From the NCBI GenBank assembly GCA_025330725.1, contig JAIWND010000002.1:1178001-1242000 (forward strand): a stretch of DNA of 64,000 bases. Direction: 5' to 3'. Under the pieces are notes generated by a model. The model was not told the DNA's origin. It searched no databases and saw only the letters and a program-made list of their open reading frames with translations. This document shows positions 1 to 64,000 of the stretch, one piece after another. This DNA is from Chlamydoabsidia padenii (Eukaryota > Mucoromycota > Mucoromycetes > Mucorales > Cunninghamellaceae). The position numbers and the translations under genes are program-made. Numbering within the stretch: the first letter of the stretch is position 1; the number at the start of each line of letters is the position of its first letter.

Positions 1-329
1 CAACCCAACTGGATCTTCGTCCTATTCGGAACCATCAGTATCGTACACCACCACCACCATGTATTGATACCACATTCACGACAACGACAACAACAACTAC
101 AACTGCTTCTATACCACGACGATCATCCTCACTATCCACCAAATCAACAGGATCATCCACTCCGCCATTATCACCACCTTGCTTGTCCTCGGGGGATGAA
201 TCAAGCGATGAAGAAGATCAACAATCGTCTCTTACTGTACTTTTGACTCCAACCAACTCCTTACCATTCTCACCAACCACCCTGACGAAAAGACTGACCT
301 CGGTATTCTCAAGGATAAGACGGTCTTAA
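1..329 (+). CDS. 3' end of a Ser/Thr/Pro-rich protein (partial)
   Basis: A reading frame is open from base 3 to the TAA at 327-329 and enters from outside the window. The visible 108 residues are low complexity: a Thr run, Pro clusters (PPPPC, SPPCLSS), an acidic patch (SSGDESSDEEDQQSS), then a basic end (LTKRLTSVFSRIRRS). Such tails are common in fungal signalling and cytoskeletal proteins. No domain is visible, so no function is assigned. An A-rich stretch follows directly after the stop. Confidence 0.5.
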   Translation, partial: TQLDLRPIRNHQYRTPPPPCIDTTFTTTTTTTTTASIPRRSSSLSTKSTGSSTPPLSPPCLSSGDESSDEEDQQSSLTVLLTPTNSLPFSPTTLTKRLTSVFSRIRRS

Positions 330-2059
330 AAAAAAAAGAAGGAGGGTAATCAACATCCAACCATCTCTTCTTCCGTTTAGTCTTATCTTATTGTCCTCCT
401 TCCCTTCCCCTCCTTTTATGTGATCCCTTGGGTGTGTGCTTGTGCGTATATGCGGTAGTTTACTCTTTGTCATTATTTTTTATTGCCTCTTTTGAATTCT
501 CCCTTCTCCCCCTTCCTCCTCTCCGACTTACATATTCACCTCATTACTCCCCCTTTATCTCTCCTATTAACATTATATTACAGTATACTCACCTTATACA
601 CATACACATACACATACACACATAGCCATATTTCATTTGTAGCGATCATCCTTTTGTATGCATCCTTCTCTATCTCCTTAACACCTACCTAATCCCCTCT
701 CTCTCTGTCTCTTCCCCAATCATATATCATTCAACATTTGTTTATACCAGTTTTATTTACTTTAACATAATAAAAATCACTTTTTTACTGCCTATTGCCT
801 AATGTCTATTGCCTAATGTTTAATGTCTAATTTTTTAATTTTCTATTGTCCAATTGTCTATTGTCTATTGTTTATTGTCCGCCCATGTCTCCATATCGTG
901 ATCAACCTATTAAACCAAAAAGGGACCCTTCTTTATCATCCCTTGTTCCTGTTCCCCTTTTTTCCCTACATTATAGTTGAAGATTCAATTATTCGGGCTT
1001 CCCCCTCTTTTTTTTTATTTATTAGAGTGATTTTAACAATGGTATGAGAAGGGGATCTATTCTAATTGGATGGTATACAGGAGTTAATTGTCATGCCGTT
1101 GCAAAAGGAGGATTTGCTGGATGATGCTATGTTGGTCTTCAATTGGTGTTGAATGTATTGGCCATATTTATCGAGGTTTCACATCTTCCAGGTTACAGTT
1201 TGTTTCAGATGCATTCGAGAGTGATCGTCGGAGATCTATTGTGCATCAATCAGATAAACAACATCAGATAAAGTTAGTTACGCTATGCGACCATTGTTTG
1301 TTTGTTTCCCCTTGCTCGCCCACACCGACTTGTTTGTTTATTATCATTACTGTACCTGGATGAGTTTATTCGCCACAAAGGGATGGACGTTGTATACTTT
1401 TGAGTCGTAGGAATATCTTGTGTTTTGTTGTTTCATTGTCGTCTAATAGGGTACTGATCCTATCCTGAGCGATGATCCATTATCAATATCACTTTTAGTG
1501 GAGTATAACCTACTGGAAGTCCCGTCCCCCTCCAAAAAAAAAGAAGAAGAAGATTCGGGTTAGTATGTTGGATCTGCTGAAGGAGGAAACCCATGTTTTT
1601 CTGTCTACCTGTTGTTCTCGAGACGTGTTGCACCCAAGATCACCTAGGAAGAATCGACCTTGGTATGTAAAAAAAAAAAAACCAAGTTACGTTTTTGTTG
1701 TTGGTGAATTATTGAGGCCATTGTTATTCCTTGTTGCCTTGTTGTCACTGGTACTTAAAATGAAGAATCCAGAAGTAAGAGACCAAAAGATGGAGGAGAT
1801 CATAAGTATAAACTTGAGCAATTGGAGGAGTCATATAACTTGATAAAGAATGCAGCAGTGATAGTGTATCTGTTGGAGCGATGGTGGTGTTAATTTCCTT
1901 GTTCAAAGTTGACCATTGTATGTTGAAATACAGAGAATAATAGTGGACGTAGAGGGTGAAGGGTTTGTTGTCATGGCGGTTACTGTTAGAGTAATAATAA
2001 ACATTAGGATCAGTATTATCCACCAATATATTATCTTTTTGTTTTACTTACCCATTATA
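330..2059. other. Gene-poor interval, no intact gene recognised
   Basis: A pyrimidine-rich 3' flank with a (CATACA)n run near 598-622 and short TATTGTC/TATTGCC repeats at 785-880 follows the first gene. The minus strand from 2026 to 1090 has open stretches and splice-like signals: donor GTACAG/GTAATG near 1342, a branch-like GTAACTAAC, and acceptor CAATAG near 1235. I could not join these into a recognisable protein. They may be decayed continuation of the nuclease-like relic at 2060-2590. Confidence 0.4.
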
Positions 2060-2590
2060 GATTGATATTCTTGAGTTGGACATAGTCCGGCGTTGATATT
2101 TTTGTCCACCATCAATAAATTTTTGTACTATTTCACAATCCATCTTTTGTCTACCAGAGTAATTGACAAGGCATCCCCGTAGTGATCAAGTAGAGGGGTC
2201 AGATTGTTCAAGATGTAGACTATGGCCTCCACATATTTTGTTGGCGAGGCTGGTTTTTGTTGTTGGTATGTTGTATTCATTTTATAAGATATCGTCATTA
2301 TATTTTCGACGCAGTTGATCTGATATTCGGACTGTCCATCAGTTGCACAATATATGTTCTTGATTCCAGGATCGACGGCCCAAAGTCAAAGTATAAGTAG
2401 GAGTAGTGGCGTTGGGTGACAAGTGGTACTGCAAGGCGTTCGCTTGTTGATTTATCGGCATCGCAGTAGCTGTGGTACTGAGTGGTCAATGGGCATGACA
2501 TTATATTGTCGTTCGTCATGATCATGGAATCAGGCGAGTCAAATCCAGTGTTGAAGCGTTTGTTGGTTGTCATTAAATCAGCATCGTCCA
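2060..2590 (-). pseudogene. Degraded Fanzor/TnpB-like RuvC nuclease relic
   Basis: Three minus-strand pieces in different frames carry family-like text. One frame reads LWAVDPGIKNIYCATDG (about 2356-2306), which looks like the RuvC-I segment (DPG with a catalytic Asp) of eukaryotic TnpB-like proteins. The same frame continues into SPTKYVEAIVYILNNLTPLL and DHYGD. A shifted frame then gives NYSGRQKMDCEIVQKFIDGG (about 2163-2090), which fits the helical segment after RuvC-I in the Mucoromycota family. A TGA lies just before LWAV, and the upstream coding-like stretch (MTTNKRFNTGFD, from 2573) is in another frame, so at least two frame breaks exist. The RuvC-II/III and zinc-knuckle end were not found. 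The family call is from memory of motifs, not a search. It could instead be another RNaseH-fold transposase. Confidence 0.42.
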
Positions 2591-2599
2591 GCTAAAAGG

Positions 2600-3001
2600 A
2601 GGTATATCAAAAAAAAAAAAAAAAAAAAAAAAAAGAGAGGAGTGAATAAAAATCATGAGTTGACGTGTTTTGTATTATGTTGTCTGATGTGTTTACCTGC
2701 CATTCGCTTCTTTGCTTCACTGTTTATCATGATTGATATTGTGGAGTACATGCTGTCAGAAACAAAGGGGGAAGGGAGAAGAGAAGAGTGAATTTTCGTT
2801 TTGTGTATTTTTGAATTGAATAGTTTAAACGCCGCCCGACCAGAATAATAAAAAAAAAAAAGAGAGACCAACGAGCATTAACCATTTTCGGATTCGCATT
2901 AAAAAAAGTGATTTATTGGACAAAGGGTATATCAACTATATCTAATGATGATCAACTATAGCTACAACTAGTTATAAATCCAAGCACCTAAAGTATATCA
3001 T
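2600..3001. other. Intergenic A/T-rich spacer
   Basis: This stretch contains a poly(A) run (2610-2634) and another at 2850-2861. On the minus strand, a polypyrimidine tract followed by CCTTTTAG near 2590 and a GTAAAC donor near 2698 look like an intron. The flanking frames do not join without a stop, which is consistent with decay of the neighbouring relic. Confidence 0.3.
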
Positions 3002-4637
3002 TCAAGAGCTTTGTTCCACCTTTTTGTTCAAATAAGTATTGAGTCGCCAAAAGAAGACAGGGAGGAGGTCTTTTTCGAATTCCAAAGAGTCCTGCAGATG
3101 TGGTAAGAATTGTTCTTTTACTGATTCCAATACCAACGGAGTATATTGCGCCTTTGTCATATTTCCATCCTCCTTGAAGATTTCCAATTTGTATTGTATA
3201 CCTATAAATCATTCAACAACATCATAAGTACTTCATTCTATTATCCTTCCCTCCTTTTTTTGTTTGTTTGTTTGTTTGTTACTTACTTCCATTATTACCG
3301 TCATGTTTACATACAAAAGTATCACTTTTACCCCTTGTCGCATGTTCCAAAAACGAGATTTGACTTATGGTTTCCATGAGTGCTACTTGAGAGTTTAAAG
3401 TATCAGTCGATTGACGACCATCTAGTTGGGTATGTTCAGTCTTTTGTTTGATAAGTTGTTGTAGTGCCCTGATACTTGATTTATAATCCTTTACTATATA
3501 TCATATAATCAGAGAGAGAGAGAGAGAGTGAGACAGTGAGAGTTAGTCGCGTAAATTTCAAAATTGTTTAACTTATACCTTCTTTTTGACATGATGCGTA
3601 TTTCTTTTTAATATGGTTGAGCTTGTCTGGTAGATCATTTCGATGTGATCCACCAGGAGCTTTCTGCTTCCAGTGTTGAATCAAAGCTTTTCTTTGTTGT
3701 ATTGTATTTGAGAGAGTAGCGAGATGTTCTTCTTGATCATTGTTCATCTTGTGGAGAACCTGTATTTGTCGATCAAGGTCTATTCAACAGTGTAGAATTA
3801 TAAAAAATGGTGAGTTTCTTTTACATATCCATCTTATCCCCCTTCCATTACCTTCGAATTCGTTATTCTTGAGGAGATTGTATTCCCGTAAACGTTGGAG
3901 TGGTATTGTCTCTACTGCTGCGATTTCCGTGTATTCACTTTCGGCCTGCGTCGCTCGAGTTTCCAACTATCATATTACCCCCATACACACACACAAGAAG
4001 CGAAATTAGGATCAGGGCATTGTTTCATATACTTTTTTTTTTCCCCGTATTTACCTGTGCAACAACCATTCGTAGCCTATGGACTTCTTCCTTTAAAGCA
4101 GCATTATCCATTGTTGGTGTGTTAAAGTTAGGTGGTTGATTTCGCTGCATGTAATTGGTGTAGCTTTGAGAATCAGGAAGATGGTCTTGTTCCGTAGGCA
4201 TTGTTGATGTGTTAAACGTAGGTGACTGATTTAGCTGCATGTAATTGGTGTAGTCTTGAGAATCAGGAAGATGTTGTTGTTCCATAGGCATTGTTTGGGA
4301 GTATTGATTAGGCTGGTTTAAATATGGTGGTGGTGGGGCTGAACTACCTAACTTGGGGGTGATCCATAATTTCAAAAAGTAAGTAATCTATAAAAGTATA
4401 ACAAGAGTCGATCCATACCTGAAGGATGATTCACACCCATTGGTGTATTAAAACCCTATGTTTAATAAAAAGTAAGTTTCTCGCCCTGCTACAATCGTCT
4501 TTATTGTTTTCATTTACCTCCATATTGTTTGAGAAGAAAGAGAGAAGGAAATTGATTTTTTGGAAATCCTTGGGGTGGTATACAGTACTTTTAATTTTGA
4601 ATTCCGACTGTGACTTATCAGTCGAGAATTGATTCAT
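3002..4637 (-). CDS. Coiled-coil protein with a duplicated 30-residue Gln/Asn-rich unit
   Basis: Unrecognised protein in about seven exons, roughly from 4637 to a TGA at 3002-3004. The start MNQFSTDKSQSEF was chosen as the first ATG of the open frame. Joins I infer: donors GTAAAT (after MEVNE's ME), GTATGG, GTAAAT (after RMVVAQ), GTAATG, GTATAA with branch GACTAAC, and GTAAAA. Near the N terminus are PPPPYLNQPNQYSQ and two tandem copies of a unit with HLPDSQxYTNYMQxNQ. Downstream are long charged heptad-like helices (ALKEEVHRLRMVVAQ, ATLSNTIQQRKALIQHW, SSIRALQQLIKQKTEH) that suggest a coiled coil. A C-terminal part (YTPLVLESVKEQFLPHL) ends at KKVEQSS. No catalytic motif is seen. A structural or scaffold role is a guess. 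Confidence 0.55.
4113..4292 (-). repeat. 90-bp tandem duplication inside the coiled-coil gene
   Basis: Two adjacent 90-base units, 4113-4202 and 4203-4292, share most bases (for example GAATCAGGAAGATG and CATGTAATTGGTGTAG). Each encodes about 30 residues and keeps the frame. Confidence 0.85.
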
Positions 4638-4795
4638 GCAGAGAGTACATTTATCGAAAAGTTTATAATAAAGTGATGCCCAGTTTTTTATTAGTGGATG
4701 TATTCATTTTGACTTTTGTTACAAACATAATGACCCAATAGTAAATATATACATATATATAAAGGAATAGGCTATGGTATTATATTACATCCCCC

Positions 4796-6696
4796 CTATT
4801 GACGTTGATTCATATTTCCACGTGGATCATATTCCTTGATATCATCACTGGTGGTGATAGAATTTGCCTTTTCATTGTGATGAATTACTACGTCCTTCAG
4901 GTTTTCTGTAGGTTCTTGATGGTGATGATGATGATTGTCCTCTGGATCACTCTGGTAGTCTCCATCATCTTCATTTTCGCGCTCTTCTTGCAACAATGCA
5001 TGTCTTCGGGCCAATTCTTCCTCTCTCCATTCTTCCCCACGGAAGGAACCTTCGATTCTAGCCATCACACAACAACCCAGGCAATTACCAACAACATTCA
5101 ATGAGGTTCTTGCCATGTCCATGATAGCATCTACACCAATGATCAAAGTAACAGCAGACATGGGGAGATCATATTGTTCGAGGGTTGCCGTTAAAACAAT
5201 GAGTGATGCTCGAGGAATCTATTTGAAGAAAATTCATGCAAATTTTAAAACCCCGATTTTTTTTTTTTTTGAAAAAAATACTTACAGCGGCTACTCCTTT
5301 GGAAGATAGCATCAATGTACCCATGATGGATAACTGAGTAGAAACAGGAAGATTGATACCAGCGGCTTGAGCTGCAAAAATACTTGCTAGGGCCAAATAC
5401 AAAGTTGTCCCATCCAAATTGAAAGAATAGCCTACGGGGATGACAAACCCAGTGATGGCATTGGGACACCCGAATTCCCTCATTTTTTCAAAAGCCTTTG
5501 GCAGGGCAGATTCGCTTGATGCCGAGCTGAAAGCAATAAGCCAAGGTTGAGCGACTGCTTTGAAAAAACCGTAAACAGGGATTCGTGCGAGCAACAAGAT
5601 GGGGAGTAAGATGACGATAAAAAAAATCATCAAGGATGCATACAAAGAGCCAATCAGTTTACCAAGATTTGACAAGATGGAAATCCCATTCGCTCCCACT
5701 GTATTGGCCAGAGCAGCCCCGATGCCTATGGGCGCATAACGCATGACAAGGAATACAAATTTAAACATCACCTAATGGGGAACTTATTAGTACTACTGCA
5801 TGAATTATGACAAAAGGGATGACTTACCTGAGATAACGATGAGTTGATGCGTAACATGAATGCTTTGGATGTCTTATCAGCAAGCATTGTAGCACAAGCA
5901 AACATAGCCGCACAAAACACAACACCGAGGATAGATCCATCCACTGCTGCTTTGAAAAAGTTTTGTGGAACAATCAAATTCAGTTCCTATACAAAAAAAG
6001 AAACAGAAATCAGAAATTCGAACCATCAATCCACAGCATTTTTAAACCCCGCTTACATGATCCCACGATATTTGTCCACCTTTATCACCCAAAGAGGTTA
6101 CATCACTTCCAGCATCAGATGGTAGAACAACACCTTGACCAGGTTTAATCAAGTTGGCCATGATCAATCCGACAGCTAGAGCAAACGTTGTCACCACTTC
6201 AAAGTACTACAAAAATAAAGGGGTCAATGCATTGTCACTCGTCGGGATTTGAAAATGGCATTTTAAAAACACTTACGATAATGGTTTTCACTGCTAATTT
6301 GCCCACTTTAGATACATCGTCACCATGACCAGCAATACCAACGACAAGAGTGGAAAAAATTAAAGGTACTTCGACGATTTTGATCATGTTGATGAACGTA
6401 TCCGCCAATGGTTTGACCGCTTTACCCGCCTCAGGGGCAAAGTTCCCAATGAGTATGCCCAACACCATTCCGAAAACGATCCAAAAAGTAAGATTGGTAT
6501 GTCGTCCTAAAAAGCGCCATGTGTGTATAAAAGGTTGAAATATACCACGATCCACAACAAAATGAATGGCTTTGACGGTTTTCACCACGATGGGGTTATA
6601 GGTGGCGGGCTTTTCAGGGGGAATCTCTAATGAGATAGTCTTCTCGATGCCTCGATTGGATCTTTTGAAGTAACTGAGAACTTTGCCTTTCTTCAT
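4796..6696 (-). CDS. Dicarboxylate/glutamate:cation symporter, SLC1 (DAACS) family
   Basis: Five exons: 6277-6696, 6057-6206, 5828-5986, 5286-5771 and 4796-5218, giving 545 residues. It is predicted to import acidic amino acids or C4-dicarboxylates with Na+ or H+ across a membrane. Family marks seen in order: the transmembrane segment TFWIVFGMVLGILIGNFAP, VPLIFSTLVVGIAGHGDDV, YFEVVTTFALAVGLIMANL, the Ser-rich motif SSASSESALPKAFE of re-entrant loop HP1, PVGYSFNLDGTTLY (TM7 substrate/cation site), and DAIMDMARTSLNVVGN (TM8). The last motif resembles bacterial GltP/DctA more than animal EAATs. The C-terminal tail is cytoplasmic, acidic and His-rich. A CGGGATTCGAA motif lies 109 bases upstream. 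Typical bacterial members have about 430 residues; the extra length is N- and C-terminal extensions. Substrate is not determinable here. Confidence 0.93.
6243..6253 (-). promoter_or_regulatory. CGGGATTTGAA motif inside intron 1 of the symporter gene
   Basis: Exact CGGGATTTGAA on the plus strand, within the 70-base intron at 6207-6276. It is an intronic copy of the motif seen upstream of many genes here. Function unknown. Confidence 0.5.
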
Positions 6697-8139
6697 CAGA
6701 GTAAAAAGGAGAAATAAAGTAGAGTTTTTTTTTTTTTTTCTTATTTGTCCTTTATATATATATGTGAAAATCTATAAATTTCCTTCTTTGAACGAATTCA
6801 TATGCGGGATTCGAAATATTATTCGGCAAAGTGAGAGGAAAAAAAAATAATGAGACCAATCAATCCTGCCTTCCACAAGTACAACAGTAATCCAGGTCTA
6901 ACACACTACCTTATCTCCAATTGCTCATGTGATAGTTGAACTATATACGAATTCATACTAGTTCAATTTTTCTTTATGTTTGTTTTGTTTGATCTGTCGA
7001 AGGAGTTGTATTTCTTTGTGTGATCATGAAAAAAAAGGAGCATACATAAACGAACACGGTAAGGATATGTCCAAAACTAGAGAAATCCGAGTGTACTATC
7101 AAGCAATATCACATCACCTGACTCTGCTTTTTGTATTCTCGTCTCAATATAACAAAAAGGAGGTGTCTTTTTTGGTAAAGAGAAATCTTAGGTTACCCCT
7201 AAAAACAGAGATTTTCTGATTCAGTGTAACATAGGACATTTCTTGGTGTTCTTTGCGTGATGCCATATTCTTCCTATCATTAAAACCATATTCCCATTCC
7301 TTTTCCAAAGGACCCTTGAAGTAAATAAATGATAAATGAGTTCCCCACCAATGATGTCGAGAGAGGGAGAGGGAGAGGGAGAGATTCAAACAAAGCATTA
7401 TACCGTGTTACAAAAAAAAAAAGTAAAACATTGTTTATTTCAAATTCAAATAACATACTATACTATAGATTATACAAAAAAAAAAAAAAAAAAAAAACTT
7501 TAATCCTATTATTTCTAGGCTGACTACAGTTCCAGAGGAGGTCGGATGATTCACGCAGAGTCCACCATGCCATAGGTCGAAGGTGATGATTTCGTTTCCA
7601 ACAGGTAATCGACAAAGTACCATCGAATAAAAAGTATACTGTTTTAAAATAGTTGAGGTTGATTGTTCGTAGTCAAGATAGTTGTCAATTCTCTAGTGAT
7701 GCTATGTTGTTGTCGTTGTTGTCGTTGAGTGTCAGAAAGCTGCTTGTCAAATTTGACTAGGCAGTTCGGTTCATGCCTTGACATATTTTGACAAGGAGTT
7801 TACCATGAAGAATCAGCACCAAGCTATAAAGAACTTGAAGGTATTGTTGGGAGTACCACTACAGCATCAATTGTAAACAAGGTTTACCATGTCATAGTTA
7901 TTTTTAATGCCCCACATCCAGCGTCCCAGAAGTATCGCCGTTACAGTGCCCATAGTTGATCGAATACTACCAAAAGACAGTTTCTGCAAAATATAAACCG
8001 AGTTTAGTACCGTTTAACATATAAAGCTGATAGCACATTACAACTTACAAATAGGCTCCAAGATGATTGTGGAAGAAAGAGGAAGAAGGAGGTAAAAAAA
8101 AAAGAAACATGGAGGCACTCGCCAGATAAATTCAAAAAC
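6697..8139. other. Intergenic; weak coding-like signal on the minus strand
   Basis: No gene is recognised. The minus strand has a good intron-like segment (donor GTAAGT near 8048, branch TACTAAAC, acceptor TTTTGCAG near 7986). It also has open stretches at 7435-7623 (MVLCRLPVGNEIITFDLWHG) and 7144-7398 (HHWWGTHLSFIYFKG, SRKEHQEMSYVTLNQ). They could not be joined into a continuous frame. There is a poly(A) tract at 7477-7497 and a (GAGAGG)n run at 7362-7383. This could be a fast-evolving small gene sharing the kinase promoter, or a remnant. Confidence 0.3.
6805..6815 (-). promoter_or_regulatory. Upstream motif CGGGATTCGAA (symporter)
   Basis: Variant of the recurrent motif, 109 bases upstream of the symporter ATG. 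Read toward the gene it is TTCGAATCCCG. Confidence 0.5.
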
Positions 8140-8150
8140 TTTAAATCCCG
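8140..8150 (+). promoter_or_regulatory. Upstream motif TTTAAATCCCG (kinase)
   Basis: Recurrent motif, 92 bases before the kinase ATG, followed by CT-rich DNA up to the start. Confidence 0.6.
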
Positions 8151-8241
8151 ACAGCTCGTTCATTTTTTCACCCCTTCCGTTTCTGACTTTTTTTTTTTTT
8201 TTTTTTTTTTCTTCTTCTTTCCTCTTCCATCCTTCCAAACT

Positions 8242-10844
8242 ATGTCCAAACAGGCCGCCAGTATACCAGCATCACAACTTTACACCAAACTGAAAAAAGT
8301 AGGAAAAGGTGCTTATGGATCAGTTTACAAAGGGTAAGACTTGATAATGGTCAACTCTTTCTTGACTTGTCCTTTACTTCCAGCAACTGACCTTTTCATA
8401 TCTCTATATCTTTTAGGATCAACAACAAGACAAAGCAAGTAGTAGCTATCAAGATTCTCAATTTGGATACAGAAGAAGACGATGTCGCAGATATACAAAA
8501 AGAAATTGCCATGCTATCACAATTGACCCACGCCAAATCTCAAAACATTACACCCTTCCATGGTAGCATTCTTGACGATACTAAACTCTGGATTATAATG
8601 GATTATGCAGCTGGTGGAAGTATTCGAACCATAGTAAGTGGTAGAATACAAAAAGGCAGTGACTGATTTTTACTTTTACTAATCTCTAACTTATTTATTA
8701 GATGAAGGCCGGTGCCCTTGAAGAAAAGTATATAGCCACGATTGTCCGAGAAGTCCTACTCGCTTTATCCTATCTACATAAAAATCTTATCATACACAGA
8801 GACATTAAAGGTAAAAGAATGTTGATAATGTAAAATATGAAACTGTTAACTGATTGATACATTTCTTCTTTTATTGTAGCTGCTAACATTCTTTTGACTG
8901 CTGAAGGTGATGTGCAACTTTGCGACTTTGGTGTAGCTGGGCAAACATCTGTCAATCATCTGAAACGTAATACATTTGTTGGTACACCGTAAGTTGTTAT
9001 AATGAAATAAATCGTCATAAATCATGGTCTAAACTGCATAATGATGCATCTAGGTATTGGATGGCCCCTGAAGTGATCCGAGAAGGTGCATCTTATGATT
9101 ACAAAGTATTGACAGCACTACCTATTTGATCAATTTTGATCACTAACATATTTTCTCTATCTATTTATTCATATTATTATTATAGGCAGATATATGGTCT
9201 CTTGGTATCACTGTTTATGAAATGGCCACTGGTAACCCTCCTTTGTCTCACGTGGATCCCATGCGTGCAATCATCTTGATCCCGAAATCAAAACCACCAA
9301 AGCTGGATAACTCATTCTCAGTTGCTATTCGTGAATTTGTTGATCTTTGCTTATGCGAAGAACCCAATGATGCAAGTACAAAAATGACATGTCTTTTTTT
9401 TTTTTTTTTATTACCAAAATACTAACCTCTTCATTTGACTCATTTAGCGTTGGAATGCTGACGATTTGGCAAAGACAAAATTCATAAAAAACACCAACAA
9501 AACCAACAAGTTGATTCTCCGGGATATTATCACTCGTTATGAAGATTGGAAAAAGAAGAATGATACAAATAAACGACAAAGTGTACTATCTGATGATATA
9601 AATAGCAGGTAACCTAAACAAAAGACAAATCATATAATAAGGGGAACAGTTGATAAACTAATGTTACTCTTGTTTATAGTGATAGTGAAGGTCCTACTCT
9701 GGATGAATTTGATGTGAACAATGATGGATGGGAATTCGATGTAGGTTTTGTTTGACATGACATCCAATGGATTGACTTTTTCTTTCTTTCTTTTTTTAAT
9801 AGACGATTAGAAACAGCAAACAAGGTATAGTGACATCAAGTTTAGATCCTTCATACACTGTAAATCGTACACCAATAAACGCAAATCAGGACTCCACCAA
9901 GGCTTCTACAACAACAGACGTGTCAATCAATTCAGGCCTACAAAGGAATCACGACTATCATCCTCTTGTCCGCATGTTTGAAAGCAATTCTCCTCAACCA
10001 ACCACTGAACTATTTGCATCACCATGTCAACCGGGATTATTATCGAATTCACCTATACACCCATCTCAGACAGCATACTTCAACAACTCATCCTCAGCAC
10101 CAGCCACTACACACCTTATATCACCATCATTACACTATTCTCCAGCGCCTACGATTAACTATGGAATTACGGAAACCACGTCGATACCACCGCTCTCCTC
10201 TCCAAATCCATGGACGGACCAACAACACACTATAAAAGCATTACCAGCAAAAGGAGCAACGACTACCATCAATCCAGACGATTCACCCTCTTTATCAGCG
10301 TCCTACATGTTATCACCAGCTTTATCATCTACAGAAAGGACACCTCTGGCCTCAACCTATCTCCGTCCAAATTTAAGTCTAGAAGGTCAAGCATCAACAC
10401 CACCTGGATCCTCAAAACTTACACCTGGCATCAACCACAGTCGATCACCTACACAATTTGCCATCTCCAATAAACTTATACCATTGACAAGATCTTCTTC
10501 ACCTGATAATTCAATATCTTTGGGAAACAACAGCACTCAAGTTATGTCTAGGACTCGATCTTATTCCGACCAACGACAAACTCACTACATGTCTCAACAA
10601 GTGACAAATTCGACCACTGTTTCAGTCACCAGTCCTAGTGGACACAATCAAGAACTTCGTCCACCACCTCCTACTATGGTATCCTCATCACCAGCGATTC
10701 CCGGTCACTTTGGGCGAATCAATACCCCATCATCATCCAATCATTTAGCAAGACGGGTGCGCTCTGCAACAACCTTGCGACGGTCGGAAGAAGACTCAGT
10801 TCCTCTGAAAGCCTTGGTAACAAACAAACAACAAATATATAATC

Positions 10845-10884
<40 letters not shown>

Positions 10885-11395
10885 GCAACAACAGCAACAA
10901 CAGCAACAACAACAGCAACAACAGCAACAACAATTTCAAAAAGCATCCAAACAACAGCATCTTGCATCACCACTATCAAAAAAGGAATCATCAAGTGGCA
11001 AGAAGAATGCTGACCATAGGCGAAGTATCAGTGCTGACAATGTAACAAAATGCAAAGTAAAAAGAAAAAAAAAAAAAAAAGAAAAAGACGGAATCATATT
11101 AGACATAAATGACTGATTATTTATGCTTTTAACCCCATCATATGACATAATACGACAAAAGGGATTGACAGATCAACTCGACGGAACACCACGATACGTT
11201 AAAACGCAAACGACACACAATGGAACTGCTTCTCAACAGCATGGGTCAACTACAAGTATTCATCCTCTGGACCTTGATAAACTGAAAACAAAGAATGCCC
11301 TCTCTGGTGAACTTGGTTTGGCTTTGGATGAACTGAAGTGCTGGTTAGATCGATTAGATAATGCTATTAATCAACACACATCACCGTCGATATAG
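8242..11395 (+). CDS. Ste20/germinal-centre-III-type Ser/Thr kinase (Nak1/Kic1/MST3-like)
   Basis: Ten exons: 8242-8333, 8417-8633, 8702-8810, 8880-8988, 9054-9105, 9186-9371, 9448-9608, 9680-9740, 9803-11056 and 11162-11395, about 824 residues. The N-terminal kinase domain has the Gly loop [12 protein letters not shown] (residues 20-31), catalytic VAIK (Lys43), HRDIKAANIL, DFGVAG and GTPYWMAPEV. This pattern matches fungal GCKIII kinases that act with Mo25 in polarity and RAM/SIN signalling. A long Ser/Thr/Pro-rich linker, a polyQ tract and a KRRK-type basic run follow. The intron after Asn-Asp (9372) starts GCAAGT, a GC-AG intron forced by frame (PND/RWNADDL). An in-frame TGA at 11114-11116 precedes a conserved-looking end ([20 protein letters not shown]). 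I place an intron 11057-11161, in phase 0 with branch GACTGAT and acceptor AAAAG, to remove it; that last join is the weak point. AATAAA lies near 11515. Confidence 0.9.
10842..10932 (+). repeat. CAA/CAG repeat encoding polyglutamine
   Basis: About 30 consecutive CAA/CAG codons inside the kinase gene encode a Gln tract in the linker. The interruption of CAA by CAG is typical of fungal polyQ tracts. Confidence 0.95.
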
Positions 11396-11825
11396 TATAG
11401 TAGTAGAAGTACCTTCCCCTCTTTTTACTTATATTTGTATCGTCATTAACTTACTTGTTATAGTATATACATATACCTCCTACTTTCATTGTTAGTACTT
11501 TTGTATCTTCACCTAATAAAAGCAAACTACATATCATATTTGTCTTATCCTAATTTTATAATTTGAAATTCCGCCGCATTGATGCATGATCTCAAACATG
11601 GCGCCACCAATCCAATATTTGTACATAGACCTCGAACTAACCAACTAATTGTTACTTGAAACATGAATACATATATCAGTTAGCAGAAACGTTACAACAA
11701 GATAAAAGAACCCACATAATGGAAATTGTCGCTGGTATTATTAGTATGAGATTTTGGGCGATGATTGAATACATGTCATTTTTGAAACCTTCTTTTGATT
11801 GGCTTTCCCCATCGATTTAAAGTTT
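11396..11825. other. Intergenic between kinase and carrier
   Basis: Kinase 3' flank with an AATAAAA signal near 11515. A loose copy of the recurrent motif (TTTGAAATTCCGCC) lies at 11562-11575. Nothing else is seen. Confidence 0.5.
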
Positions 11826-11837
11826 TTTGAAATCCCG
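11826..11837 (+). promoter_or_regulatory. Upstream motif TTTGAAATCCCG (mitochondrial carrier)
   Basis: Recurrent motif, 83 bases before the carrier ATG. Confidence 0.6.
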
Positions 11838-11919
11838 ACATTGAAGGAGTGTCTATTTTTTACATTTGTGCCTTTTTTTCTTTTCCTTTTTTTTTCTTTT
11901 CCCACTTTGAATCTCTTCC

Positions 11920-12563
11920 ATGACTGATAAAAACGCCAAACCCAAGAAAAGCTTACTGGTATATAATATCTAAAAAGAACAGTTGACATTGATATAATGA
12001 TAATGATATGGTACTGACGTTTTCCTTTGTTTTTAATGTTTTGGACTTTATAGAATGCAGCAACAGCAGGTCTGATGGCAGGTTCCTTGGAACTCTTTAT
12101 TATGCAGGTAAACAGCACGTAAATGACAGTAAACGGTATGCTTGATTCTTTTTTTAACTCTATCTATGAATAGCCTACCGATGTTATCAAGACAAGATCA
12201 CAATCCATTCGCGTTGCCTCTCATTACCAAAAAGGCCTCTTGCACACTTTTCGTCAAGTCTTGAAGGAAGAAGGCTTCACAGGTAAAAGAATCCTCAATA
12301 CATGTATATATATATATATATATATAAATAAAAGGGGAGATAGTGACAAAATTTATCTAACTTTTTATTACTTGTTTGTTATATAGCGTTTTACAGAGGC
12401 ACCGTGCCTGTGTTATGTATCGTTGGACCAAGAATATCATTACAATACATGGGTTTGGCGTTTTATAAACCAATATTTGAAAAGATGGATTTTCTTCCAG
12501 CACACAGCTCTGCAGGATTGGCAGGGGTAAGTGATCACAAGTAGGTAGAAAGGAACCACTCAC

Positions 12564-12624
<61 letters not shown>

Positions 12625-13507
12625 TCTATAGATTTGCACTGGGATCACTCAGGCAGTGACTCTAGGTAAGTAGTAAACAGAAATCTTTAACATCATCATT
12701 ATATTGACTTGAACGGCGTAATTTATAGTAACACCTCTGGAAATGATCAAGGTTAGACAACAAACGGATCTGATGAATGCAGCTCATGAAAGGAAATACC
12801 ACGGACTGATCAACACCACCACCTCAATCATTCGAAACGAAGGGTAAATATAGATAATATCATGTCTATAACCAGATGCTCATAATCTATACTTGTTTTT
12901 AGATTCCTAGCTTTGTATAGTGGATTAGCAGCCACAGTGGTCCGACAATCTTGGGGTAAGGAAATCGGGGTAACAAAGAAGATTTGACTCACATATATAT
13001 TTACAATAGGTCTACTGGTAAAATTCTCTGGATATACTGAAATCAAGTTATTTTTTGAAAAAACATCAAGTGATCCTACACAGCCACTTAGCCCCTGGAA
13101 GCATATGGTGAGCGGTGGACTGGCCAATGTACTAGTTGGCGTTTTAAACTCGCCACCTGATGTGGTGAAGACAAGGTAAAACTGCTGGGAATAAAAACTA
13201 AAAAAAAAAAAGATTAAACTTATCTTGTTGTTTAGAATGCAAGATGATGGTCGATTATATCGTAGTACGTGGGACTGTATAACAAGTATGGTAAAAAATG
13301 AAGGTCTGTCCTCCTTCTTCCGTGGATCCTGGCTTCGTATTGTGCGTGTATCAATAGGTAAGATATAAACTTTTATGCATGAATAATGATCGTCATTTGA
13401 ATTTACACTTTTTTTTATTCTTTATCTTTATAGGTGGTGCTATCCAATTCTCAGCTTATGAAGCTATCATGGCCTACTTGGAAAAAAATAACACTTTGGT
13501 CAAATAG
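11920..13507 (+). CDS. Mitochondrial carrier (SLC25), tri-/dicarboxylate group
   Basis: Ten exons: 11920-11958, 12054-12107, 12174-12282, 12387-12526, 12632-12665, 12729-12843,12903-12955, 13010-13175, 13236-13357 and 13434-13507, giving 301 residues, the normal carrier length. Three repeats carry the signature Px[DE]xx[KR]: PTDVIKTRSQ, PLEMIKVRQQ and PPDVVKTRMQ. The second and third repeats (GLAATVVRQSWG; NSPPDVVKTR) resemble citrate and succinate/fumarate carriers more than ADP/ATP or phosphate carriers. It should exchange an organic acid across the inner mitochondrial membrane. Exact substrate is not assigned. Intron 4 holds a 56-base poly(T) tract just before its acceptor. The start ATG is followed by a 13-codon first exon. 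Confidence 0.9.
12568..12623 (+). repeat. 56-base poly(T) tract at an intron acceptor
   Basis: Uninterrupted T run in intron 4 of the carrier gene, seven bases before the acceptor TATAG. Exact length is prone to sequencing error. Confidence 0.9.
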
Positions 13508-14043
13508 ATTAGTTTAGTTGCTTTATGTCTTTGAATCTTAATAAAAGTCTTTACAATGTATATTCCCTTTACATCATCTTACGGTCTCCTCTATTATGTA
13601 CTGTATTTTCGTCATTTAAATACAATTGTCTTGAATTCCCGAGACACAGATTTAAGATTATGCAAAGTCGTCTTGTTGATTAATACTCCGGTTAAGGAAG
13701 AGACGTCGTGTATGACCCTCAATATATATGATGTGCCTTCCAGTAAAGATTTTTGATTTTATATAATCTGTCATGTCAATTTCAAATCCCGAAAAGATAT
13801 GCGCATAAACGTCCTACTGACCGATAAATCATTAAAAAGGAGGTATCAAGATTATTTTTTAAACACAATGATTTTATTATAGACACAGTAAAACAGTAAG
13901 ACAAGAGGATATGTTATATGTAAGTATATATGTGTATGTGGATATGATATAAAACAATATGACTATGGTAATGATGGGTCGTAACAATGATTATGTGAGC
14001 AGAGAATTATATGTTAATGGGGAAGTGAAGGGGGGGTATAAAA
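13508..14043. other. Spacer between convergent genes with an orphan motif
   Basis: Lies between the 3' ends of the carrier (plus) and PTC7 (minus). Polyadenylation-like AATAAAAG is near 13541. It contains an exact TTTCAAATCCCG although no gene start is nearby. Confidence 0.5.
13780..13791 (+). promoter_or_regulatory. Orphan exact TTTCAAATCCCG motif
   Basis: Perfect copy of the recurrent motif between two convergent gene ends, with no recognised start codon downstream on either strand. Confidence 0.45.
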
Positions 14044-15737
14044 CTATGGTAAAGGAGGAGGGGAAGGACCTGGATTCTGGTCACGATCAATGACAGCGAC
14101 CAGCACACTGATATCATCAGCTTTGCCACCCTAAGATAAGACAAAAAAAAGAGGTGAGTCTGTATATTAATAAGATCATTTCCCCTTTCCCTATACTATT
14201 CCACTCTTACCTGATAATAGAGACCTTCATGCATTGCTCTAACTTGGAAGGGAGAAGTGGGATTGTCTGGATCTTCACTAACAACCTTTGCCCTAAAAGC
14301 AAGTGCATCCGATATAGCTTGTACCGGTAAATTCGATAGTGATAGTGATGGTGGATCAGAAGATTCCAGTGTTGGTGATGTTGATAGTTGTTGAGATCGT
14401 TCTTGTTCTATACAGTTCTGTATCTCTTCCAAGATTTCGTCGTCGTAGAGGTTGTCGAATAAGCCATCAGATGCTAGGACTAAGATATCTCCTTCTTCCA
14501 CTTTGATAGTAAATTGCTGATTTTTTTCGAATATTAATGTTAGAATGTATATAGTCCCAAGTTGCAAGTATTGTTTACCTGTGCATCCAAAGGTGAGTCA
14601 AAGGAAGCAGTTCCGAGTTGGAATGGAAAGTTAAAGGAGTGTTGCTGTTCTTCAGATCGAAAGATATAGTCATTTTTTCGTATCACCGATATTCCACAAT
14701 CACCCAAATTGGCCACCCGTAATTCATCCTGGCACAGTACAACAATACATGCAGTTGTCGATCCAACAATTCCCTAACAAACAAACAAACAAACAAAAAA
14801 TAAAAGAGTAAGTACAACAACATGGACACAAAATAGAAAGCGAAGAATTGAGGAAAAAACCTAATACACAGACCCGCAGATTCATGTTTCTACAAGAAGT
14901 AGTATTAAGTTTTCCCCTCAAAACAAACATCATTTTCCTTTAAACCATTCCTTTTTATCATTACCTCGTTTTGAGCATCCAAGCTTGTGAGGTGATAGGC
15001 ACTCTCTAGTATTTCTATGGGATTCGGAAGATGTTGCGGAATATGTTGTGGGCGTACATTGGTCTTGATTCGATCCAATTCCAATTGTGCGTAATGCATC
15101 AGTTTTCTAGAATAAAGTGCAGGATTTGCTCCTAAATGAATAGAATAGGGTGGTTAGTACAATGTAAAAGTCGTCTTTGTTCATATCATATTATTACCTG
15201 TATGAGTTCTCCAGCCTATAATATGATCAAGTATTTTTTTTTTTAAAAAAAAAAACATGTAAGTACCCCTTCCATCAGTTGTTTGATATCCTTCATCTTA
15301 CCACCAACACCATCGCTGACACCAAGGCTATCATTTCGTACAAAGTAGGCATCATCCCCTACCTGAATACTAGTATAAATGCCAGCATCTTGGTCTGAGT
15401 CGTCGTCTGTTGCCACCACCTTACCAGCTTTTGCGTGACCTGATACACCGTATTTCAACGTATAGTTATGTGGCGTACTTGTTGCAAGATCAGGATCAAA
15501 AAAGTCAATCAAGTTTAGATTGGACCGTGCTTTTTCATTTCGAGAGATGGCGGCCGCTGAGTAGTGTTTTCGTTGTAGGTAGTGTGACAATAAAAAGAAG
15601 ACATGTGGTTTTTGCCGTTGCTGTAGAGTTGATGACGATAGTAGGTGCTGGAATCGTGCATGTTGTGGGAAAGAGTGCGGGCCAATGGCTGAACGTCGAG
15701 ACAGAGGTCGAAGAATGGGTTGGACATTTTGTAGCAT
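14044..15737 (-). CDS. PTC7: PTC7-type mitochondrial PP2C phosphatase
   Basis: Six exons: 15302-15737, 15198-15215, 14965-15131, 14579-14773, 14211-14516 and 14044-14130, giving 402 residues. The Ptc7/PPTC7 family dephosphorylates mitochondrial proteins such as the coenzyme Q hydroxylase Coq7. The N terminus (LRPLSRRSAIGPHSFPQHAR) is Arg-rich without acids, as in a mitochondrial presequence. Metal-binding motifs in order: GVSDGVGG plus W, completed by the 18-nt second exon (motif around residue 142); ANLGDCGISVI; LVLASDGLFDNLYDDEI; GGKADDISVLVAVI. An extra Ser/Gln-rich segment (SQQLSTSPTLESSDPPS) lies between the last two. Reading through the first intron would replace the conserved Trp with Lys, which supports the microexon. 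Motif TTTCAAATTCCG lies 185 bases upstream. Confidence 0.93.
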
Positions 15738-16541
15738 GGGAATATTACACAGTAGTAAACAAATGACAAGGAGAGTAGTATTGGGATAAGATTAAAGAGA
15801 TGGAGAGATATGATTAGGTTGGAAGAAAGTAAAAGATAAAAAAAAGTGTGCCTGTGAATGAAAAGGAAGGAGTAAAAAGGAGAAATGTAAAAAACGGGGG
15901 AGTCAGATTTTTTATACATATTTTCAAATTCCGCTAGTCAGTGGAAAAAATCACGAGCCAGTTTTCATGCCATCGAATGATAACTTGAACAGTCTCCATG
16001 TATTCCAGTGTTGGGCTCACAAGTACTTTCTACATACTTCGATATACTCATTTACCTTTTTGAATACAATTCGCCTCTCAAGTGAGCCCACAACCCAATC
16101 ATGACATGGGATTACCTGTGCAAGTTCGTGAATACATCCACTCCTTTAACGACAATGTGTCTGACAACAACTATAATTCACGTTCCTGTGAGTGCAGCAT
16201 CTGCTTGAAGAAAAAGAAATGACGGTGTTTAAATTGTGCCTCACTGGGATTGAAATGTTATAAAAATCGTGTTGAGGCAACACCCCTTCATAGTTACTGA
16301 TGAACCCCTTTTTCATTTATTTAGACTGGTACCAACTACCCTTTTACTTTGAAAGAATCACACTCATATTCACATATCGTTCCTTTCAGACAATGAGAAG
16401 AGAAAAATGTCAGACTGAGGATTGATATGCCGATTTTCTCATGTTGTACATAACTCTATTACCTTCTTTTAATGAAACTAAAGATACCATTAAAAATCCA
16501 TAGTAGCCATAAAGTTTCTTAAAGCACTGTTCTGCTTATCA
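15738..16541. other. Divergent intergenic region (PTC7 / peroxisomal carrier)
   Basis: Carries two copies of the recurrent motif, 15922-15933 and 16542-16553, one nearer each divergent gene. No ORF of note is seen. Confidence 0.5.
15922..15933 (+). promoter_or_regulatory. Upstream motif TTTCAAATTCCG (PTC7)
   Basis: One-base variant of the recurrent motif, 185 bases from the minus-strand PTC7 ATG. This is farther than usual, so the transcription start may lie closer to it. Confidence 0.45.
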
Positions 16542-16553
16542 TTTCAAATCCCG
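16542..16553 (+). promoter_or_regulatory. Upstream motif TTTCAAATCCCG (peroxisomal carrier)
   Basis: Exact motif, 85 bases before the ATG at 16638. Confidence 0.65.
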
Positions 16554-16637
16554 CTACCCCAGTTTCTTTAGTGTATATTTGATTCTGCTAATTTTTCAAT
16601 CTTCTTTCACTTTGATTTTTTTTTTTTCCAATCACAC

Positions 16638-17891
16638 ATGTCTGATAACATTGCTCACGCAATATCTGGTAAGTACGCATATGCTTCATTCCGATTACAT
16701 CGACTACCAAAGCTAACTAACTTCCCCCTTTTATAATTTAGGTGCCGGTGGTGGTATGGTGGCCATGACTTTGACCTACCCTCTTGTCTCCATTAGCTCT
16801 CGTCTTCAGGTCCAAAAGGGTGGCCAAGGCAAAGATGAATACAAAGTACAATCACTTGCTTACATCCCCACTTTAATATACTAACTATAACTTTTTATGA
16901 CGTTTACAATAGAATACTGCAGATGCTTTTTTCAAGATTCTTGCTAAAGAAGGATGTAAAGGATTATATTCGTAAGTCGATCCACGAACGTGCAGACTAA
17001 ATACTAACTCTCTTTTTTTTTATATGTATAGTGGTTTAGGCTCTGGTATATTTGGGATTGCTATCACGAATGGTGTATACTACTACTGTTACGAAGCGGT
17101 GAAAGCGGTCTTTATCAGTGCAAAACCAAACCAGCCCATGTCTACAGGCGAATCCATGTTGGCGGGTGCAATGGCTGGTAGTGCCGTCGTACTGGCGACT
17201 CATCCCATATGGACTGTAAATGTAAGTATTTTAAAGTGAATAGGAAATAGACAAACATTTGACCTTTTTATATATAGACACGATTGACGGTACGTAAAGG
17301 GGTGGAAACTGAAAAGAATCAAACGGCGCTCACAATTGCTACTGATATATTTCAAAAAGAAGGTATTTCTGGACTGTATGCGGGTGTGGGTGCTGCTCTG
17401 GCTTTGGTGATCAACCCTATTATCCAGTACTCTGTATTTGAACACATCAAGACCAAGATTGTAAAAGTCAGGGCACTCGGCAACTTTGATTTTTTTCTTT
17501 TGGGCGCATTCTCTAAATTAGTGGCGACTGGTGTCTCTTATCCTTACTTGTAAGTCCTCTTTTTTTTTTTTTTTTTTTTTTTGAAAAACAAACAAACAAA
17601 CATATAATAGTATAAAGTGGATCCTCATACCATGTCTGTAGGGTGGTCAAGTCTCGAATGCAAATCAGTCAAAAAGAAGATGAAAGGTATAACTCGGTGT
17701 TGGATGGACTCCGAAGAATCATCGCGGCGGAAGGTGTCAAAGGGCTCTATGGTGGTTTGCAAAGCAAGATTATCCAAAGTGTACTAACTGCTGCCTTCTT
17801 GTTTATGGCCAAGGAGGTACTGTTTGATTGGTCTAAATGGTTACTTGTCATTATTGGTGCTCGGAAACGTCTGGCTGTTGTTGGAAAATAG
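16638..17891 (+). CDS. ANT1: Peroxisomal adenine nucleotide carrier, PMP47/ANT1/SLC25A17-like
   Basis: Six exons: 16638-16668, 16742-16845, 16913-16971, 17032-17221, 17278-17549 and 17642-17891, giving 301 residues. The protein is expected to bring ATP into peroxisomes in exchange for AMP, supporting fatty-acid activation and beta-oxidation. Evidence is the atypical carrier signatures of this subfamily: YPLVSISSRLQVQ in repeat 1, HPIWTVNTRLTVR in repeat 2 and YPYLVVKSRMQ in repeat 3, with GLYSGLGSGI and GLYGGLQSKI. HPIWxVNTR is characteristic of PMP34/PMP47 rather than mitochondrial carriers. The first coding exon has only ten codons. A 23-base poly(T) tract lies in the last intron. Confidence 0.92.
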
Positions 17892-18036
17892 TTGCAGTAT
17901 TAGATTAGTAAAACTCCCCTTCCTAATAGATTTATTGATAATATCATCTTTAGATTTTAGATTACTAAACATTTATAATAAACATCCTATGAATTTTGTG
18001 CCAATCTCTTTAAATGATACATATAATACTGTTGTA

Positions 18037-19745
18037 CTAGTTTTATTAAAATAAGTAAAATAAACGTCGTTTTGTACTAGTTTAAAGGAATGATAACAGC
18101 AATGATACATAGGCAAAGAAAGCAAACAGTCAGTTAGTACACGTGGACAGCCCATTTTGTCTTTGGAAATGATAAAACTTACCAAATAATGCAGTTTAGA
18201 GCAGGTTGCGATCACTTTTTCAGATGAAAAAGAAAAAGAAAAGAAAGTGGAGGTGAAGAAATTTCAATCTTTTTACAAAATACATCAGTGCTGGGAAAAT
18301 GGAAGAAAAATGAAAATTGATGGTGAACCAACCAATTCAATGGAGCAAACCCTTGTCAATCAGTTGGATAAACGATATAATCACATGTATTTGAACAGTT
18401 TCACTAATCACAAACATGCTGATCATAAGGCAATACATGTAAAGAAGCTAGGATGTAATGGTGGCGGGATTTCAAAAAACATCGATCAATGCAAAAAAAA
18501 AAGAGTCTGGTTATGATAACGTTATGGGTATCAATAGACCCCCTGTTTCCCTCTTTTCCTAATCAAACTACATTCCAATCGGCAGATAATCGTTGCAGCC
18601 TGGTTGACCACACTGGCAGTGGCGGAAGGAGAGAGGAAAGAAGACAGGGCAGAGAGAGACAGAGAGAGGATTCATCCAATTATATTGGAGGTGGAGAGGA
18701 GGGCGGAAAAAAGACATAAAAGATGAAGGGAAAAAAAGGTTGTCAATCAGTGTTGGGGAAATGATAGCGTATGAAAATTGATGGTGAACCAATCATTCAA
18801 ACAATGGATAAGAATGCCTCAAAGATAGGAGGTGGTCAGTACTAGGGAAAGCGTACGATTTTTAGGATTAGGTCTAGATGTAGCCAATCAAATCAGTAAT
18901 CCAAAAAGATGAGGTTTTTATTAGACGTCAAATGGTTATGGTATTTAGGTTAAAAGCCAAGTACCAAGTCCCTTGTGTCAATCTGTCCGAACTTGCGATG
19001 ACTTTTACCTGTCATGAAACCCACTTCGTGTTCAAATCCCGCTTTACCTTGATTCCTTACTAAGATATTGGATGGGCTCTCCTCGCTCCATTGTTAAAGG
19101 ATGCTAATGATTAAAGTGGTGATGTGAATACTATGACCCATTTCCAACATACTTTACCGCAAAAGTCAAGCACCAGGACCCTTGTGTTAGTCAGTCCAAG
19201 CTTGTAATTAGTTTCACCTGTCTTTTGCAAGAAGACATTTTTTACAGACAGAAACAAAAAGAGTTTTCAAATCCCGCCAGTCCCTAGTCAGAGTGGGAAA
19301 GGGCTCTACTCGCTCCATTATCAACGGATGCTAATGATTAAAGTAGCCATGTGGACACTATGACCTATTTCTAACATACTTTACAGCAAAGTCAAGCTCC
19401 AAGATCCTTGTGTTGGGATGTTTAGACTTGCAATGACTTTTACCTTTTCTTTGCGACGAAAGATTTTTTTTTTGTAGACGAAAGAAAGCTTCATTTTCAA
19501 ACGCCGAACACCAAAATTCAATACGCCTGCATGATCATGGAGGGGAAGCGTCGTCAGTCGAGATTTCGTTACTTGTTATAGAGCCCAAATTTATATATTC
19601 AGTCTTTCTTTACCCAACTTCTCCCGTGGCTCCCTCTTTGCGAGGGCACTCTATTCCATTTCTATTACTATCAACACATTGTTGCGCAAAAAAAGCGGGA
19701 TTTCAAAGTTTTATGAAGTGTGAGATGTCCGTACGATTTGGCGTT
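18037..19745 (+). repeat. Long dispersed repeat, copy A
   Basis: About 1.7 kb of non-coding DNA matching 45287-46800 in the same orientation. Blocks seen in both: AAACAGTCAGTTAGTACA (18118 / 45384), GCGATTTTTAGGATTAG-like text (18854 / 45562), CAAATGGTTATGGTAT (18929 / 45637), GGATGCTAATGATTAAAGTGG (19097 / 45832), ACGAAAGAAAGCTTCATTTTC (19480 / 46223) and GAGATGTCCGTACGATTT (19723 / 46781). Copy A has about 500 extra bases (18190-18840) relative to copy B. No ORF with recognisable protein, terminal repeats or target-site duplication could be defined. It may be a non-autonomous mobile element or a decayed larger one. Confidence 0.8.
18960..19500 (+). repeat. Internal tandem units of copy A (about 209-226 bases)
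   Basis: The phrase (A/C)CAAGxxCC..CCTTGTGT recurs at about 18971, 19180 and 19406. Each is followed by a related block with a TTTCAAATCCCG-like site, a CTCGCTCCATT block and GATGCTAATGATTAAAG. The units have diverged by many substitutions. Confidence 0.7.
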
Positions 19746-19877
19746 TTAAAACAACAGTATGATTTTATTTATATAGAAGAGTGCTTTGTTGTACTGTAAC
19801 TGTACTATTATATTTTAAATCAATAGCTATGATATAGTCTACGTTTCATATCCCCTGCTCCCTTTGGCCAAATGGTC

Positions 19878-19894
19878 GGCACCCCTCGGGTGCC
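19878..19894. other. Perfect 7-bp hairpin
   Basis: GGCACCC, loop CTC, GGGTGCC, in a locally GC-rich patch of an AT-rich spacer. No RNA gene could be matched to it. Confidence 0.4.
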
Positions 19895-20096
19895 TGCGGC
19901 GCAAATTTGTCGATACATTTACGTTTAGGCGTAGAATTACAATACAACTTTTTGATGGAGTCAGGGGTCACACCAATCAGCAGACAACATCGGCGTTTCA
20001 AAAAGAATGGGAAAGACAAGTACACACATAAGCATAATATGATGTGGTGTGAAGGTGGATGGACCTTTCATCAGATCAAATCACTGCCTTTTCGAG

Positions 20097-20119
20097 CGGG
20101 ATTTAATTTTCAAATCCCG
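20097..20119. promoter_or_regulatory. Inverted pair of the upstream motif (OST48)
   Basis: CGGGATTTAA at 20097-20106 faces TTTCAAATCCCG at 20108-20119, forming a near-palindrome 93 bases before the OST48 ATG. Confidence 0.65.
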
Positions 20120-20211
20120 ATGCTATTTGAATTTTTTCTCTCTTGGCTTTTTTTCATTCGTTCAGCTCTCTTTCCCTTTTATTTTATTACACACTCTACC
20201 AATTGGGAAGG

Positions 20212-21181
20212 ATGAAAAGTATACTGTCATTGACCTTGACCATTTTGGTTATCTTTGCGTCATCTATACTAGCATTATCTTCTTCAGGGTCTCGGGTACT
20301 TGTACTTTTAGATGATCTAGTTGACCAACCTACTTATTCGCGTTTTTGGAAATCCCTTCAAGGTAAATTAAAAAGAAAAGGATGGATGACAGTTTGATAG
20401 ACTAACTTTAATACCATACTTTGTATATAGACCGAAAATATCAACTTGACTTTAAACAAGCCAACGACCCTGGTAACTCTCTTCACTTGTTTGGCGAATC
20501 CAGTTACGATCACATTATTCACTTTGCTCCTAAAACCAACGGTAAAGAACAGTACCTCCCCTCCCATCTGACCACTTTATACAAATATACATATAACTAA
20601 CATCTCTTTGTACTATTCGTTACTTGGTATTATAGAACTTGGACAACACCCTGGACTCAACAATGTAGCTCTTGTCAACTTTGTCAAACAAGGTGGTAAT
20701 TTACTGGTGGGTGCTGATGATCAAGCTAGCAATACTTTACGTGACTTGGCCAATGAATTCGACATTGAATTTGATCCCAAAGGTAGCCGTGTATTGGATA
20801 AGGATGCCGAAGACAAGCATGATGGAATCATTCTCACCAAACAAATCATTGCTCCCTCTCCCATTATTGATACTACCGCATTGACTGGCTCCCTCCTTTA
20901 TCGTGGTATTGGCCTAATACCTGGCAAGGTACCTTTGTTGAATCGTATCTTGACAAGTGAAAAGGATGCTGTCAGTGGTGATCGATACAATGCCAAGGAT
21001 CATAACAAGGTGGACTTGATCGCGTCTATGCAGACACGCCAATCTTCTCGTGCTACTTTTGTGGGCTCTTTGGACTTTTTCTCGGATGACTTTTGGACCG
21101 GTGATGTGAAAAGGTAAAACATATATATATCTGTATTGGGTGATCCTCTTGTTTACTAATTGACTTCTATCTCTCTCTTCT

Positions 21182-21219
<38 letters not shown>

Positions 21220-21795
21220 ACTGATAGCTTTGAAAACTCTGTAAATGGCAACGAAGCATTTACCAATCAACTGGTGAAATGGACCTTCCAAGAAAAGGGT
21301 GTACTCAAAGTAGTCGACCATCGCCATCACAAGGAAAACAGCACAGAATCATTGGAATGGTATCGCATCAAGGACGACATTGTGTATGTGGTTGAAGTAG
21401 CGGAATACAAGGATGATCAATGGGTGCCCTTCCACGCCGACGATATGCAATTAGAAGTCATCATGCTCGACCCTTATATTCGTACTACATTGAAGGATGA
21501 AACAGCCAGTCAACAAGATTATGGACGATTCACTGCTCATATCACCCTTCCTGATGTCTATGGTGTCTTTACCTTCAAGGTCAATTACAAGCGCCCTGGA
21601 TGGACTTATCTATTGGCTGAAGATGTGGTGGCTATTCGTCCTTTCCGACACAATGAATACCCTCGCTTCTTGTCCGCTGCTTATCCTTACTATGCCTCGG
21701 TCGGAAGTATGGTGCTTGGCTTTTTGTTGTTTAGTGCTGTTTGGTTGTCAACTTGGGGTAGTCGTCAAACTATAGATAAAAAGAAATCTCAATAA
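20212..21795 (+). CDS. WBP1: Oligosaccharyltransferase 48-kDa subunit (WBP1/DDOST)
   Basis: Four exons: 20212-20362, 20431-20541, 20636-21113 and 21228-21795, giving 435 residues. It is an essential non-catalytic subunit of the ER complex that transfers the lipid-linked glycan to Asn in nascent proteins. The start gives a clear signal peptide (MKSILSLTLTILVIFASSIL). The luminal GIFT-like domain begins SGSRVLVLLDD and includes VNFVKQGGNLLVGAD and FVGSLDFFSDDFW. Near the end is WTYLLAEDVVAIRPFRHNEY, the most conserved part of the family, followed by a single transmembrane segment (SVGSMVLGFLLFSAVWLSTW) and a lysine-rich cytosolic tail, KKKSQ, a typical ER-retention di-lysine context. A 35-base poly(T) lies in the last intron. 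Confidence 0.95.
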
Positions 21796-22529
21796 ATAAA
21801 ATCATACAGTTGTATGTAAATCTCTCTCCTATTTTTTTAAAATGTTGTCTCCGTCTCTCTCTTTCTCTCTCTCTTCTTCTTCTTCTTCTTCTTCTTCTAC
21901 GTCTTGATAGCTACATATTTGTCTCTTTGTAATATAATACCATGTATCGTTTTATTGCATACTATATACTAGAGCTTGATCCTTACCTAGTTTTACTCCT
22001 TCAAACAGGCGGGGTTTAAATCCGATCAACCTGTCAAGCCAAGGTAAGTTGGAAGACGGGACGATCTTCCGGCAACCAAGTGAGCCGACTTTGGAAAGCG
22101 ATTAAGATTACTCAATGCTTTTATAGTATTATTAGTTTTATTAAAATAAGTAAAATAAACAATAAAATAAACGATGTTTTAAAAATAGTTTAAAGGAATG
22201 ATTAAAAGCAATGATACATTGGAAAAGAAAGCAAACAGTCAGTTAGTACACGTGGACAGCCCATTTTGTCTTTGGAAATGGTAAAACTTACCCGAAAGAG
22301 TTAAACAAAGAAAAAGAAAAATCGGATGCAGTCCCGATGGAACACCTATCTTCATTAATGTTTGACTTGTAATCGTTGAAGCTTCGGTAGAACACATACG
22401 GGACGTGGAAGAGAGATGGCGGAAAGAAGAGATACCTCGCCAAAACAAAACAAAAAACAAAAACTTGAAGGAGAGGAAGGAGAACCATTCCAAACGTCGA
22501 TTGGTGCCTCGACCTTTTCCTTTTGAGAT
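21796..22529. other. Intergenic with CTT microsatellite and partial dispersed repeat
   Basis: A (CTT)n run lies at about 21871-21899. The interval also holds partial repeat copy C. Nothing coding is recognised. Confidence 0.5.
22129..22291 (+). repeat. Dispersed repeat, partial copy C (5' part only)
   Basis: Matches the first about 150 bases of copies A and [61 protein letters not shown] and AAACTTACC. Similarity stops after about 22291. Confidence 0.85.
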
Positions 22530-22540
22530 CGGGATTTAAA
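22530..22540 (-). promoter_or_regulatory. Upstream motif CGGGATTTAAA (ALKBH7-like)
   Basis: Reverse orientation relative to the gene, 94 bases before the ATG. Confidence 0.6.
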
Positions 22541-22633
22541 ATTTTGAATAAAGATAAAGTAAATAAAAAATCGGTTTCCTTCAACTTCTTTTCTTTCTGT
22601 CATTCAACTTTTTTCTAACTCTACTTCTTCAAT

Positions 22634-23582
22634 ATGCAAAATCGCTTTTATACACATACATTGAAGCACTTCAACTCGTTACCTTTTTTACAAAATGTAC
22701 GTAAATTGACCAAGACAACACCAACATGCAATCGACGAAGCTTGCGACAACAACATTACATGACCACAAGCGACTATGCAAAAATGACGACGGATTCAAC
22801 GATATCAGCACAATACATTCGTCCTTCAGCCAATCTAGCTACTGCCTTCTCTCTTAATGAACTTTATCGCGACTTTATTCTCTTGCCCGAGTTTATCACA
22901 CCAGAGGAACATGATATGATTGTCCACAATTGCGAAAAGAAACTCAAACGTAGTCTTGGCCGGAATGCACCTTACGAACAGGGTCACTTTGACGGCGTCA
23001 TCACGAACTACAAGGAATGCAGTGTCAGCTCATGGACTGTGGGTGCTGAATGGATGGATCAGTTTATTCAACAACGCATTTATGGTGCTTTATTCCCCTC
23101 TTCTTACCAATGGCTATCTCCTCATATTCTCGACTTGTGCCGTACTGGTGAAATCCGTGGTCATGTGGATAATCTGGAAGCTTCAGGGTCTGTGGTAGCA
23201 GGGCTCTGTTTGAAATCACCTGCGAAAATGATTCTCGAACATCAAGACGATCCTACTTGTCAGGTGGAAATCTTTTTGCCGGCCAGATGTTTCTACATCC
23301 AAAGGTAAAACAAAAATAGAACTTTATTAAACATGGCCTGATTCTTTTGCTGTATATTAAAATAGGGACTCAGTGCGGTACCAATTTAAACATGCTATAG
23401 CTGGCCCCGACAATTCTATATGGGATGGCAAGAAATTTGATAAGCATGATCGCATCTCTCTAATGTTTAGGGTAAGGGCGAAAAAAAAAAAAAAAAAAAA
23501 AAGGTGGGGCCTGTAGATGTGATACTAATACGTCTTTTACTTGTAGAACCAAAAAGATCATGGAAAATCACCAGTATTATGA
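22634..23582 (+). CDS. ALKBH7-like mitochondrial Fe(II)/2-oxoglutarate dioxygenase
   Basis: Three exons: 22634-23304, 23366-23471 and 23547-23582, giving 270 residues. The N terminus (MQNRFYTHTLKHF... NRRSLRQQHY) is basic and free of acids, as in a mitochondrial presequence. The dioxygenase core shows HVDNLEASGSVVAGLCL (around residue 177), carrying the HxD iron ligands, then RDSVRYQFKHAI with the distal His, and RISLMFR with the Arg expected to bind 2-oxoglutarate. The combination DNLEASGSVVAGLCL matches ALKBH7, a matrix protein linked in animals to fatty-acid metabolism and programmed necrosis. Substrate in fungi is unknown to me. The C-terminal exon codes only 11 residues. Confidence 0.85.
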
Positions 23583-23783
23583 TCATCATTTACATTACAG
23601 CATTATCATTAATCACTCTTTGTTTAACCCCCATCCATATCCTCCGTAGAATTAATAAAACATACACATTTACAATAAACATTTGATATTGGGTCCCAAA
23701 ACAGACATTCATTCCATTTTATTGAAGATATAAACCACATATACTATTATCTACAAAGTAAAACACATTTCGACTATGCAATT

Positions 23784-24725
23784 TTATCCTTCCCAGTGTG
23801 CTATTGTTAATTAAAGAAAAAAAAAAAAGACAATAAACATTAGTATACCAATATGTCTTTTATATCATCTTCTTGTACTTACTTGGTAGTTCATTGCCAG
23901 GCACAAATTGACGATCCACACCATCTTTAGTAATAACCGCCAAACGAATAACACCGCCAGATGATCCATCACGAGCCATGGCCAAGGACAAGGCATTCTT
24001 GACAAAGGTAATTGCTTCTTCTTGAGTCATATCATCCCTCCAAACAGAGTCGCAATAACCATAGATATAAGTCGAGCCAGATCCACCAATAGCAAATGGT
24101 TGTCTATGCAATGATCCACCCAGAGGCACGTTGTACACAGATGGTCCATCCTTTTCATCCCATCCTGCCACAATGATGCCTGCCATCAGACCATCCTTGT
24201 TTTGGTAGCACAATTCTTGGAAGAGGGCGCCTGCTGTTCGGACTGAAGGTGCTTGGTTTTCCTGCACACTGTTATTGTTGTTATAATTGTTATTGTTGTT
24301 GTTGTTGGTTGAGTAAAGTCGAAAGAGTAAAGAGGAAATAAACAGTTTAGTGCAAGTTCTTTTGATATTTATAATCCCAACTTACCTATACATTTGGAGA
24401 TAGTAGTGCACAATGTCAGCAATGGCTTGGGTATCAGCAGCAGATCCTGATCGACAACAGTAGATACGATCATGGACCTTGGTCAACTTGTCAGTGACTC
24501 TGTTGGCAATATAAGCACCAGTAGTTGTACGTGAATCAGCACCGACAATAACACCATCTTTAAATTGGACGGCCATGATAGATGTCTACCAGAATTAAAA
24601 TAAAAGATACCCAATATTAGTATACAGTTGTTAGTTGTGGTTATTGTTTCTTTTTTTTTTTTTTGTTTTTTTTTTTTGTTTTGACTACTTACACCAAGAT
24701 TAACTTCACCTTTTTTTAAGCTCAT
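23784..24725 (-). CDS. PRE3: 20S proteasome beta1 subunit (PRE3/PSMB6)
   Basis: Four exons: 24693-24725, 24386-24585, 23883-24268 and 23784-23800, giving 211 residues. It is the caspase-like catalytic subunit of the core particle. The first exon encodes an 11-residue propeptide, [11 protein letters not shown]. The intron falls exactly before the catalytic Thr, so exon 2 starts [20 protein letters not shown]. Other family marks: [15 protein letters not shown] with the catalytic Lys, [44 protein letters not shown] and [17 protein letters not shown] donor GTAAGT lies in ELPSKYKK. Spliced, the C terminus becomes ELPTHWEG; unspliced it is [10 protein letters not shown] ending at 23860. I prefer the spliced end because the signals are strong, but both are possible. 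Confidence 0.93.
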
Positions 24726-24880
24726 GGTTTGTGAGAATTTGACTTTGAGTATAGGATTAAAGAAGAGAAAAGAGAGAGAGGAAGAGACGCGCGTTCTGCA
24801 AAATGAAGTCCAGCTCAATTTTTTCAACCCACCATAAGGGGTCGAATTGGCTCCACCGACATGACGTGGGCCAGGAAAGT

Positions 24881-24891
24881 CGGGATTTGAA
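24881..24891 (-). promoter_or_regulatory. Upstream motif CGGGATTTGAA (proteasome beta1)
   Basis: Exact motif, 156 bases from the minus-strand ATG. It is followed by AATTCCCCG, making a loose palindrome. Confidence 0.55.
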
Positions 24892-24902
24892 AATTCCCCG
24901 AT

Positions 24903-25270
24903 CATTAGCTCTCTGTTTGAAATGGGTTCCCTATTGCACCAAGATGATTGGATTTCTTAGTAGATTGATTATTGCCTCATTCGAGTAATAAGAATACAAA
25001 AGTCTGTTCATTGGTGATTCCCTTCATTTAAACTTTTTTGCGTTTGTGGTCGATAGTGTGGTGGGCTTGTCAGACGAATAAAAAAAAAGTTACCTCAAGC
25101 CCCGCAATGAATTAAGCTCTTTTCATTGGTTGATTGGATAACGCCAATACAGAGATACGAAGGATCGTTCGTCAACATACAATGACTTTTCTTTTCAATG
25201 TGCCTATTCATCAGTACTGTGATTGAAAGTAACTCTGATTGTCATCAGATCATGATAAGACTATTGTCGA

Positions 25271-25314
<44 letters not shown>

Positions 25315-25710
25315 TGGCCGTTGTCACCAATTGGTAGGGCAGGACACATATCAGCTGTGTAACAAAGAAGGCACTGGGACGATTTGGCGGCGTTTCAAAA
25401 AAAATTCAAAAGGTTCTTGGCTTTCCTTTTCCTTTTTTTTTTTTCTCTTTTCTTTTCTTTTCATCCTTGTCAGTTTTTTTTTACTTATTAAGTACTTGAA
25501 GGTAACTTATCAAAAGAAGATATAGATCAAAAGAGTAGAGTGGGGAAGGTCTTTCACCTATGAGAGGATACTAAAGTGTCAACTCATAAGTGACAGTGGG
25601 GTGGTGATGGTGGTGGATGAATTAAACGCGTCTTGTTGTCAGTCCCTGTCAGATAATGGAAAACAGACTTTATATACTCATCATCTTTTTATTATTATTG
25701 TTGTAATAGT
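24903..25710. other. Divergent spacer with 41-base poly(T)
   Basis: Contains T41 at 25273-25313. The recurrent motif is absent upstream of the methyltransferase; an ACGCGT (MCB-like) hexamer lies at about 25627. No gene seen. Confidence 0.5.
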
Positions 25711-27244
25711 ATGGGAGTAGAAGGTACTTATAAACAAACAACTTGGAAAGCTATCCACAATGCTACCCATCCTATTGAAGGCGCTGGTAACACTTCCTTC
25801 AGCAATGTCGTCCTCGGCAGTGTTGTACTTGGTCTTCCTCTGACACTCACTTACAAGCTTGGTCTTCCTTGGTTCTTCTTCTTCCCATTGGCTCTTCTTC
25901 TTGCTCTTCCTTCATTGGCATCTGTGATCTACTTGTACAGCCGTTTTGCACCACGTAACCGGACCAATGTGAAGCTCCCTGGCAAACCTTTGGAAGACTA
26001 CATGACTATCCACGACCCTGAACTCAAAAAACAATACAATGGCTACACCAAGATTCCTATGGAAACCTTCTTTGAAGCATACTTTGTTGGCAAAATCGAT
26101 ATTAAAGGTGACATACTCGAAGTGTTTGAATTACGACACGACTGGGCTGCCTTCCAATTCACTTTGGGCCAATTCAAATTCTTCTTGACTCAATGGATTC
26201 CTGAAACTCTCTGGCACAGTCGTGATCAAGACGAAAATCAGGTGCGCGATCACTATGACCGTGGTGATGACTTTTACGAAGCATTCCTTGGCCCCCGTAT
26301 GGTGTACACCTCTGGCATCATCTCTGACCCCAAGAAACGCGAAACTTTGGAAGAAATGCAAGATAACAAGATGGAATTGATCTGTAACAAGATTCATTTG
26401 AAGAAGGGTGAAAAGCATCTTGATATTGGCTCTGGCTGGGGTACTTTGACTGCGTATGCTGCTAAGAATTATGGCTCTGACTCGACTGGTGTGACTTTGG
26501 CCAAGAAGCAAACGGAATATGGAAACAACAGATGTGCTGAATGGGGTGTAGCTGACCATGCCCGCATCAAGTGTATGGACTACCGTGATATTCCTACCGA
26601 AACCAAGTATGACAAGATTACCTGTGTGGAAATGGCTGAACATGTTGGTCTTCTTCGCTTTGACTCCTTCCTCAACGATGTGCGTGAACGCTTGGACGAT
26701 GATGGTTTATTCTATATGCAAGTCGCTGGTCTACGTGCTACTTGGCAATATGAAGATTTTATCTGGGGTTTGTTTATGGGTCGCTACATTTTCCCTGGTG
26801 CTGATGCTTCTACTCCTCTTTACTGGTATCTTCGCAAACTGGAAATCAATGGCTTTGAAATTCAAAATGTTGATACCATCGGTGTCCATTACTCCTCTAC
26901 TTTGGAAAAGTGGTACTTGAACTGGATGAAGAACCGTGATGACATTCGCGCTAAATATGGTGACAAGATGTAAGTCAGGGGAAGAAGAAAAAAAGGGGGG
27001 CGGGTGATGGGACAGATAATACAGGATTGGAATACTGATCGTCTTTTTTTTTTTTTTGGTTTGTTTCTTTAGTACTCGTGTCTGGGATATCTTCCTTGCC
27101 TGGTCTACTATCATCTCTCGTCAAGGCAGTGCTACTTGTTTCCAAATTGTTGCCAACAAGAACCGAAATGCCTTTGATCGTGCTGCCCTCATCAACAACC
27201 GCACCAACCCCTCTGCTTGGAAGGTGGACAACAAGACTGAATAG
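25711..27244 (+). CDS. Sphingolipid C9-methyltransferase (cyclopropane-fatty-acid-synthase-like)
   Basis: Two exons, 25711-26969 and 27073-27244, giving 476 residues. The enzyme adds the C9 methyl branch to the sphingoid base of fungal glucosylceramide using S-adenosylmethionine. Two membrane segments lie near the N terminus (SNVVLGSVVLGLPLTLTY and WFFFFPLALLLALPSLASV). The methyltransferase core has HYDRGDDFYEAFLGPRMVYT, SAM motif I HLDIGSGWGTLTAYA (around residue 236), and VEMAEHVGLLRF, as in CFA-synthase-like enzymes. Membrane anchor plus CFA core is the fungal C9-methyltransferase layout rather than bacterial CFA synthase. The codon use of this gene is strongly biased toward C-ending codons, which suggests high expression. 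Confidence 0.93.
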
Positions 27245-27771
27245 TTTATAGTATGTAGTGTTTATATCAGTTATATATAGTCTCTCTTTACATATGTTTT
27301 TTATCTCCCCCTTTTTAGTTATATATTCATTTGCTCCTTTATTTACTTTGTAAATATGTCAAATAATAAAAAAAAAGAAAATACTTGCAGCATCATCATC
27401 TACAAATGTCTATTGGGCTAATAATGGAATGGGCTGGAAGTATTATGTGGTCTAGTCCAATTAGGATGAACGGAGAAAGAGTTATTCCTTGGTGGGAAAA
27501 CTCGACTGATGATTTCAAATGTTGTAGACATAGACCCTTTAATCAGGCCTTTTGCCCCGAAAAACAAAAACAAATGTTAAACCATTATAATTTAATTTTT
27601 CTTTAATTTGCCATGTATTTTTTTTTAAAAAAAAGATTTCCAGATGTGCCAGTTCTTGTGTTTGTATGTATGGGTTGATATAATGAATAGGTTGATTTTT
27701 TTTTGTTGTTATTTAACACCCGACCCAATTAAGGCAAAGTCCGACTATTTGGTACCTGGATTTTTTTTATT
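27245..27771. other. Intergenic spacer
   Basis: 3' flank with AATAAAAAA near 27364. No supported gene. Confidence 0.4.
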
Positions 27772-28358
27772 TTAAAGAGAGGCTTTTACTATTAAGAAAA
27801 GGAAGTGTATATACATAAATTGATCTAAACTAGTTAATCCAAAGTAAGCTTCAGATCCTTGATATATTGACAGCGGAAGACAACCATACATATTCCCGAA
27901 TATATCGTTGATAGTCTTGTTCTTGAAGCAATCTATTTTGTTCCGTTCGAGGTGTCCCAGCCGTTTGATAGCGATCCATATCAAATCCATCCGTATCCCG
28001 TCTTGTGTCTTGGTCCCATGTTGCATTGTGAGATGTTTGATCGAATTGAGAGCAGAATTAAACAAACCCAGCATGTCATTGTATTGAGTATTGTCAAGGT
28101 GTGATTGTCGGGGAAAGTTGTACAAATCGGTTGCCTCGTCTTTTAAAGATATTCAGTGATTCTAATGTTACTGTCGCCGCCGCCGTGGATGTTGGTGATT
28201 CCATATGATGATTCAAAAATTCGGTCCCTAAAAGTGAGGCGAATCGACATTTGGAGAAGACTGTCGTGTATGCGCCCCAGTTCCTTGTTAAAGTTGCCTA
28301 TCATACTAGTCATGTTGGGATAAAGACGAGCAAGGTAAACCAGATTAGGAGCCATCAT
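27772..28358 (-). pseudogene. Unrecognised ORF pair split by one frame shift
   Basis: The upper ORF (28358-28143) starts MMAPNLVYLARLYPNMTSMI and ends ITEYL. The second open frame continues directly as KDEATDLYNFPRQSHLDNTQ to a TAA at 27772. The two overlap in a CTTTAAAAG stretch, where a single-base change would connect them. Both halves look like one helical protein of about 190 residues (NFNKELGRIHDSLLQMSIRL; LGLFNSALNSIKHLTMQHG). No motif is recognised, and no promoter motif lies close to its ATG. It could be a recent pseudogene, a sequencing indel in the A/T run, or a spliced gene. Confidence 0.4.
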
Positions 28359-28699
28359 TTATTGAGTACCAAGCAAACCCCAGGGGTTTCACCAAATTGC
28401 CCACAGGAGTGTGTTTATGTGAGTTGACAAGAGATTGTTCCATGGTCGCCAACATTTAACAAAGCTTTTCCCGTCAGATCTGCAAACACAAAGGTTCTTG
28501 AAGACACGTACCCTGAGAAGTGTATTTGACCAATTGAAGAGATGCATAGCTGGTTTGAGAAAGCTAAATGAGAATCAAATCAAGCACCTCTTGAAGAAGA
28601 TGAGGTATAAAGGAGTGATTTGTAAAAAGATATAGGAAAAAGTAAGGAAGAAAAGAGAAAGATAAAATTTTAGCCAGCACAAAATGGGATCACGATTGG
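28359..28699. other. Intergenic spacer
   Basis: A short plus-strand open stretch (28435-28635) has no homology I recognise. Treated as non-coding. Confidence 0.35.
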
Positions 28700-28710
28700 C
28701 GGGATTTGAA
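28700..28710 (-). promoter_or_regulatory. Upstream motif CGGGATTTGAA (kinesin-14)
   Basis: Within GGCGGGATTTGAA, 84 bases before the kinesin ATG. Confidence 0.65.
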
Positions 28711-28793
28711 TATGAACACGCTTCTCAAAAGGCGGATCTTTTTTTTTGTGTCTTTCCTCTTGTTTTCCGCCACTTCTCCTTTTTTTTAGACAG

Positions 28794-31532
28794 ATGGGAA
28801 AAGTAAGTAACTCTTTAATCAATAACAACTACAGATATATTTGCTCACATGCTGCTCCTTTTGACTGCTATAATGTTTAGTTTTCTACAACCTCTCAACG
28901 ATCGACCTCATCTAAAGTATCAACCGTAAACAACAAAATCGACAAGACACCCTCTGCTCTGAAAGAAACCACCAACAACACTAGAATCAGCAAACCAATG
29001 ACAAGCACTAATGGTACTTTAAAGAAAAAGACTTCTCTCAACGGCACTGGATCGAAAAACAAAACAGCAATAACTACAACAACAATGGCGGCAAACAAAT
29101 CAATCCACAACAGCAGCAGCATCGCTATGAAAAGAAAGGCGCCTAATGATACGAACCCTACTAATCGAACTAAAACCAGCAAAACGTCGCCGACTTCATC
29201 TACTAATTCTCACCTTACTGGTGGAGCTACCAATACTAAATTCAACACTACTACGGGGACCAGTAAAGGCGGACGACGACGACCAGCTTGGGATCTTCGG
29301 GTAATCAAGAATTGGACATTATAAAACAACTTTACTCACTCAATCACATAAACTTTTTTTTTTTTTCAAATAGGGCAAGATTGACGATTTAACTAGTGTG
29401 GCGACTGATCTGGCGACTGAAAGTAAGTAATGGTGGATGAATCAAAAGAAGAAGAAGGTACTAACACTGATACTATATTCGTCTCATTGTATAGCTGGTA
29501 CGGTAGTTGATTTAACAAAGGAACTGGAATCTCAAGTAGGAACTGCGAATGTGGAACTTCAGCAAATGAAAGATAGGGTCTATGAACTGGAGGCCCGTTT
29601 AAAGGTAAAATCATCATCCACTCTCAAATTGTCATTATCGGGAAATTTGAATTACTAACATGTAACCTTCATTTACTCTCAAAAGGCAAAAAAGGACCAA
29701 TGTCAACAAGCGATGGATAGATTAAAGCAGCAACATGCCCAAGAAAATCGACACCTTGAAGAATCTATTCGCCAGTACAAAGATTATCAGCTTGAATTCG
29801 ATACTATACTGCAAGATCTTCGATCCACAACAACTAATCTACATCGGGAAGAAGAAAAGGGACGACAAGAAAACGAACAAATGAAGGTAAGCAACATGTA
29901 TACTATATATCATGTATTTGACACCTAACTCTGTTTATGTACCTTTATATTTAGTTGACAGTGGAATCTGGCTTGATGAAACTATCTGAAATACAATCCA
30001 AATTGGCTGATTCCACAAAAAAATTACAGGTATACAAACACAACATGATTGACTTGGTGATGGTTACTAATCTAACGATGATTTGATTGATAGGATACTG
30101 ATTCTACTCTGATGGAAAAACAAAGAATATCTGAAAACTTGGCAACTCAACTGGAGGCGACGATGAAACGATACCATGATATTGACTCTCAACTATTGAA
30201 AGAAGAAAAAAGCCGCCGGAAATTACACAATACCCTTCAAGAACTCAAAGGCAACATTCGGGTGTTTTGTCGTATGCGACCGTCCTTGGAATCCGAACGA
30301 ATTCACGATGGTGCCCTAGCTCAAGTCAGATTTGATGGTGAACAAGAAGGTGGCGTCGATAGTATGGAATTCTCTGAACAGGTGGTCTCTGGTACGATGA
30401 TGAACAAGAAGATGATCAAGACCTATTCTTTCTCCTTTGATAAGATCTTCACTCCACAAGACGGCCAAAAGGAATGTTTTGAAGAAATATCTCAGTTGGT
30501 GCAATCGGCGTTGGATGGCTATCATGTGTGTATCTTTGCGTATGGACAAACTGGCAGTGGTAAAACTTTTACCATGCAAGGACCAAGTGGCAATCAAGGT
30601 GACTCTAATGATATGGGTATGATTCCTCGAGCGGTGCATCAAATATATGAAGTTGCGCAAAGACTATCTCATCAAGGTTGGACATATACTATGGAAGGTC
30701 AATTCTTGGAAATCTACAATGAAACAATTCATGATCTTCTGGGTGAAGTATCAGAATATGGTAAAAAAAGGCATGACATCCGACATGAAAAGAATGGCAA
30801 GACGATTGTGACAGATATGACCGTTGGTAAAACCGAAAAAAAGAAAAACATGTACACTTGAACAAAAACATACTCACTTCTTTTTTTTAAAAAAACACTA
30901 TAGTGGAACTGAACTCACCAAACAAAGTAAAATCAATGCTTCATAAGGCGAATCAAAATCGGGCGACAGGATCTACACTGCTGAACGAACGATCCTCTCG
31001 AAGTCATAGTGTCTTTGTATTGCAATTGACGGGTCACAATAAGACGACGGGTGAACGAACATCAGGGGTATTGAACTTGATTGATTTGGCTGGTTCCGAA
31101 CGATTGGCGGCATCTGGGGCTACTGGTGATCGTCTGACTGAAACAAAGGCTATCAACAAAAGTCTTAGCTGCTTAGGAGATGTGATCCATGCTTTGGCCA
31201 GGAACAAGGAAGGGTCTCATATTCCTTATAGAAACTCTAAATTGACATACCTTCTACAAAACTCATTAGGTAAGCTCATGATTTGCTCAAAACTGATAAT
31301 TCACTCTTCTTTTTTGTTAATACTCTAACTTAGGTGGTAACTGCAAAACATTGATGTTTGTCAACATATCACCACTAGCAGAACATTTTGGTGAAACTCT
31401 GTGCTCACTTCGATTTGCAACAAAGGTAAAAGAATGAAACATACTTTGATAACATTTGATGATACGAATTACTTTTTTCTTCTTCTTTAGGTCAACTCTT
31501 GTAGGATCGGAACTGCCAGGAAAGCCAAATAG
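28794..31532 (+). CDS. Kinesin-14 (C-terminal, minus-end-directed motor; Kar3/HSET-like)
   Basis: Ten exons: 28794-28802, 28881-29300, 29374-29422, 29495-29604, 29686-29886, 29955-30029, 30094-30826, 30904-31269, 31334-31425 and 31491-31532, giving 698 residues. The motor organises spindle and nuclear-fusion microtubules. Order: a basic, Ser/Thr-rich microtubule-binding tail (residues 1-145), a coiled-coil stalk ([35 protein letters not shown]), the kinesin-14 neck [14 protein letters not shown] (around residue 336), P-loop [13 protein letters not shown] (around 437), switch [12 protein letters not shown], switch [17 protein letters not shown], and a C-terminal motor end ([20 protein letters not shown]). 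The first exon encodes only Met-Gly-Lys. The motor lying after the coil and the [11 protein letters not shown] neck fix the class. Confidence 0.95.
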
Positions 31533-32527
31533 TTACTATCACATTTATTACTATAGTTATTTGTCTTTTAAAACATTAAATAAAAAAAGGTTGTATATTG
31601 ATTAGTTTATAATGAAGATGGAATGTATTGTGTATGTTTGTGAAAATGGTGTTGTATAAACTTTCTTGTCTTGACATCATTTGTAGGTATTCTCAGGTCA
31701 ATTCTTTTCTTTTTGTGCCCATGATATCATCCTTTACATAGGGTTTGATTATTTGACTTGTCTTTTTGGAATACCTCGACAATTACAGTATCATATGTTA
31801 AAGATTCCCTGTGTTGACAAAGGACATTGCCCATACATAACAGTATGTTGTCGATATGATAATATCATTTCATATCTGCATGAATCATCAAACCGTGGAT
31901 ACCTTATAATCCGATATGTATGACATCATCTGGTGCCAAACTGGAAACTGTAAAAGTCTTTATATGTATGTATATCATAAACTAACAACCTGTATTTTGT
32001 GCTTATACTATACTCTTCCTGTCAGTCGATCGTTCCATCCAATAAACCTGCATTTGGAAATTTCTGCCCCTGGCAGTATCGGATATTGAAACATAAATAT
32101 TCAATTCCCGCCAAGGTGCTTTCTCTGGGCGATCATTATGAGCTCCTTTGTTACCCAACCATGATGGATCAATTGCCAAACTTGTGTATATGTCATGTGG
32201 ATCTATTAAAACAGTAGAGATCACCTACATAAAGATGTAATCATTCCCCCCTCTTTTAATCAATAATGAACTTTCCGTGTCCCTATGTCATCATAGACAT
32301 TGTTCTACATATATGATGATGCTGAGGCATACCTCTCTCCCAACTTCTTTATTAGGGGGTTTTCATTACCTGCCGCCTTTGAAAAGACAAAACTTTGCAC
32401 TACCCAGGTTCAATACGTTATTTCATTTTATTAAAGCATCACTTTCATATAAATGCTTTGGTCAAACCCAATATGAAACCATCAAAGGGGCAACTACACC
32501 ACAAAATATGGGGAGCGGCATCATCAT
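31533..32527. other. Intergenic spacer with a loose motif copy
   Basis: Contains ATTCAATTCCCGCC at 32099-32112, a motif variant without a recognised start codon near it. No gene is supported. Confidence 0.4.
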
Positions 32528-32539
32528 CGGGGCTTGAAA
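32528..32539 (-). promoter_or_regulatory. Weak motif variant CGGGGCTTGAAA (LRR gene)
   Basis: Two mismatches from the consensus and 206 bases from the ATG. Listed only as a possible copy. Confidence 0.25.
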
Positions 32540-32744
32540 ACTAAGGAAGGGAAAAAAGTAAAACGTTTCGTCAACGAATTTTGCTTATTTCTTCCGGTCC
32601 TTACCTTTTTTGTTATTCTCTTTCTCTTTCCCTCCCTCACCTTTTTTATTTTATTTTATTTTATTTTTATTTTTTACTTCTCTCTCTCTCTCTTTTTAAT
32701 CATTCAATTCACTCCAACGGATATTGCATGACTTGCTCTGACAG

Positions 32745-35001
32745 ATGACGACCACAGTTTCAGGACAGTCATTCGTACGAACCCTCCGGCATTACTTGGA
32801 CGCCAATGAAGCAAAACTCATGACATCTTTGACTTCTGATGGAAGGGGGGCCAAATCTTCTACACCAACAACACAACGAACGAACTCCAACCACACTACT
32901 CATGGATTCAATACATCATCACTTCCTGCAGTACTTGTCAACAATCCTAAGCGATCGTCTATAGGATTCCCATACATGTCCCTGCTTGCCGTCACCAGCT
33001 CTACATCCACTCTACCAGCTCTGGACAAGACACCTTATATGCCTACAGCCCGTTGCTTCTCACTTGATATCCACTACCTCTACTTTCTCTTTATTCAATT
33101 TGATCATCTTGGACTGGATGTGGCTTCTTCTTCATTATTAGCTGATTCCATTCCACCTGAAGGGATCGTGGCTGACCATGTTGATGATGATACCGGTAAA
33201 GCACCTTCCATTCTCTCTATTGGTTCGGTAGCTTCCAACATGTCCACCCTCTCACTTGGCTCTGGTTGGCAATTCTGGAAAAGACGACAAGATACCCACG
33301 ACAATAGCAGCCAAACATCATCAAACACACGGACTATACAAGACGATATTGTCCATATTCACCAATGTCTCTCCAGAATAACCGCACTCAAATTACATAT
33401 GCATGTGGTGGTCCATCCAACAACTGGTGTAGCTCGAAGCGGTCAACGTGTTATTCTCGGTTATGAAACACCAATTACTCAGATACAACAACAAGAAGAC
33501 GAAGCGATCACACTCTCTTTGGCGCCATTTCAACAATTATCTTACTTGGAGTTGGATCATATTCACCCTCGGATGATCGGTGGTTGGGTCTCTTTTGCAC
33601 CAAGATTGATTAGTCTTGTCATCAAGCGTGCTGGGATTGAAGATGCGGCGGAACTTCTTCAGGTATTACATGGTGTCGAGAATGATAAGGAGGACAATCA
33701 ACAACAACAAGGGCAAAACAACAGTGGTGACACCAATCCAGTCAAAATCACCTTTGACCAATTACAAATGCTATCCCTTCAGGATAACAATTTAACAACA
33801 CTCGATAAAACACCATTACAACATATGCAATCCATCACACATCTCAACGTATCCAGTAATCTTCTGATTGATGTGCCTCATTCTTTATCGGTCCTTTACA
33901 ACTTGCATTCACTCAACTTGGCATACAACATGTTATCATCAACCACGGGTATCAACTCTATTCTCGGTAATATTCAAGAACTAAATCTACGTGGGAATCG
34001 ACTAACTAATGTCGTGGGATTGGATCGACTTTGGGCTCTGGAACGACTTGATGTGCGTGACAATCGTATCGAGGATATGGCGGAAATGACTCGATTGGTG
34101 ACTTTGCCTAATTTGGATGACATTTGGATGGCGGGGAATCCTTTTACGTTGGCGAATGTAAGTTCATTTTTGGGTGTATGGAATAATAAAAAAAAATGAC
34201 TAACTTCCTCACTTTTTGTTGTTGTTGTTGTTATTGTAGTCCTCTTATAGGGTGGAACTGTTTACTGAATTCCATAAACACAATGCATCTTTGAAACTCG
34301 ATGGTACCGGGCCTTCCTTTACAGAAAAACTACGGTTCCAATCTAACCCTCACATGCATCAACATGACTCAACACCAGCAGCAACCACTACTTCAGCAAA
34401 TCATTCTCCTATAACACCAACAGCACCCACTGGAAATAATATCACTTTGGATAATAGTAATCAAGTAACAACCACGCCAGCCGAAAACGGAGCACCCGAA
34501 ATACCCCAGGAAGAGACAAAGACACTCAAAATGGCACGGGCGAAATCCAAGAAAAACAAGCGGGTGATTCGATTACGACAAGATATGGTGGAGCCTTCAA
34601 TGGAAACAAGCGAAGCACTCGATAATGGAGGGGATGGGAAACCGGGGCATGTACTTCGTTATGCAGAATTACAGCAATCGATTCAACCCAACTTGACTCG
34701 TCGACGATCGAATGCATCGAAAAAGTCCAGCAAATCGACATCTACATCAAACACAGGACATCATCATCGATCTAAATCACCTCCACCTCCGCCAAAACTA
34801 CCTTCTATTACACCTGAAATTAATACCTCTATCACTGATGATATCCAGTCTGTGCAACAACAAAAACGCCTGTCAGCCGAAGAAGCATTCCGCCGGAAAA
34901 TCGAAATGATGCGACAAGAAGCTGGAACTGGATGGTTAAGAGTATTACAGGAAATGGAAACTAACAAGGAAAAGGTGAATGATGGATCTATGGTTGAATG
35001 A
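32745..35001 (+). CDS. Leucine-rich-repeat scaffold protein, unknown role
   Basis: Two exons, 32745-34157 and 34240-35001, giving 724 residues. The N terminus (SFVRTLRHYLDANEAKLM) is followed by a Ser/Thr-rich stretch. Residues about 330-470 hold SDS22-like leucine-rich repeats: LQMLSLQDNNLTTLDKTPLQ, ITHLNVSSNLLIDVP, LHSLNLAYNMLSST, IQELNLRGNRLTNVVGLD, LERLDVRDNRIEDMAEM and LPNLDDIWMAGNPFT. An LRR cap-like segment (SSYRVELFTEFHKHNASLKL) comes next. The C-terminal third is disordered (poly-Pro PPPPPKLP, basic KSKKNKRVIRLRQ), ending in a conserved-looking helix, AEEAFRRKIEMMRQEAG. The LRR layout recalls fungal nischarin/Sog2-like proteins, but I cannot confirm that. Probably a protein-binding adaptor. 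Confidence 0.8.
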
Positions 35002-35911
35002 TCTAATTCCCCTTTGATATGTATCAAGGCATAAACCCTCTTCTCATCTATGTAGTGTTTTAGAAATATAGTTAGTTCCCCTTCCTTCTTCACTTATGTC
35101 ATTTATAAAGGTTCTTGGGCTTTTTTTTTATATTCTCAATTCCCCCCCCTTTTTTTTTTTACTTTTAAATAAAAATCTATATTATATCATATATCTAATC
35201 TATATGAATTATGGTCTACTGGTTGTTGTTGATACAATGTATGCATGTGATTAGACCAACGCACCACAATAGGAAATCACAACTCCGCTCATCTCGGCAT
35301 TGTGCAAAGAAAACACTCCATGCTTTTTTTTCTGGTACAAATATCATGCAAGTTAGATAGCGCTAACTCAACAAATGTATTAGGATCAGAATTTTACGAT
35401 TTTTGTTCCTTCTAGAGTGTCCCCCCCCTCGTACTTTCAAATACCGACATTGATTCCATTGCGTTCCATCGACCCTGTTGATCTGTGTGTGCCGGCTACA
35501 CAGCAGCAAGGCATCAGTAGTCAAGATAAGATGTATAGTAATCAATCTACATAAACTTATACATATCCACCTTCCTTTTAAGAAACGACGGATTTTCAAT
35601 ATGAGCCTCTCCCAGCTTTTACAGTACCAAAGTCCCTTTTGCCCCGGAGCATGTCTTACCCCATCTTTAGTAACTGACAGCGCCCCCTCCCCCCCCCCAA
35701 AGTCAAGCATGATGATCCCACTATTGGGTGATTAAGACATACCTGTTCATGTTGGTTAGTCACTTTGGAAGAAGGGGTAATCCCAATTTTGAATCAAAGC
35801 TCTGAATTTGAAAAAAAATCACAACAAAAAAATTTGTTTACCTCGAAATTCACTTTCACTCTTCTTCCTCTTCTTTTTTTATTTTTGTCTTATTGAAATA
35901 AAAAAAAAGCC
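35002..35911. other. Intergenic spacer
   Basis: Runs of T and C; a motif variant TTTCAAATACCG lies at 35435-35446, 466 bases before the CHD1 start. No gene recognised. Confidence 0.4.
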
Positions 35912-36986
35912 ATGGATGGTAATGTACTCCCCTTATTCTTTTTATATGTACCTCTTTAATACCACTATTCATAATTTACCATGAACCCTTTGAAGATGCG
36001 CATGGTATTATTTGAAGGATTATGGTTTGTTTTGTTTTGTGGTCTCCGCACTCTATCCCCTTCTTGACACACACACACACACACACACACACACCTTTAT
36101 ACAATACTGCACTCTGTTCTCTCTATCTTTAACACCAAATGTCAAGTTGGATGAACTGCCATCTTTTTGGCATTCAACTTGACTTGAAATGGGATCACTG
36201 GGGGTTAACGATGTACCACCATTCATCTAACGCTGTTAAAAGATGATTGGGACACTCGTAGTTATAGATACCCAACTCCACCTCATACGCGCCTCTTACC
36301 TACTCCCTATGCACACTTTATCCCCTCCATTCTTTATTCCTAACATGCACTTGGTATTGATGTATTAACTCGACTTGTATTTTTTAGGTCATGACACGAT
36401 AAACCATCATGCCGGTCATCCTGCTCATTCGGACACCAACAGCAGTATAGACGACAATTATGCTACTGCTCCTCGAAAACGTAAACAACGGCAACATGTT
36501 TTTTCATCAGACGAAGACGATCAAGATATGGACGATGTATCACAAGGCAGTTTATCCCCACTATCCGACAATGAAGGATTATCCGATGACACCAACAATA
36601 ACAACACCTATCACAATACCAACACAAATGAAGACAGTCTCAGTGACATTGATATCTCTAATGGTGACGATAATGGCGATGAACAAGAATCCTTTATTGA
36701 AGTCAACGAATCAACACCAAATGCCAGCACAAATGTGGATTCTGACTATCTTGATCCTGATCTATATTGTTTACGACGATCCAACCGCAACAGACATCAA
36801 CAATCGAAATATACCGTAAGTTCCCCTTAATATTTGGTTCCGCCTCTTAATCTCCCTCCTTTTATAGACAATTCAACATCGACAACAACGAATTTATGAC
36901 GATGACGACGATGAAGAAGAAGATTCATATGCATCAGCGACTCCTGACGAAAACTCTGATGACCTAGATAAAAGTGATGACAATAA

Positions 36987-37017
<31 letters not shown>

Positions 37018-40000
37018 TATGGTGCGTCTACAACAAGGAAATCTCGCACACGGCCAAAACGAACATCCACTAGACGATCGACTAATTCAAGACAAACTAG
37101 AAAGGGTGCCGCTTGGTCAGGTAAAGACTTGAACAAAGAAATCGGGGAGTAGAGGTTATTATGTACTGACTTCTTTTTTGTATACTTTTCTTGACAGATA
37201 ATGTACCATCAAGCCTATATAGAACCAAGCAAAGATCACCAGATGACGATGATGATGATGATGATTTAGAGGATGCTGAAGACGACAACGGTGATGATGA
37301 TGACGACGATGATGTATGGGGGAAATCAAGGTCTAATCGAAAACGATCTACTAGAAAACTGAAACGACTTGGTCGAGGTAAAAAAAAAAAGTGATTCCAG
37401 CAATTTATCAAACTGACGTCTATATACACTCTGTAGGGCAATCTGTATCTCCAAGTGACGCATTAAGATACTCTACTCGAAAACGGAATGTGGCCAATTA
37501 CAACGAAGAAAACTCTGGCTTATGGGGAATATCTGACGAAGAAAGTGAAGGTGATACTGGTGGGCGCAATTCTAGTAATACTCCCGTTATTGGTGGTGGT
37601 GGCTCCTACTCAAATCCAATGCAAACAGAAGATGAAGGCGATGTTATAGAAAGTGTGCATGATCATCGGATAAAAGAAGGACATGGTAATAAAAAAAGAA
37701 AAAAGAAAATCAATACAACTCGTCAAAAGAATATGGATACTGATGATTGTTTAATAATTTATAGAAAATGACAATGGTGAACGGCCTGAAATCAACATGG
37801 AATTCCGTATCAAGTGGAAGAACTGGTCACATATTCACGACACTTGGGACTCAACAAGCTATTTACGATCATTCAAGGGTTATCGCAAGGTGGAAAACTA
37901 TATCCGGACCTTTGTTGAAGAGGAACTCTATTTTCGCAACCATCCCGAAACCACCAAAGAAGAAATCGAACAACAAGACATCAACACTGAACGACGTCGC
38001 GATGAAATCAAGGATTGGTGTACTGTGGAACGTATCATTGGCAAACGAGGTGTATCATCCAACACTGAATATCTCGTCAAATGGAAACGACTACACTATG
38101 ATGAATGTACCTACGAAAATGCCGATCTTTTGTGCAACAACAGCTACAACACCAGCAATCAAAGTCAGCAACAAATCGACGCCTTTTTGGACCGCCAGCA
38201 AAGTAGGCGTATCCCTCATTTATCCGAACACTTTAGCACCAACAATAATAACCATTATCACAATCAGCGAAAACGACCCACTTTCTCTGTATTGCGAGAA
38301 CAACCATCGTATATTAAAGGCGGCACACTTCGTGATTATCAACTTCATGGAATCAGTTGGATGTATTGGCTTTGGTGTACGAACAAGAATGGTATGTTGG
38401 CTGACGAAATGGGACTTGGAAAGACTGTACAAACTATTGGATTCCTCAGCACCTTATTCCACAAGCATGCTCAGTATGGTCCCTTTTTGATTGTGGTGCC
38501 TCTCTCTACTTCTGAAAACTGGATGATGGAATTGAAGCAATGGGACCCTGATATGAATGCTCTATGTTATGTTGGCAATCGTGCATCGCGTCAAATGATT
38601 CGGGACCAAGAATTCTATCTACCTCCTCATGGCTCATCATCAACAAAACGACTGAAATTTAATGTGCTGGTAACTACCTACGAAATTGTACTCAAGGATC
38701 GTGATGTACTTGGTGCTATTCCATGGCAATACTTGGCGGTGGATGAAGCACATCGTCTAAAGAACTCTGAATCGCAACTCTACGAAGCTCTTCAAGGATT
38801 CCGGACTGCAAATCGGCTTTTGATCACTGGTACTCCCCTACAAAACAGCGTCAAGGAATTACTGGCTCTGGTGCGATTCTTGATGCCGACCATGGATCTC
38901 AGCGAATTGAATGTGGATCTGGATAAAGTCTCGGATGGTGGTGGTGAACAAGAACGAAAAATCAAGGCGCTTCATGAAAGCATCAAGAACATCATGTTAC
39001 GGCGACTCAAGAAGGATGTGGAAAAGTCTCTACCCAACAAAACCGAGCGGATCCTGCGTGTGGAAATGAGTGATCTCCAAAAACTCTTCTACAAGAACAT
39101 CTTGGCCAAGAACTTTGCCGTCCTCAGTAAAGGCTCCGACAAGAACAAGAAACAATGGCTTAACATCGCAATCGAACTAAAGAAGGCTAGCAATCATCCA
39201 TTCCTCTTCCCCGACGCTGAATCTCAAACAACAAGCAGAATGGAACAACTCAAGGGCTTGGTGGAAAACAGTGGCAAGATGATTCTTCTCGACAAGCTTT
39301 TGGCACGTCTCAAGGCGGATGGACATCGTGTGTTGATCTTCTCTCAATTGGTGATGATGCTGGATATCTTGTCTGACTACCTGGCGTTGCGCGGCCATCC
39401 TTTCCAACGACTGGATGGTAGTATGAAACCTGAAGAACGTAACAAGGCGATCGAACATTTTAATGCTCCGGAAAGTCCTGATTTTGTCTTTTTGCTGTCA
39501 ACGCGGGCGGGCGGCATGGGCATCAACTTGGTGACGGCTGATACTGTGATCATCTTTGATTCGGATTGGAATCCTCAAAACGATTTACAAGCAATGTCTC
39601 GTGCGCATCGAATTGGTCAAACCAAGTCTGTCAATGTATATCGATTTGTGACAAAAGGAACCATGGAAGAAGACATCATTGAACGGGCTAAGCGCAAAAT
39701 GGTTTTGGAATACTGCATCATCAAGCAAATGGATACATCTGGACTGACTCTTCTACCTGAAAATGCGACCACACTGACCACGGCTGCTGGCAAGATTCGT
39801 GAACTACCCTTCAACAAGGACGAAATGTCGGCGATTCTCAAATTTGGTGCTCAAAATATGTTCCAGGCGAATGAACATACCGAAAAACTAAACGATTTGG
39901 ATCTGGATGATATCTTGGCTCGGGCTGAACACACTGAAACCATGGATGGGGTGGATGATAGCGCACTCGGTAGTGCAGACTTTTTGGCTCAATTCAAGAT

Positions 40001-42074
40001 CTCTGACTATGGCGGCAGTGCTAATGATCTCTCCTGGGACGAAATCATTCCGGAAAACGAACGGCAACAGATTGCTGATCAACAACAAGTGGAGGATGAT
40101 TTGGCCTTGTATGAACGAGCAGCACGGAAACGAGGACGAACGTATCAAGAACATGGTGACGATGATGACGGAGATGACTCACTCAGCAGCAAGACAGGTG
40201 GAACAGATACCGACAAACAAAAGAAGCGGCGTCGAAGAGCGAATAACGGTAATGGTGTCGATGGCGGTCATTCCAATGGTACTTCTACACACTCTGGTGA
40301 ATCATCGACGGAGCTGTCGGAAAAGGATCTACGTGCGCTGCATCGAAGTGTCTTGCGCTATGCTGATTTGAATGTGCGATATGACGAAGCAGTCAAGGAT
40401 ACGGATTTGGAACACAAGGACAAGGCTACAGTTATGTCATTTTATCAAGATCTCGTCAGCGCTTGTAAAAACAAGGTGAAGGAACAAATTCAACTACAAC
40501 AAGGGGACAAGGTGGACTATGGCAGTGACAGTGACACTCGATGGGTCCGTGAAATCCGACAAACGAAGCAAAAGGCAATTCTATTTACTTGGAACAACAT
40601 TATGAACATCAATGCGGGACAATTGTTACAAAGACACCACGATATGAAGATCCTTGCTCGGCGCCTCAATGTAATGGGTGATATGCTTAGGTTCCGACTC
40701 TCCTTGGATGCCAAACGTGTGCAGGGCTGGTCTTGCTCATGGGGTCAAAAGGAAGATGCAATGCTTCTGGTGGGTGTCCATCGACATGGATTTGGAATGT
40801 GGCCAGCCATCCAAGCGGATGCGTCTTTGGGTCTGACTGGCAAGTTTTTCTTGGGCTCCTCCTCAAACAACAACAACACCAATACCAATGGGAATGGCAA
40901 TGACGAAGATAACGACACGGATAAACGTACACCCAAGGCTGTCCATTTGGTTCGTCGTGCTGAACAATTATTGAAAATCTGCGCCGAAGAAGAACTTGCT
41001 GCCTCTCCACCAAAAAAACAAGCTCGCCTGACATCAAATGGTGAAATCGACACTTTTATAAAGAAGAAAAGAAAATCGACAACATCAAACAGGAAACGAC
41101 AATACACCGATGACGATCTTATATCCTCTCATAAACCCTCACCTCAATCTACATCTTCACCGTTGTCTTCTGCTTTGGATAAACCCTCATCAATGACCTC
41201 ACCTTCCATCTCCGGTACCAATCCATCATCAAGGAAATCTTCTGAAAAAGGTAGTAACAGCAAGGACATGGTCGATGATGAAGGATACACCAGCTATGAC
41301 GAAGACACCACCCGATCTTCCATGCGACATGTAAAACAATACCTTGTGCGACTACGTGATGATGCTAATAAACAAGAAGGACAAGCAAAGGCGGCCATCA
41401 TTAAGCGATGCATCTTCAAGATTGGTGGATTTATCGACAATCAAGCTAGGGCAACTTCTTCTCAGCGACGCTCGCAAACGCGAAGGAATATGTGGCTGTA
41501 TACAAAGAAATTCTGGCCAGGATCTGCGGTGAAACATACTGATCTTATCAATGTATACGACAAGATTATTCTGGCACAGTCACAAGAACAACAACGCAAC
41601 CATGATACTTCCGAAAAGACAACTACCAAGAAAGACGATGGAGCAAAACGGCGAAAGGCGTCTCATACTAGCAGCAGCAGCAGCAGCCATCACCACCATC
41701 GCCGTGATTCTTCACCATCCCGCCATCATCACCATCATCATAGCACAAACGAAAGTCGCCGACGGTCTTCTCGAAGCACATCACCGCGCCGTAGCAGCAC
41801 CGATCACCATTCTCATCGACATCGTCAGCGTGATAGTCATCATCATCACCATAACAGCAAAAGTCGATCATCTAACACTTCGTCATCAAATAACAATCAA
41901 CATACGAATGATCCGACCACTTCCACTACATTTAATGGTGATTCTAGCAAAAACAATCATCGCTCCAGCTCCCACAAATCGTCCCATGGCACCACTAATC
42001 CATCATCATCACCTTCTTCTCATCGACGACCTAGTCAACAAAGCCACCGTAATAAAGATAGTAAACATAGTTAG
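35912..42074 (+). CDS. CHD1: CHD1-type chromodomain ATP-dependent chromatin remodeller
   Basis: Six exons: 35912-35918, 36388-36815, 36868-37120, 37198-37377, 37437-37685 and 37765-42074, giving 1808 residues. CHD1 spaces nucleosomes behind RNA polymerase II. The first coding exon has seven bases (Met, Asp and one base), followed by a 469-base intron, long for this window. Domains: an acidic, Asp-rich N terminus; double chromodomain ([32 protein letters not shown], about residues 383-500); SNF2 ATPase with DEMGLGKT (around 585), DEAH (around 698), [18 protein letters not shown] and helicase C ([30 protein letters not shown]); then SANT/SLIDE-like and C-terminal helical (CHCT-like) segments ([20 protein letters not shown]). 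The last about 150 residues are His/Ser/Arg-rich. The C-terminal order and double chromodomain fit CHD1, not CHD3/4 (no PHD). Confidence 0.95.
36067..36092 (+). repeat. (AC)n microsatellite in CHD1 intron 1
   Basis: Twelve to thirteen uninterrupted AC dinucleotides within the long first intron. Confidence 0.9.
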
Positions 42075-42539
42075 TTATGTATATTTTTGCATTGTAGGTT
42101 TATGCATTTTGTCACTACCCCCTTTTTTTTAAAAAAAAAAAAAAACTGTAATAAAGATATACATTGATTTAAAAACCTTGTCTTCTGTTGTTGCTGTTGT
42201 CTTTCTCTTATCTGACTCTTTGATAATTGAATGTAATCGAACTTGGTCAACAAATTTGGTTGACGGTTGTGTGGTTATACCCTGTTAAAGTTTAGCACTT
42301 GCTGATTGTAAGAGATGACACCTGTGAATGATTTTCACGGAATTTGAATTCCGCATTTTCAAAACCCGTCCACTCGAAAAACAGGTGAACCCCGCCTCGT
42401 CAAACCTACAGTACGAGACATGCCGGAGTTATAAAATCATTGATTGCATTCATGCAGACCCATAATAATATAGTTTTTCTTTATTAGACATAATAACAAT
42501 AGACAAAAAAAAGTTAGGACATAATTGTATTCATAGTTA

Positions 42540-42571
<32 letters not shown>
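42075..42571. other. Spacer between convergent CHD1 and velvet genes
   Basis: Contains poly(A) at 42131-42145, CGGAATTTGAATTCCG (42339-42354, close to palindromic), TTTTCAAAACCCG (42357-42369) and a (TA)n run at 42542-42571. The two motif-like sites have no nearby start. Confidence 0.5.
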
Positions 42572-42574
<3 letters not shown>

Positions 42575-44325
42575 TGAAGAATGACGATGTGGATGAGATC
42601 GATAATGGAAGTAAGATTGGGAAGAAGGGGAAGGGATAGAGCATGAAGAAGAGGGGCTATAGCATAAATGAGAAGGTAATGGTGGATTAGGTTGAATGAT
42701 GGTATATTTTGGATCTAGTGTAGATAATTTATCAGAGTCCAATGGATGCAGGGTGGTTTGACCAGTGAGTAATCTTGTATCTTTTGATGATGTTGCTGAG
42801 TGATGATAAGTCGCAGATTCTTGTATTGGAGATATCAGAATGTTCTTCATCGACATGATAGATTGGGTTGATTTGATAGCAGGAAGAGACTGATGCCGCA
42901 TTGTATTTGGCGATGTTTCTTGCTGATCATCTGATCGTCGTCGCTTCCTATTTACATGATAAACCTTAAAAGTTAACAAAGTCAAAGCACATTCATATGT
43001 ATCCATATATGATCTTCTGACCAGGATGGACTTACGATGGTGGAGATTGATTGGATCTGGTTTCTTTTCGAATCCGAATGCGCACCCCTTGTTCAGAGAA
43101 TGACCTGGTTAAAAAAGTCGATTCTATAAAAGGTAATAATAGAAGGAGAGCAATACATTCCTTGCATCCTTTTGTTAGCAACAGCATACATTCTTCAATC
43201 ATTCCAAATACAATCACATGACCTATTCCACATCCCTGTTACCTTTATTTTCATCGTTCCCGTATCGATTCTATCGATCCAATTTTATTTTATTACCTGA
43301 CATCCCTGGAAAGCCTAATGGAATTAAAGATGTTATGGTTTAAAATAAAGTTGTATAGTTAGTCACCGGGATAAGGAAGAGTATTCATTTCATTTTTTTT
43401 TCTTTTTTTTTGGATTTACTTGCTTTTAGGTGAGTGTACTTGAAAGACATCAGACAGTACTGAGCATTTCCTTGCTGCGAAGGATCTATAGGATAACAAG
43501 TAGAAAATGAGTGATTGTATGACTGAGAATACAGACATGTTACATCATAACGACTTGATCTTACCCAATAATTTCAAACAAGGTAAACCTTAATTTAAAA
43601 AACCCTTCCATCCTGATACTGACATCCGCAAAGATAAAGAAGCAGCCTTTTATTTGCCAAGTTGGTTAATAATTGAATGGATGATTTCATATTTACATAC
43701 CTTCATTATCATGGTCACGTAGTCGATGTAGTGATTGTACCGTAGTTCCAGCTATTGTCTTTGCATTCTTTGAGAAAGTCAAGTCTTCTTTTCCATTTTC
43801 AGACACCAGAGTCGCATACAAAAAGAAGTATGGGTATTGTATGTTCCTATTATTATATAAAAGAGAGTCATAAGTATAATATATCATCTTTCCTTGTTTA
43901 CCTTTCATCCGTCAATAGCTGGACAATGGGCGGAGGATCCAATGGTCGTCTATCCACTTTAGAGTGGTCAAAAGAAAATTGTCTAGTTAGTAAGATTGCT
44001 CTTTTTATAACAATATATTAGCAAAGCACGGGTGATAACCGCACTAAGACCCATCGATACTATTGTTCTTATTACTTTTTTCCTTGAAGCTACAGAGTCT
44101 GGCTTTTTTTGGTTGTTGCCGTACTGTTAAACGATAACTAGAAGCAATAAGGTGACAGTGTCATAAAATAAAAAGAGAGTTAGTAGTGTATATTTGTTTT
44201 TTCATTCCTTACTTTGGTTCCATAGTAGGTTGTGCTTGATTTGGAGTGTTAGATGTTGAATGGTTCGTGGTAATGTCAGTAATAGTGTCTTCAGTTGGTT
44301 GAGTGGGGAATGACGAAGCCGTCAT
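42572..44325 (-). CDS. Velvet-domain transcription regulator (VosA/VelB-like)
   Basis: Nine exons: 44213-44325, 44076-44137, 43902-43956, 43701-43846, 43565-43646, 43424-43485, 43297-43314, 43036-43123 and 42572-42947, giving 333 residues. Velvet proteins bind DNA with a Rel-like fold and couple light, sporulation and secondary metabolism. The domain (residues about 39-205) reads YRLTVRQQPKKARLCSFKEK, DRRPLDPPPIVQLLTDE, YPYFFLYATLVSENGKEDL, CFFIFADVSIRMEGFFKLRF, TLFEII, FPGMSESTFLTRSFSEQGV and RIRIRKETR. It is followed by a KRRR basic patch and a Ser/Pro/His-rich tail. The domain at the N terminus with a disordered tail fits VosA. Intron 6 begins GCAAGT (GC-AG), required to keep SPKSFPGMS in frame, and exon 7 is only 18 bases. 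The ATG was chosen as the first in frame. Confidence 0.93.
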
Positions 44326-45286
44326 GATAAAAAGAGGAGGAGGAAAAGAAGGAGTTTAAATAGTCAAGATACAAAAAGGTAAAAAAGAAGTGAAAGAAAA
44401 GTGGAAAAAGAAAAATTTAGAAGAGATTGGGATTTTATAAATAAAATAAAAAAATGGAGTACATATGCTGAGGCTTATTTTCCCCCTCCCCTCCCACATT
44501 AAACTGTCAAGTACTCTTAATTGACGCCCCCTTGATCATTTTAAAAGTGATACTTCATAAAAAGCACAACTTGTACCAAAATCAATATGGCATGAAAAAC
44601 AAAAATAAGCTCTTCTTTTGTGGCAATCACCACCATCCGATCTCTTGGGCTTATTGATCGTAACTTTTTTTTTTTTTTTTTACCAGTTTCAAAACCGTTC
44701 ACCCCTTTTTTTCATGTCACACAACAAGATCAAAACTGAAGCTCGATGGGGAGAATGATACTATGACCTGTTATATTTCCGTTAAAAGAAAGGTATTAAC
44801 TACTACATGTACAAAATGCATCTTAAAATGAGATCCATTCTTTTCTAGTTGTTTCTTCATGTAACCCCTCTGCCCCTTGAACTTTCCTTTATTAAAGCCC
44901 GACATTAAAAGTCGGCATTTGAATTCTTGCGACACCAGTTCAACTGCAGGGTGGTATTTTCTTTACAGCCAATGTCCTGTTTTCTAACAATCAGATAAGC
45001 TTATTTCAAAAAGGGATGTGCAGCTTTGTCTTGAATTTAAGCATTCCCTTTCTTTTCCAGTATTTCTTTTTCGAAAAAAGGATCATCAATGCTACATCAA
45101 AGTTGCATGTGTCTCAATCTTACAACCTCTTTTTTTTTTTTTTCTTTTTCTCATAACTCTTTAAAAACCACAATGAAAAGATCCCCAGAGCATAAGAATG
45201 GTATCATGCTTTTTTAGTGTTTGGTCGACCTGGTCTAAATATTGACATCCCGACTTGGGCGAGGTAAGCATTGAGATACTTTACCT
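44326..45286. other. Intergenic spacer upstream of the velvet gene
   Basis: No ORF of note. CGGCATTTGAA at 44913-44923 is a distant motif variant, 588 bases from the velvet ATG. Several T runs. Confidence 0.4.
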
Positions 45287-46800
45287 ACTAGTTTTGTTAA
45301 ATAAAAGAAACAATAAAATATACGATGTTTAAAAGTAGTTGAAAGAAATGATCAAAAGCAATAATACATTGGAAAAGAGAGCAAACAGTCAGTTAGTACA
45401 TATGATCAGTCCCTTTTGTCATGGAAATGATAAAACTTACCACCGAAGTGCAGTGATGTCGGGGAAGCGATAACCCCCCTGAAAAGATTTGAATATAGAG
45501 GAAGACATAATGGATGAGGAAAGAAAAAAAGTGAAGCACAGTAGAACCTATGGGAATCGTGCGATTTTTAGGATTAGTCAATCAAATCAATAAAAAATAA
45601 GGGATACAAAAAGATGGGGTCTTTAATAAACGTCAAATGGTTATGGTATATAGATTAAAAACCAAGCACCAAGTTCCCTGTGTCATTCTGTTCGAACTTG
45701 TGATGACTTACCTGTCATTTGTAAAAAAAAAAAAAAAAAGTGTGGAGAGGAAACCCACTTCGTATTCAGACCGCGTTTTCCCTTGATTCCCTACTAAGAT
45801 TATGGATGGGCTCTCCTCGCTCCATTGCTAAAGGATGCTAATGATTAAAGTGGCGTTGTGAATAATATAACCCATTTCCAATATACTCTACTGCAAAAGT
45901 CAAGCGCCAGGATTCTTGTGTCAGTCTGTCCAAGCTTGCAAAGAGTTTCACCTGAATTTTGCAACGAAGACTTTTTCTTACAGACAGAAGCAAAAATCAT
46001 TTTCAAATCCCGCCAGCCCCTAGTCAGAGATGGAAGGTGCTTTACCGCTCCATTGTCCACGGATGCTATTGATTAAATTGGCCATGTAGGCACTATGACC
46101 CATTTCCAACATACTTTACTGCAAAGTCAAGTACCGGAGTTCTTGTGTTAGTATGTTTAGGCTTGCAATGACTTTTACCTTTTCTCTGCGACGAAAGATT
46201 TTTTTTTTTTTTTTTTTTGTAGACGAAAGAAAGCTTCATTTTCAAGCGCCGAACACCAAAATTCAATGCGCCTGCCGGGAAGTGTTGTCAGTCGAAAAAT
46301 TGACAACTTGGTTCAAAACCCGCTTACACTCACCTTGAATCTTAGGAGAGCTCTACTGCCTTAATGGACAAGTGATCCTCATGACAAAAGTGACTATGTG
46401 CATTCCTTAGCCTATTTCCAACAATGTTTACATAATGGCCATTGTACCAAGTCCCTTGTATGGAACAGTATAGCCTCAAGATTGTTTTACCCTGACTTTT
46501 GTGAAAAAAAAAGTTGCAGAATGAGATTTCGTTACTCGTTGTAGGGCTTAAATTTATATATGCAGTCTCTCTCCACCTCTTTGCGGGGGGCACTCACTCC
46601 AAAAAAAAAAAAAAAAATGCTACTCTGTTTTGTGAAAGTCTCTCTCTGCCTAGCTTCTCCTGTGTCCCCCTCTTTGCGGGGCATTCCATTACTTTTTTAT
46701 TACCGTCAACACATTGATACACTAAAACGCGGTGTTGTAAAAATCGTAATTCCGAAGTTTTATGATGATGATGAAGTTTGAGATGTCCGTACGATTTTTT
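45287..46800 (+). repeat. Long dispersed repeat, copy B
   Basis: Direct-orientation partner of 18037-19745, about 27 kb away, lacking copy A's 18190-18840 segment but carrying a fourth tandem-like unit (GTACCAAGTCCCTTGTA near 46444). Tandem units begin near 45665, 45898 and 46126. Contains TTTCAAATCCCG at 46001-46012 and GGTTCAAAACCCGC at 46310-46323. Clear indels (for example poly(A) at 45724-45740 and poly(T) at 46200-46218) separate it from copy A. Confidence 0.8.
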
Positions 46801-47084
46801 AAAGTAGATACTAAGAGACGTACACAGATCAAATCATTCATATTTGTGTCAATAGGAAGACATATCATGACTTTTTCCATGCCAAACACATGGCACGGAG
46901 AAACTCTTGTCAAAGATCTAGAAAACGCCGGCATGATTGGGCCAATCAGATTAGATGGATTTTACGTGAGGGGGTGGAGGGAAACTCCGCCAGAAAAACC
47001 CTGACATCATTTATAAACACTTTGCGCGCCTATACTTTTTTTCCTTTTTCTTTTTCTTTTACATATTTACTTTGTTAATCTATA
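46801..47084. other. MCR1 5' flank
   Basis: A CCAAT-type ATTGGGCCAATC lies at about 46936. The recurrent TTTCAAATCCCG motif was not found upstream of this gene. Confidence 0.4.
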
Positions 47085-48418
47085 ATGCGTTTCTTCACTA
47101 CTCCTATTGCTGGCTCTATTCGTGCTGCCGCTCAACCTTCTGCCCGCTTTGTCAACCAGGTAATACTATAGACTTGTTAATAAAAAAGGTCTACAGTACT
47201 CATTCACTAACCAATGCATTGTTGTGCTTCTACTATAGACTCCTCGTCTCGCCATGCGTAACTATAGCTCCCAAGCTCCCAAAAAGAGTGGTGGTAATGG
47301 TATTGTGTTTGCAGCTCTTTTGGGTCTCGGTGTTGCCGGTGGTCTTTACTACAACCAATCCTCCTCAATCTCTACCCATCACGAAGAAAACAAGTCCTCT
47401 GCCCCTGGTAAGCCTGCCTTTGATAACACTCAATTCAAGGCCTTCAAGGTAATACTTAAAAAAAAAAAAAGAGTTTGGAAGTAGTGTTTAGTTATTACAA
47501 AAAGGGAATGATAAACTCATACTATTCTTTATAGTTGATGGAAGTCCAAAAAATCAACCACGATACTAGCCTCTTCCGCTTCCAATTGGACAACCCTAAC
47601 GATGTCTCTGGTCTTCACACTGCTTCTTGCGTGATTACTCGTTATCCTATCACCAAGAAGGATGGCTCTCCTGGTTATATCATCCGTCCCTACACTCCCA
47701 CTTCCAAAGAAGAAGTAAGTTGACATCCAACCCCCCCCCTCTACAACCAAACTAACTCTATTCTATTTTTATTACCATTAGACTCAAGGACATGTTGATT
47801 TTATCGTCAAGGAATATCCCAAGGGTAAGATGAGCAAGCACTTCCATAACCTCAAGATCGGTGACGAATTGGAAATCAAGGGTCCTATTCCTAAGTATAA
47901 CTGGAGTGAACAATGCAAGGAAAACGTGGGTATGATTGCTGGTGGTACTGGTATCACTCCTATGGTAAGTGAAATAGATAGAGGAGAAAACACACACAGG
48001 AACTGACCTTCTCTCTTTTTATATATAGCTTCAAGTCATTCGTCATGTGTTTGATCCTATCCACAACAACGATAAGACCAAGGTGACTTTGATCTTTGGT
48101 AACCGTACTGAAGAAGATATCTTGCTCAAGGAAGAATTGGATGGTTATGCTAAATCCTACCCTGATCGATTCAAGGTGATCTATGCTTTGGATACTCCTC
48201 CTGCCAATTGGGATGGTATTTCTGGTTACGTGACTAAGGATGATATTGAAAAACATTTACCTGCTCCTGGTACTGATTCTTCCATGGTCTTTGTCTGTGG
48301 TCCTGATCCTCTTTTGGCCACGTTTGCTGGTGCCAAGAACCCTGATAAGAGCCAAGGTGAAGTCGGTGGTATCCTCAAGGAATTGGGTTATGATTCTACC
48401 AACGTATACAAGTTTTAG
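47085..48418 (+). CDS. MCR1: Mitochondrial NADH-cytochrome b5 reductase
   Basis: Five exons: 47085-47159, 47239-47448, 47535-47714, 47782-47964 and 48029-48418, giving 345 residues. The flavoenzyme transfers electrons from NADH to cytochrome b5 or small quinone/radical acceptors. The N terminus (MRFFTTPIAGSIRAAAQPSARF) is a mitochondrial presequence, followed by a transmembrane stretch (IVFAALLGLGVAGGLYYN), the layout of yeast Mcr1 with its outer-membrane and intermembrane-space forms. FAD motif RPYTPTS (around residue 145), the GKMSKHFHNLKIGD segment, NADH motif GGTGITPM (around 208) and CGPDPLLATFAG (around 305) are intact. Codons are strongly biased, suggesting high expression. Confidence 0.95.
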
Positions 48419-48571
48419 ATATAGTCCCCCCCTCCTCCATATTTAGTTAACAAATACACAATTGCACCCTTATACATGTATAATATCCATGTTTTGTCTT
48501 TATTCAATAAAATGATTTGGTCTTTTTTATTATGTTACATGATTATGATATCTATTCTATGCTATTCTATT

Positions 48572-50159
48572 CTATTTTGATACTACTATGCACATGTTTC
48601 TAGGTGAAGCCATAGGATCAAATAGAGGCCACATCTGGACAGCCCCACCATTGTCGGTCAGAGACTTGAGATACAACCATCGATCCACCAAAATTAAACT
48701 TTCCAGCACAGGAGCAAGTAATACGCGCAATGTCCAAAGCACGATAATTTGTTTATCCACCTGTTGATCTTTATACATTTGATGATACGTTTCCGCCTCC
48801 ATTTCAGAGATAGCTTCTGGTGCATAGTCGAGCCGCTTCATTGCTGTTTGGAAGTATTGAATATAAGACTTTTTCCGCTTCACCATACCAATAGGAGGAG
48901 CCTTTTCTGATAATCCTTTATCGACAATCGTGTGCTATTAATTAGAAAATGAATATTAGTAGAAGTATGGGTACGTTTATTTTTATGCAATCCACCCCTC
49001 TTACTTACCAGTAACACCGCCCGATAAAAGTATTGATTAAAAGATTGTTGACCAATCACAGGATCAGTCCATTTGGAAGGAGATTGACAAGCAAGCACGC
49101 GAGCACTATTACCCAATTGATAGTCTTTTCCCTTTAACCAGTCGCCCATGGGAAAGCCAGGTTGGAGACCTTGTTCAGATAAAAAGTGATAGCAACAACC
49201 CACATTGACAGCCCATTTGATTTGATCACTATTAGCAAATAGTCGGAAGATTGAAGTAGCCAAATCACCACAAGTATGTAAACCACACACTATCCAATGG
49301 CCATCATTATCATCACCCCATTTCGTCAAGACATCACCCACATTGGCGGGTGTCACCATTTCAGTCACGTGTTTGAGAGTGCCATTGGGTTGTTGTTGAT
49401 CGTCCAATGCCTTAAGTGCCCGTTGATCGAATCGTTCCGCCCCTTTGGTTTGTATTTCGCTCATATCCACAGCAAGCACCTGCATTCCATGCTTGAACGC
49501 GAGAATTCTTGAGAGGTAGCCTTGTCCTGAGCCGAGGTCTAATACTTGAGTGATACCATGAGCATCACCAATCGTCTTGATGAGTTGTGCCAGTAGTTCC
49601 ACTTCATGAATCTTCTTGTCTGACATACCACCTGCCAGTTTGTGTTTATCGACTTTGCCTTGATCATCTATTTTATACATTAGTAAAAATTAAAGTAAAT
49701 CATAAAACAGTATAGTATGTATGTATTTCTTTTTACTTACCAATTGTTTGAGTGCATTGTCGTGGCAGTGGTAGTGTTCTAACCAGTCGCAAATATTCCT
49801 TTAAAGAGTTTGGCCAGGTATCCTATATAAATACAAGATCAAAAACAATTAGTCAGGCATTTGCTTGTTCTTTATTTTTGCCTGATACTTACATTACAGT
49901 AGCTGCTATTAGTCAAGCTTAAAATGGAAGTAAACCAAGTTTGATAGTCTTCTTCATTGTCAAAAGAATCAGGTAGTAGAGCTTGTCGCCAGGTTGGATC
50001 CAACAGAGTCCAGTGCTTCATGGTAATAAAATCCCCTACATGAAGATCCGCAAGCCATCGGTATTTCTCCAAAAACTGGTAAAGAGTTTCAAGGTATTCG
50101 GTAGGTGTTTGATGACTAAAGTCGGCCGGTAGTTGTATATCTTGATTAGGTAAAAGCAT
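48572..50159 (-). CDS. METTL25/RRNAD1-like SAM-dependent methyltransferase
   Basis: Four exons: 49893-50159, 49741-49822, 49009-49667 and 48572-48934, giving 456 residues. Core marks are VLDLGSGQGYLSRILAFKHG (motif I, around residue 157), VLAVDMSEIQTKGAERFDQR, VCGLHTCGDLATSIFRLF, and NVGCCYHFLSEQ with a downstream GFPMG. HTCGDL plus NVGCCYH is characteristic of METTL25/METTL25B, family members of unsettled substrate. The start MLLPNQDIQ was preferred to an in-frame ATG at 50207, which lies only 11 bases from the shared promoter motif. It is divergent from the thioredoxin-like gene with 148 bases between starts. Confidence 0.88.
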
Positions 50160-50217
50160 TAAAAAGAGAGCAAAAGTTGAAAAAAGAAAAATAAAATCCA
50201 ATCGCACGCACTCTGGG

Positions 50218-50228
50218 CGGGATTTGAA
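50218..50228 (-). promoter_or_regulatory. Shared motif CGGGATTTGAA between divergent genes
   Basis: A single exact copy, in GGGCGGGATTTGAA, 59 bases from the METTL25-like ATG and 80 from the TXNL1-like ATG. Confidence 0.7.
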
Positions 50229-50307
50229 TTATTGAGACTTTCTTGAACCCTGCGTTCCTTTTTCTTTTTCTTCTTTTCTTTTACAAATAAATTAAAACAC
50301 GTACATC

Positions 50308-51904
50308 ATGTCAACTATTAAAGAAATCGGTAACGCAACTGTATTCCAACAACTCATCACATCTGTATCTGCCGACAAGTTGGTGGTTATTGACTTTTAT
50401 GCTACTTGGTGGTAAGTATAATGATTATAAAGTCCTTTGATGGACAAAAGAGTAGGATGTTGCTATTGTTTGCCAATAGATTGATACTAACTTTGACTTT
50501 TACTTGTTTCTATAGTGGACCTTGCAAGATGATCTCTCCTTTTATGGCTCAATTGGCCAGCCGCTACCGACATGTCCAATTTGCAAAGGTAACAATGACA
50601 TGCAAGTATTACGTATGCTTACTCATCCCTGTTTTTTTTTTGTCATTTTAATGGTATTGGTAGCTGGATGTTGATAAAGTCAAGGTAATTAAAGGTATAC
50701 GTGGTGGATAGTAAACTCTGAACTTATTTTCTCGCTCTCTTTTATAGGATGTGGCTACCCTTTGCAAAGTAACTGCCATGTAAGTATTGACTTGAAGAAA
50801 GGGTGACCAATAGAATACTCATATTCATCTCTCTTTAGGCCAACATTCCAATTTTACAAAGGTGGAAAAAAGGTCGCTGAACTGAAAGGTGCCAATCCCA
50901 CTCAACTGGAACAATATGTCAAGGAACATCAAGGTGGATCAGAGGTTGGATCTTCATCTTCTTCAAGTGCTGGTAATGGATTCGCTGGTGCTCCTGGTCA
51001 TGTAAGTAAAATGGATACTAATAATAAAAGGGAGGGAGGGGGGGGAACAAGGTAAACTAATACTGTATATGATAGAGCGACTTGACCGATATCATTACTC
51101 CTAACCAAATGGATGCCTTAAATCAACAAGAAGAACACAATGTCAAGAATCTCTTTAAAAAGGATGACTCGTATTTGGAAAGTGATGTGGATGAACAACT
51201 TATTATCAGTGTACCCTTTAATCAACGTCAGTAATGAATAGGGGTGATTGACATAGGGCGAGGACTAACTCACTTTCTCTCACTTTCTCTATATAGCTGT
51301 CAAATTGCATTCATTGAAATTCAAAGTGGCTGATATTGGTAAGTCATATAAATAATAACAGACAAATCACTCACATCGTCATTATCTTACTTTATATCAA
51401 TAGCCAAGGCACCCAAGACAATCAAGATTTTTGCTAACCGACAAAACCTTGGTTTTGAAGATGCTGATTCGATCAAGGAAACTCAAACTCTCATTTTGGA
51501 ACCAAAGGACTTTGAAGAAGATGCTGTGGTTAATCTTCGTTTTGTCAAATTCCAAAACATTGTCAACATTGTGGTAAGGATCAGGAATATGCCTCTCAAT
51601 TCGAATATGTATACTGATATGCTTTGTTTAATGGATCAACTAGTTATTTGTGGCTGACAACCAAGAAGATGAAGAAACGACTGCTATTCAACAATTGACC
51701 TTTATTGGGTAAGTGGGAACTATACTTGAAAAAGAATAAAATAAAGATGATCTATTGACATTTGTATTTATCTTTGTATATTTTAGATCAACCGTGGAAG
51801 TAAGTGGAACAAGTACAATCCAATGAAAATGATGATACTAACATTCTTTAATCTCATAGTCAACCAACATGAATGATTTAAAGAAGATGGGTGAAGAAGA
51901 ATAA
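50308..51904 (+). CDS. Thioredoxin-like protein with PITH domain (TXNL1-like)
   Basis: Eleven exons: 50308-50411, 50516-50588, 50664-50684, 50748-50779, 50839-51001, 51076-51226, 51297-51338, 51404-51573, 51644-51708, 51787-51799 and 51860-51904, giving 292 residues. The N-terminal thioredoxin domain has WCGPC (split by intron 1 between Trp/Cys and Gly), LDVDKVKDVATLCKVTAMPT with the cis-Pro, and FQFYKGGKKVAEL. The C-terminal PITH domain (from about residue 131) includes DLTDIITPNQMDALNQ, VKLHSLKFKV and APKTIKIFANRQNLGF, and ends with STNMNDLKKMGEEE. In animals TXNL1 is a redox-active proteasome-associated protein; the same is inferred here, and the neighbour PRE3 is not adjacent. Exons of 21 and 13 bases are unusually small. 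Confidence 0.94.
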
Positions 51905-52042
51905 ACAACCAAACATCACATATTTGGATTCGTAGTAGAAGCAGTATCAACATTTTTATTAGTATAGTATCTTGTTTTTAAATAAATGAATAAATTAGGA
52001 TTTGTTGCATAATCATAAAGTCCTACTTTGTACTTACTGTGT

Positions 52043-52054
52043 TTTCAATTCCCG
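52043..52054 (+). promoter_or_regulatory. Upstream motif TTTCAATTCCCG (WDR89-like)
   Basis: One-base variant, 83 bases before the ATG. Confidence 0.6.
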
Positions 52055-52136
52055 ACATTTGGAGAATGAAAATAAAAATCATCCCAGTGAACTTTTTTTT
52101 TTTTTTACTTTCTCTTCCTCTCTCTTTACCTTCCCC

Positions 52137-53404
52137 ATGGTTGCCATTAGCATCAACAATGATATGTTACCAAAGTATCAACTAGTGCGCAGTATGAACT
52201 TTGGATGGCAAGATCAATATGTATTCGACGTCACAGCAAACAGTCAATATGCCATTGCTTCAGCATCCGACAACTTGATTCGCCTCTATGACCTGTCAAC
52301 ATTACAACCAGCCACTTCATTATCCTTCCACCAACAACGGATCTCCAAAATCAAACTATTCAACGATCAATTCCTATTTTCAGCTTCAGAAGATGGTAAA
52401 TTGGCTCGTTGGGATTTACGAACCAGCACGACTCCAGTCCAAGTATTTGATTGTAAGTACAAAAGAAAAGTAGTTGATATTCGATTGCTAATCTTGTCTA
52501 CTTGACTTTTCTTTTTTTTTTTCTTTCAACTATAGACGGACGACCTTTGTCTGCCTTTGATATCAATTGCAACGATTCCATGGCTGTGGTTGGTACTTTA
52601 AACGAAGAAGTGGTACAAGCGGCTGAACTGGGCTTTTTTGATACTCGACAAACTCGTTTGATTCACAAATTCGAAGAATCCCATGGTGACGATGTGACAG
52701 AGGTAAACTGAACCCACCCACTATTGATTCCACTCACTCATTCTTCTTTTTATATAATAGATTCAATGTCATCCCACTCTTCCGTCACAACTGATATCCT
52801 GCTCAACTGACGGGTTGATTAATAGCTATGATGTGACGGATTTCGATGAAGAAGAAGCGCTTTTGGCAGTGGTAAATTCTGGATCCTCAGTCAACAAAAC
52901 AGGCTATTTTGGTCCAAATGCGGAATATCTCTTTTGTTTGACTCATTTGGAAACCTTCTCTTTACATACTCTGGAGGTAATAATCAAGATATAAATGGGT
53001 TGGGGTGGATACTGATCTATGTCTTTCTTTTTTTTTTTTTTCAATGTAGGGTGATCTATTATGTGATTATGGACAACTCAAACAACTGGATGGTGTGGAT
53101 TTTGCAATTGATTGTAACTATGATTCAAACTCTCAACGATTATACCTTGAAACTGGATCAAACAGGTAAAGAAAGAAAAAGAAGGATGATTTAATTGGTA
53201 CACTAACACACACACACAAACACAATCTTATCTAGTGGATCTATCAGCATCTTCCATGTCAATATCGACGAACTACAATTATGTCAGACATTACAAGCTC
53301 AAGGTGGTCATACTGATGTGGTGCGATCGCTTTACTGGAACCATGGGACACAAAGTATATTGACTGGTGGCGAAGATGGAATCATGTGTGCTTGGCAAGG
53401 ATGA
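52137..53404 (+). CDS. WD40-repeat protein, WDR89-like
   Basis: Five exons: 52137-52452, 52536-52702, 52761-52976, 53050-53165 and 53236-53404, giving 327 residues. It is a single beta-propeller. Repeats seen: YVFDVTANSQYAIASASDNL followed by IRLYDLSTL; ISKIKLFNDQFLFSASEDGK and LARWDLRT; TEIQCHPTLPSQLISCSTDG and LINSYDV; and a final HTDVVRSLYWN with SILTGGEDGIMCAWQG. The final blade and the FAIDCNYD segment resemble WDR89/YDR-type small propellers. It is likely a binding platform; no partner can be named. Confidence 0.82.
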
Positions 53405-53729
53405 ATCTAAACTGGGGACTTTATATAGATGCATAATCGTATAGTTTAGATTTTTATTTATTTGATTGGGTAAGACAAAATTGTAGATATTCCAACATTG
53501 TAGACTTGTATTATAATGTTGGTTCTTATTAAAAATGTAATGAAATAAAACTAGAGCTGTAATCTATTATTGGACTTGTGGATGATCTAAAACTGTTGCC
53601 TTTGTATTAATAGTGTAGTGATAGTGTATGGAATATAGGTAATGTATCAGTGCCTGAGCACTTTTTAATTATGCAAAGTTCCCATTGTCAGTGAAAACAA
53701 AATCCAGGGGCAGTTGGTCTTTTTATAAA

Positions 53730-53741
53730 TTTCAAATCCCG
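53730..53741 (+). promoter_or_regulatory. Upstream motif TTTCAAATCCCG (SWF1-like)
   Basis: Exact motif, 94 bases before the ATG. Confidence 0.65.
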
Positions 53742-53834
53742 ATGAGGTAGAATATTGAACCGCATCTTTAAAAAAGCACGGGCGAGCAAAGCCAATTAAT
53801 TCTTTGTCTTTTTCCTAATTCACATCAACCGACG

Positions 53835-54526
53835 ATGGTAAGAATAGATACTACTTACAATATATCCACTTTAATGATATTATAAACTTATTAAATACTT
53901 TTCTTCTACTTCATTATTGAACAATTAGGGACTTCTTGGGATATTGTTGGCCACTTTGGGTGTTATTTGTGTGGCACTTTTTATCTTGCTATTTGGAGAA
54001 AACCCAAAACTAAGGTAAACATATATGTATACCTTGCCAATCTCGATTCAGTTACTCATTCACTTTCTATTTTTTATAGACATGGCATAGTTGGAAAAGC
54101 ACATACCCTCTTGACTCGAACATTACCGAGAACCATCACGTAAGTTAGGGACACACTATCACGAAAACTACCACTTATTCATTGTTTGTATTTTGTAGTA
54201 TCATTCTTCGAAAAACCATTGGAGAAAGAAACTTGAAACGCTTAAGCAGGTGCTGGACATACTGCTGTGAATCCCGAAATCCGTTTTTACAGGTACAGTT
54301 ATTGTTGCTTTTTTAAGGAGAAGAGAGCATGTGTATGTATGTCTCAGGTGACTAACCAATGTAAATACTCTTTTGATGTGCAGATCTTCTTTGTCCTTTT
54401 GACGTCTGTATCCATTGGTGCCTTCTTGGTGTTTGCTTTACCACACATTCCTGGTATTTATCTCCACTCGATCCATTTGTAAGTTCTCTTTACCCCTCGA
54501 AAACACTATTCTAACATTTTATTTCT

Positions 54527-54572
<46 letters not shown>

Positions 54573-55671
54573 ACAGGTATATCATTCCCTGTCAAATTAT
54601 TTGGTTATATGTGTCTTATTATATTGCCTGTAGTGCAGACCCTGGAACAATCACTGAACAAAACCTACGATTCCACCTAGATTTGTTTCCATATGACGAA
54701 CTGCTTTATACACCAACAGATTGTAGTACTTGTCATCTTCTCAAGTAAGTAATCAGCACAACTAATTATGATAGACTAACTCGTATCTTTTATATAGACC
54801 TGCCAGGTCCAAACATTGCTCCATGTGCAAATCTTGTATTAGTAAACTGGATCATCACTGTGCTTGGCTGAATCGATGCGTGGGCTATAACAATCATCGG
54901 TACTTTTTTATGTTTTTATTTACCTTGACCCAATTCTGTGCTTATGGCTTCTATCTGTGCTTCCAAGTTTACCGTGGTATGGTGATCGAATGGGGACTGG
55001 ATCATGCTTATCTATTTGACAGGCGAACCGGGAAACAGGTCCCACTAAGCTTTAGAAAAGCATTAATCGTAAGTAAATCTTTATAATTGCAGACAATGAA
55101 ACTAACTCTTTTCTCCTCCCCCCCCCTCTGCCTTTTTTTTTTTTTTTTTTAATCAACATAGCATATCTTGCACAAGGATCGTATTATAGGATCAATTGGA
55201 ATTCTGTGTTTGGTCATCACTGTTGTTGTCTTTTTATTCATGGTTTATCAGTAAGTAATATTCCTCCCATGTAGGATATGTATAACTGACATTCCTTTTT
55301 TTTTTTTTTTTCTGGACTATAGATTATATCTGGTTGGCCGAGGAATTACTACCAATGAAGCATTTAAATGGGAAGTATTGGAAGATGCGATCGATCGAGG
55401 GGACATTTGGATTATCGAAGAAACACAACAACCAAGCACGTCGAAATCAGGCAAAAAGAACAAGAGCAATAATGCTAACAAGGATGAAAGCTTAACACGT
55501 CAATCTATCCGAAATCGACACAGATCAGCAAACTCCAACTCACCTTCTTCCCCTGGCACCATCATCAAAGAACATCAAGTCACCAGTCTTGAAGAAGTCG
55601 ATAATATATACGATCACGGCTTTATAATGAATCTTTGGGAAACCTTCTTCCCGAGACCCATTCCTAATTAG
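53835..55671 (+). CDS. SWF1: DHHC palmitoyltransferase, SWF1/ZDHHC4-like
   Basis: Nine exons: 53835-53837, 53929-54014, 54080-54139, 54199-54292, 54384-54478, 54577-54744, 54798-55068, 55162-55250 and 55323-55671, giving 404 residues. It S-acylates cysteines of membrane proteins; Swf1 acts on SNAREs in the ER. The cysteine-rich domain reads CSTCHLLK, PARSKHCSMCKSC and LDHHCAWLNRCVGYNNHRYF (active Cys around residue 187). The DHHC-xWLN-CVG variant is typical of Swf1. Four membrane segments surround it: LLGILLATLGVICVALFILL, IFFVLLTSVSIGAFLVFA, FFMFLFTLTQFCAYGFYLCF and IGSIGILCLVITVVVFLFMV. The C-terminal tail is Ser-rich and cytosolic. The first coding exon is only the ATG, immediately followed by GTAAGA. 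A 40-base poly(T) precedes exon 6. Confidence 0.93.
54531..54570 (+). repeat. 40-base poly(T) tract at an intron acceptor
   Basis: Uninterrupted T run five bases before the acceptor of intron 5 in the DHHC gene. Confidence 0.9.
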
Positions 55672-55772
55672 TATATAGATTTATCATTTATACATACTAG
55701 ATTCTACATTTTGAATAAACACCATCATTCTGTCTTGTCTTGTCTTCTTAATACCCATTTTGACTCTCTGAT

Positions 55773-55783
55773 CGGGATGTGAA
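55773..55783 (-). promoter_or_regulatory. Upstream motif CGGGATGTGAA (uL1m)
   Basis: One-base variant, 137 bases before the ATG. Confidence 0.45.
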
Positions 55784-55919
55784 TATTAAAATGCCGAAAT
55801 GTTTGTGGATTGAATTTTTTTTTTTTTTGTTTTCTTTTTTGACTTGTCTCTCCCTTTCTTTTTTTTTTTTTTTTTTTTTTTAAAAAAAATAATAATAATA
55901 TAATAATCCACCATACCAA

Positions 55920-56867
55920 ATGCTGTCCACCTCTTTACAACGCATTGGTCGACACTCGGCCCATCGACTTGCTATTCAACAATGCACCTACGCCACAAAG
56001 AAATCAGCAGCGCAAAAGATCAATCCTGACGCCGTGGATGTCAACCAAGCTGTGCGGGTATTGAAGGCCATGGAAGTCGGTCACCCCTCTCATCAAATCG
56101 AAGCTCATATCCAGTGCAAAATCGAAAAGTCAACTCCCTTGATCCGAGGCTCCTTGGTCCTCCCTAAAAGCATCAAACAAGAAGCGACGATTGTGGTGTT
56201 TGCGACGGGCAAAAAGGCAGAAGAAGCTCGTGCGGCTGGTGCTCAATACGTTGGTGGTGAAGAATTGATTGAACAAGTACAAAAAGGTGAATTCAAGTTT
56301 GATAAATGTATCTCTACTCCTCAAATGTTCCCTGCTGTCACCAAGATTGCTCGTGTCCTTGGTCCCAAAGGTTTGATGCCTACTGTCAAGAAAGGTAAGT
56401 AGAAACATACATAGAAACTTGTCTTTGTGATACTAACTTTTCTCTTTCTCTTTCTCTCTCTCTCTCTCTCTTTTTAATAGGCACTGTTACTGATGATGTG
56501 ACGGATATCGTACGAAAGTCAAAAAGCTCATTTGACTTTAAAGGTGACAAATTTGGTGTGTTGCATACAGGTAATGGGATCTTGTTATACATCAATAGAT
56601 AGGGATTTACTAAACAATCACTCTTTTATATCAGGTATCGGAAAGGTGGAATTCGAATCAAGTGATTTAGAAGAAAACCTCAAGGCGATCCTCGAAGAAT
56701 TACGTGTATTTGGAAAGGCAAACAATCTTAAAGGTAATATTGGATGTGATTGAGGTATAAAGGGTCATTACTAATTAATATCTTTTATTTTAGCATTCAT
56801 CCAAAATGTCTCACTCTCCTCTACCCGTGGCCCTGGTATTGCCATTGCTAATGGTGCTACTTTGTAA
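55920..56867 (+). CDS. MRPL1: Mitochondrial large-subunit ribosomal protein uL1m
   Basis: Four exons: 55920-56394, 56481-56570, 56635-56733 and 56794-56867, giving 245 residues. uL1 forms the mobile L1 stalk that handles exit-site tRNA. Residues 1-25 (MLSTSLQRIGRHSAHRLAIQ) form a mitochondrial presequence. The L1 core shows IRGSLVLPKSIKQEATIVVF, DKCISTPQMFPAVTKIARVL, GPKGLMPTVKKGTVTDDV (the L1 signature region) and VSLSSTRGPGIAIANGATL, close to the bacterial C terminus. The product lies in a cluster with uL5m downstream, though each gene has its own motif. Confidence 0.93.
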
Positions 56868-57086
56868 TTGCCCCCCCCCCTTTGTTTTTTATAAAATTCT
56901 TCTCCCCTTCCAAACTTAGATGTAGATGTATATTAATATCAATCCCCCATATTTTTTTTTATTGTTGTTGTTGTTGTAACTCTATTGTTTAACCCTTGAA
57001 AATAAAGATGTTATCCCTTCACATTATCTTGATGATACTATCTGGTCTATGCTTTGTGTATGTGGCCTGTGACAATTTTTGACAGT

Positions 57087-57097
57087 CGGGATTTCAA
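57087..57097 (-). promoter_or_regulatory. Upstream motif CGGGATTTCAA (uL5m)
   Basis: Recurrent motif, 94 bases before the ATG; a 24-base poly(A) lies between. Confidence 0.6.
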
Positions 57098-57190
57098 CTT
57101 TTATTTTGATCCTTCGTCTGGGGATAAACAAAAAAAAAAAAAAAAAAAAAAAAAGGTCCCTTCTCTTCTTCCCTTCCACTGTCAATATCA

Positions 57191-57447
57191 ATGCTGCGAT
57201 CCTTGCCTAGACGACTAAACCTTGCGCCTCGAATCAGCTCATTGAATACCACACGATTCTTGAACACCAGTCGACCTGCTGCATCATCACATGGATTATT
57301 ACGACTAAAGGAACATTATGACAGCACTTTAGCCCAAGATCTCATGATATTGGGATACGACCATTCACGTGTGGCTCCCTCCACCTCGAAATATCCTGAC
57401 TTGGAAGCCCAGATTAATCGTGCTTTACAAGCTACTGATGAACAAAC

Positions 57448-57478
<31 letters not shown>

Positions 57479-58106
57479 GAAACACCCTATGTCACTCGTA
57501 CTCGTAAAGGTGGTAAACCTGTCAAACCCATTCTCCCTTTGAAAAGTGCAAAAGCGATTCCTCGTCTCGACAAGATCACTCTACATGCTATGATTAAGGA
57601 TGCTATTGGAAATAAAAGCAACTTGTTATCTGCATTCATGGCCTTTCAAAGCATAACTGGTACTCGCCCTGAAGTAGTGTATGCTCGAACCTCTGTTGCT
57701 AATTGGAAACTTCGGTAAATTGCTATAGCATATTATAATTGGTGGTTACTGACTAAATACTTTTTGTTTTTTGTTTTGGGACTCTAGTGAAGGTATGCCT
57801 ATTGGTGTCAAGGTGACGTTACAAGGAGAAGAAATGTATCAATTCATGGACAAATTGGTGGAAATTGTATTACCTCGGTTAAAAGAATGGCCTGGAATGT
57901 CTATAACAGCAGGTGATGGAAATGGAAATGTGGCTATTGGATTCCCTCCTTCTGCGTTGGCTCTCTTCCCGGAAATCGAAAGCTCTTTTGATGTGTACCC
58001 AAAGATGACTGGATTCGATGTGACATTTAACACTACTGCCTTTACAAACACCGATGGTCGTCTCTTACTCTCTGGATTCTCTGTACCTTTTACTAAAACT
58101 AAATAG
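57191..58106 (+). CDS. MRPL7: Mitochondrial large-subunit ribosomal protein uL5m
   Basis: Two exons, 57191-57714 and 57788-58106, giving 280 residues. The N terminus (MLRSLPRRLNLAPRISSLNT) is a mitochondrial presequence. A Gln-rich linker (TQQQQQHQQQQE) follows. The L5 fold is marked by PRLDKITLHAMIKDAIGNKS, FQSITGTRPEVVYARTSVAN, REGMPIGVKVTLQGEEMYQF, VEIVLPRLKEWPGMS and MTGFDVTFNTTAFTNTDGRLLLS. uL5 sits in the central protuberance and contacts 5S-site RNA or its replacement. Longer than bacterial L5 (about 180) because of the presequence and linker. Confidence 0.92.
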
Positions 58107-58750
58107 ATCCACTAGCGCATACTTTTTTTTTATACATACTATCCCTTCCCCTCACTTACTTGTAGATGAATATCATTCCTTATTCTTGTAGTTTCACTAC
58201 ATGTTTATCATCCCCCTTTTTTTATTTTTATCTTACTTTATAATAAATTCATGATCTCTTCTTTTCTTCATTTGGGTAACATAATAATGCAAATGTGACC
58301 AGTTTTAATTGATGGGCACTGCGTTTGTAGCTTGGACCCTTTTTATTCAAGGCGTACCTGTTTTTAAAATCCAGATCCAGATCCACATGCCAGGGGCTCA
58401 CTTTGGCGCATGAACCTAATGTATTGTTCTCTATGCAAATAACATCATGCATAAAGTAAAAACTCACAATGTAGATAAAAGGATTAAAAATATTCAATTC
58501 CCGATTGAACCCCAAGATGTTCGCATCAGGTATGATATCAGGCACTTCACAAATCCGTACTTTTTCGTTCACATGAAAACTAATATCGATATTATGTCAT
58601 CTCTTACATTTCTCTGTAACCAAACATTTGTATTGGAGGAGGGAATATCACCAAGCTGAAATATCAACTCGATTAGATTCATCGTTTTGTAGAGATCAGG
58701 ATGTGTATGTTACTACTCCAATGAAAGCTTCAATTTGAATGCCCGAATTC
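58107..58750. other. Intergenic spacer
   Basis: Contains one distal motif variant, ATTCAATTCCCG at 58492-58503. No gene is supported. Confidence 0.4.
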
Positions 58751-58761
58751 CGGAATTTGAA
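58751..58761 (-). promoter_or_regulatory. Upstream motif CGGAATTTGAA (PDAT)
   Basis: One-base variant, 105 bases before the PDAT ATG. Confidence 0.5.
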
Positions 58762-58865
58762 ATGTGAAGTGTAATAAATTTCTGGGGTCATTTACTTTTT
58801 CGTTCCTCTTCTTCTTCATTCTTCTTTTTATTTTATTTTATTTTTAACTTCGCTGCACACTCTTA

Positions 58866-61563
58866 ATGCTTAGACGCAAACCCAAGGAAAAAGTAAAAGA
58901 TAACACTCCCAATTCACATGGATCAATCTCGAACAAGTCCACGGCATCGCCCTTAGGCACTCCTTCTGACATGGCACAACCAGAAAATATCCTTGGTGAC
59001 TCTAATATCTTCAACCCACCACAACCTGCTTTTTGGAAAAGAAAACGGTTCCACTTTATTGTTGGTGTGACTGTAGGGCTTTTGGCAACGTTAGGTGCAT
59101 CAACAACTCCAGCAGCAAACGATTTGCAATCATACCTAGCATTACAACTGGCGGAAATGGATTTGTCTTTACTTCCTACTGGTGTGAGCATGGACGAATT
59201 GTTTGGCAACTTTACAAGTTACTTCAATCCTACTTATGCATCCGTCAACACTGAAGAAACATTCATGCCTGCCTGGACTGCAAAGTAAGTACCTTTTATT
59301 ACTAATATTGGTTAATATACTAACTTCTTTCTATGTGTGTGTAGGGAAACAATGGATTTAAAACCACATTTCCCTGTGGTGATTGTTCCTGGTGTGATCT
59401 CCTCTGGCTTGGAATCTTGGTCGACTGATGAAAAAGCCCGCAAATACTTTAGAAAAAGAATGTGGGGAACAGCCACCATGTTTCGTGCGGTGATCTTGGA
59501 TAAGGAAAGTTGGATAAATCACTTACGACTGGATCCCGTCACAGGTCTGGATCCTCCTGGGGCCAAAGTACGAGCAGCAAAAGGATTGGATGCAGCAGAC
59601 TACTTTATTACTGGTTATTGGATTTGGGGGAAAATCATCGAAAACTTGGCGGCGATCGGATACGACAACAATAACATGATCTTGGCTAGTTACGATTGGC
59701 GATTGTCCTTTTACAATCTGGAGGTGCGCGACAAGTACTTTACGAAACTCAAGGCTGATATTGAAACATTTAAACGAATACACGACAAGAAAACTGTTTT
59801 ATTAGCTCACTCAATGGGTAAGACGCTGGAAAAAAAGAACAAGAACAATACTAACACCTTTTTTTTTTTTCTTTAACTGTTGTATCATAGGCTCAAATGT
59901 GATGATGTACTTTTTTAAATGGGTGCAATCCTCTGAAGGTGGTAATGGTGGTGATCAATGGGTGGAAAATCATATTGAATCATTCGTCAACATTGGTGGG
60001 CCCATGCTTGGTGTTCCAAAAGCATTCGCTGCTTTGTTATCAGGTAATAAATACTTACAGGGACGGAACCCTCAAGAAATCATACCCATGCTAATTACAA
60101 TCTTTTTTGTTATAGGGGAAACTCGTGATACTACCTCACTTGGAAGCTTTGGTGCCTATCTTCTAGAAAAATTCTTTTCCCGAAATGAACGTGCTTCATT
60201 GCTCAGAACATGGGCAGGTGGATCATCTATGCTTCCTAAAGGTGGTAATCTCTTTTGGGGCAATGATGATTCGGCGGCCGACGACAGCGATAACACTGGA
60301 GACAAAATCAATGGTGAATCCCTTGGCAGCCACAGCGACGACGACAGCAACAACACCTTATCGACAAAGAAGACCAAATACCGACACACTCATGGGAAGA
60401 TTGTTACTTTTTTGAAGAAGAAGCTTGTTGAAGGGGCTGATGATACGAATGCCACTGTGGACTTGGATGCGGACGATACCAGTATAGAGGATAAATTCGA
60501 ACACTACACTATGGATGATGCTTTGGAACTACTATACTCGACAGCATCAAATGATTTTCTTACTATGGTCAAATCAAATTATTCTAATGGATTATCGACA
60601 TCGGCACGACAATTGGAAAAGAATGCTCAAGATCATACGAAATGGAACAATCCGTTGGAGACTCAGCTACCAAAAGGTAATAATGAAAAAAGAAGGATAC
60701 AATTAGATGATGATGTACTAACAGGAGAGATATCTTGATTGTCTTGTAGCACCTAATATGAAGATCTACTGCTTGTATGGTGTTGGCTTACCTACGGAAC
60801 GAAGTTACCACTATGCATTCTCTGACGATGAACCAACTTCTCCATCTACTGATAATACCTGTGCAAATGCAAATGGTGACGACCCTAAATGTCTAACTCA
60901 TCATGATGCTGGTGCTTCTCCTTACTCTGCTGATCAAAAGCCACGTGCTGAAAAGAACGGAACTGACGGAAAGAAAATCGTAGTCCCCCGATTAATGGTA
61001 AGACAAAAACAAAAAAAAAAAAGTAGGCAAAACTGCATCGGATGCTAACTCTATCTAACTCTATCATTAGTATATTGACAAATCTATCAATAATGGTGTA
61101 CGCTTCAGTGATGGGTAAGTTGGGGAAAGGAGATCTAGTGCATGATACTAATACAGAAATGGATGATGTGCACTTTATTTTGTATAGGGATGGTACTGTG
61201 CCTTTATTATCATTAGGGTATATGTGTGCCCCGAAGAATGGTGCTTGGACTAAACATGGTGATCTCTATAACCCTGGCCACAGTCCAGTAAAGACAAAGG
61301 AATACGTGCATGAAGAATCCGATGCTAAATTGAATGTGCGTGGTGGAGCCAAGTCTGCCGATCATGTTGATATCTTGGGTAATTGGGATATGACGGTAAG
61401 TTAGGGAAAAAAAAAGATATCATGATTTATACTCATTGTTATGTTTGTTTTGACTATTTAGTTGGATCTGTTAAGGATTGTATCGAATGCAGGTGAAAAT
61501 GTGACAGAGGAAATACACTCTAATATTGAAGATATCTCAAGTAGAATACCTTTATTACCTTAG
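58866..61563 (+). CDS. LRO1: Phospholipid:diacylglycerol acyltransferase (LRO1/PDAT)
   Basis: Eight exons: 58866-59284, 59345-59817, 59891-60043, 60116-60676, 60750-60997, 61071-61114, 61188-61395 and 61462-61563, giving 735 residues. The enzyme moves an acyl chain from a phospholipid to diacylglycerol to make triacylglycerol, at the ER. A cytosolic Lys-rich tail precedes one membrane anchor (FHFIVGVTVGLLATLGAS, around residue 60). The LCAT-like domain has PVVIVPGVISSGLESW, FRKRMWGTATMF, LDPVTGLDPPGAKVRAAKG, nucleophile HSMGS (around 297), NIGGPMLGVPKAFAALLSG, the Asp in DGTVPLLSLGYMC and the His in ADHVDILGNWDMT. A poorly conserved acidic insert (NDDSAADDSDNTGDKINGES) and a second one after YHYAFSDDEPTS make it longer than yeast Lro1 (661). 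Confidence 0.94.
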
Positions 61564-62065
61564 ACATAGCTTTAATCATACTATTATTTATCTAATCATA
61601 ATAATAATAAAAAACATACTTATTACATATATTGTTTTTGTGTGCTAATGTGGTTTAGATGAAAAAGACGTTATGGGGGCTGATTGGTCTCATGAAAAGG
61701 AAAAAGATCATGATGAGCCCCGGAAATGGTAGTGTCCCTGTTCTACTTCATGGGCAGTACAGTTAATCTCATAATGAGCACCCCCTTGAACAATGAATCT
61801 ACGCTAACCATTAATGCTATAATGGAGGGGAGGGTTTCCTATTACGGTGTTTGGTCCTTTGAAAACCTAACGTTTTAATTATGCGTCAGTAACATTAAGC
61901 TCCTCCGCCCTGGGTCGGAGATTTATCAACTTTTTATAAAGTTCTCTACGTTTCGCTCTCTCTCTCTCTCTCTTTCTCTTTCCTTTTTTTATTTTTATTT
62001 TTTTTTTTATATAACTCTGTCTGACACCTTACTCTTATTAATTATTCCCAAACTCTGACACAAGT
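61564..62065. other. Intergenic spacer
   Basis: AATAAT/AATAAA-like 3' signals near 61601, and a CT-rich stretch at 61957-61985 upstream of the kinesin. The recurrent motif is not recognisable here. Confidence 0.4.
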
Positions 62066-64000
62066 ATGAAAGCATCACGAATACCTTGTTTAACTTCACA
62101 CCAACCTCAACGATCTTCATCCTCTTTGTCTATTCAACAAGATACGACGGGCAAACAATCACCTGTCTCACCACCTTCTACTCCACTACTTTACTCACCC
62201 GATCCATTAACACCCTCACCTTCTTCTTCCTTTCCGTCTCTCTCTTCCAAACGACCTCGACAAGTGATACCCATCCCAAGAGAAAACATTCAAGTCATGG
62301 TGCGATGTCGACCTCCCTCGGATGTGGAAATACAAGCTAACGAACAAGATTGTTGGTTACTTCATTCTGAACAAGGCAATATAAAACTCAATGAATTAGA
62401 TGGTCTCGTTTTTGAATATGGTAAGTCGGTGGTATGAAACTTTTAAAAACTGACTCACAACCCCCCCCCTCTTCTTTTATTACTTTAGACAAGGTGTTTG
62501 GAGGAACGAACAATGCGGAAATCTATGAATATGGTATACAAAAACTGGTCAGGTAAGACAAGTAAAAGATCACCTCTTGTTTTTGTGTGTTTTGACTGAC
62601 GGATGAACTTGTTGGGTATTAGGTCTACTATGGAAGGTTACAATGGTAAACAATAATCTTACATGTATTGTGCATATCAATAACAAATAGACATACTCAC
62701 ATGATTTTTATTTATATAGGTACTGTCTTTGCCTATGGACAAACAGCCAGTGGAAAGACATACGTAAGTGTGATTCCAACCTTAATGTTGATCATCAAGT
62801 ATCAAACTAACTCAGCTTTTATATAGACAATGGTAAATCACTCAAATATAGTATACAAGTATGATGAACTAATGTATATGTTGTTATGGTTATTGGATCC
62901 ATTTTTAGACAGGTAAGTTTGATTATAAATACATCAAATGAAAACACTTTACTCACTCGTCCTTTTATGCGATAGGTACCAACCAAGAACCAGGGGTGAT
63001 TCCAAAGGCGGTGCGGGATGTATTTATGTACATAGAAGAAGAGGTAAACGAAATCAATATTGGGTCTGATTATCAACAGTTTACTCACACTCAATTCTAG
63101 GCAGTTGACCGGGAATTCTTGTTACAAGTATCATATATGGAAATATACAATGAAAAGATCAACGACTTGCTCAGCTCCACACACACAACAGCCGGCTTGT
63201 CGATCCGTATATCTAATAATGGACAGGTAGATATATAATATAGCAACACAGCATCAGATATTAACCCTCTTTATCTTGTAGGACTATGTTGAAAACCTTA
63301 CTACTATCCCTGTAACTACCCCTGAAGAGGTGATGGCCTTTATCAAACAAGGTGAAGGTAAGTCTTTTTTGGTTCGAGGTGGACAAATGGTTTGGCATTT
63401 ACTTTTTATCTCTATTTTTAGGACGGCGACATACCAGCGAAACCGACTTTAATGAAAACAGTAGCCGATCACATACTATTTTCCAATTGGTAAGTTGCTA
63501 ATAGGACAGACTTGTGTGGATCTAATGTCTTTATGTTTGTTTGTTTTTACTAGACTATTGAAAGCAAGTCAAGGGTCTCTTCATTTGATTCTGTGCGAAT
63601 CTCAAGATTGGTATGTATGAAAACAAAAAATAACATAATAAGGATCTAATATCTTTTTTATTGCATTCAATAGAACTTGATCGACTTGGCGGGATCCGAA
63701 AAAGTGGCAACCAACACCGAACGGCGTCAAGAAGGTGCATTCATCAATAAAAGGTAAACCATCAATCAAACATAAGCAAAGAACAAACGAATAACTCCTA
63801 TTTTGGTATCAAGTTTACTTACACTAGGCAAGGTCATCACTCATTTGAACGCAGGGTAAGATCAAATAACAAGAATAACACTCGATTCACTGACTGTTTT
63901 CTTTTTCTACTTAGGGCGAAACATATACCATATCGGGACTCCAAGCTGACAAGAATTCTCAGTGCATCACTCTCTGGCAATGATCGAGTGGCTGTCATTT
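62066..64000 (+). CDS. Kinesin-7 (CENP-E/Kip2-like), 3' end outside the window
   Basis: Fourteen exons in the window: 62066-62420, 62489-62552, 62623-62645, 62720-62763, 62827-62832, 62909-62912, 62976-63043, 63101-63226, 63282-63357, 63422-63489, 63554-63610, 63674-63753, 63814-63855 and 63915 onward. An N-terminal Ser/Pro-rich extension precedes the motor IQVMVRCRPPSDVEIQANE. P-loop FAYGQTASGKTYTMTGT is split over four exons (exons 4-7), including microexons of 6 and 4 bases. Then NQEPGVIPKAVRDVF, VSYMEIYNEKINDLL, switch I NENSSRSHTIFQL, switch [13 protein letters not shown] and HIPYRDSKLTRILSASLSGN. N-terminal motor and NQEPGVIP suggest kinesin-7, which drives plus-end or kinetochore transport. 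Class is moderately sure because the neck and tail are not visible. Confidence 0.9.

Follow-up and report, generated by a model that had tools for sequence, protein, structure and literature searches.

A bipartite, orientation-free element upstream of about two thirds of sampled genes in Chlamydoabsidia padenii: a putative general promoter factor site

The general regulatory factors of yeasts include Reb1, whose site has the core TTACCCG, and Abf1, Rap1 and Cbf1. Among housekeeping promoter motifs are M1BP and DRE in flies and NRF1 and NFY in mammals, and some Gal4-type Zn2Cys6 sites have one CGG. The element described here resembles the yeast sites in being sequence-specific, orientation-free, placed before many unrelated genes and often between divergent ones, but its sequence is different, a single element covers about two thirds of sampled promoters, and any role in nucleosome positioning would be putative. 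As with the fly and mammalian motifs, one motif recurs at a characteristic distance in numerous housekeeping promoters, although sequence and lineage are unrelated. Like the one-CGG sites it combines an AT half with a CCG/CGG triplet that hardly varies, and Zn_clus domains are present in this genome, but no specific Zn2Cys6 protein is tied to the element, and we know of no monomer site in which a TTNAA half is spaced in this way. Among the best-ranked literature matches listed we found no published account of such an element; the matches listed in a search by motif letters concern, by title and opening of the abstract, other subjects.

The sequence-only reading of the window (the whole 64,000-nucleotide stretch analysed) had drawn attention to a recurrent motif upstream of genes, with the consensus TTT(C/G)AA(A/T)(T)CCCG. 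The recurrence is real: TTTSAAATCCCG occurs 11 times in the window against 0.02 expected, and none of 100 shuffles held at least 11. The form proposed for it fared less well, a better core being the bipartite TTNAA-N3-CCG-(A/C)(C/T), whose 11-bp part TTNAA-N3-CCG is found in either orientation (held-out matrices). In the one genome analysed, of 34.2 Mb, uL5m has its nearest named matches in Mucorales. Across it there are 2,353 copies of TTTCAAATCCCG against 0 of its reversal, and 7,567 of AAATCCCG against 359 reversed. Upstream motif discovery, as that reading had suggested, was run on a 264-kb sample that served for the gene-based statistics; a motif-free k-mer count ranked AAATCCCG first among enriched 8-mers, with 27 of 100 promoters containing it against 2.7 expected. 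The observation is confirmed and extends further than first described.

Gene starts were predicted by a gene finder that made no use of the motif, and the element was scored with held-out matrices. An element above 10 bits lies within 260 bp upstream of the ATG in 67 of 99 predicted genes, compared with 0/99 for the reversed control, 1/99 for the permuted and 0/99 for coding sequence; stretches downstream of genes also scored in 31 of 98 cases. Between 60 and 129 bp before the ATG (measured to the edge of a 17-bp window) there are 47 of the 67 matches, against 22.9 expected under uniform placement. By motif centre, density per 10 kb is 0 at 0-40 bp before the ATG, 154 at 80-100 bp, 79 at 100-120 bp and 18-22 at 260-1,200 bp, so that the most frequent position is 80-120 bp and the distance plot, likewise suggested earlier, peaks at 80-100 bp. 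Matches above 10 bits number 34.4 per 10 kb in the 250 bp upstream, 4.2 in introns and 1.3 in coding sequence, with 17 and 18 matches, respectively, in the latter two. When coding-scored ORFs replaced the gene models, only a weak signal resulted: of 135 copies, 14 stood 60-130 bp before the ATG of such an ORF, where 6.6 were expected. These results bear out the view of a start-linked element before unrelated genes. Pfam housekeeping genes occur both with and without the element (20 of the 73 genes with it and 20 of the 26 without it scanned, one exon each), and we therefore claim no housekeeping split.

Within the window, a match above 9 bits lies no more than 300 bp upstream in 16 of 23 predicted genes (Table 1). 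The gene finder and matrix reproduced the earlier motif-to-ATG distances to within 1 bp in 15 of the 16 genes given one. The sixteenth, the symporter, is the exception: a different start was predicted for it, which puts the copy at 6243 inside a predicted intron. Gene names were supported by Pfam in part: matches were obtained for OST48, the proteasome subunit, ribosomal L1 and L5, kinesin, LCAT (PDAT), the SDF symporter and Methyltransf_32. At 1e-8, one exon each, there was no match for PTC7, the peroxisomal carrier, ALKBH7, WDR89, SWF1 or the kinase; these names, with TXNL1 and the carrier at 11920, are the earlier reading's own.

Table 1. Elements and dispersed repeat copies in the window, with distances to predicted start codons.
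Feature	Position	Strand	Score (bits)
Element near symporter gene; predicted intron here, upstream by the earlier start	6243..6253	-	22.5
Element, 91 bp before ATG 8242	8140..8150	+	17.3
Further element, 346 bp before ATG 11920	11563		19.1
Element, 82 bp before ATG 11920	11827..11837	+	20.2
Element between two convergent genes, upstream of no predicted start	13781..13791	+	17.8
Element, 185 bp before ATG of minus-strand gene 14044-15737	15923..15933	+	20.6
Element, 84 bp before ATG 16638	16543..16553	+	22.1
Dispersed non-coding repeat copy, elements at 18465, 19031, 19266, 19496, 19696	18035..20012	.	
Inverted element pair before ATG 20212 (OST48)	20097-20107, 20109-20119	-, +	13.5, 21.8
Element, 93 bp before ATG 22634	22530..22540	-	20.8
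Element, 155 bp before ATG of minus-strand gene 23784-24725 (proteasome subunit)	24881..24891	-	22.9
Element, 312 bp before ATG 25711 (CMAS-type methyltransferase)	25388..25398	-	18.6
Element, 83 bp before ATG 28794 (kinesin)	28700..28710	-	22.5
Element, 206 bp before ATG 32745	32528..32538	-	17.7
Second copy of dispersed repeat, elements at 46002 and others	45286..46716	.	
Single element common to divergent pair, in the 148-bp spacer 50160-50307: 58 bp before minus-strand gene 48572-50159, 79 bp before gene 50308	50218..50228	-	21.2
Element, 82 bp before ATG 52137	52044..52054	+	19.9
Element, 93 bp before ATG 53835	53731..53741	+	21.6
Element, 136 bp before ATG 55920 (ribosomal L1)	55773..55783	-	17.6
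Weaker element near ATG 55920 (ribosomal L1)	55786		10.5
Element, 93 bp before ATG 57191 (ribosomal L5)	57087..57097	-	18.7
Further element, 362 bp before ATG 58866 (LCAT family)	58493		17.5
Two weak elements before ATG 58866 (LCAT family)	58735, 58751 (58735..58761)	+, -	9.9, 12.1

The claim that orientation is free was upheld, 40 and 30 of 70 held-out matches above 8 bits lying in the two directions (p=0.28). Pairs of elements 19-24 bp apart number 9 against 1.6 expected, a count reached by 0 of 2,000 placements; DNA-helix phasing, for which 12 periods were tried, is marginal (p about 0.025). In the base-composition profile a pyrimidine-rich stretch sets in about 25-40 bp downstream of the element; tandem promoters show it on a single side of the element, divergent promoters on both. 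It accompanies 65% of promoter copies, 20% of 70 distal copies and 7% of random intergenic points. In 57 genes the three spreads are alike, at 19.8 bp from element to tract, 24.2 from tract to ATG and 20.2 from element to ATG, and favour neither the element nor the ATG as the point from which the tract keeps its distance. In the same genes the mean tract position is near the middle (52 and 49 bp), which is partly built in because the tract was sought only between element and ATG; the base-composition profile was therefore used as evidence instead.

Enrichment upstream of unrelated genes in either orientation, as found here, characterizes general-regulatory-factor sites, and the element is likely to be one. 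Our preferred reading, to which we assign a probability of about 0.7, is that TTNAA-N3-CCG-(A/C)(C/T), standing no more than 260 bp before the ATG of about two thirds of sampled genes, is putatively bound by one abundant factor serving promoters in general, which would keep them open without setting direction. It draws on computed properties: form, distance peak, rarity in coding sequence, orientation neutrality, sharing by divergent genes, the excess of pairs 19-24 bp apart and the pyrimidine stretch. One protein or one complex would read both TTNAA and CCG and, by analogy with the yeast general regulatory factors, might displace nucleosomes, while the gene-side pyrimidine stretch would mark the Pol II start and in this way give direction. 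The remaining intergenic copies could represent additional binding sites for the same factor, start sites missing from the annotation, or sequence in decay. A bolder version, which we advance tentatively and think somewhat doubtful, would put the Pol II promoters of the mucoralean lineage under one master organiser, a single lineage-specific factor reading TTNAA-N3-CCG. From a direction-neutral site it would open most promoters, that of the Pol II largest subunit among them, with a separate pyrimidine tract giving direction, and it would replace both TATA and the varied general regulatory factors of yeasts. If true, the separation of a direction-neutral site from a directional tract would make promoter bidirectionality in eukaryotes directly testable. 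The element would also aid annotation of gene starts in Mucorales and provide a concrete bait for a general promoter factor of the lineage.

Copies away from starts count against the preferred reading and bear on a different role. In the 264-kb sample, no predicted start lies within 260 bp of 70 non-repeat copies (>12 bits), whose density outside repeat cover is 13.1 per 10 kb where chance would give 0.23. Such a frequency would suit an element that keeps neighbouring genes apart as a boundary or insulator, in the manner of CTCF or extra-TFIIIC sites, and that lies near ATGs by virtue of a compact genome. The spacers between genes point both ways. Among intergenic stretches of at most 400 bp the element is present in 9/9 divergent, 15/23 tandem and 0/7 convergent cases (divergent against convergent, Fisher p=9e-5), which argues against a boundary, but at 400-600 bp the contrast is lost (divergent 5/6, convergent 6/6, taken as differences of cumulative rows), and over all lengths the convergent density of 19.9 matches per 10 kb is close to the tandem 21.1, with 28.7 in divergent spacers. 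Two further results speak against a boundary: convergent spacers have few matches less than 100 bp from a stop codon (2.2 per 10 kb), and the density 80-120 bp before the ATG peaks sharply, at 4-8 times that found 260-1,200 bp away. With these in view we consider a boundary role unlikely.

The preferred distance from the ATG, the pyrimidine-rich stretch that follows, and the AT-rich TTNAAA half adjoining a GC-rich half would also be expected of a TATA-like core promoter element, to which a general transcription factor would bind some 30 bp ahead of the start site. The earlier suggestion of a core-promoter element holds as regards start linkage, but in the strict TATA-like sense it is doubtful because both orientations are used and one copy can serve two divergent genes. 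Moreover, TATA-like sequence is as frequent in promoters with the element (18/73) as in those without (7/26). We regard this explanation as quite improbable.

Two parallels that the sequence-only reading had proposed did not find support. The consensus of the TFIIIC B box is GWTCRANNC, and the element has the letters TTCAAATCC in common with it, but needs neither the leading G nor the C at a variable position; the B box is unsupported because 0/70 instances fit its consensus and the G-initial form GTTCAAATCCCG occurs 196 times genome-wide, 12 times less often than TTTCAAATCCCG. A search of the window for Pol III genes gave no tRNA (ARAGORN, bacterial code) and no Rfam family at gathering score.

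The other parallel was an E2F-like half next to a CHR. In the form considered here, an E2F/DP site joined to the CHR would be read by a DREAM- or MuvB-like complex put to general use. As in CHR and CDE-CHR sites of LIN54-MuvB, an AT-rich TT..AA half adjoins a GC-rich half, CCCG(C) resembles the E2F core, and the genome has six E2F/DP domain loci; according to published work (PMC4862756), zygomycetes retained E2F and lost pRb. The CHR requires TTYRAA (PMC4974476), but the half here is TTNAA without that constraint: TTYRAA is present in 50/70 instances and absent from 20/70, and independent shuffling of the columns gives 49.7 with it. TTTSSCGC occurs in 0/70 instances and SSCGC in only 28/70. 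Genome profile searches for TCR, LIN54 CXC, DIRP and LIN52 were silent, giving no LIN54, LIN9 or LIN52 match, while the short Zn_clus domain (39 positions) gave 46 matches in the same genome; control genomes were equally silent for the MuvB families, so that these subunits may nevertheless be present. With TTYRAA at the shuffled level and TTTSSCGC in none of the instances, the combination is unsupported, and we think it very improbable.

Four of the 11 TTTSAAATCCCG copies in the window (18465, 19265, 19696 and 46001) lie within a dispersed repeat rather than a gene promoter, and one (13780) lies between two convergent genes. In the sample, 23 of 210 matches fall in sequence masked as repetitive by self-comparison, and 1 match is in repeat-like promoter sequence. 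That a transposable element spread the copies, which would now be its fossils, is hardly credible, even though long copies of the repeat carry several elements each: position relative to the ATG is peaked, and sensitive cover, computed for the dispersed repeat of the window only, includes 1/70 unmasked distal matches and 0/65 unmasked promoter ones, on which a repeat-borne origin of promoter copies fails. Across 11 repeat copies, element cores are 93-98% conserved against a region mean of 85%, which is no clear excess because 11-base windows, with a median of 91%, reach 98% at the 95th percentile. A first look yielded 573 candidates for the repeat, of which 40 were scored, and its long copies are 84-89% identical to the query.

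The TTNAA-N3-CCG element is a strong, real feature of this genome that is linked to gene starts and precedes about two thirds of the sampled genes. In the whole 34.2-Mb assembly (95 contigs), TTTCAAATCCCG occurred 2,353 times and its reversal never, AAATCCCG occurred 7,567 times versus 359 for its reversal, and TTTGAAATCCCG was present in 453 copies versus 3; the window itself held 11 copies of TTTSAAATCCCG, compared to 0.02 in shuffled sequence. Detailed work used 264 kb, comprising the window (C12:1178001-1242000) plus 200 kb of contigs 1 and 2, with small loci read besides. Gene starts were those predicted by a purpose-written gene finder blind to the motif, which called 102 genes (score >15) with 453 introns of median length 73 bp. 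One exon of the mitochondrial L5 protein had its best named matches in Chlamydoabsidia padenii (85%), Absidia cylindrospora (78%) and Cunninghamella blakesleeana (75%), which very probably places the organism in the Mucorales, close to those genera.

A copy lay 20–250 bp before the ATG in 34 of the 102 genes when at most one mismatch was allowed and in 56 with at most two, and none of the 66 copies with at most one mismatch fell in coding sequence. The element matrix was seeded with the motif of the sequence-only reading, fitted to two of three blocks and scored on the one left out; at the 10-bit threshold, held-out matches occurred in 67/99 upstream regions (up to 260 bp) versus 0/99 for reversed sequence, 1/99 for permuted columns and 0/99 for first coding stretches. 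These controls and a peak at 80–100 bp bear out the earlier proposal of a start-linked element. An 8-mer count made without a motif seed also ranked AAATCCCG first 40–170 bp before the ATG (27/100 promoters, 2.7 expected). Downstream stretches passed the threshold as well (31/98), a figure that may be raised partly, and not solely, by promoters of the following gene, since the genome is compact. The 264 kb contained 210 matches above 10 bits, compared to 16 in the reversed sequence.

Element matches by sequence class and distance, and coordinates of related features (density rows: distances from motif centre to ATG, matches >12 bits)
Feature	Location	Value
Matches >10 bits	250-bp upstream stretches	72 in 20.9 kb
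Matches >10 bits	other intergenic DNA	80 in 53.9 kb
Matches >10 bits	sequence masked as repetitive	23 in 7.7 kb
Matches >10 bits	introns	17 in 40.1 kb
Matches >10 bits	coding sequence	18 in 141.3 kb
Density before ATG	0–40 bp	0 per 10 kb
Density before ATG	60–80 bp	31 per 10 kb
Density before ATG	80–100 bp	154 per 10 kb
Density before ATG	100–120 bp	79 per 10 kb
Density before ATG	120–140 bp	21 per 10 kb
Density before ATG	140–180 bp	31 per 10 kb
Density before ATG	180–260 bp	13 per 10 kb
Density before ATG	260–1,200 bp	18–22 per 10 kb
Dispersed non-coding repeat	window 18035-20012	
Dispersed non-coding repeat	window 45286-46716	
Related array	C1:506301-507331 (L009:6301-7331)	~210–240-bp units
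Related array	C1:538326-538770 (L012:8326-8770)	~210–240-bp units
CHD1-type remodeller gene	window 36528-42074	no element ≤300 bp from predicted start

The element reads TT-N-AA-(A)-(T/C)-(C/G)-CCG-(A/C)-(C/T), with TT, AA and CCG almost invariant; about half of the copies have C at the N, followed in frequency by T, G and, rarely, A. Its orientation relative to the gene was 40:30 among the 70 held-out best matches above 8 bits (p=0.28). Among intergenic stretches of ≤400 bp, it was present in 9/9 divergent, 15/23 tandem and 0/7 convergent cases; all nine divergent promoters of ≤300 bp had at least one element, seven had a single one, and in several it lay near the middle (92/91, 100/77, 63/85). 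Downstream of the element centre, C+T content in 57 genes was ≥69% at 35–85 bp and reached 82% at 55 bp, and this pyrimidine-rich stretch was on the gene side only in tandem promoters (n=32) and on both sides in divergent ones (n=25). The element is probably a general-regulatory-factor site, and the pyrimidine tract would supply direction. Close pairs (8–60 bp apart) numbered 27 versus 13.2 by random placement, and nine pairs were 19–24 bp apart versus 1.6 expected, a count reached in none of 2,000 placements; helical phasing was only marginal. Upstream of the OST48 gene (window 20098-20119) is an inverted pair, roughly CGGGATTT-N6-AAATCCCG.

Element-bearing genes in the window include OST48, a proteasome subunit and ribosomal L1 and L5; others encode a dynamin, a cation ATPase, argininosuccinate synthase, a cyclophilin, and a protein carrying Rpb1 domains 5 and 7 that is taken to be the largest subunit of Pol II. 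Genes for CHD1, a Sec7 protein, an Iso_dh family dehydrogenase, L7/L12 and an adaptor subunit had none within 300 bp, and 6 of 26 genes otherwise lacking the element had a copy at ~300–360 bp. TATA-like sequence was equally frequent in genes with and without it. Long pure T runs occur on the plus strand of the window at ~12568-12623, 21184-21218, 25273-25313 and 54529-54570.

The main rival is that the element marks boundaries. Seventy non-repeat copies above 12 bits had no predicted start within 260 bp, giving 13.1 per 10 kb outside repeat cover versus 0.23 in reversed sequence, and over all spacer lengths convergent spacers (19.9 matches per 10 kb) equalled tandem ones (21.1), with divergent spacers at 28.7; at 400–600 bp the element was in 6/6 convergent, 5/6 divergent and 3/6 tandem spacers. 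Against this reading, convergent spacers have few copies close to stop codons (2.2 per 10 kb within 100 bp). Of the distal copies, 20% had a pyrimidine stretch at the matching distance, a share that lies above that of random intergenic points (7%) and below that of promoter copies (65%); a minority of them may therefore mark unannotated starts. Predicted genes enclose 23 unmasked matches above 12 bits, some perhaps because the start was set too far upstream, as may be true of the symporter. A check relying solely on coding-scored ORFs gave a weak result (14/135 copies versus 6.6 expected). Given the distal, convergent-spacer and in-gene copies and this weak check, a boundary role is retained as a rival.

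Sensitive cover by the dispersed repeat took in only one of the 70 distal copies. This repeat gave 573 first-look candidates, of which 40 were scored, the long ones being 84–89% identical to the query. Each copy carries several elements (window copies and small loci L035-L042), and these show no clear excess of conservation over the sequence around them. Array units start near TTCAAAACCCGC, and those of the longer array face both ways, resembling a fold-back element.

As to the binder of the putative regulatory-factor site, none of the parallels first suggested fits. A TFIIIC B box matched 0/70 instances, the G-initial form being 12 times rarer. The E2F consensus TTTSSCGC was likewise in 0/70, although the genome has six E2F/DP domain loci (L029-L034); one report has E2F retained and pRb lost in zygomycetes (PMC4862756). 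The CHR/LIN54 reading was rejected: LIN54 requires TTYRAA, according to PMC4974476, and this was in 50/70 instances versus 49.7 from independent columns. The MuvB families TCR, LIN54 CXC, DIRP and LIN52 had no match in the genome, the control genomes being silent too; short domains are detectable, since a 39-position zinc-cluster family gave 46 matches. Among the matches listed by word and letter searches of a library covering few subscription journals, none described an element of this kind, whether from Mucorales or from another fungal group; the class of element is known, and its sequence, dominance and lineage appear new. One guess is that the binder is a putative protein with a CGG-reading zinc cluster. 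Paired zinc-cluster matches, close together in open frames of equal length, occur at C12:838259-838531, C17:327872-328138 and C51:27544-28092, and are possible tandem Zn2Cys6 domains.
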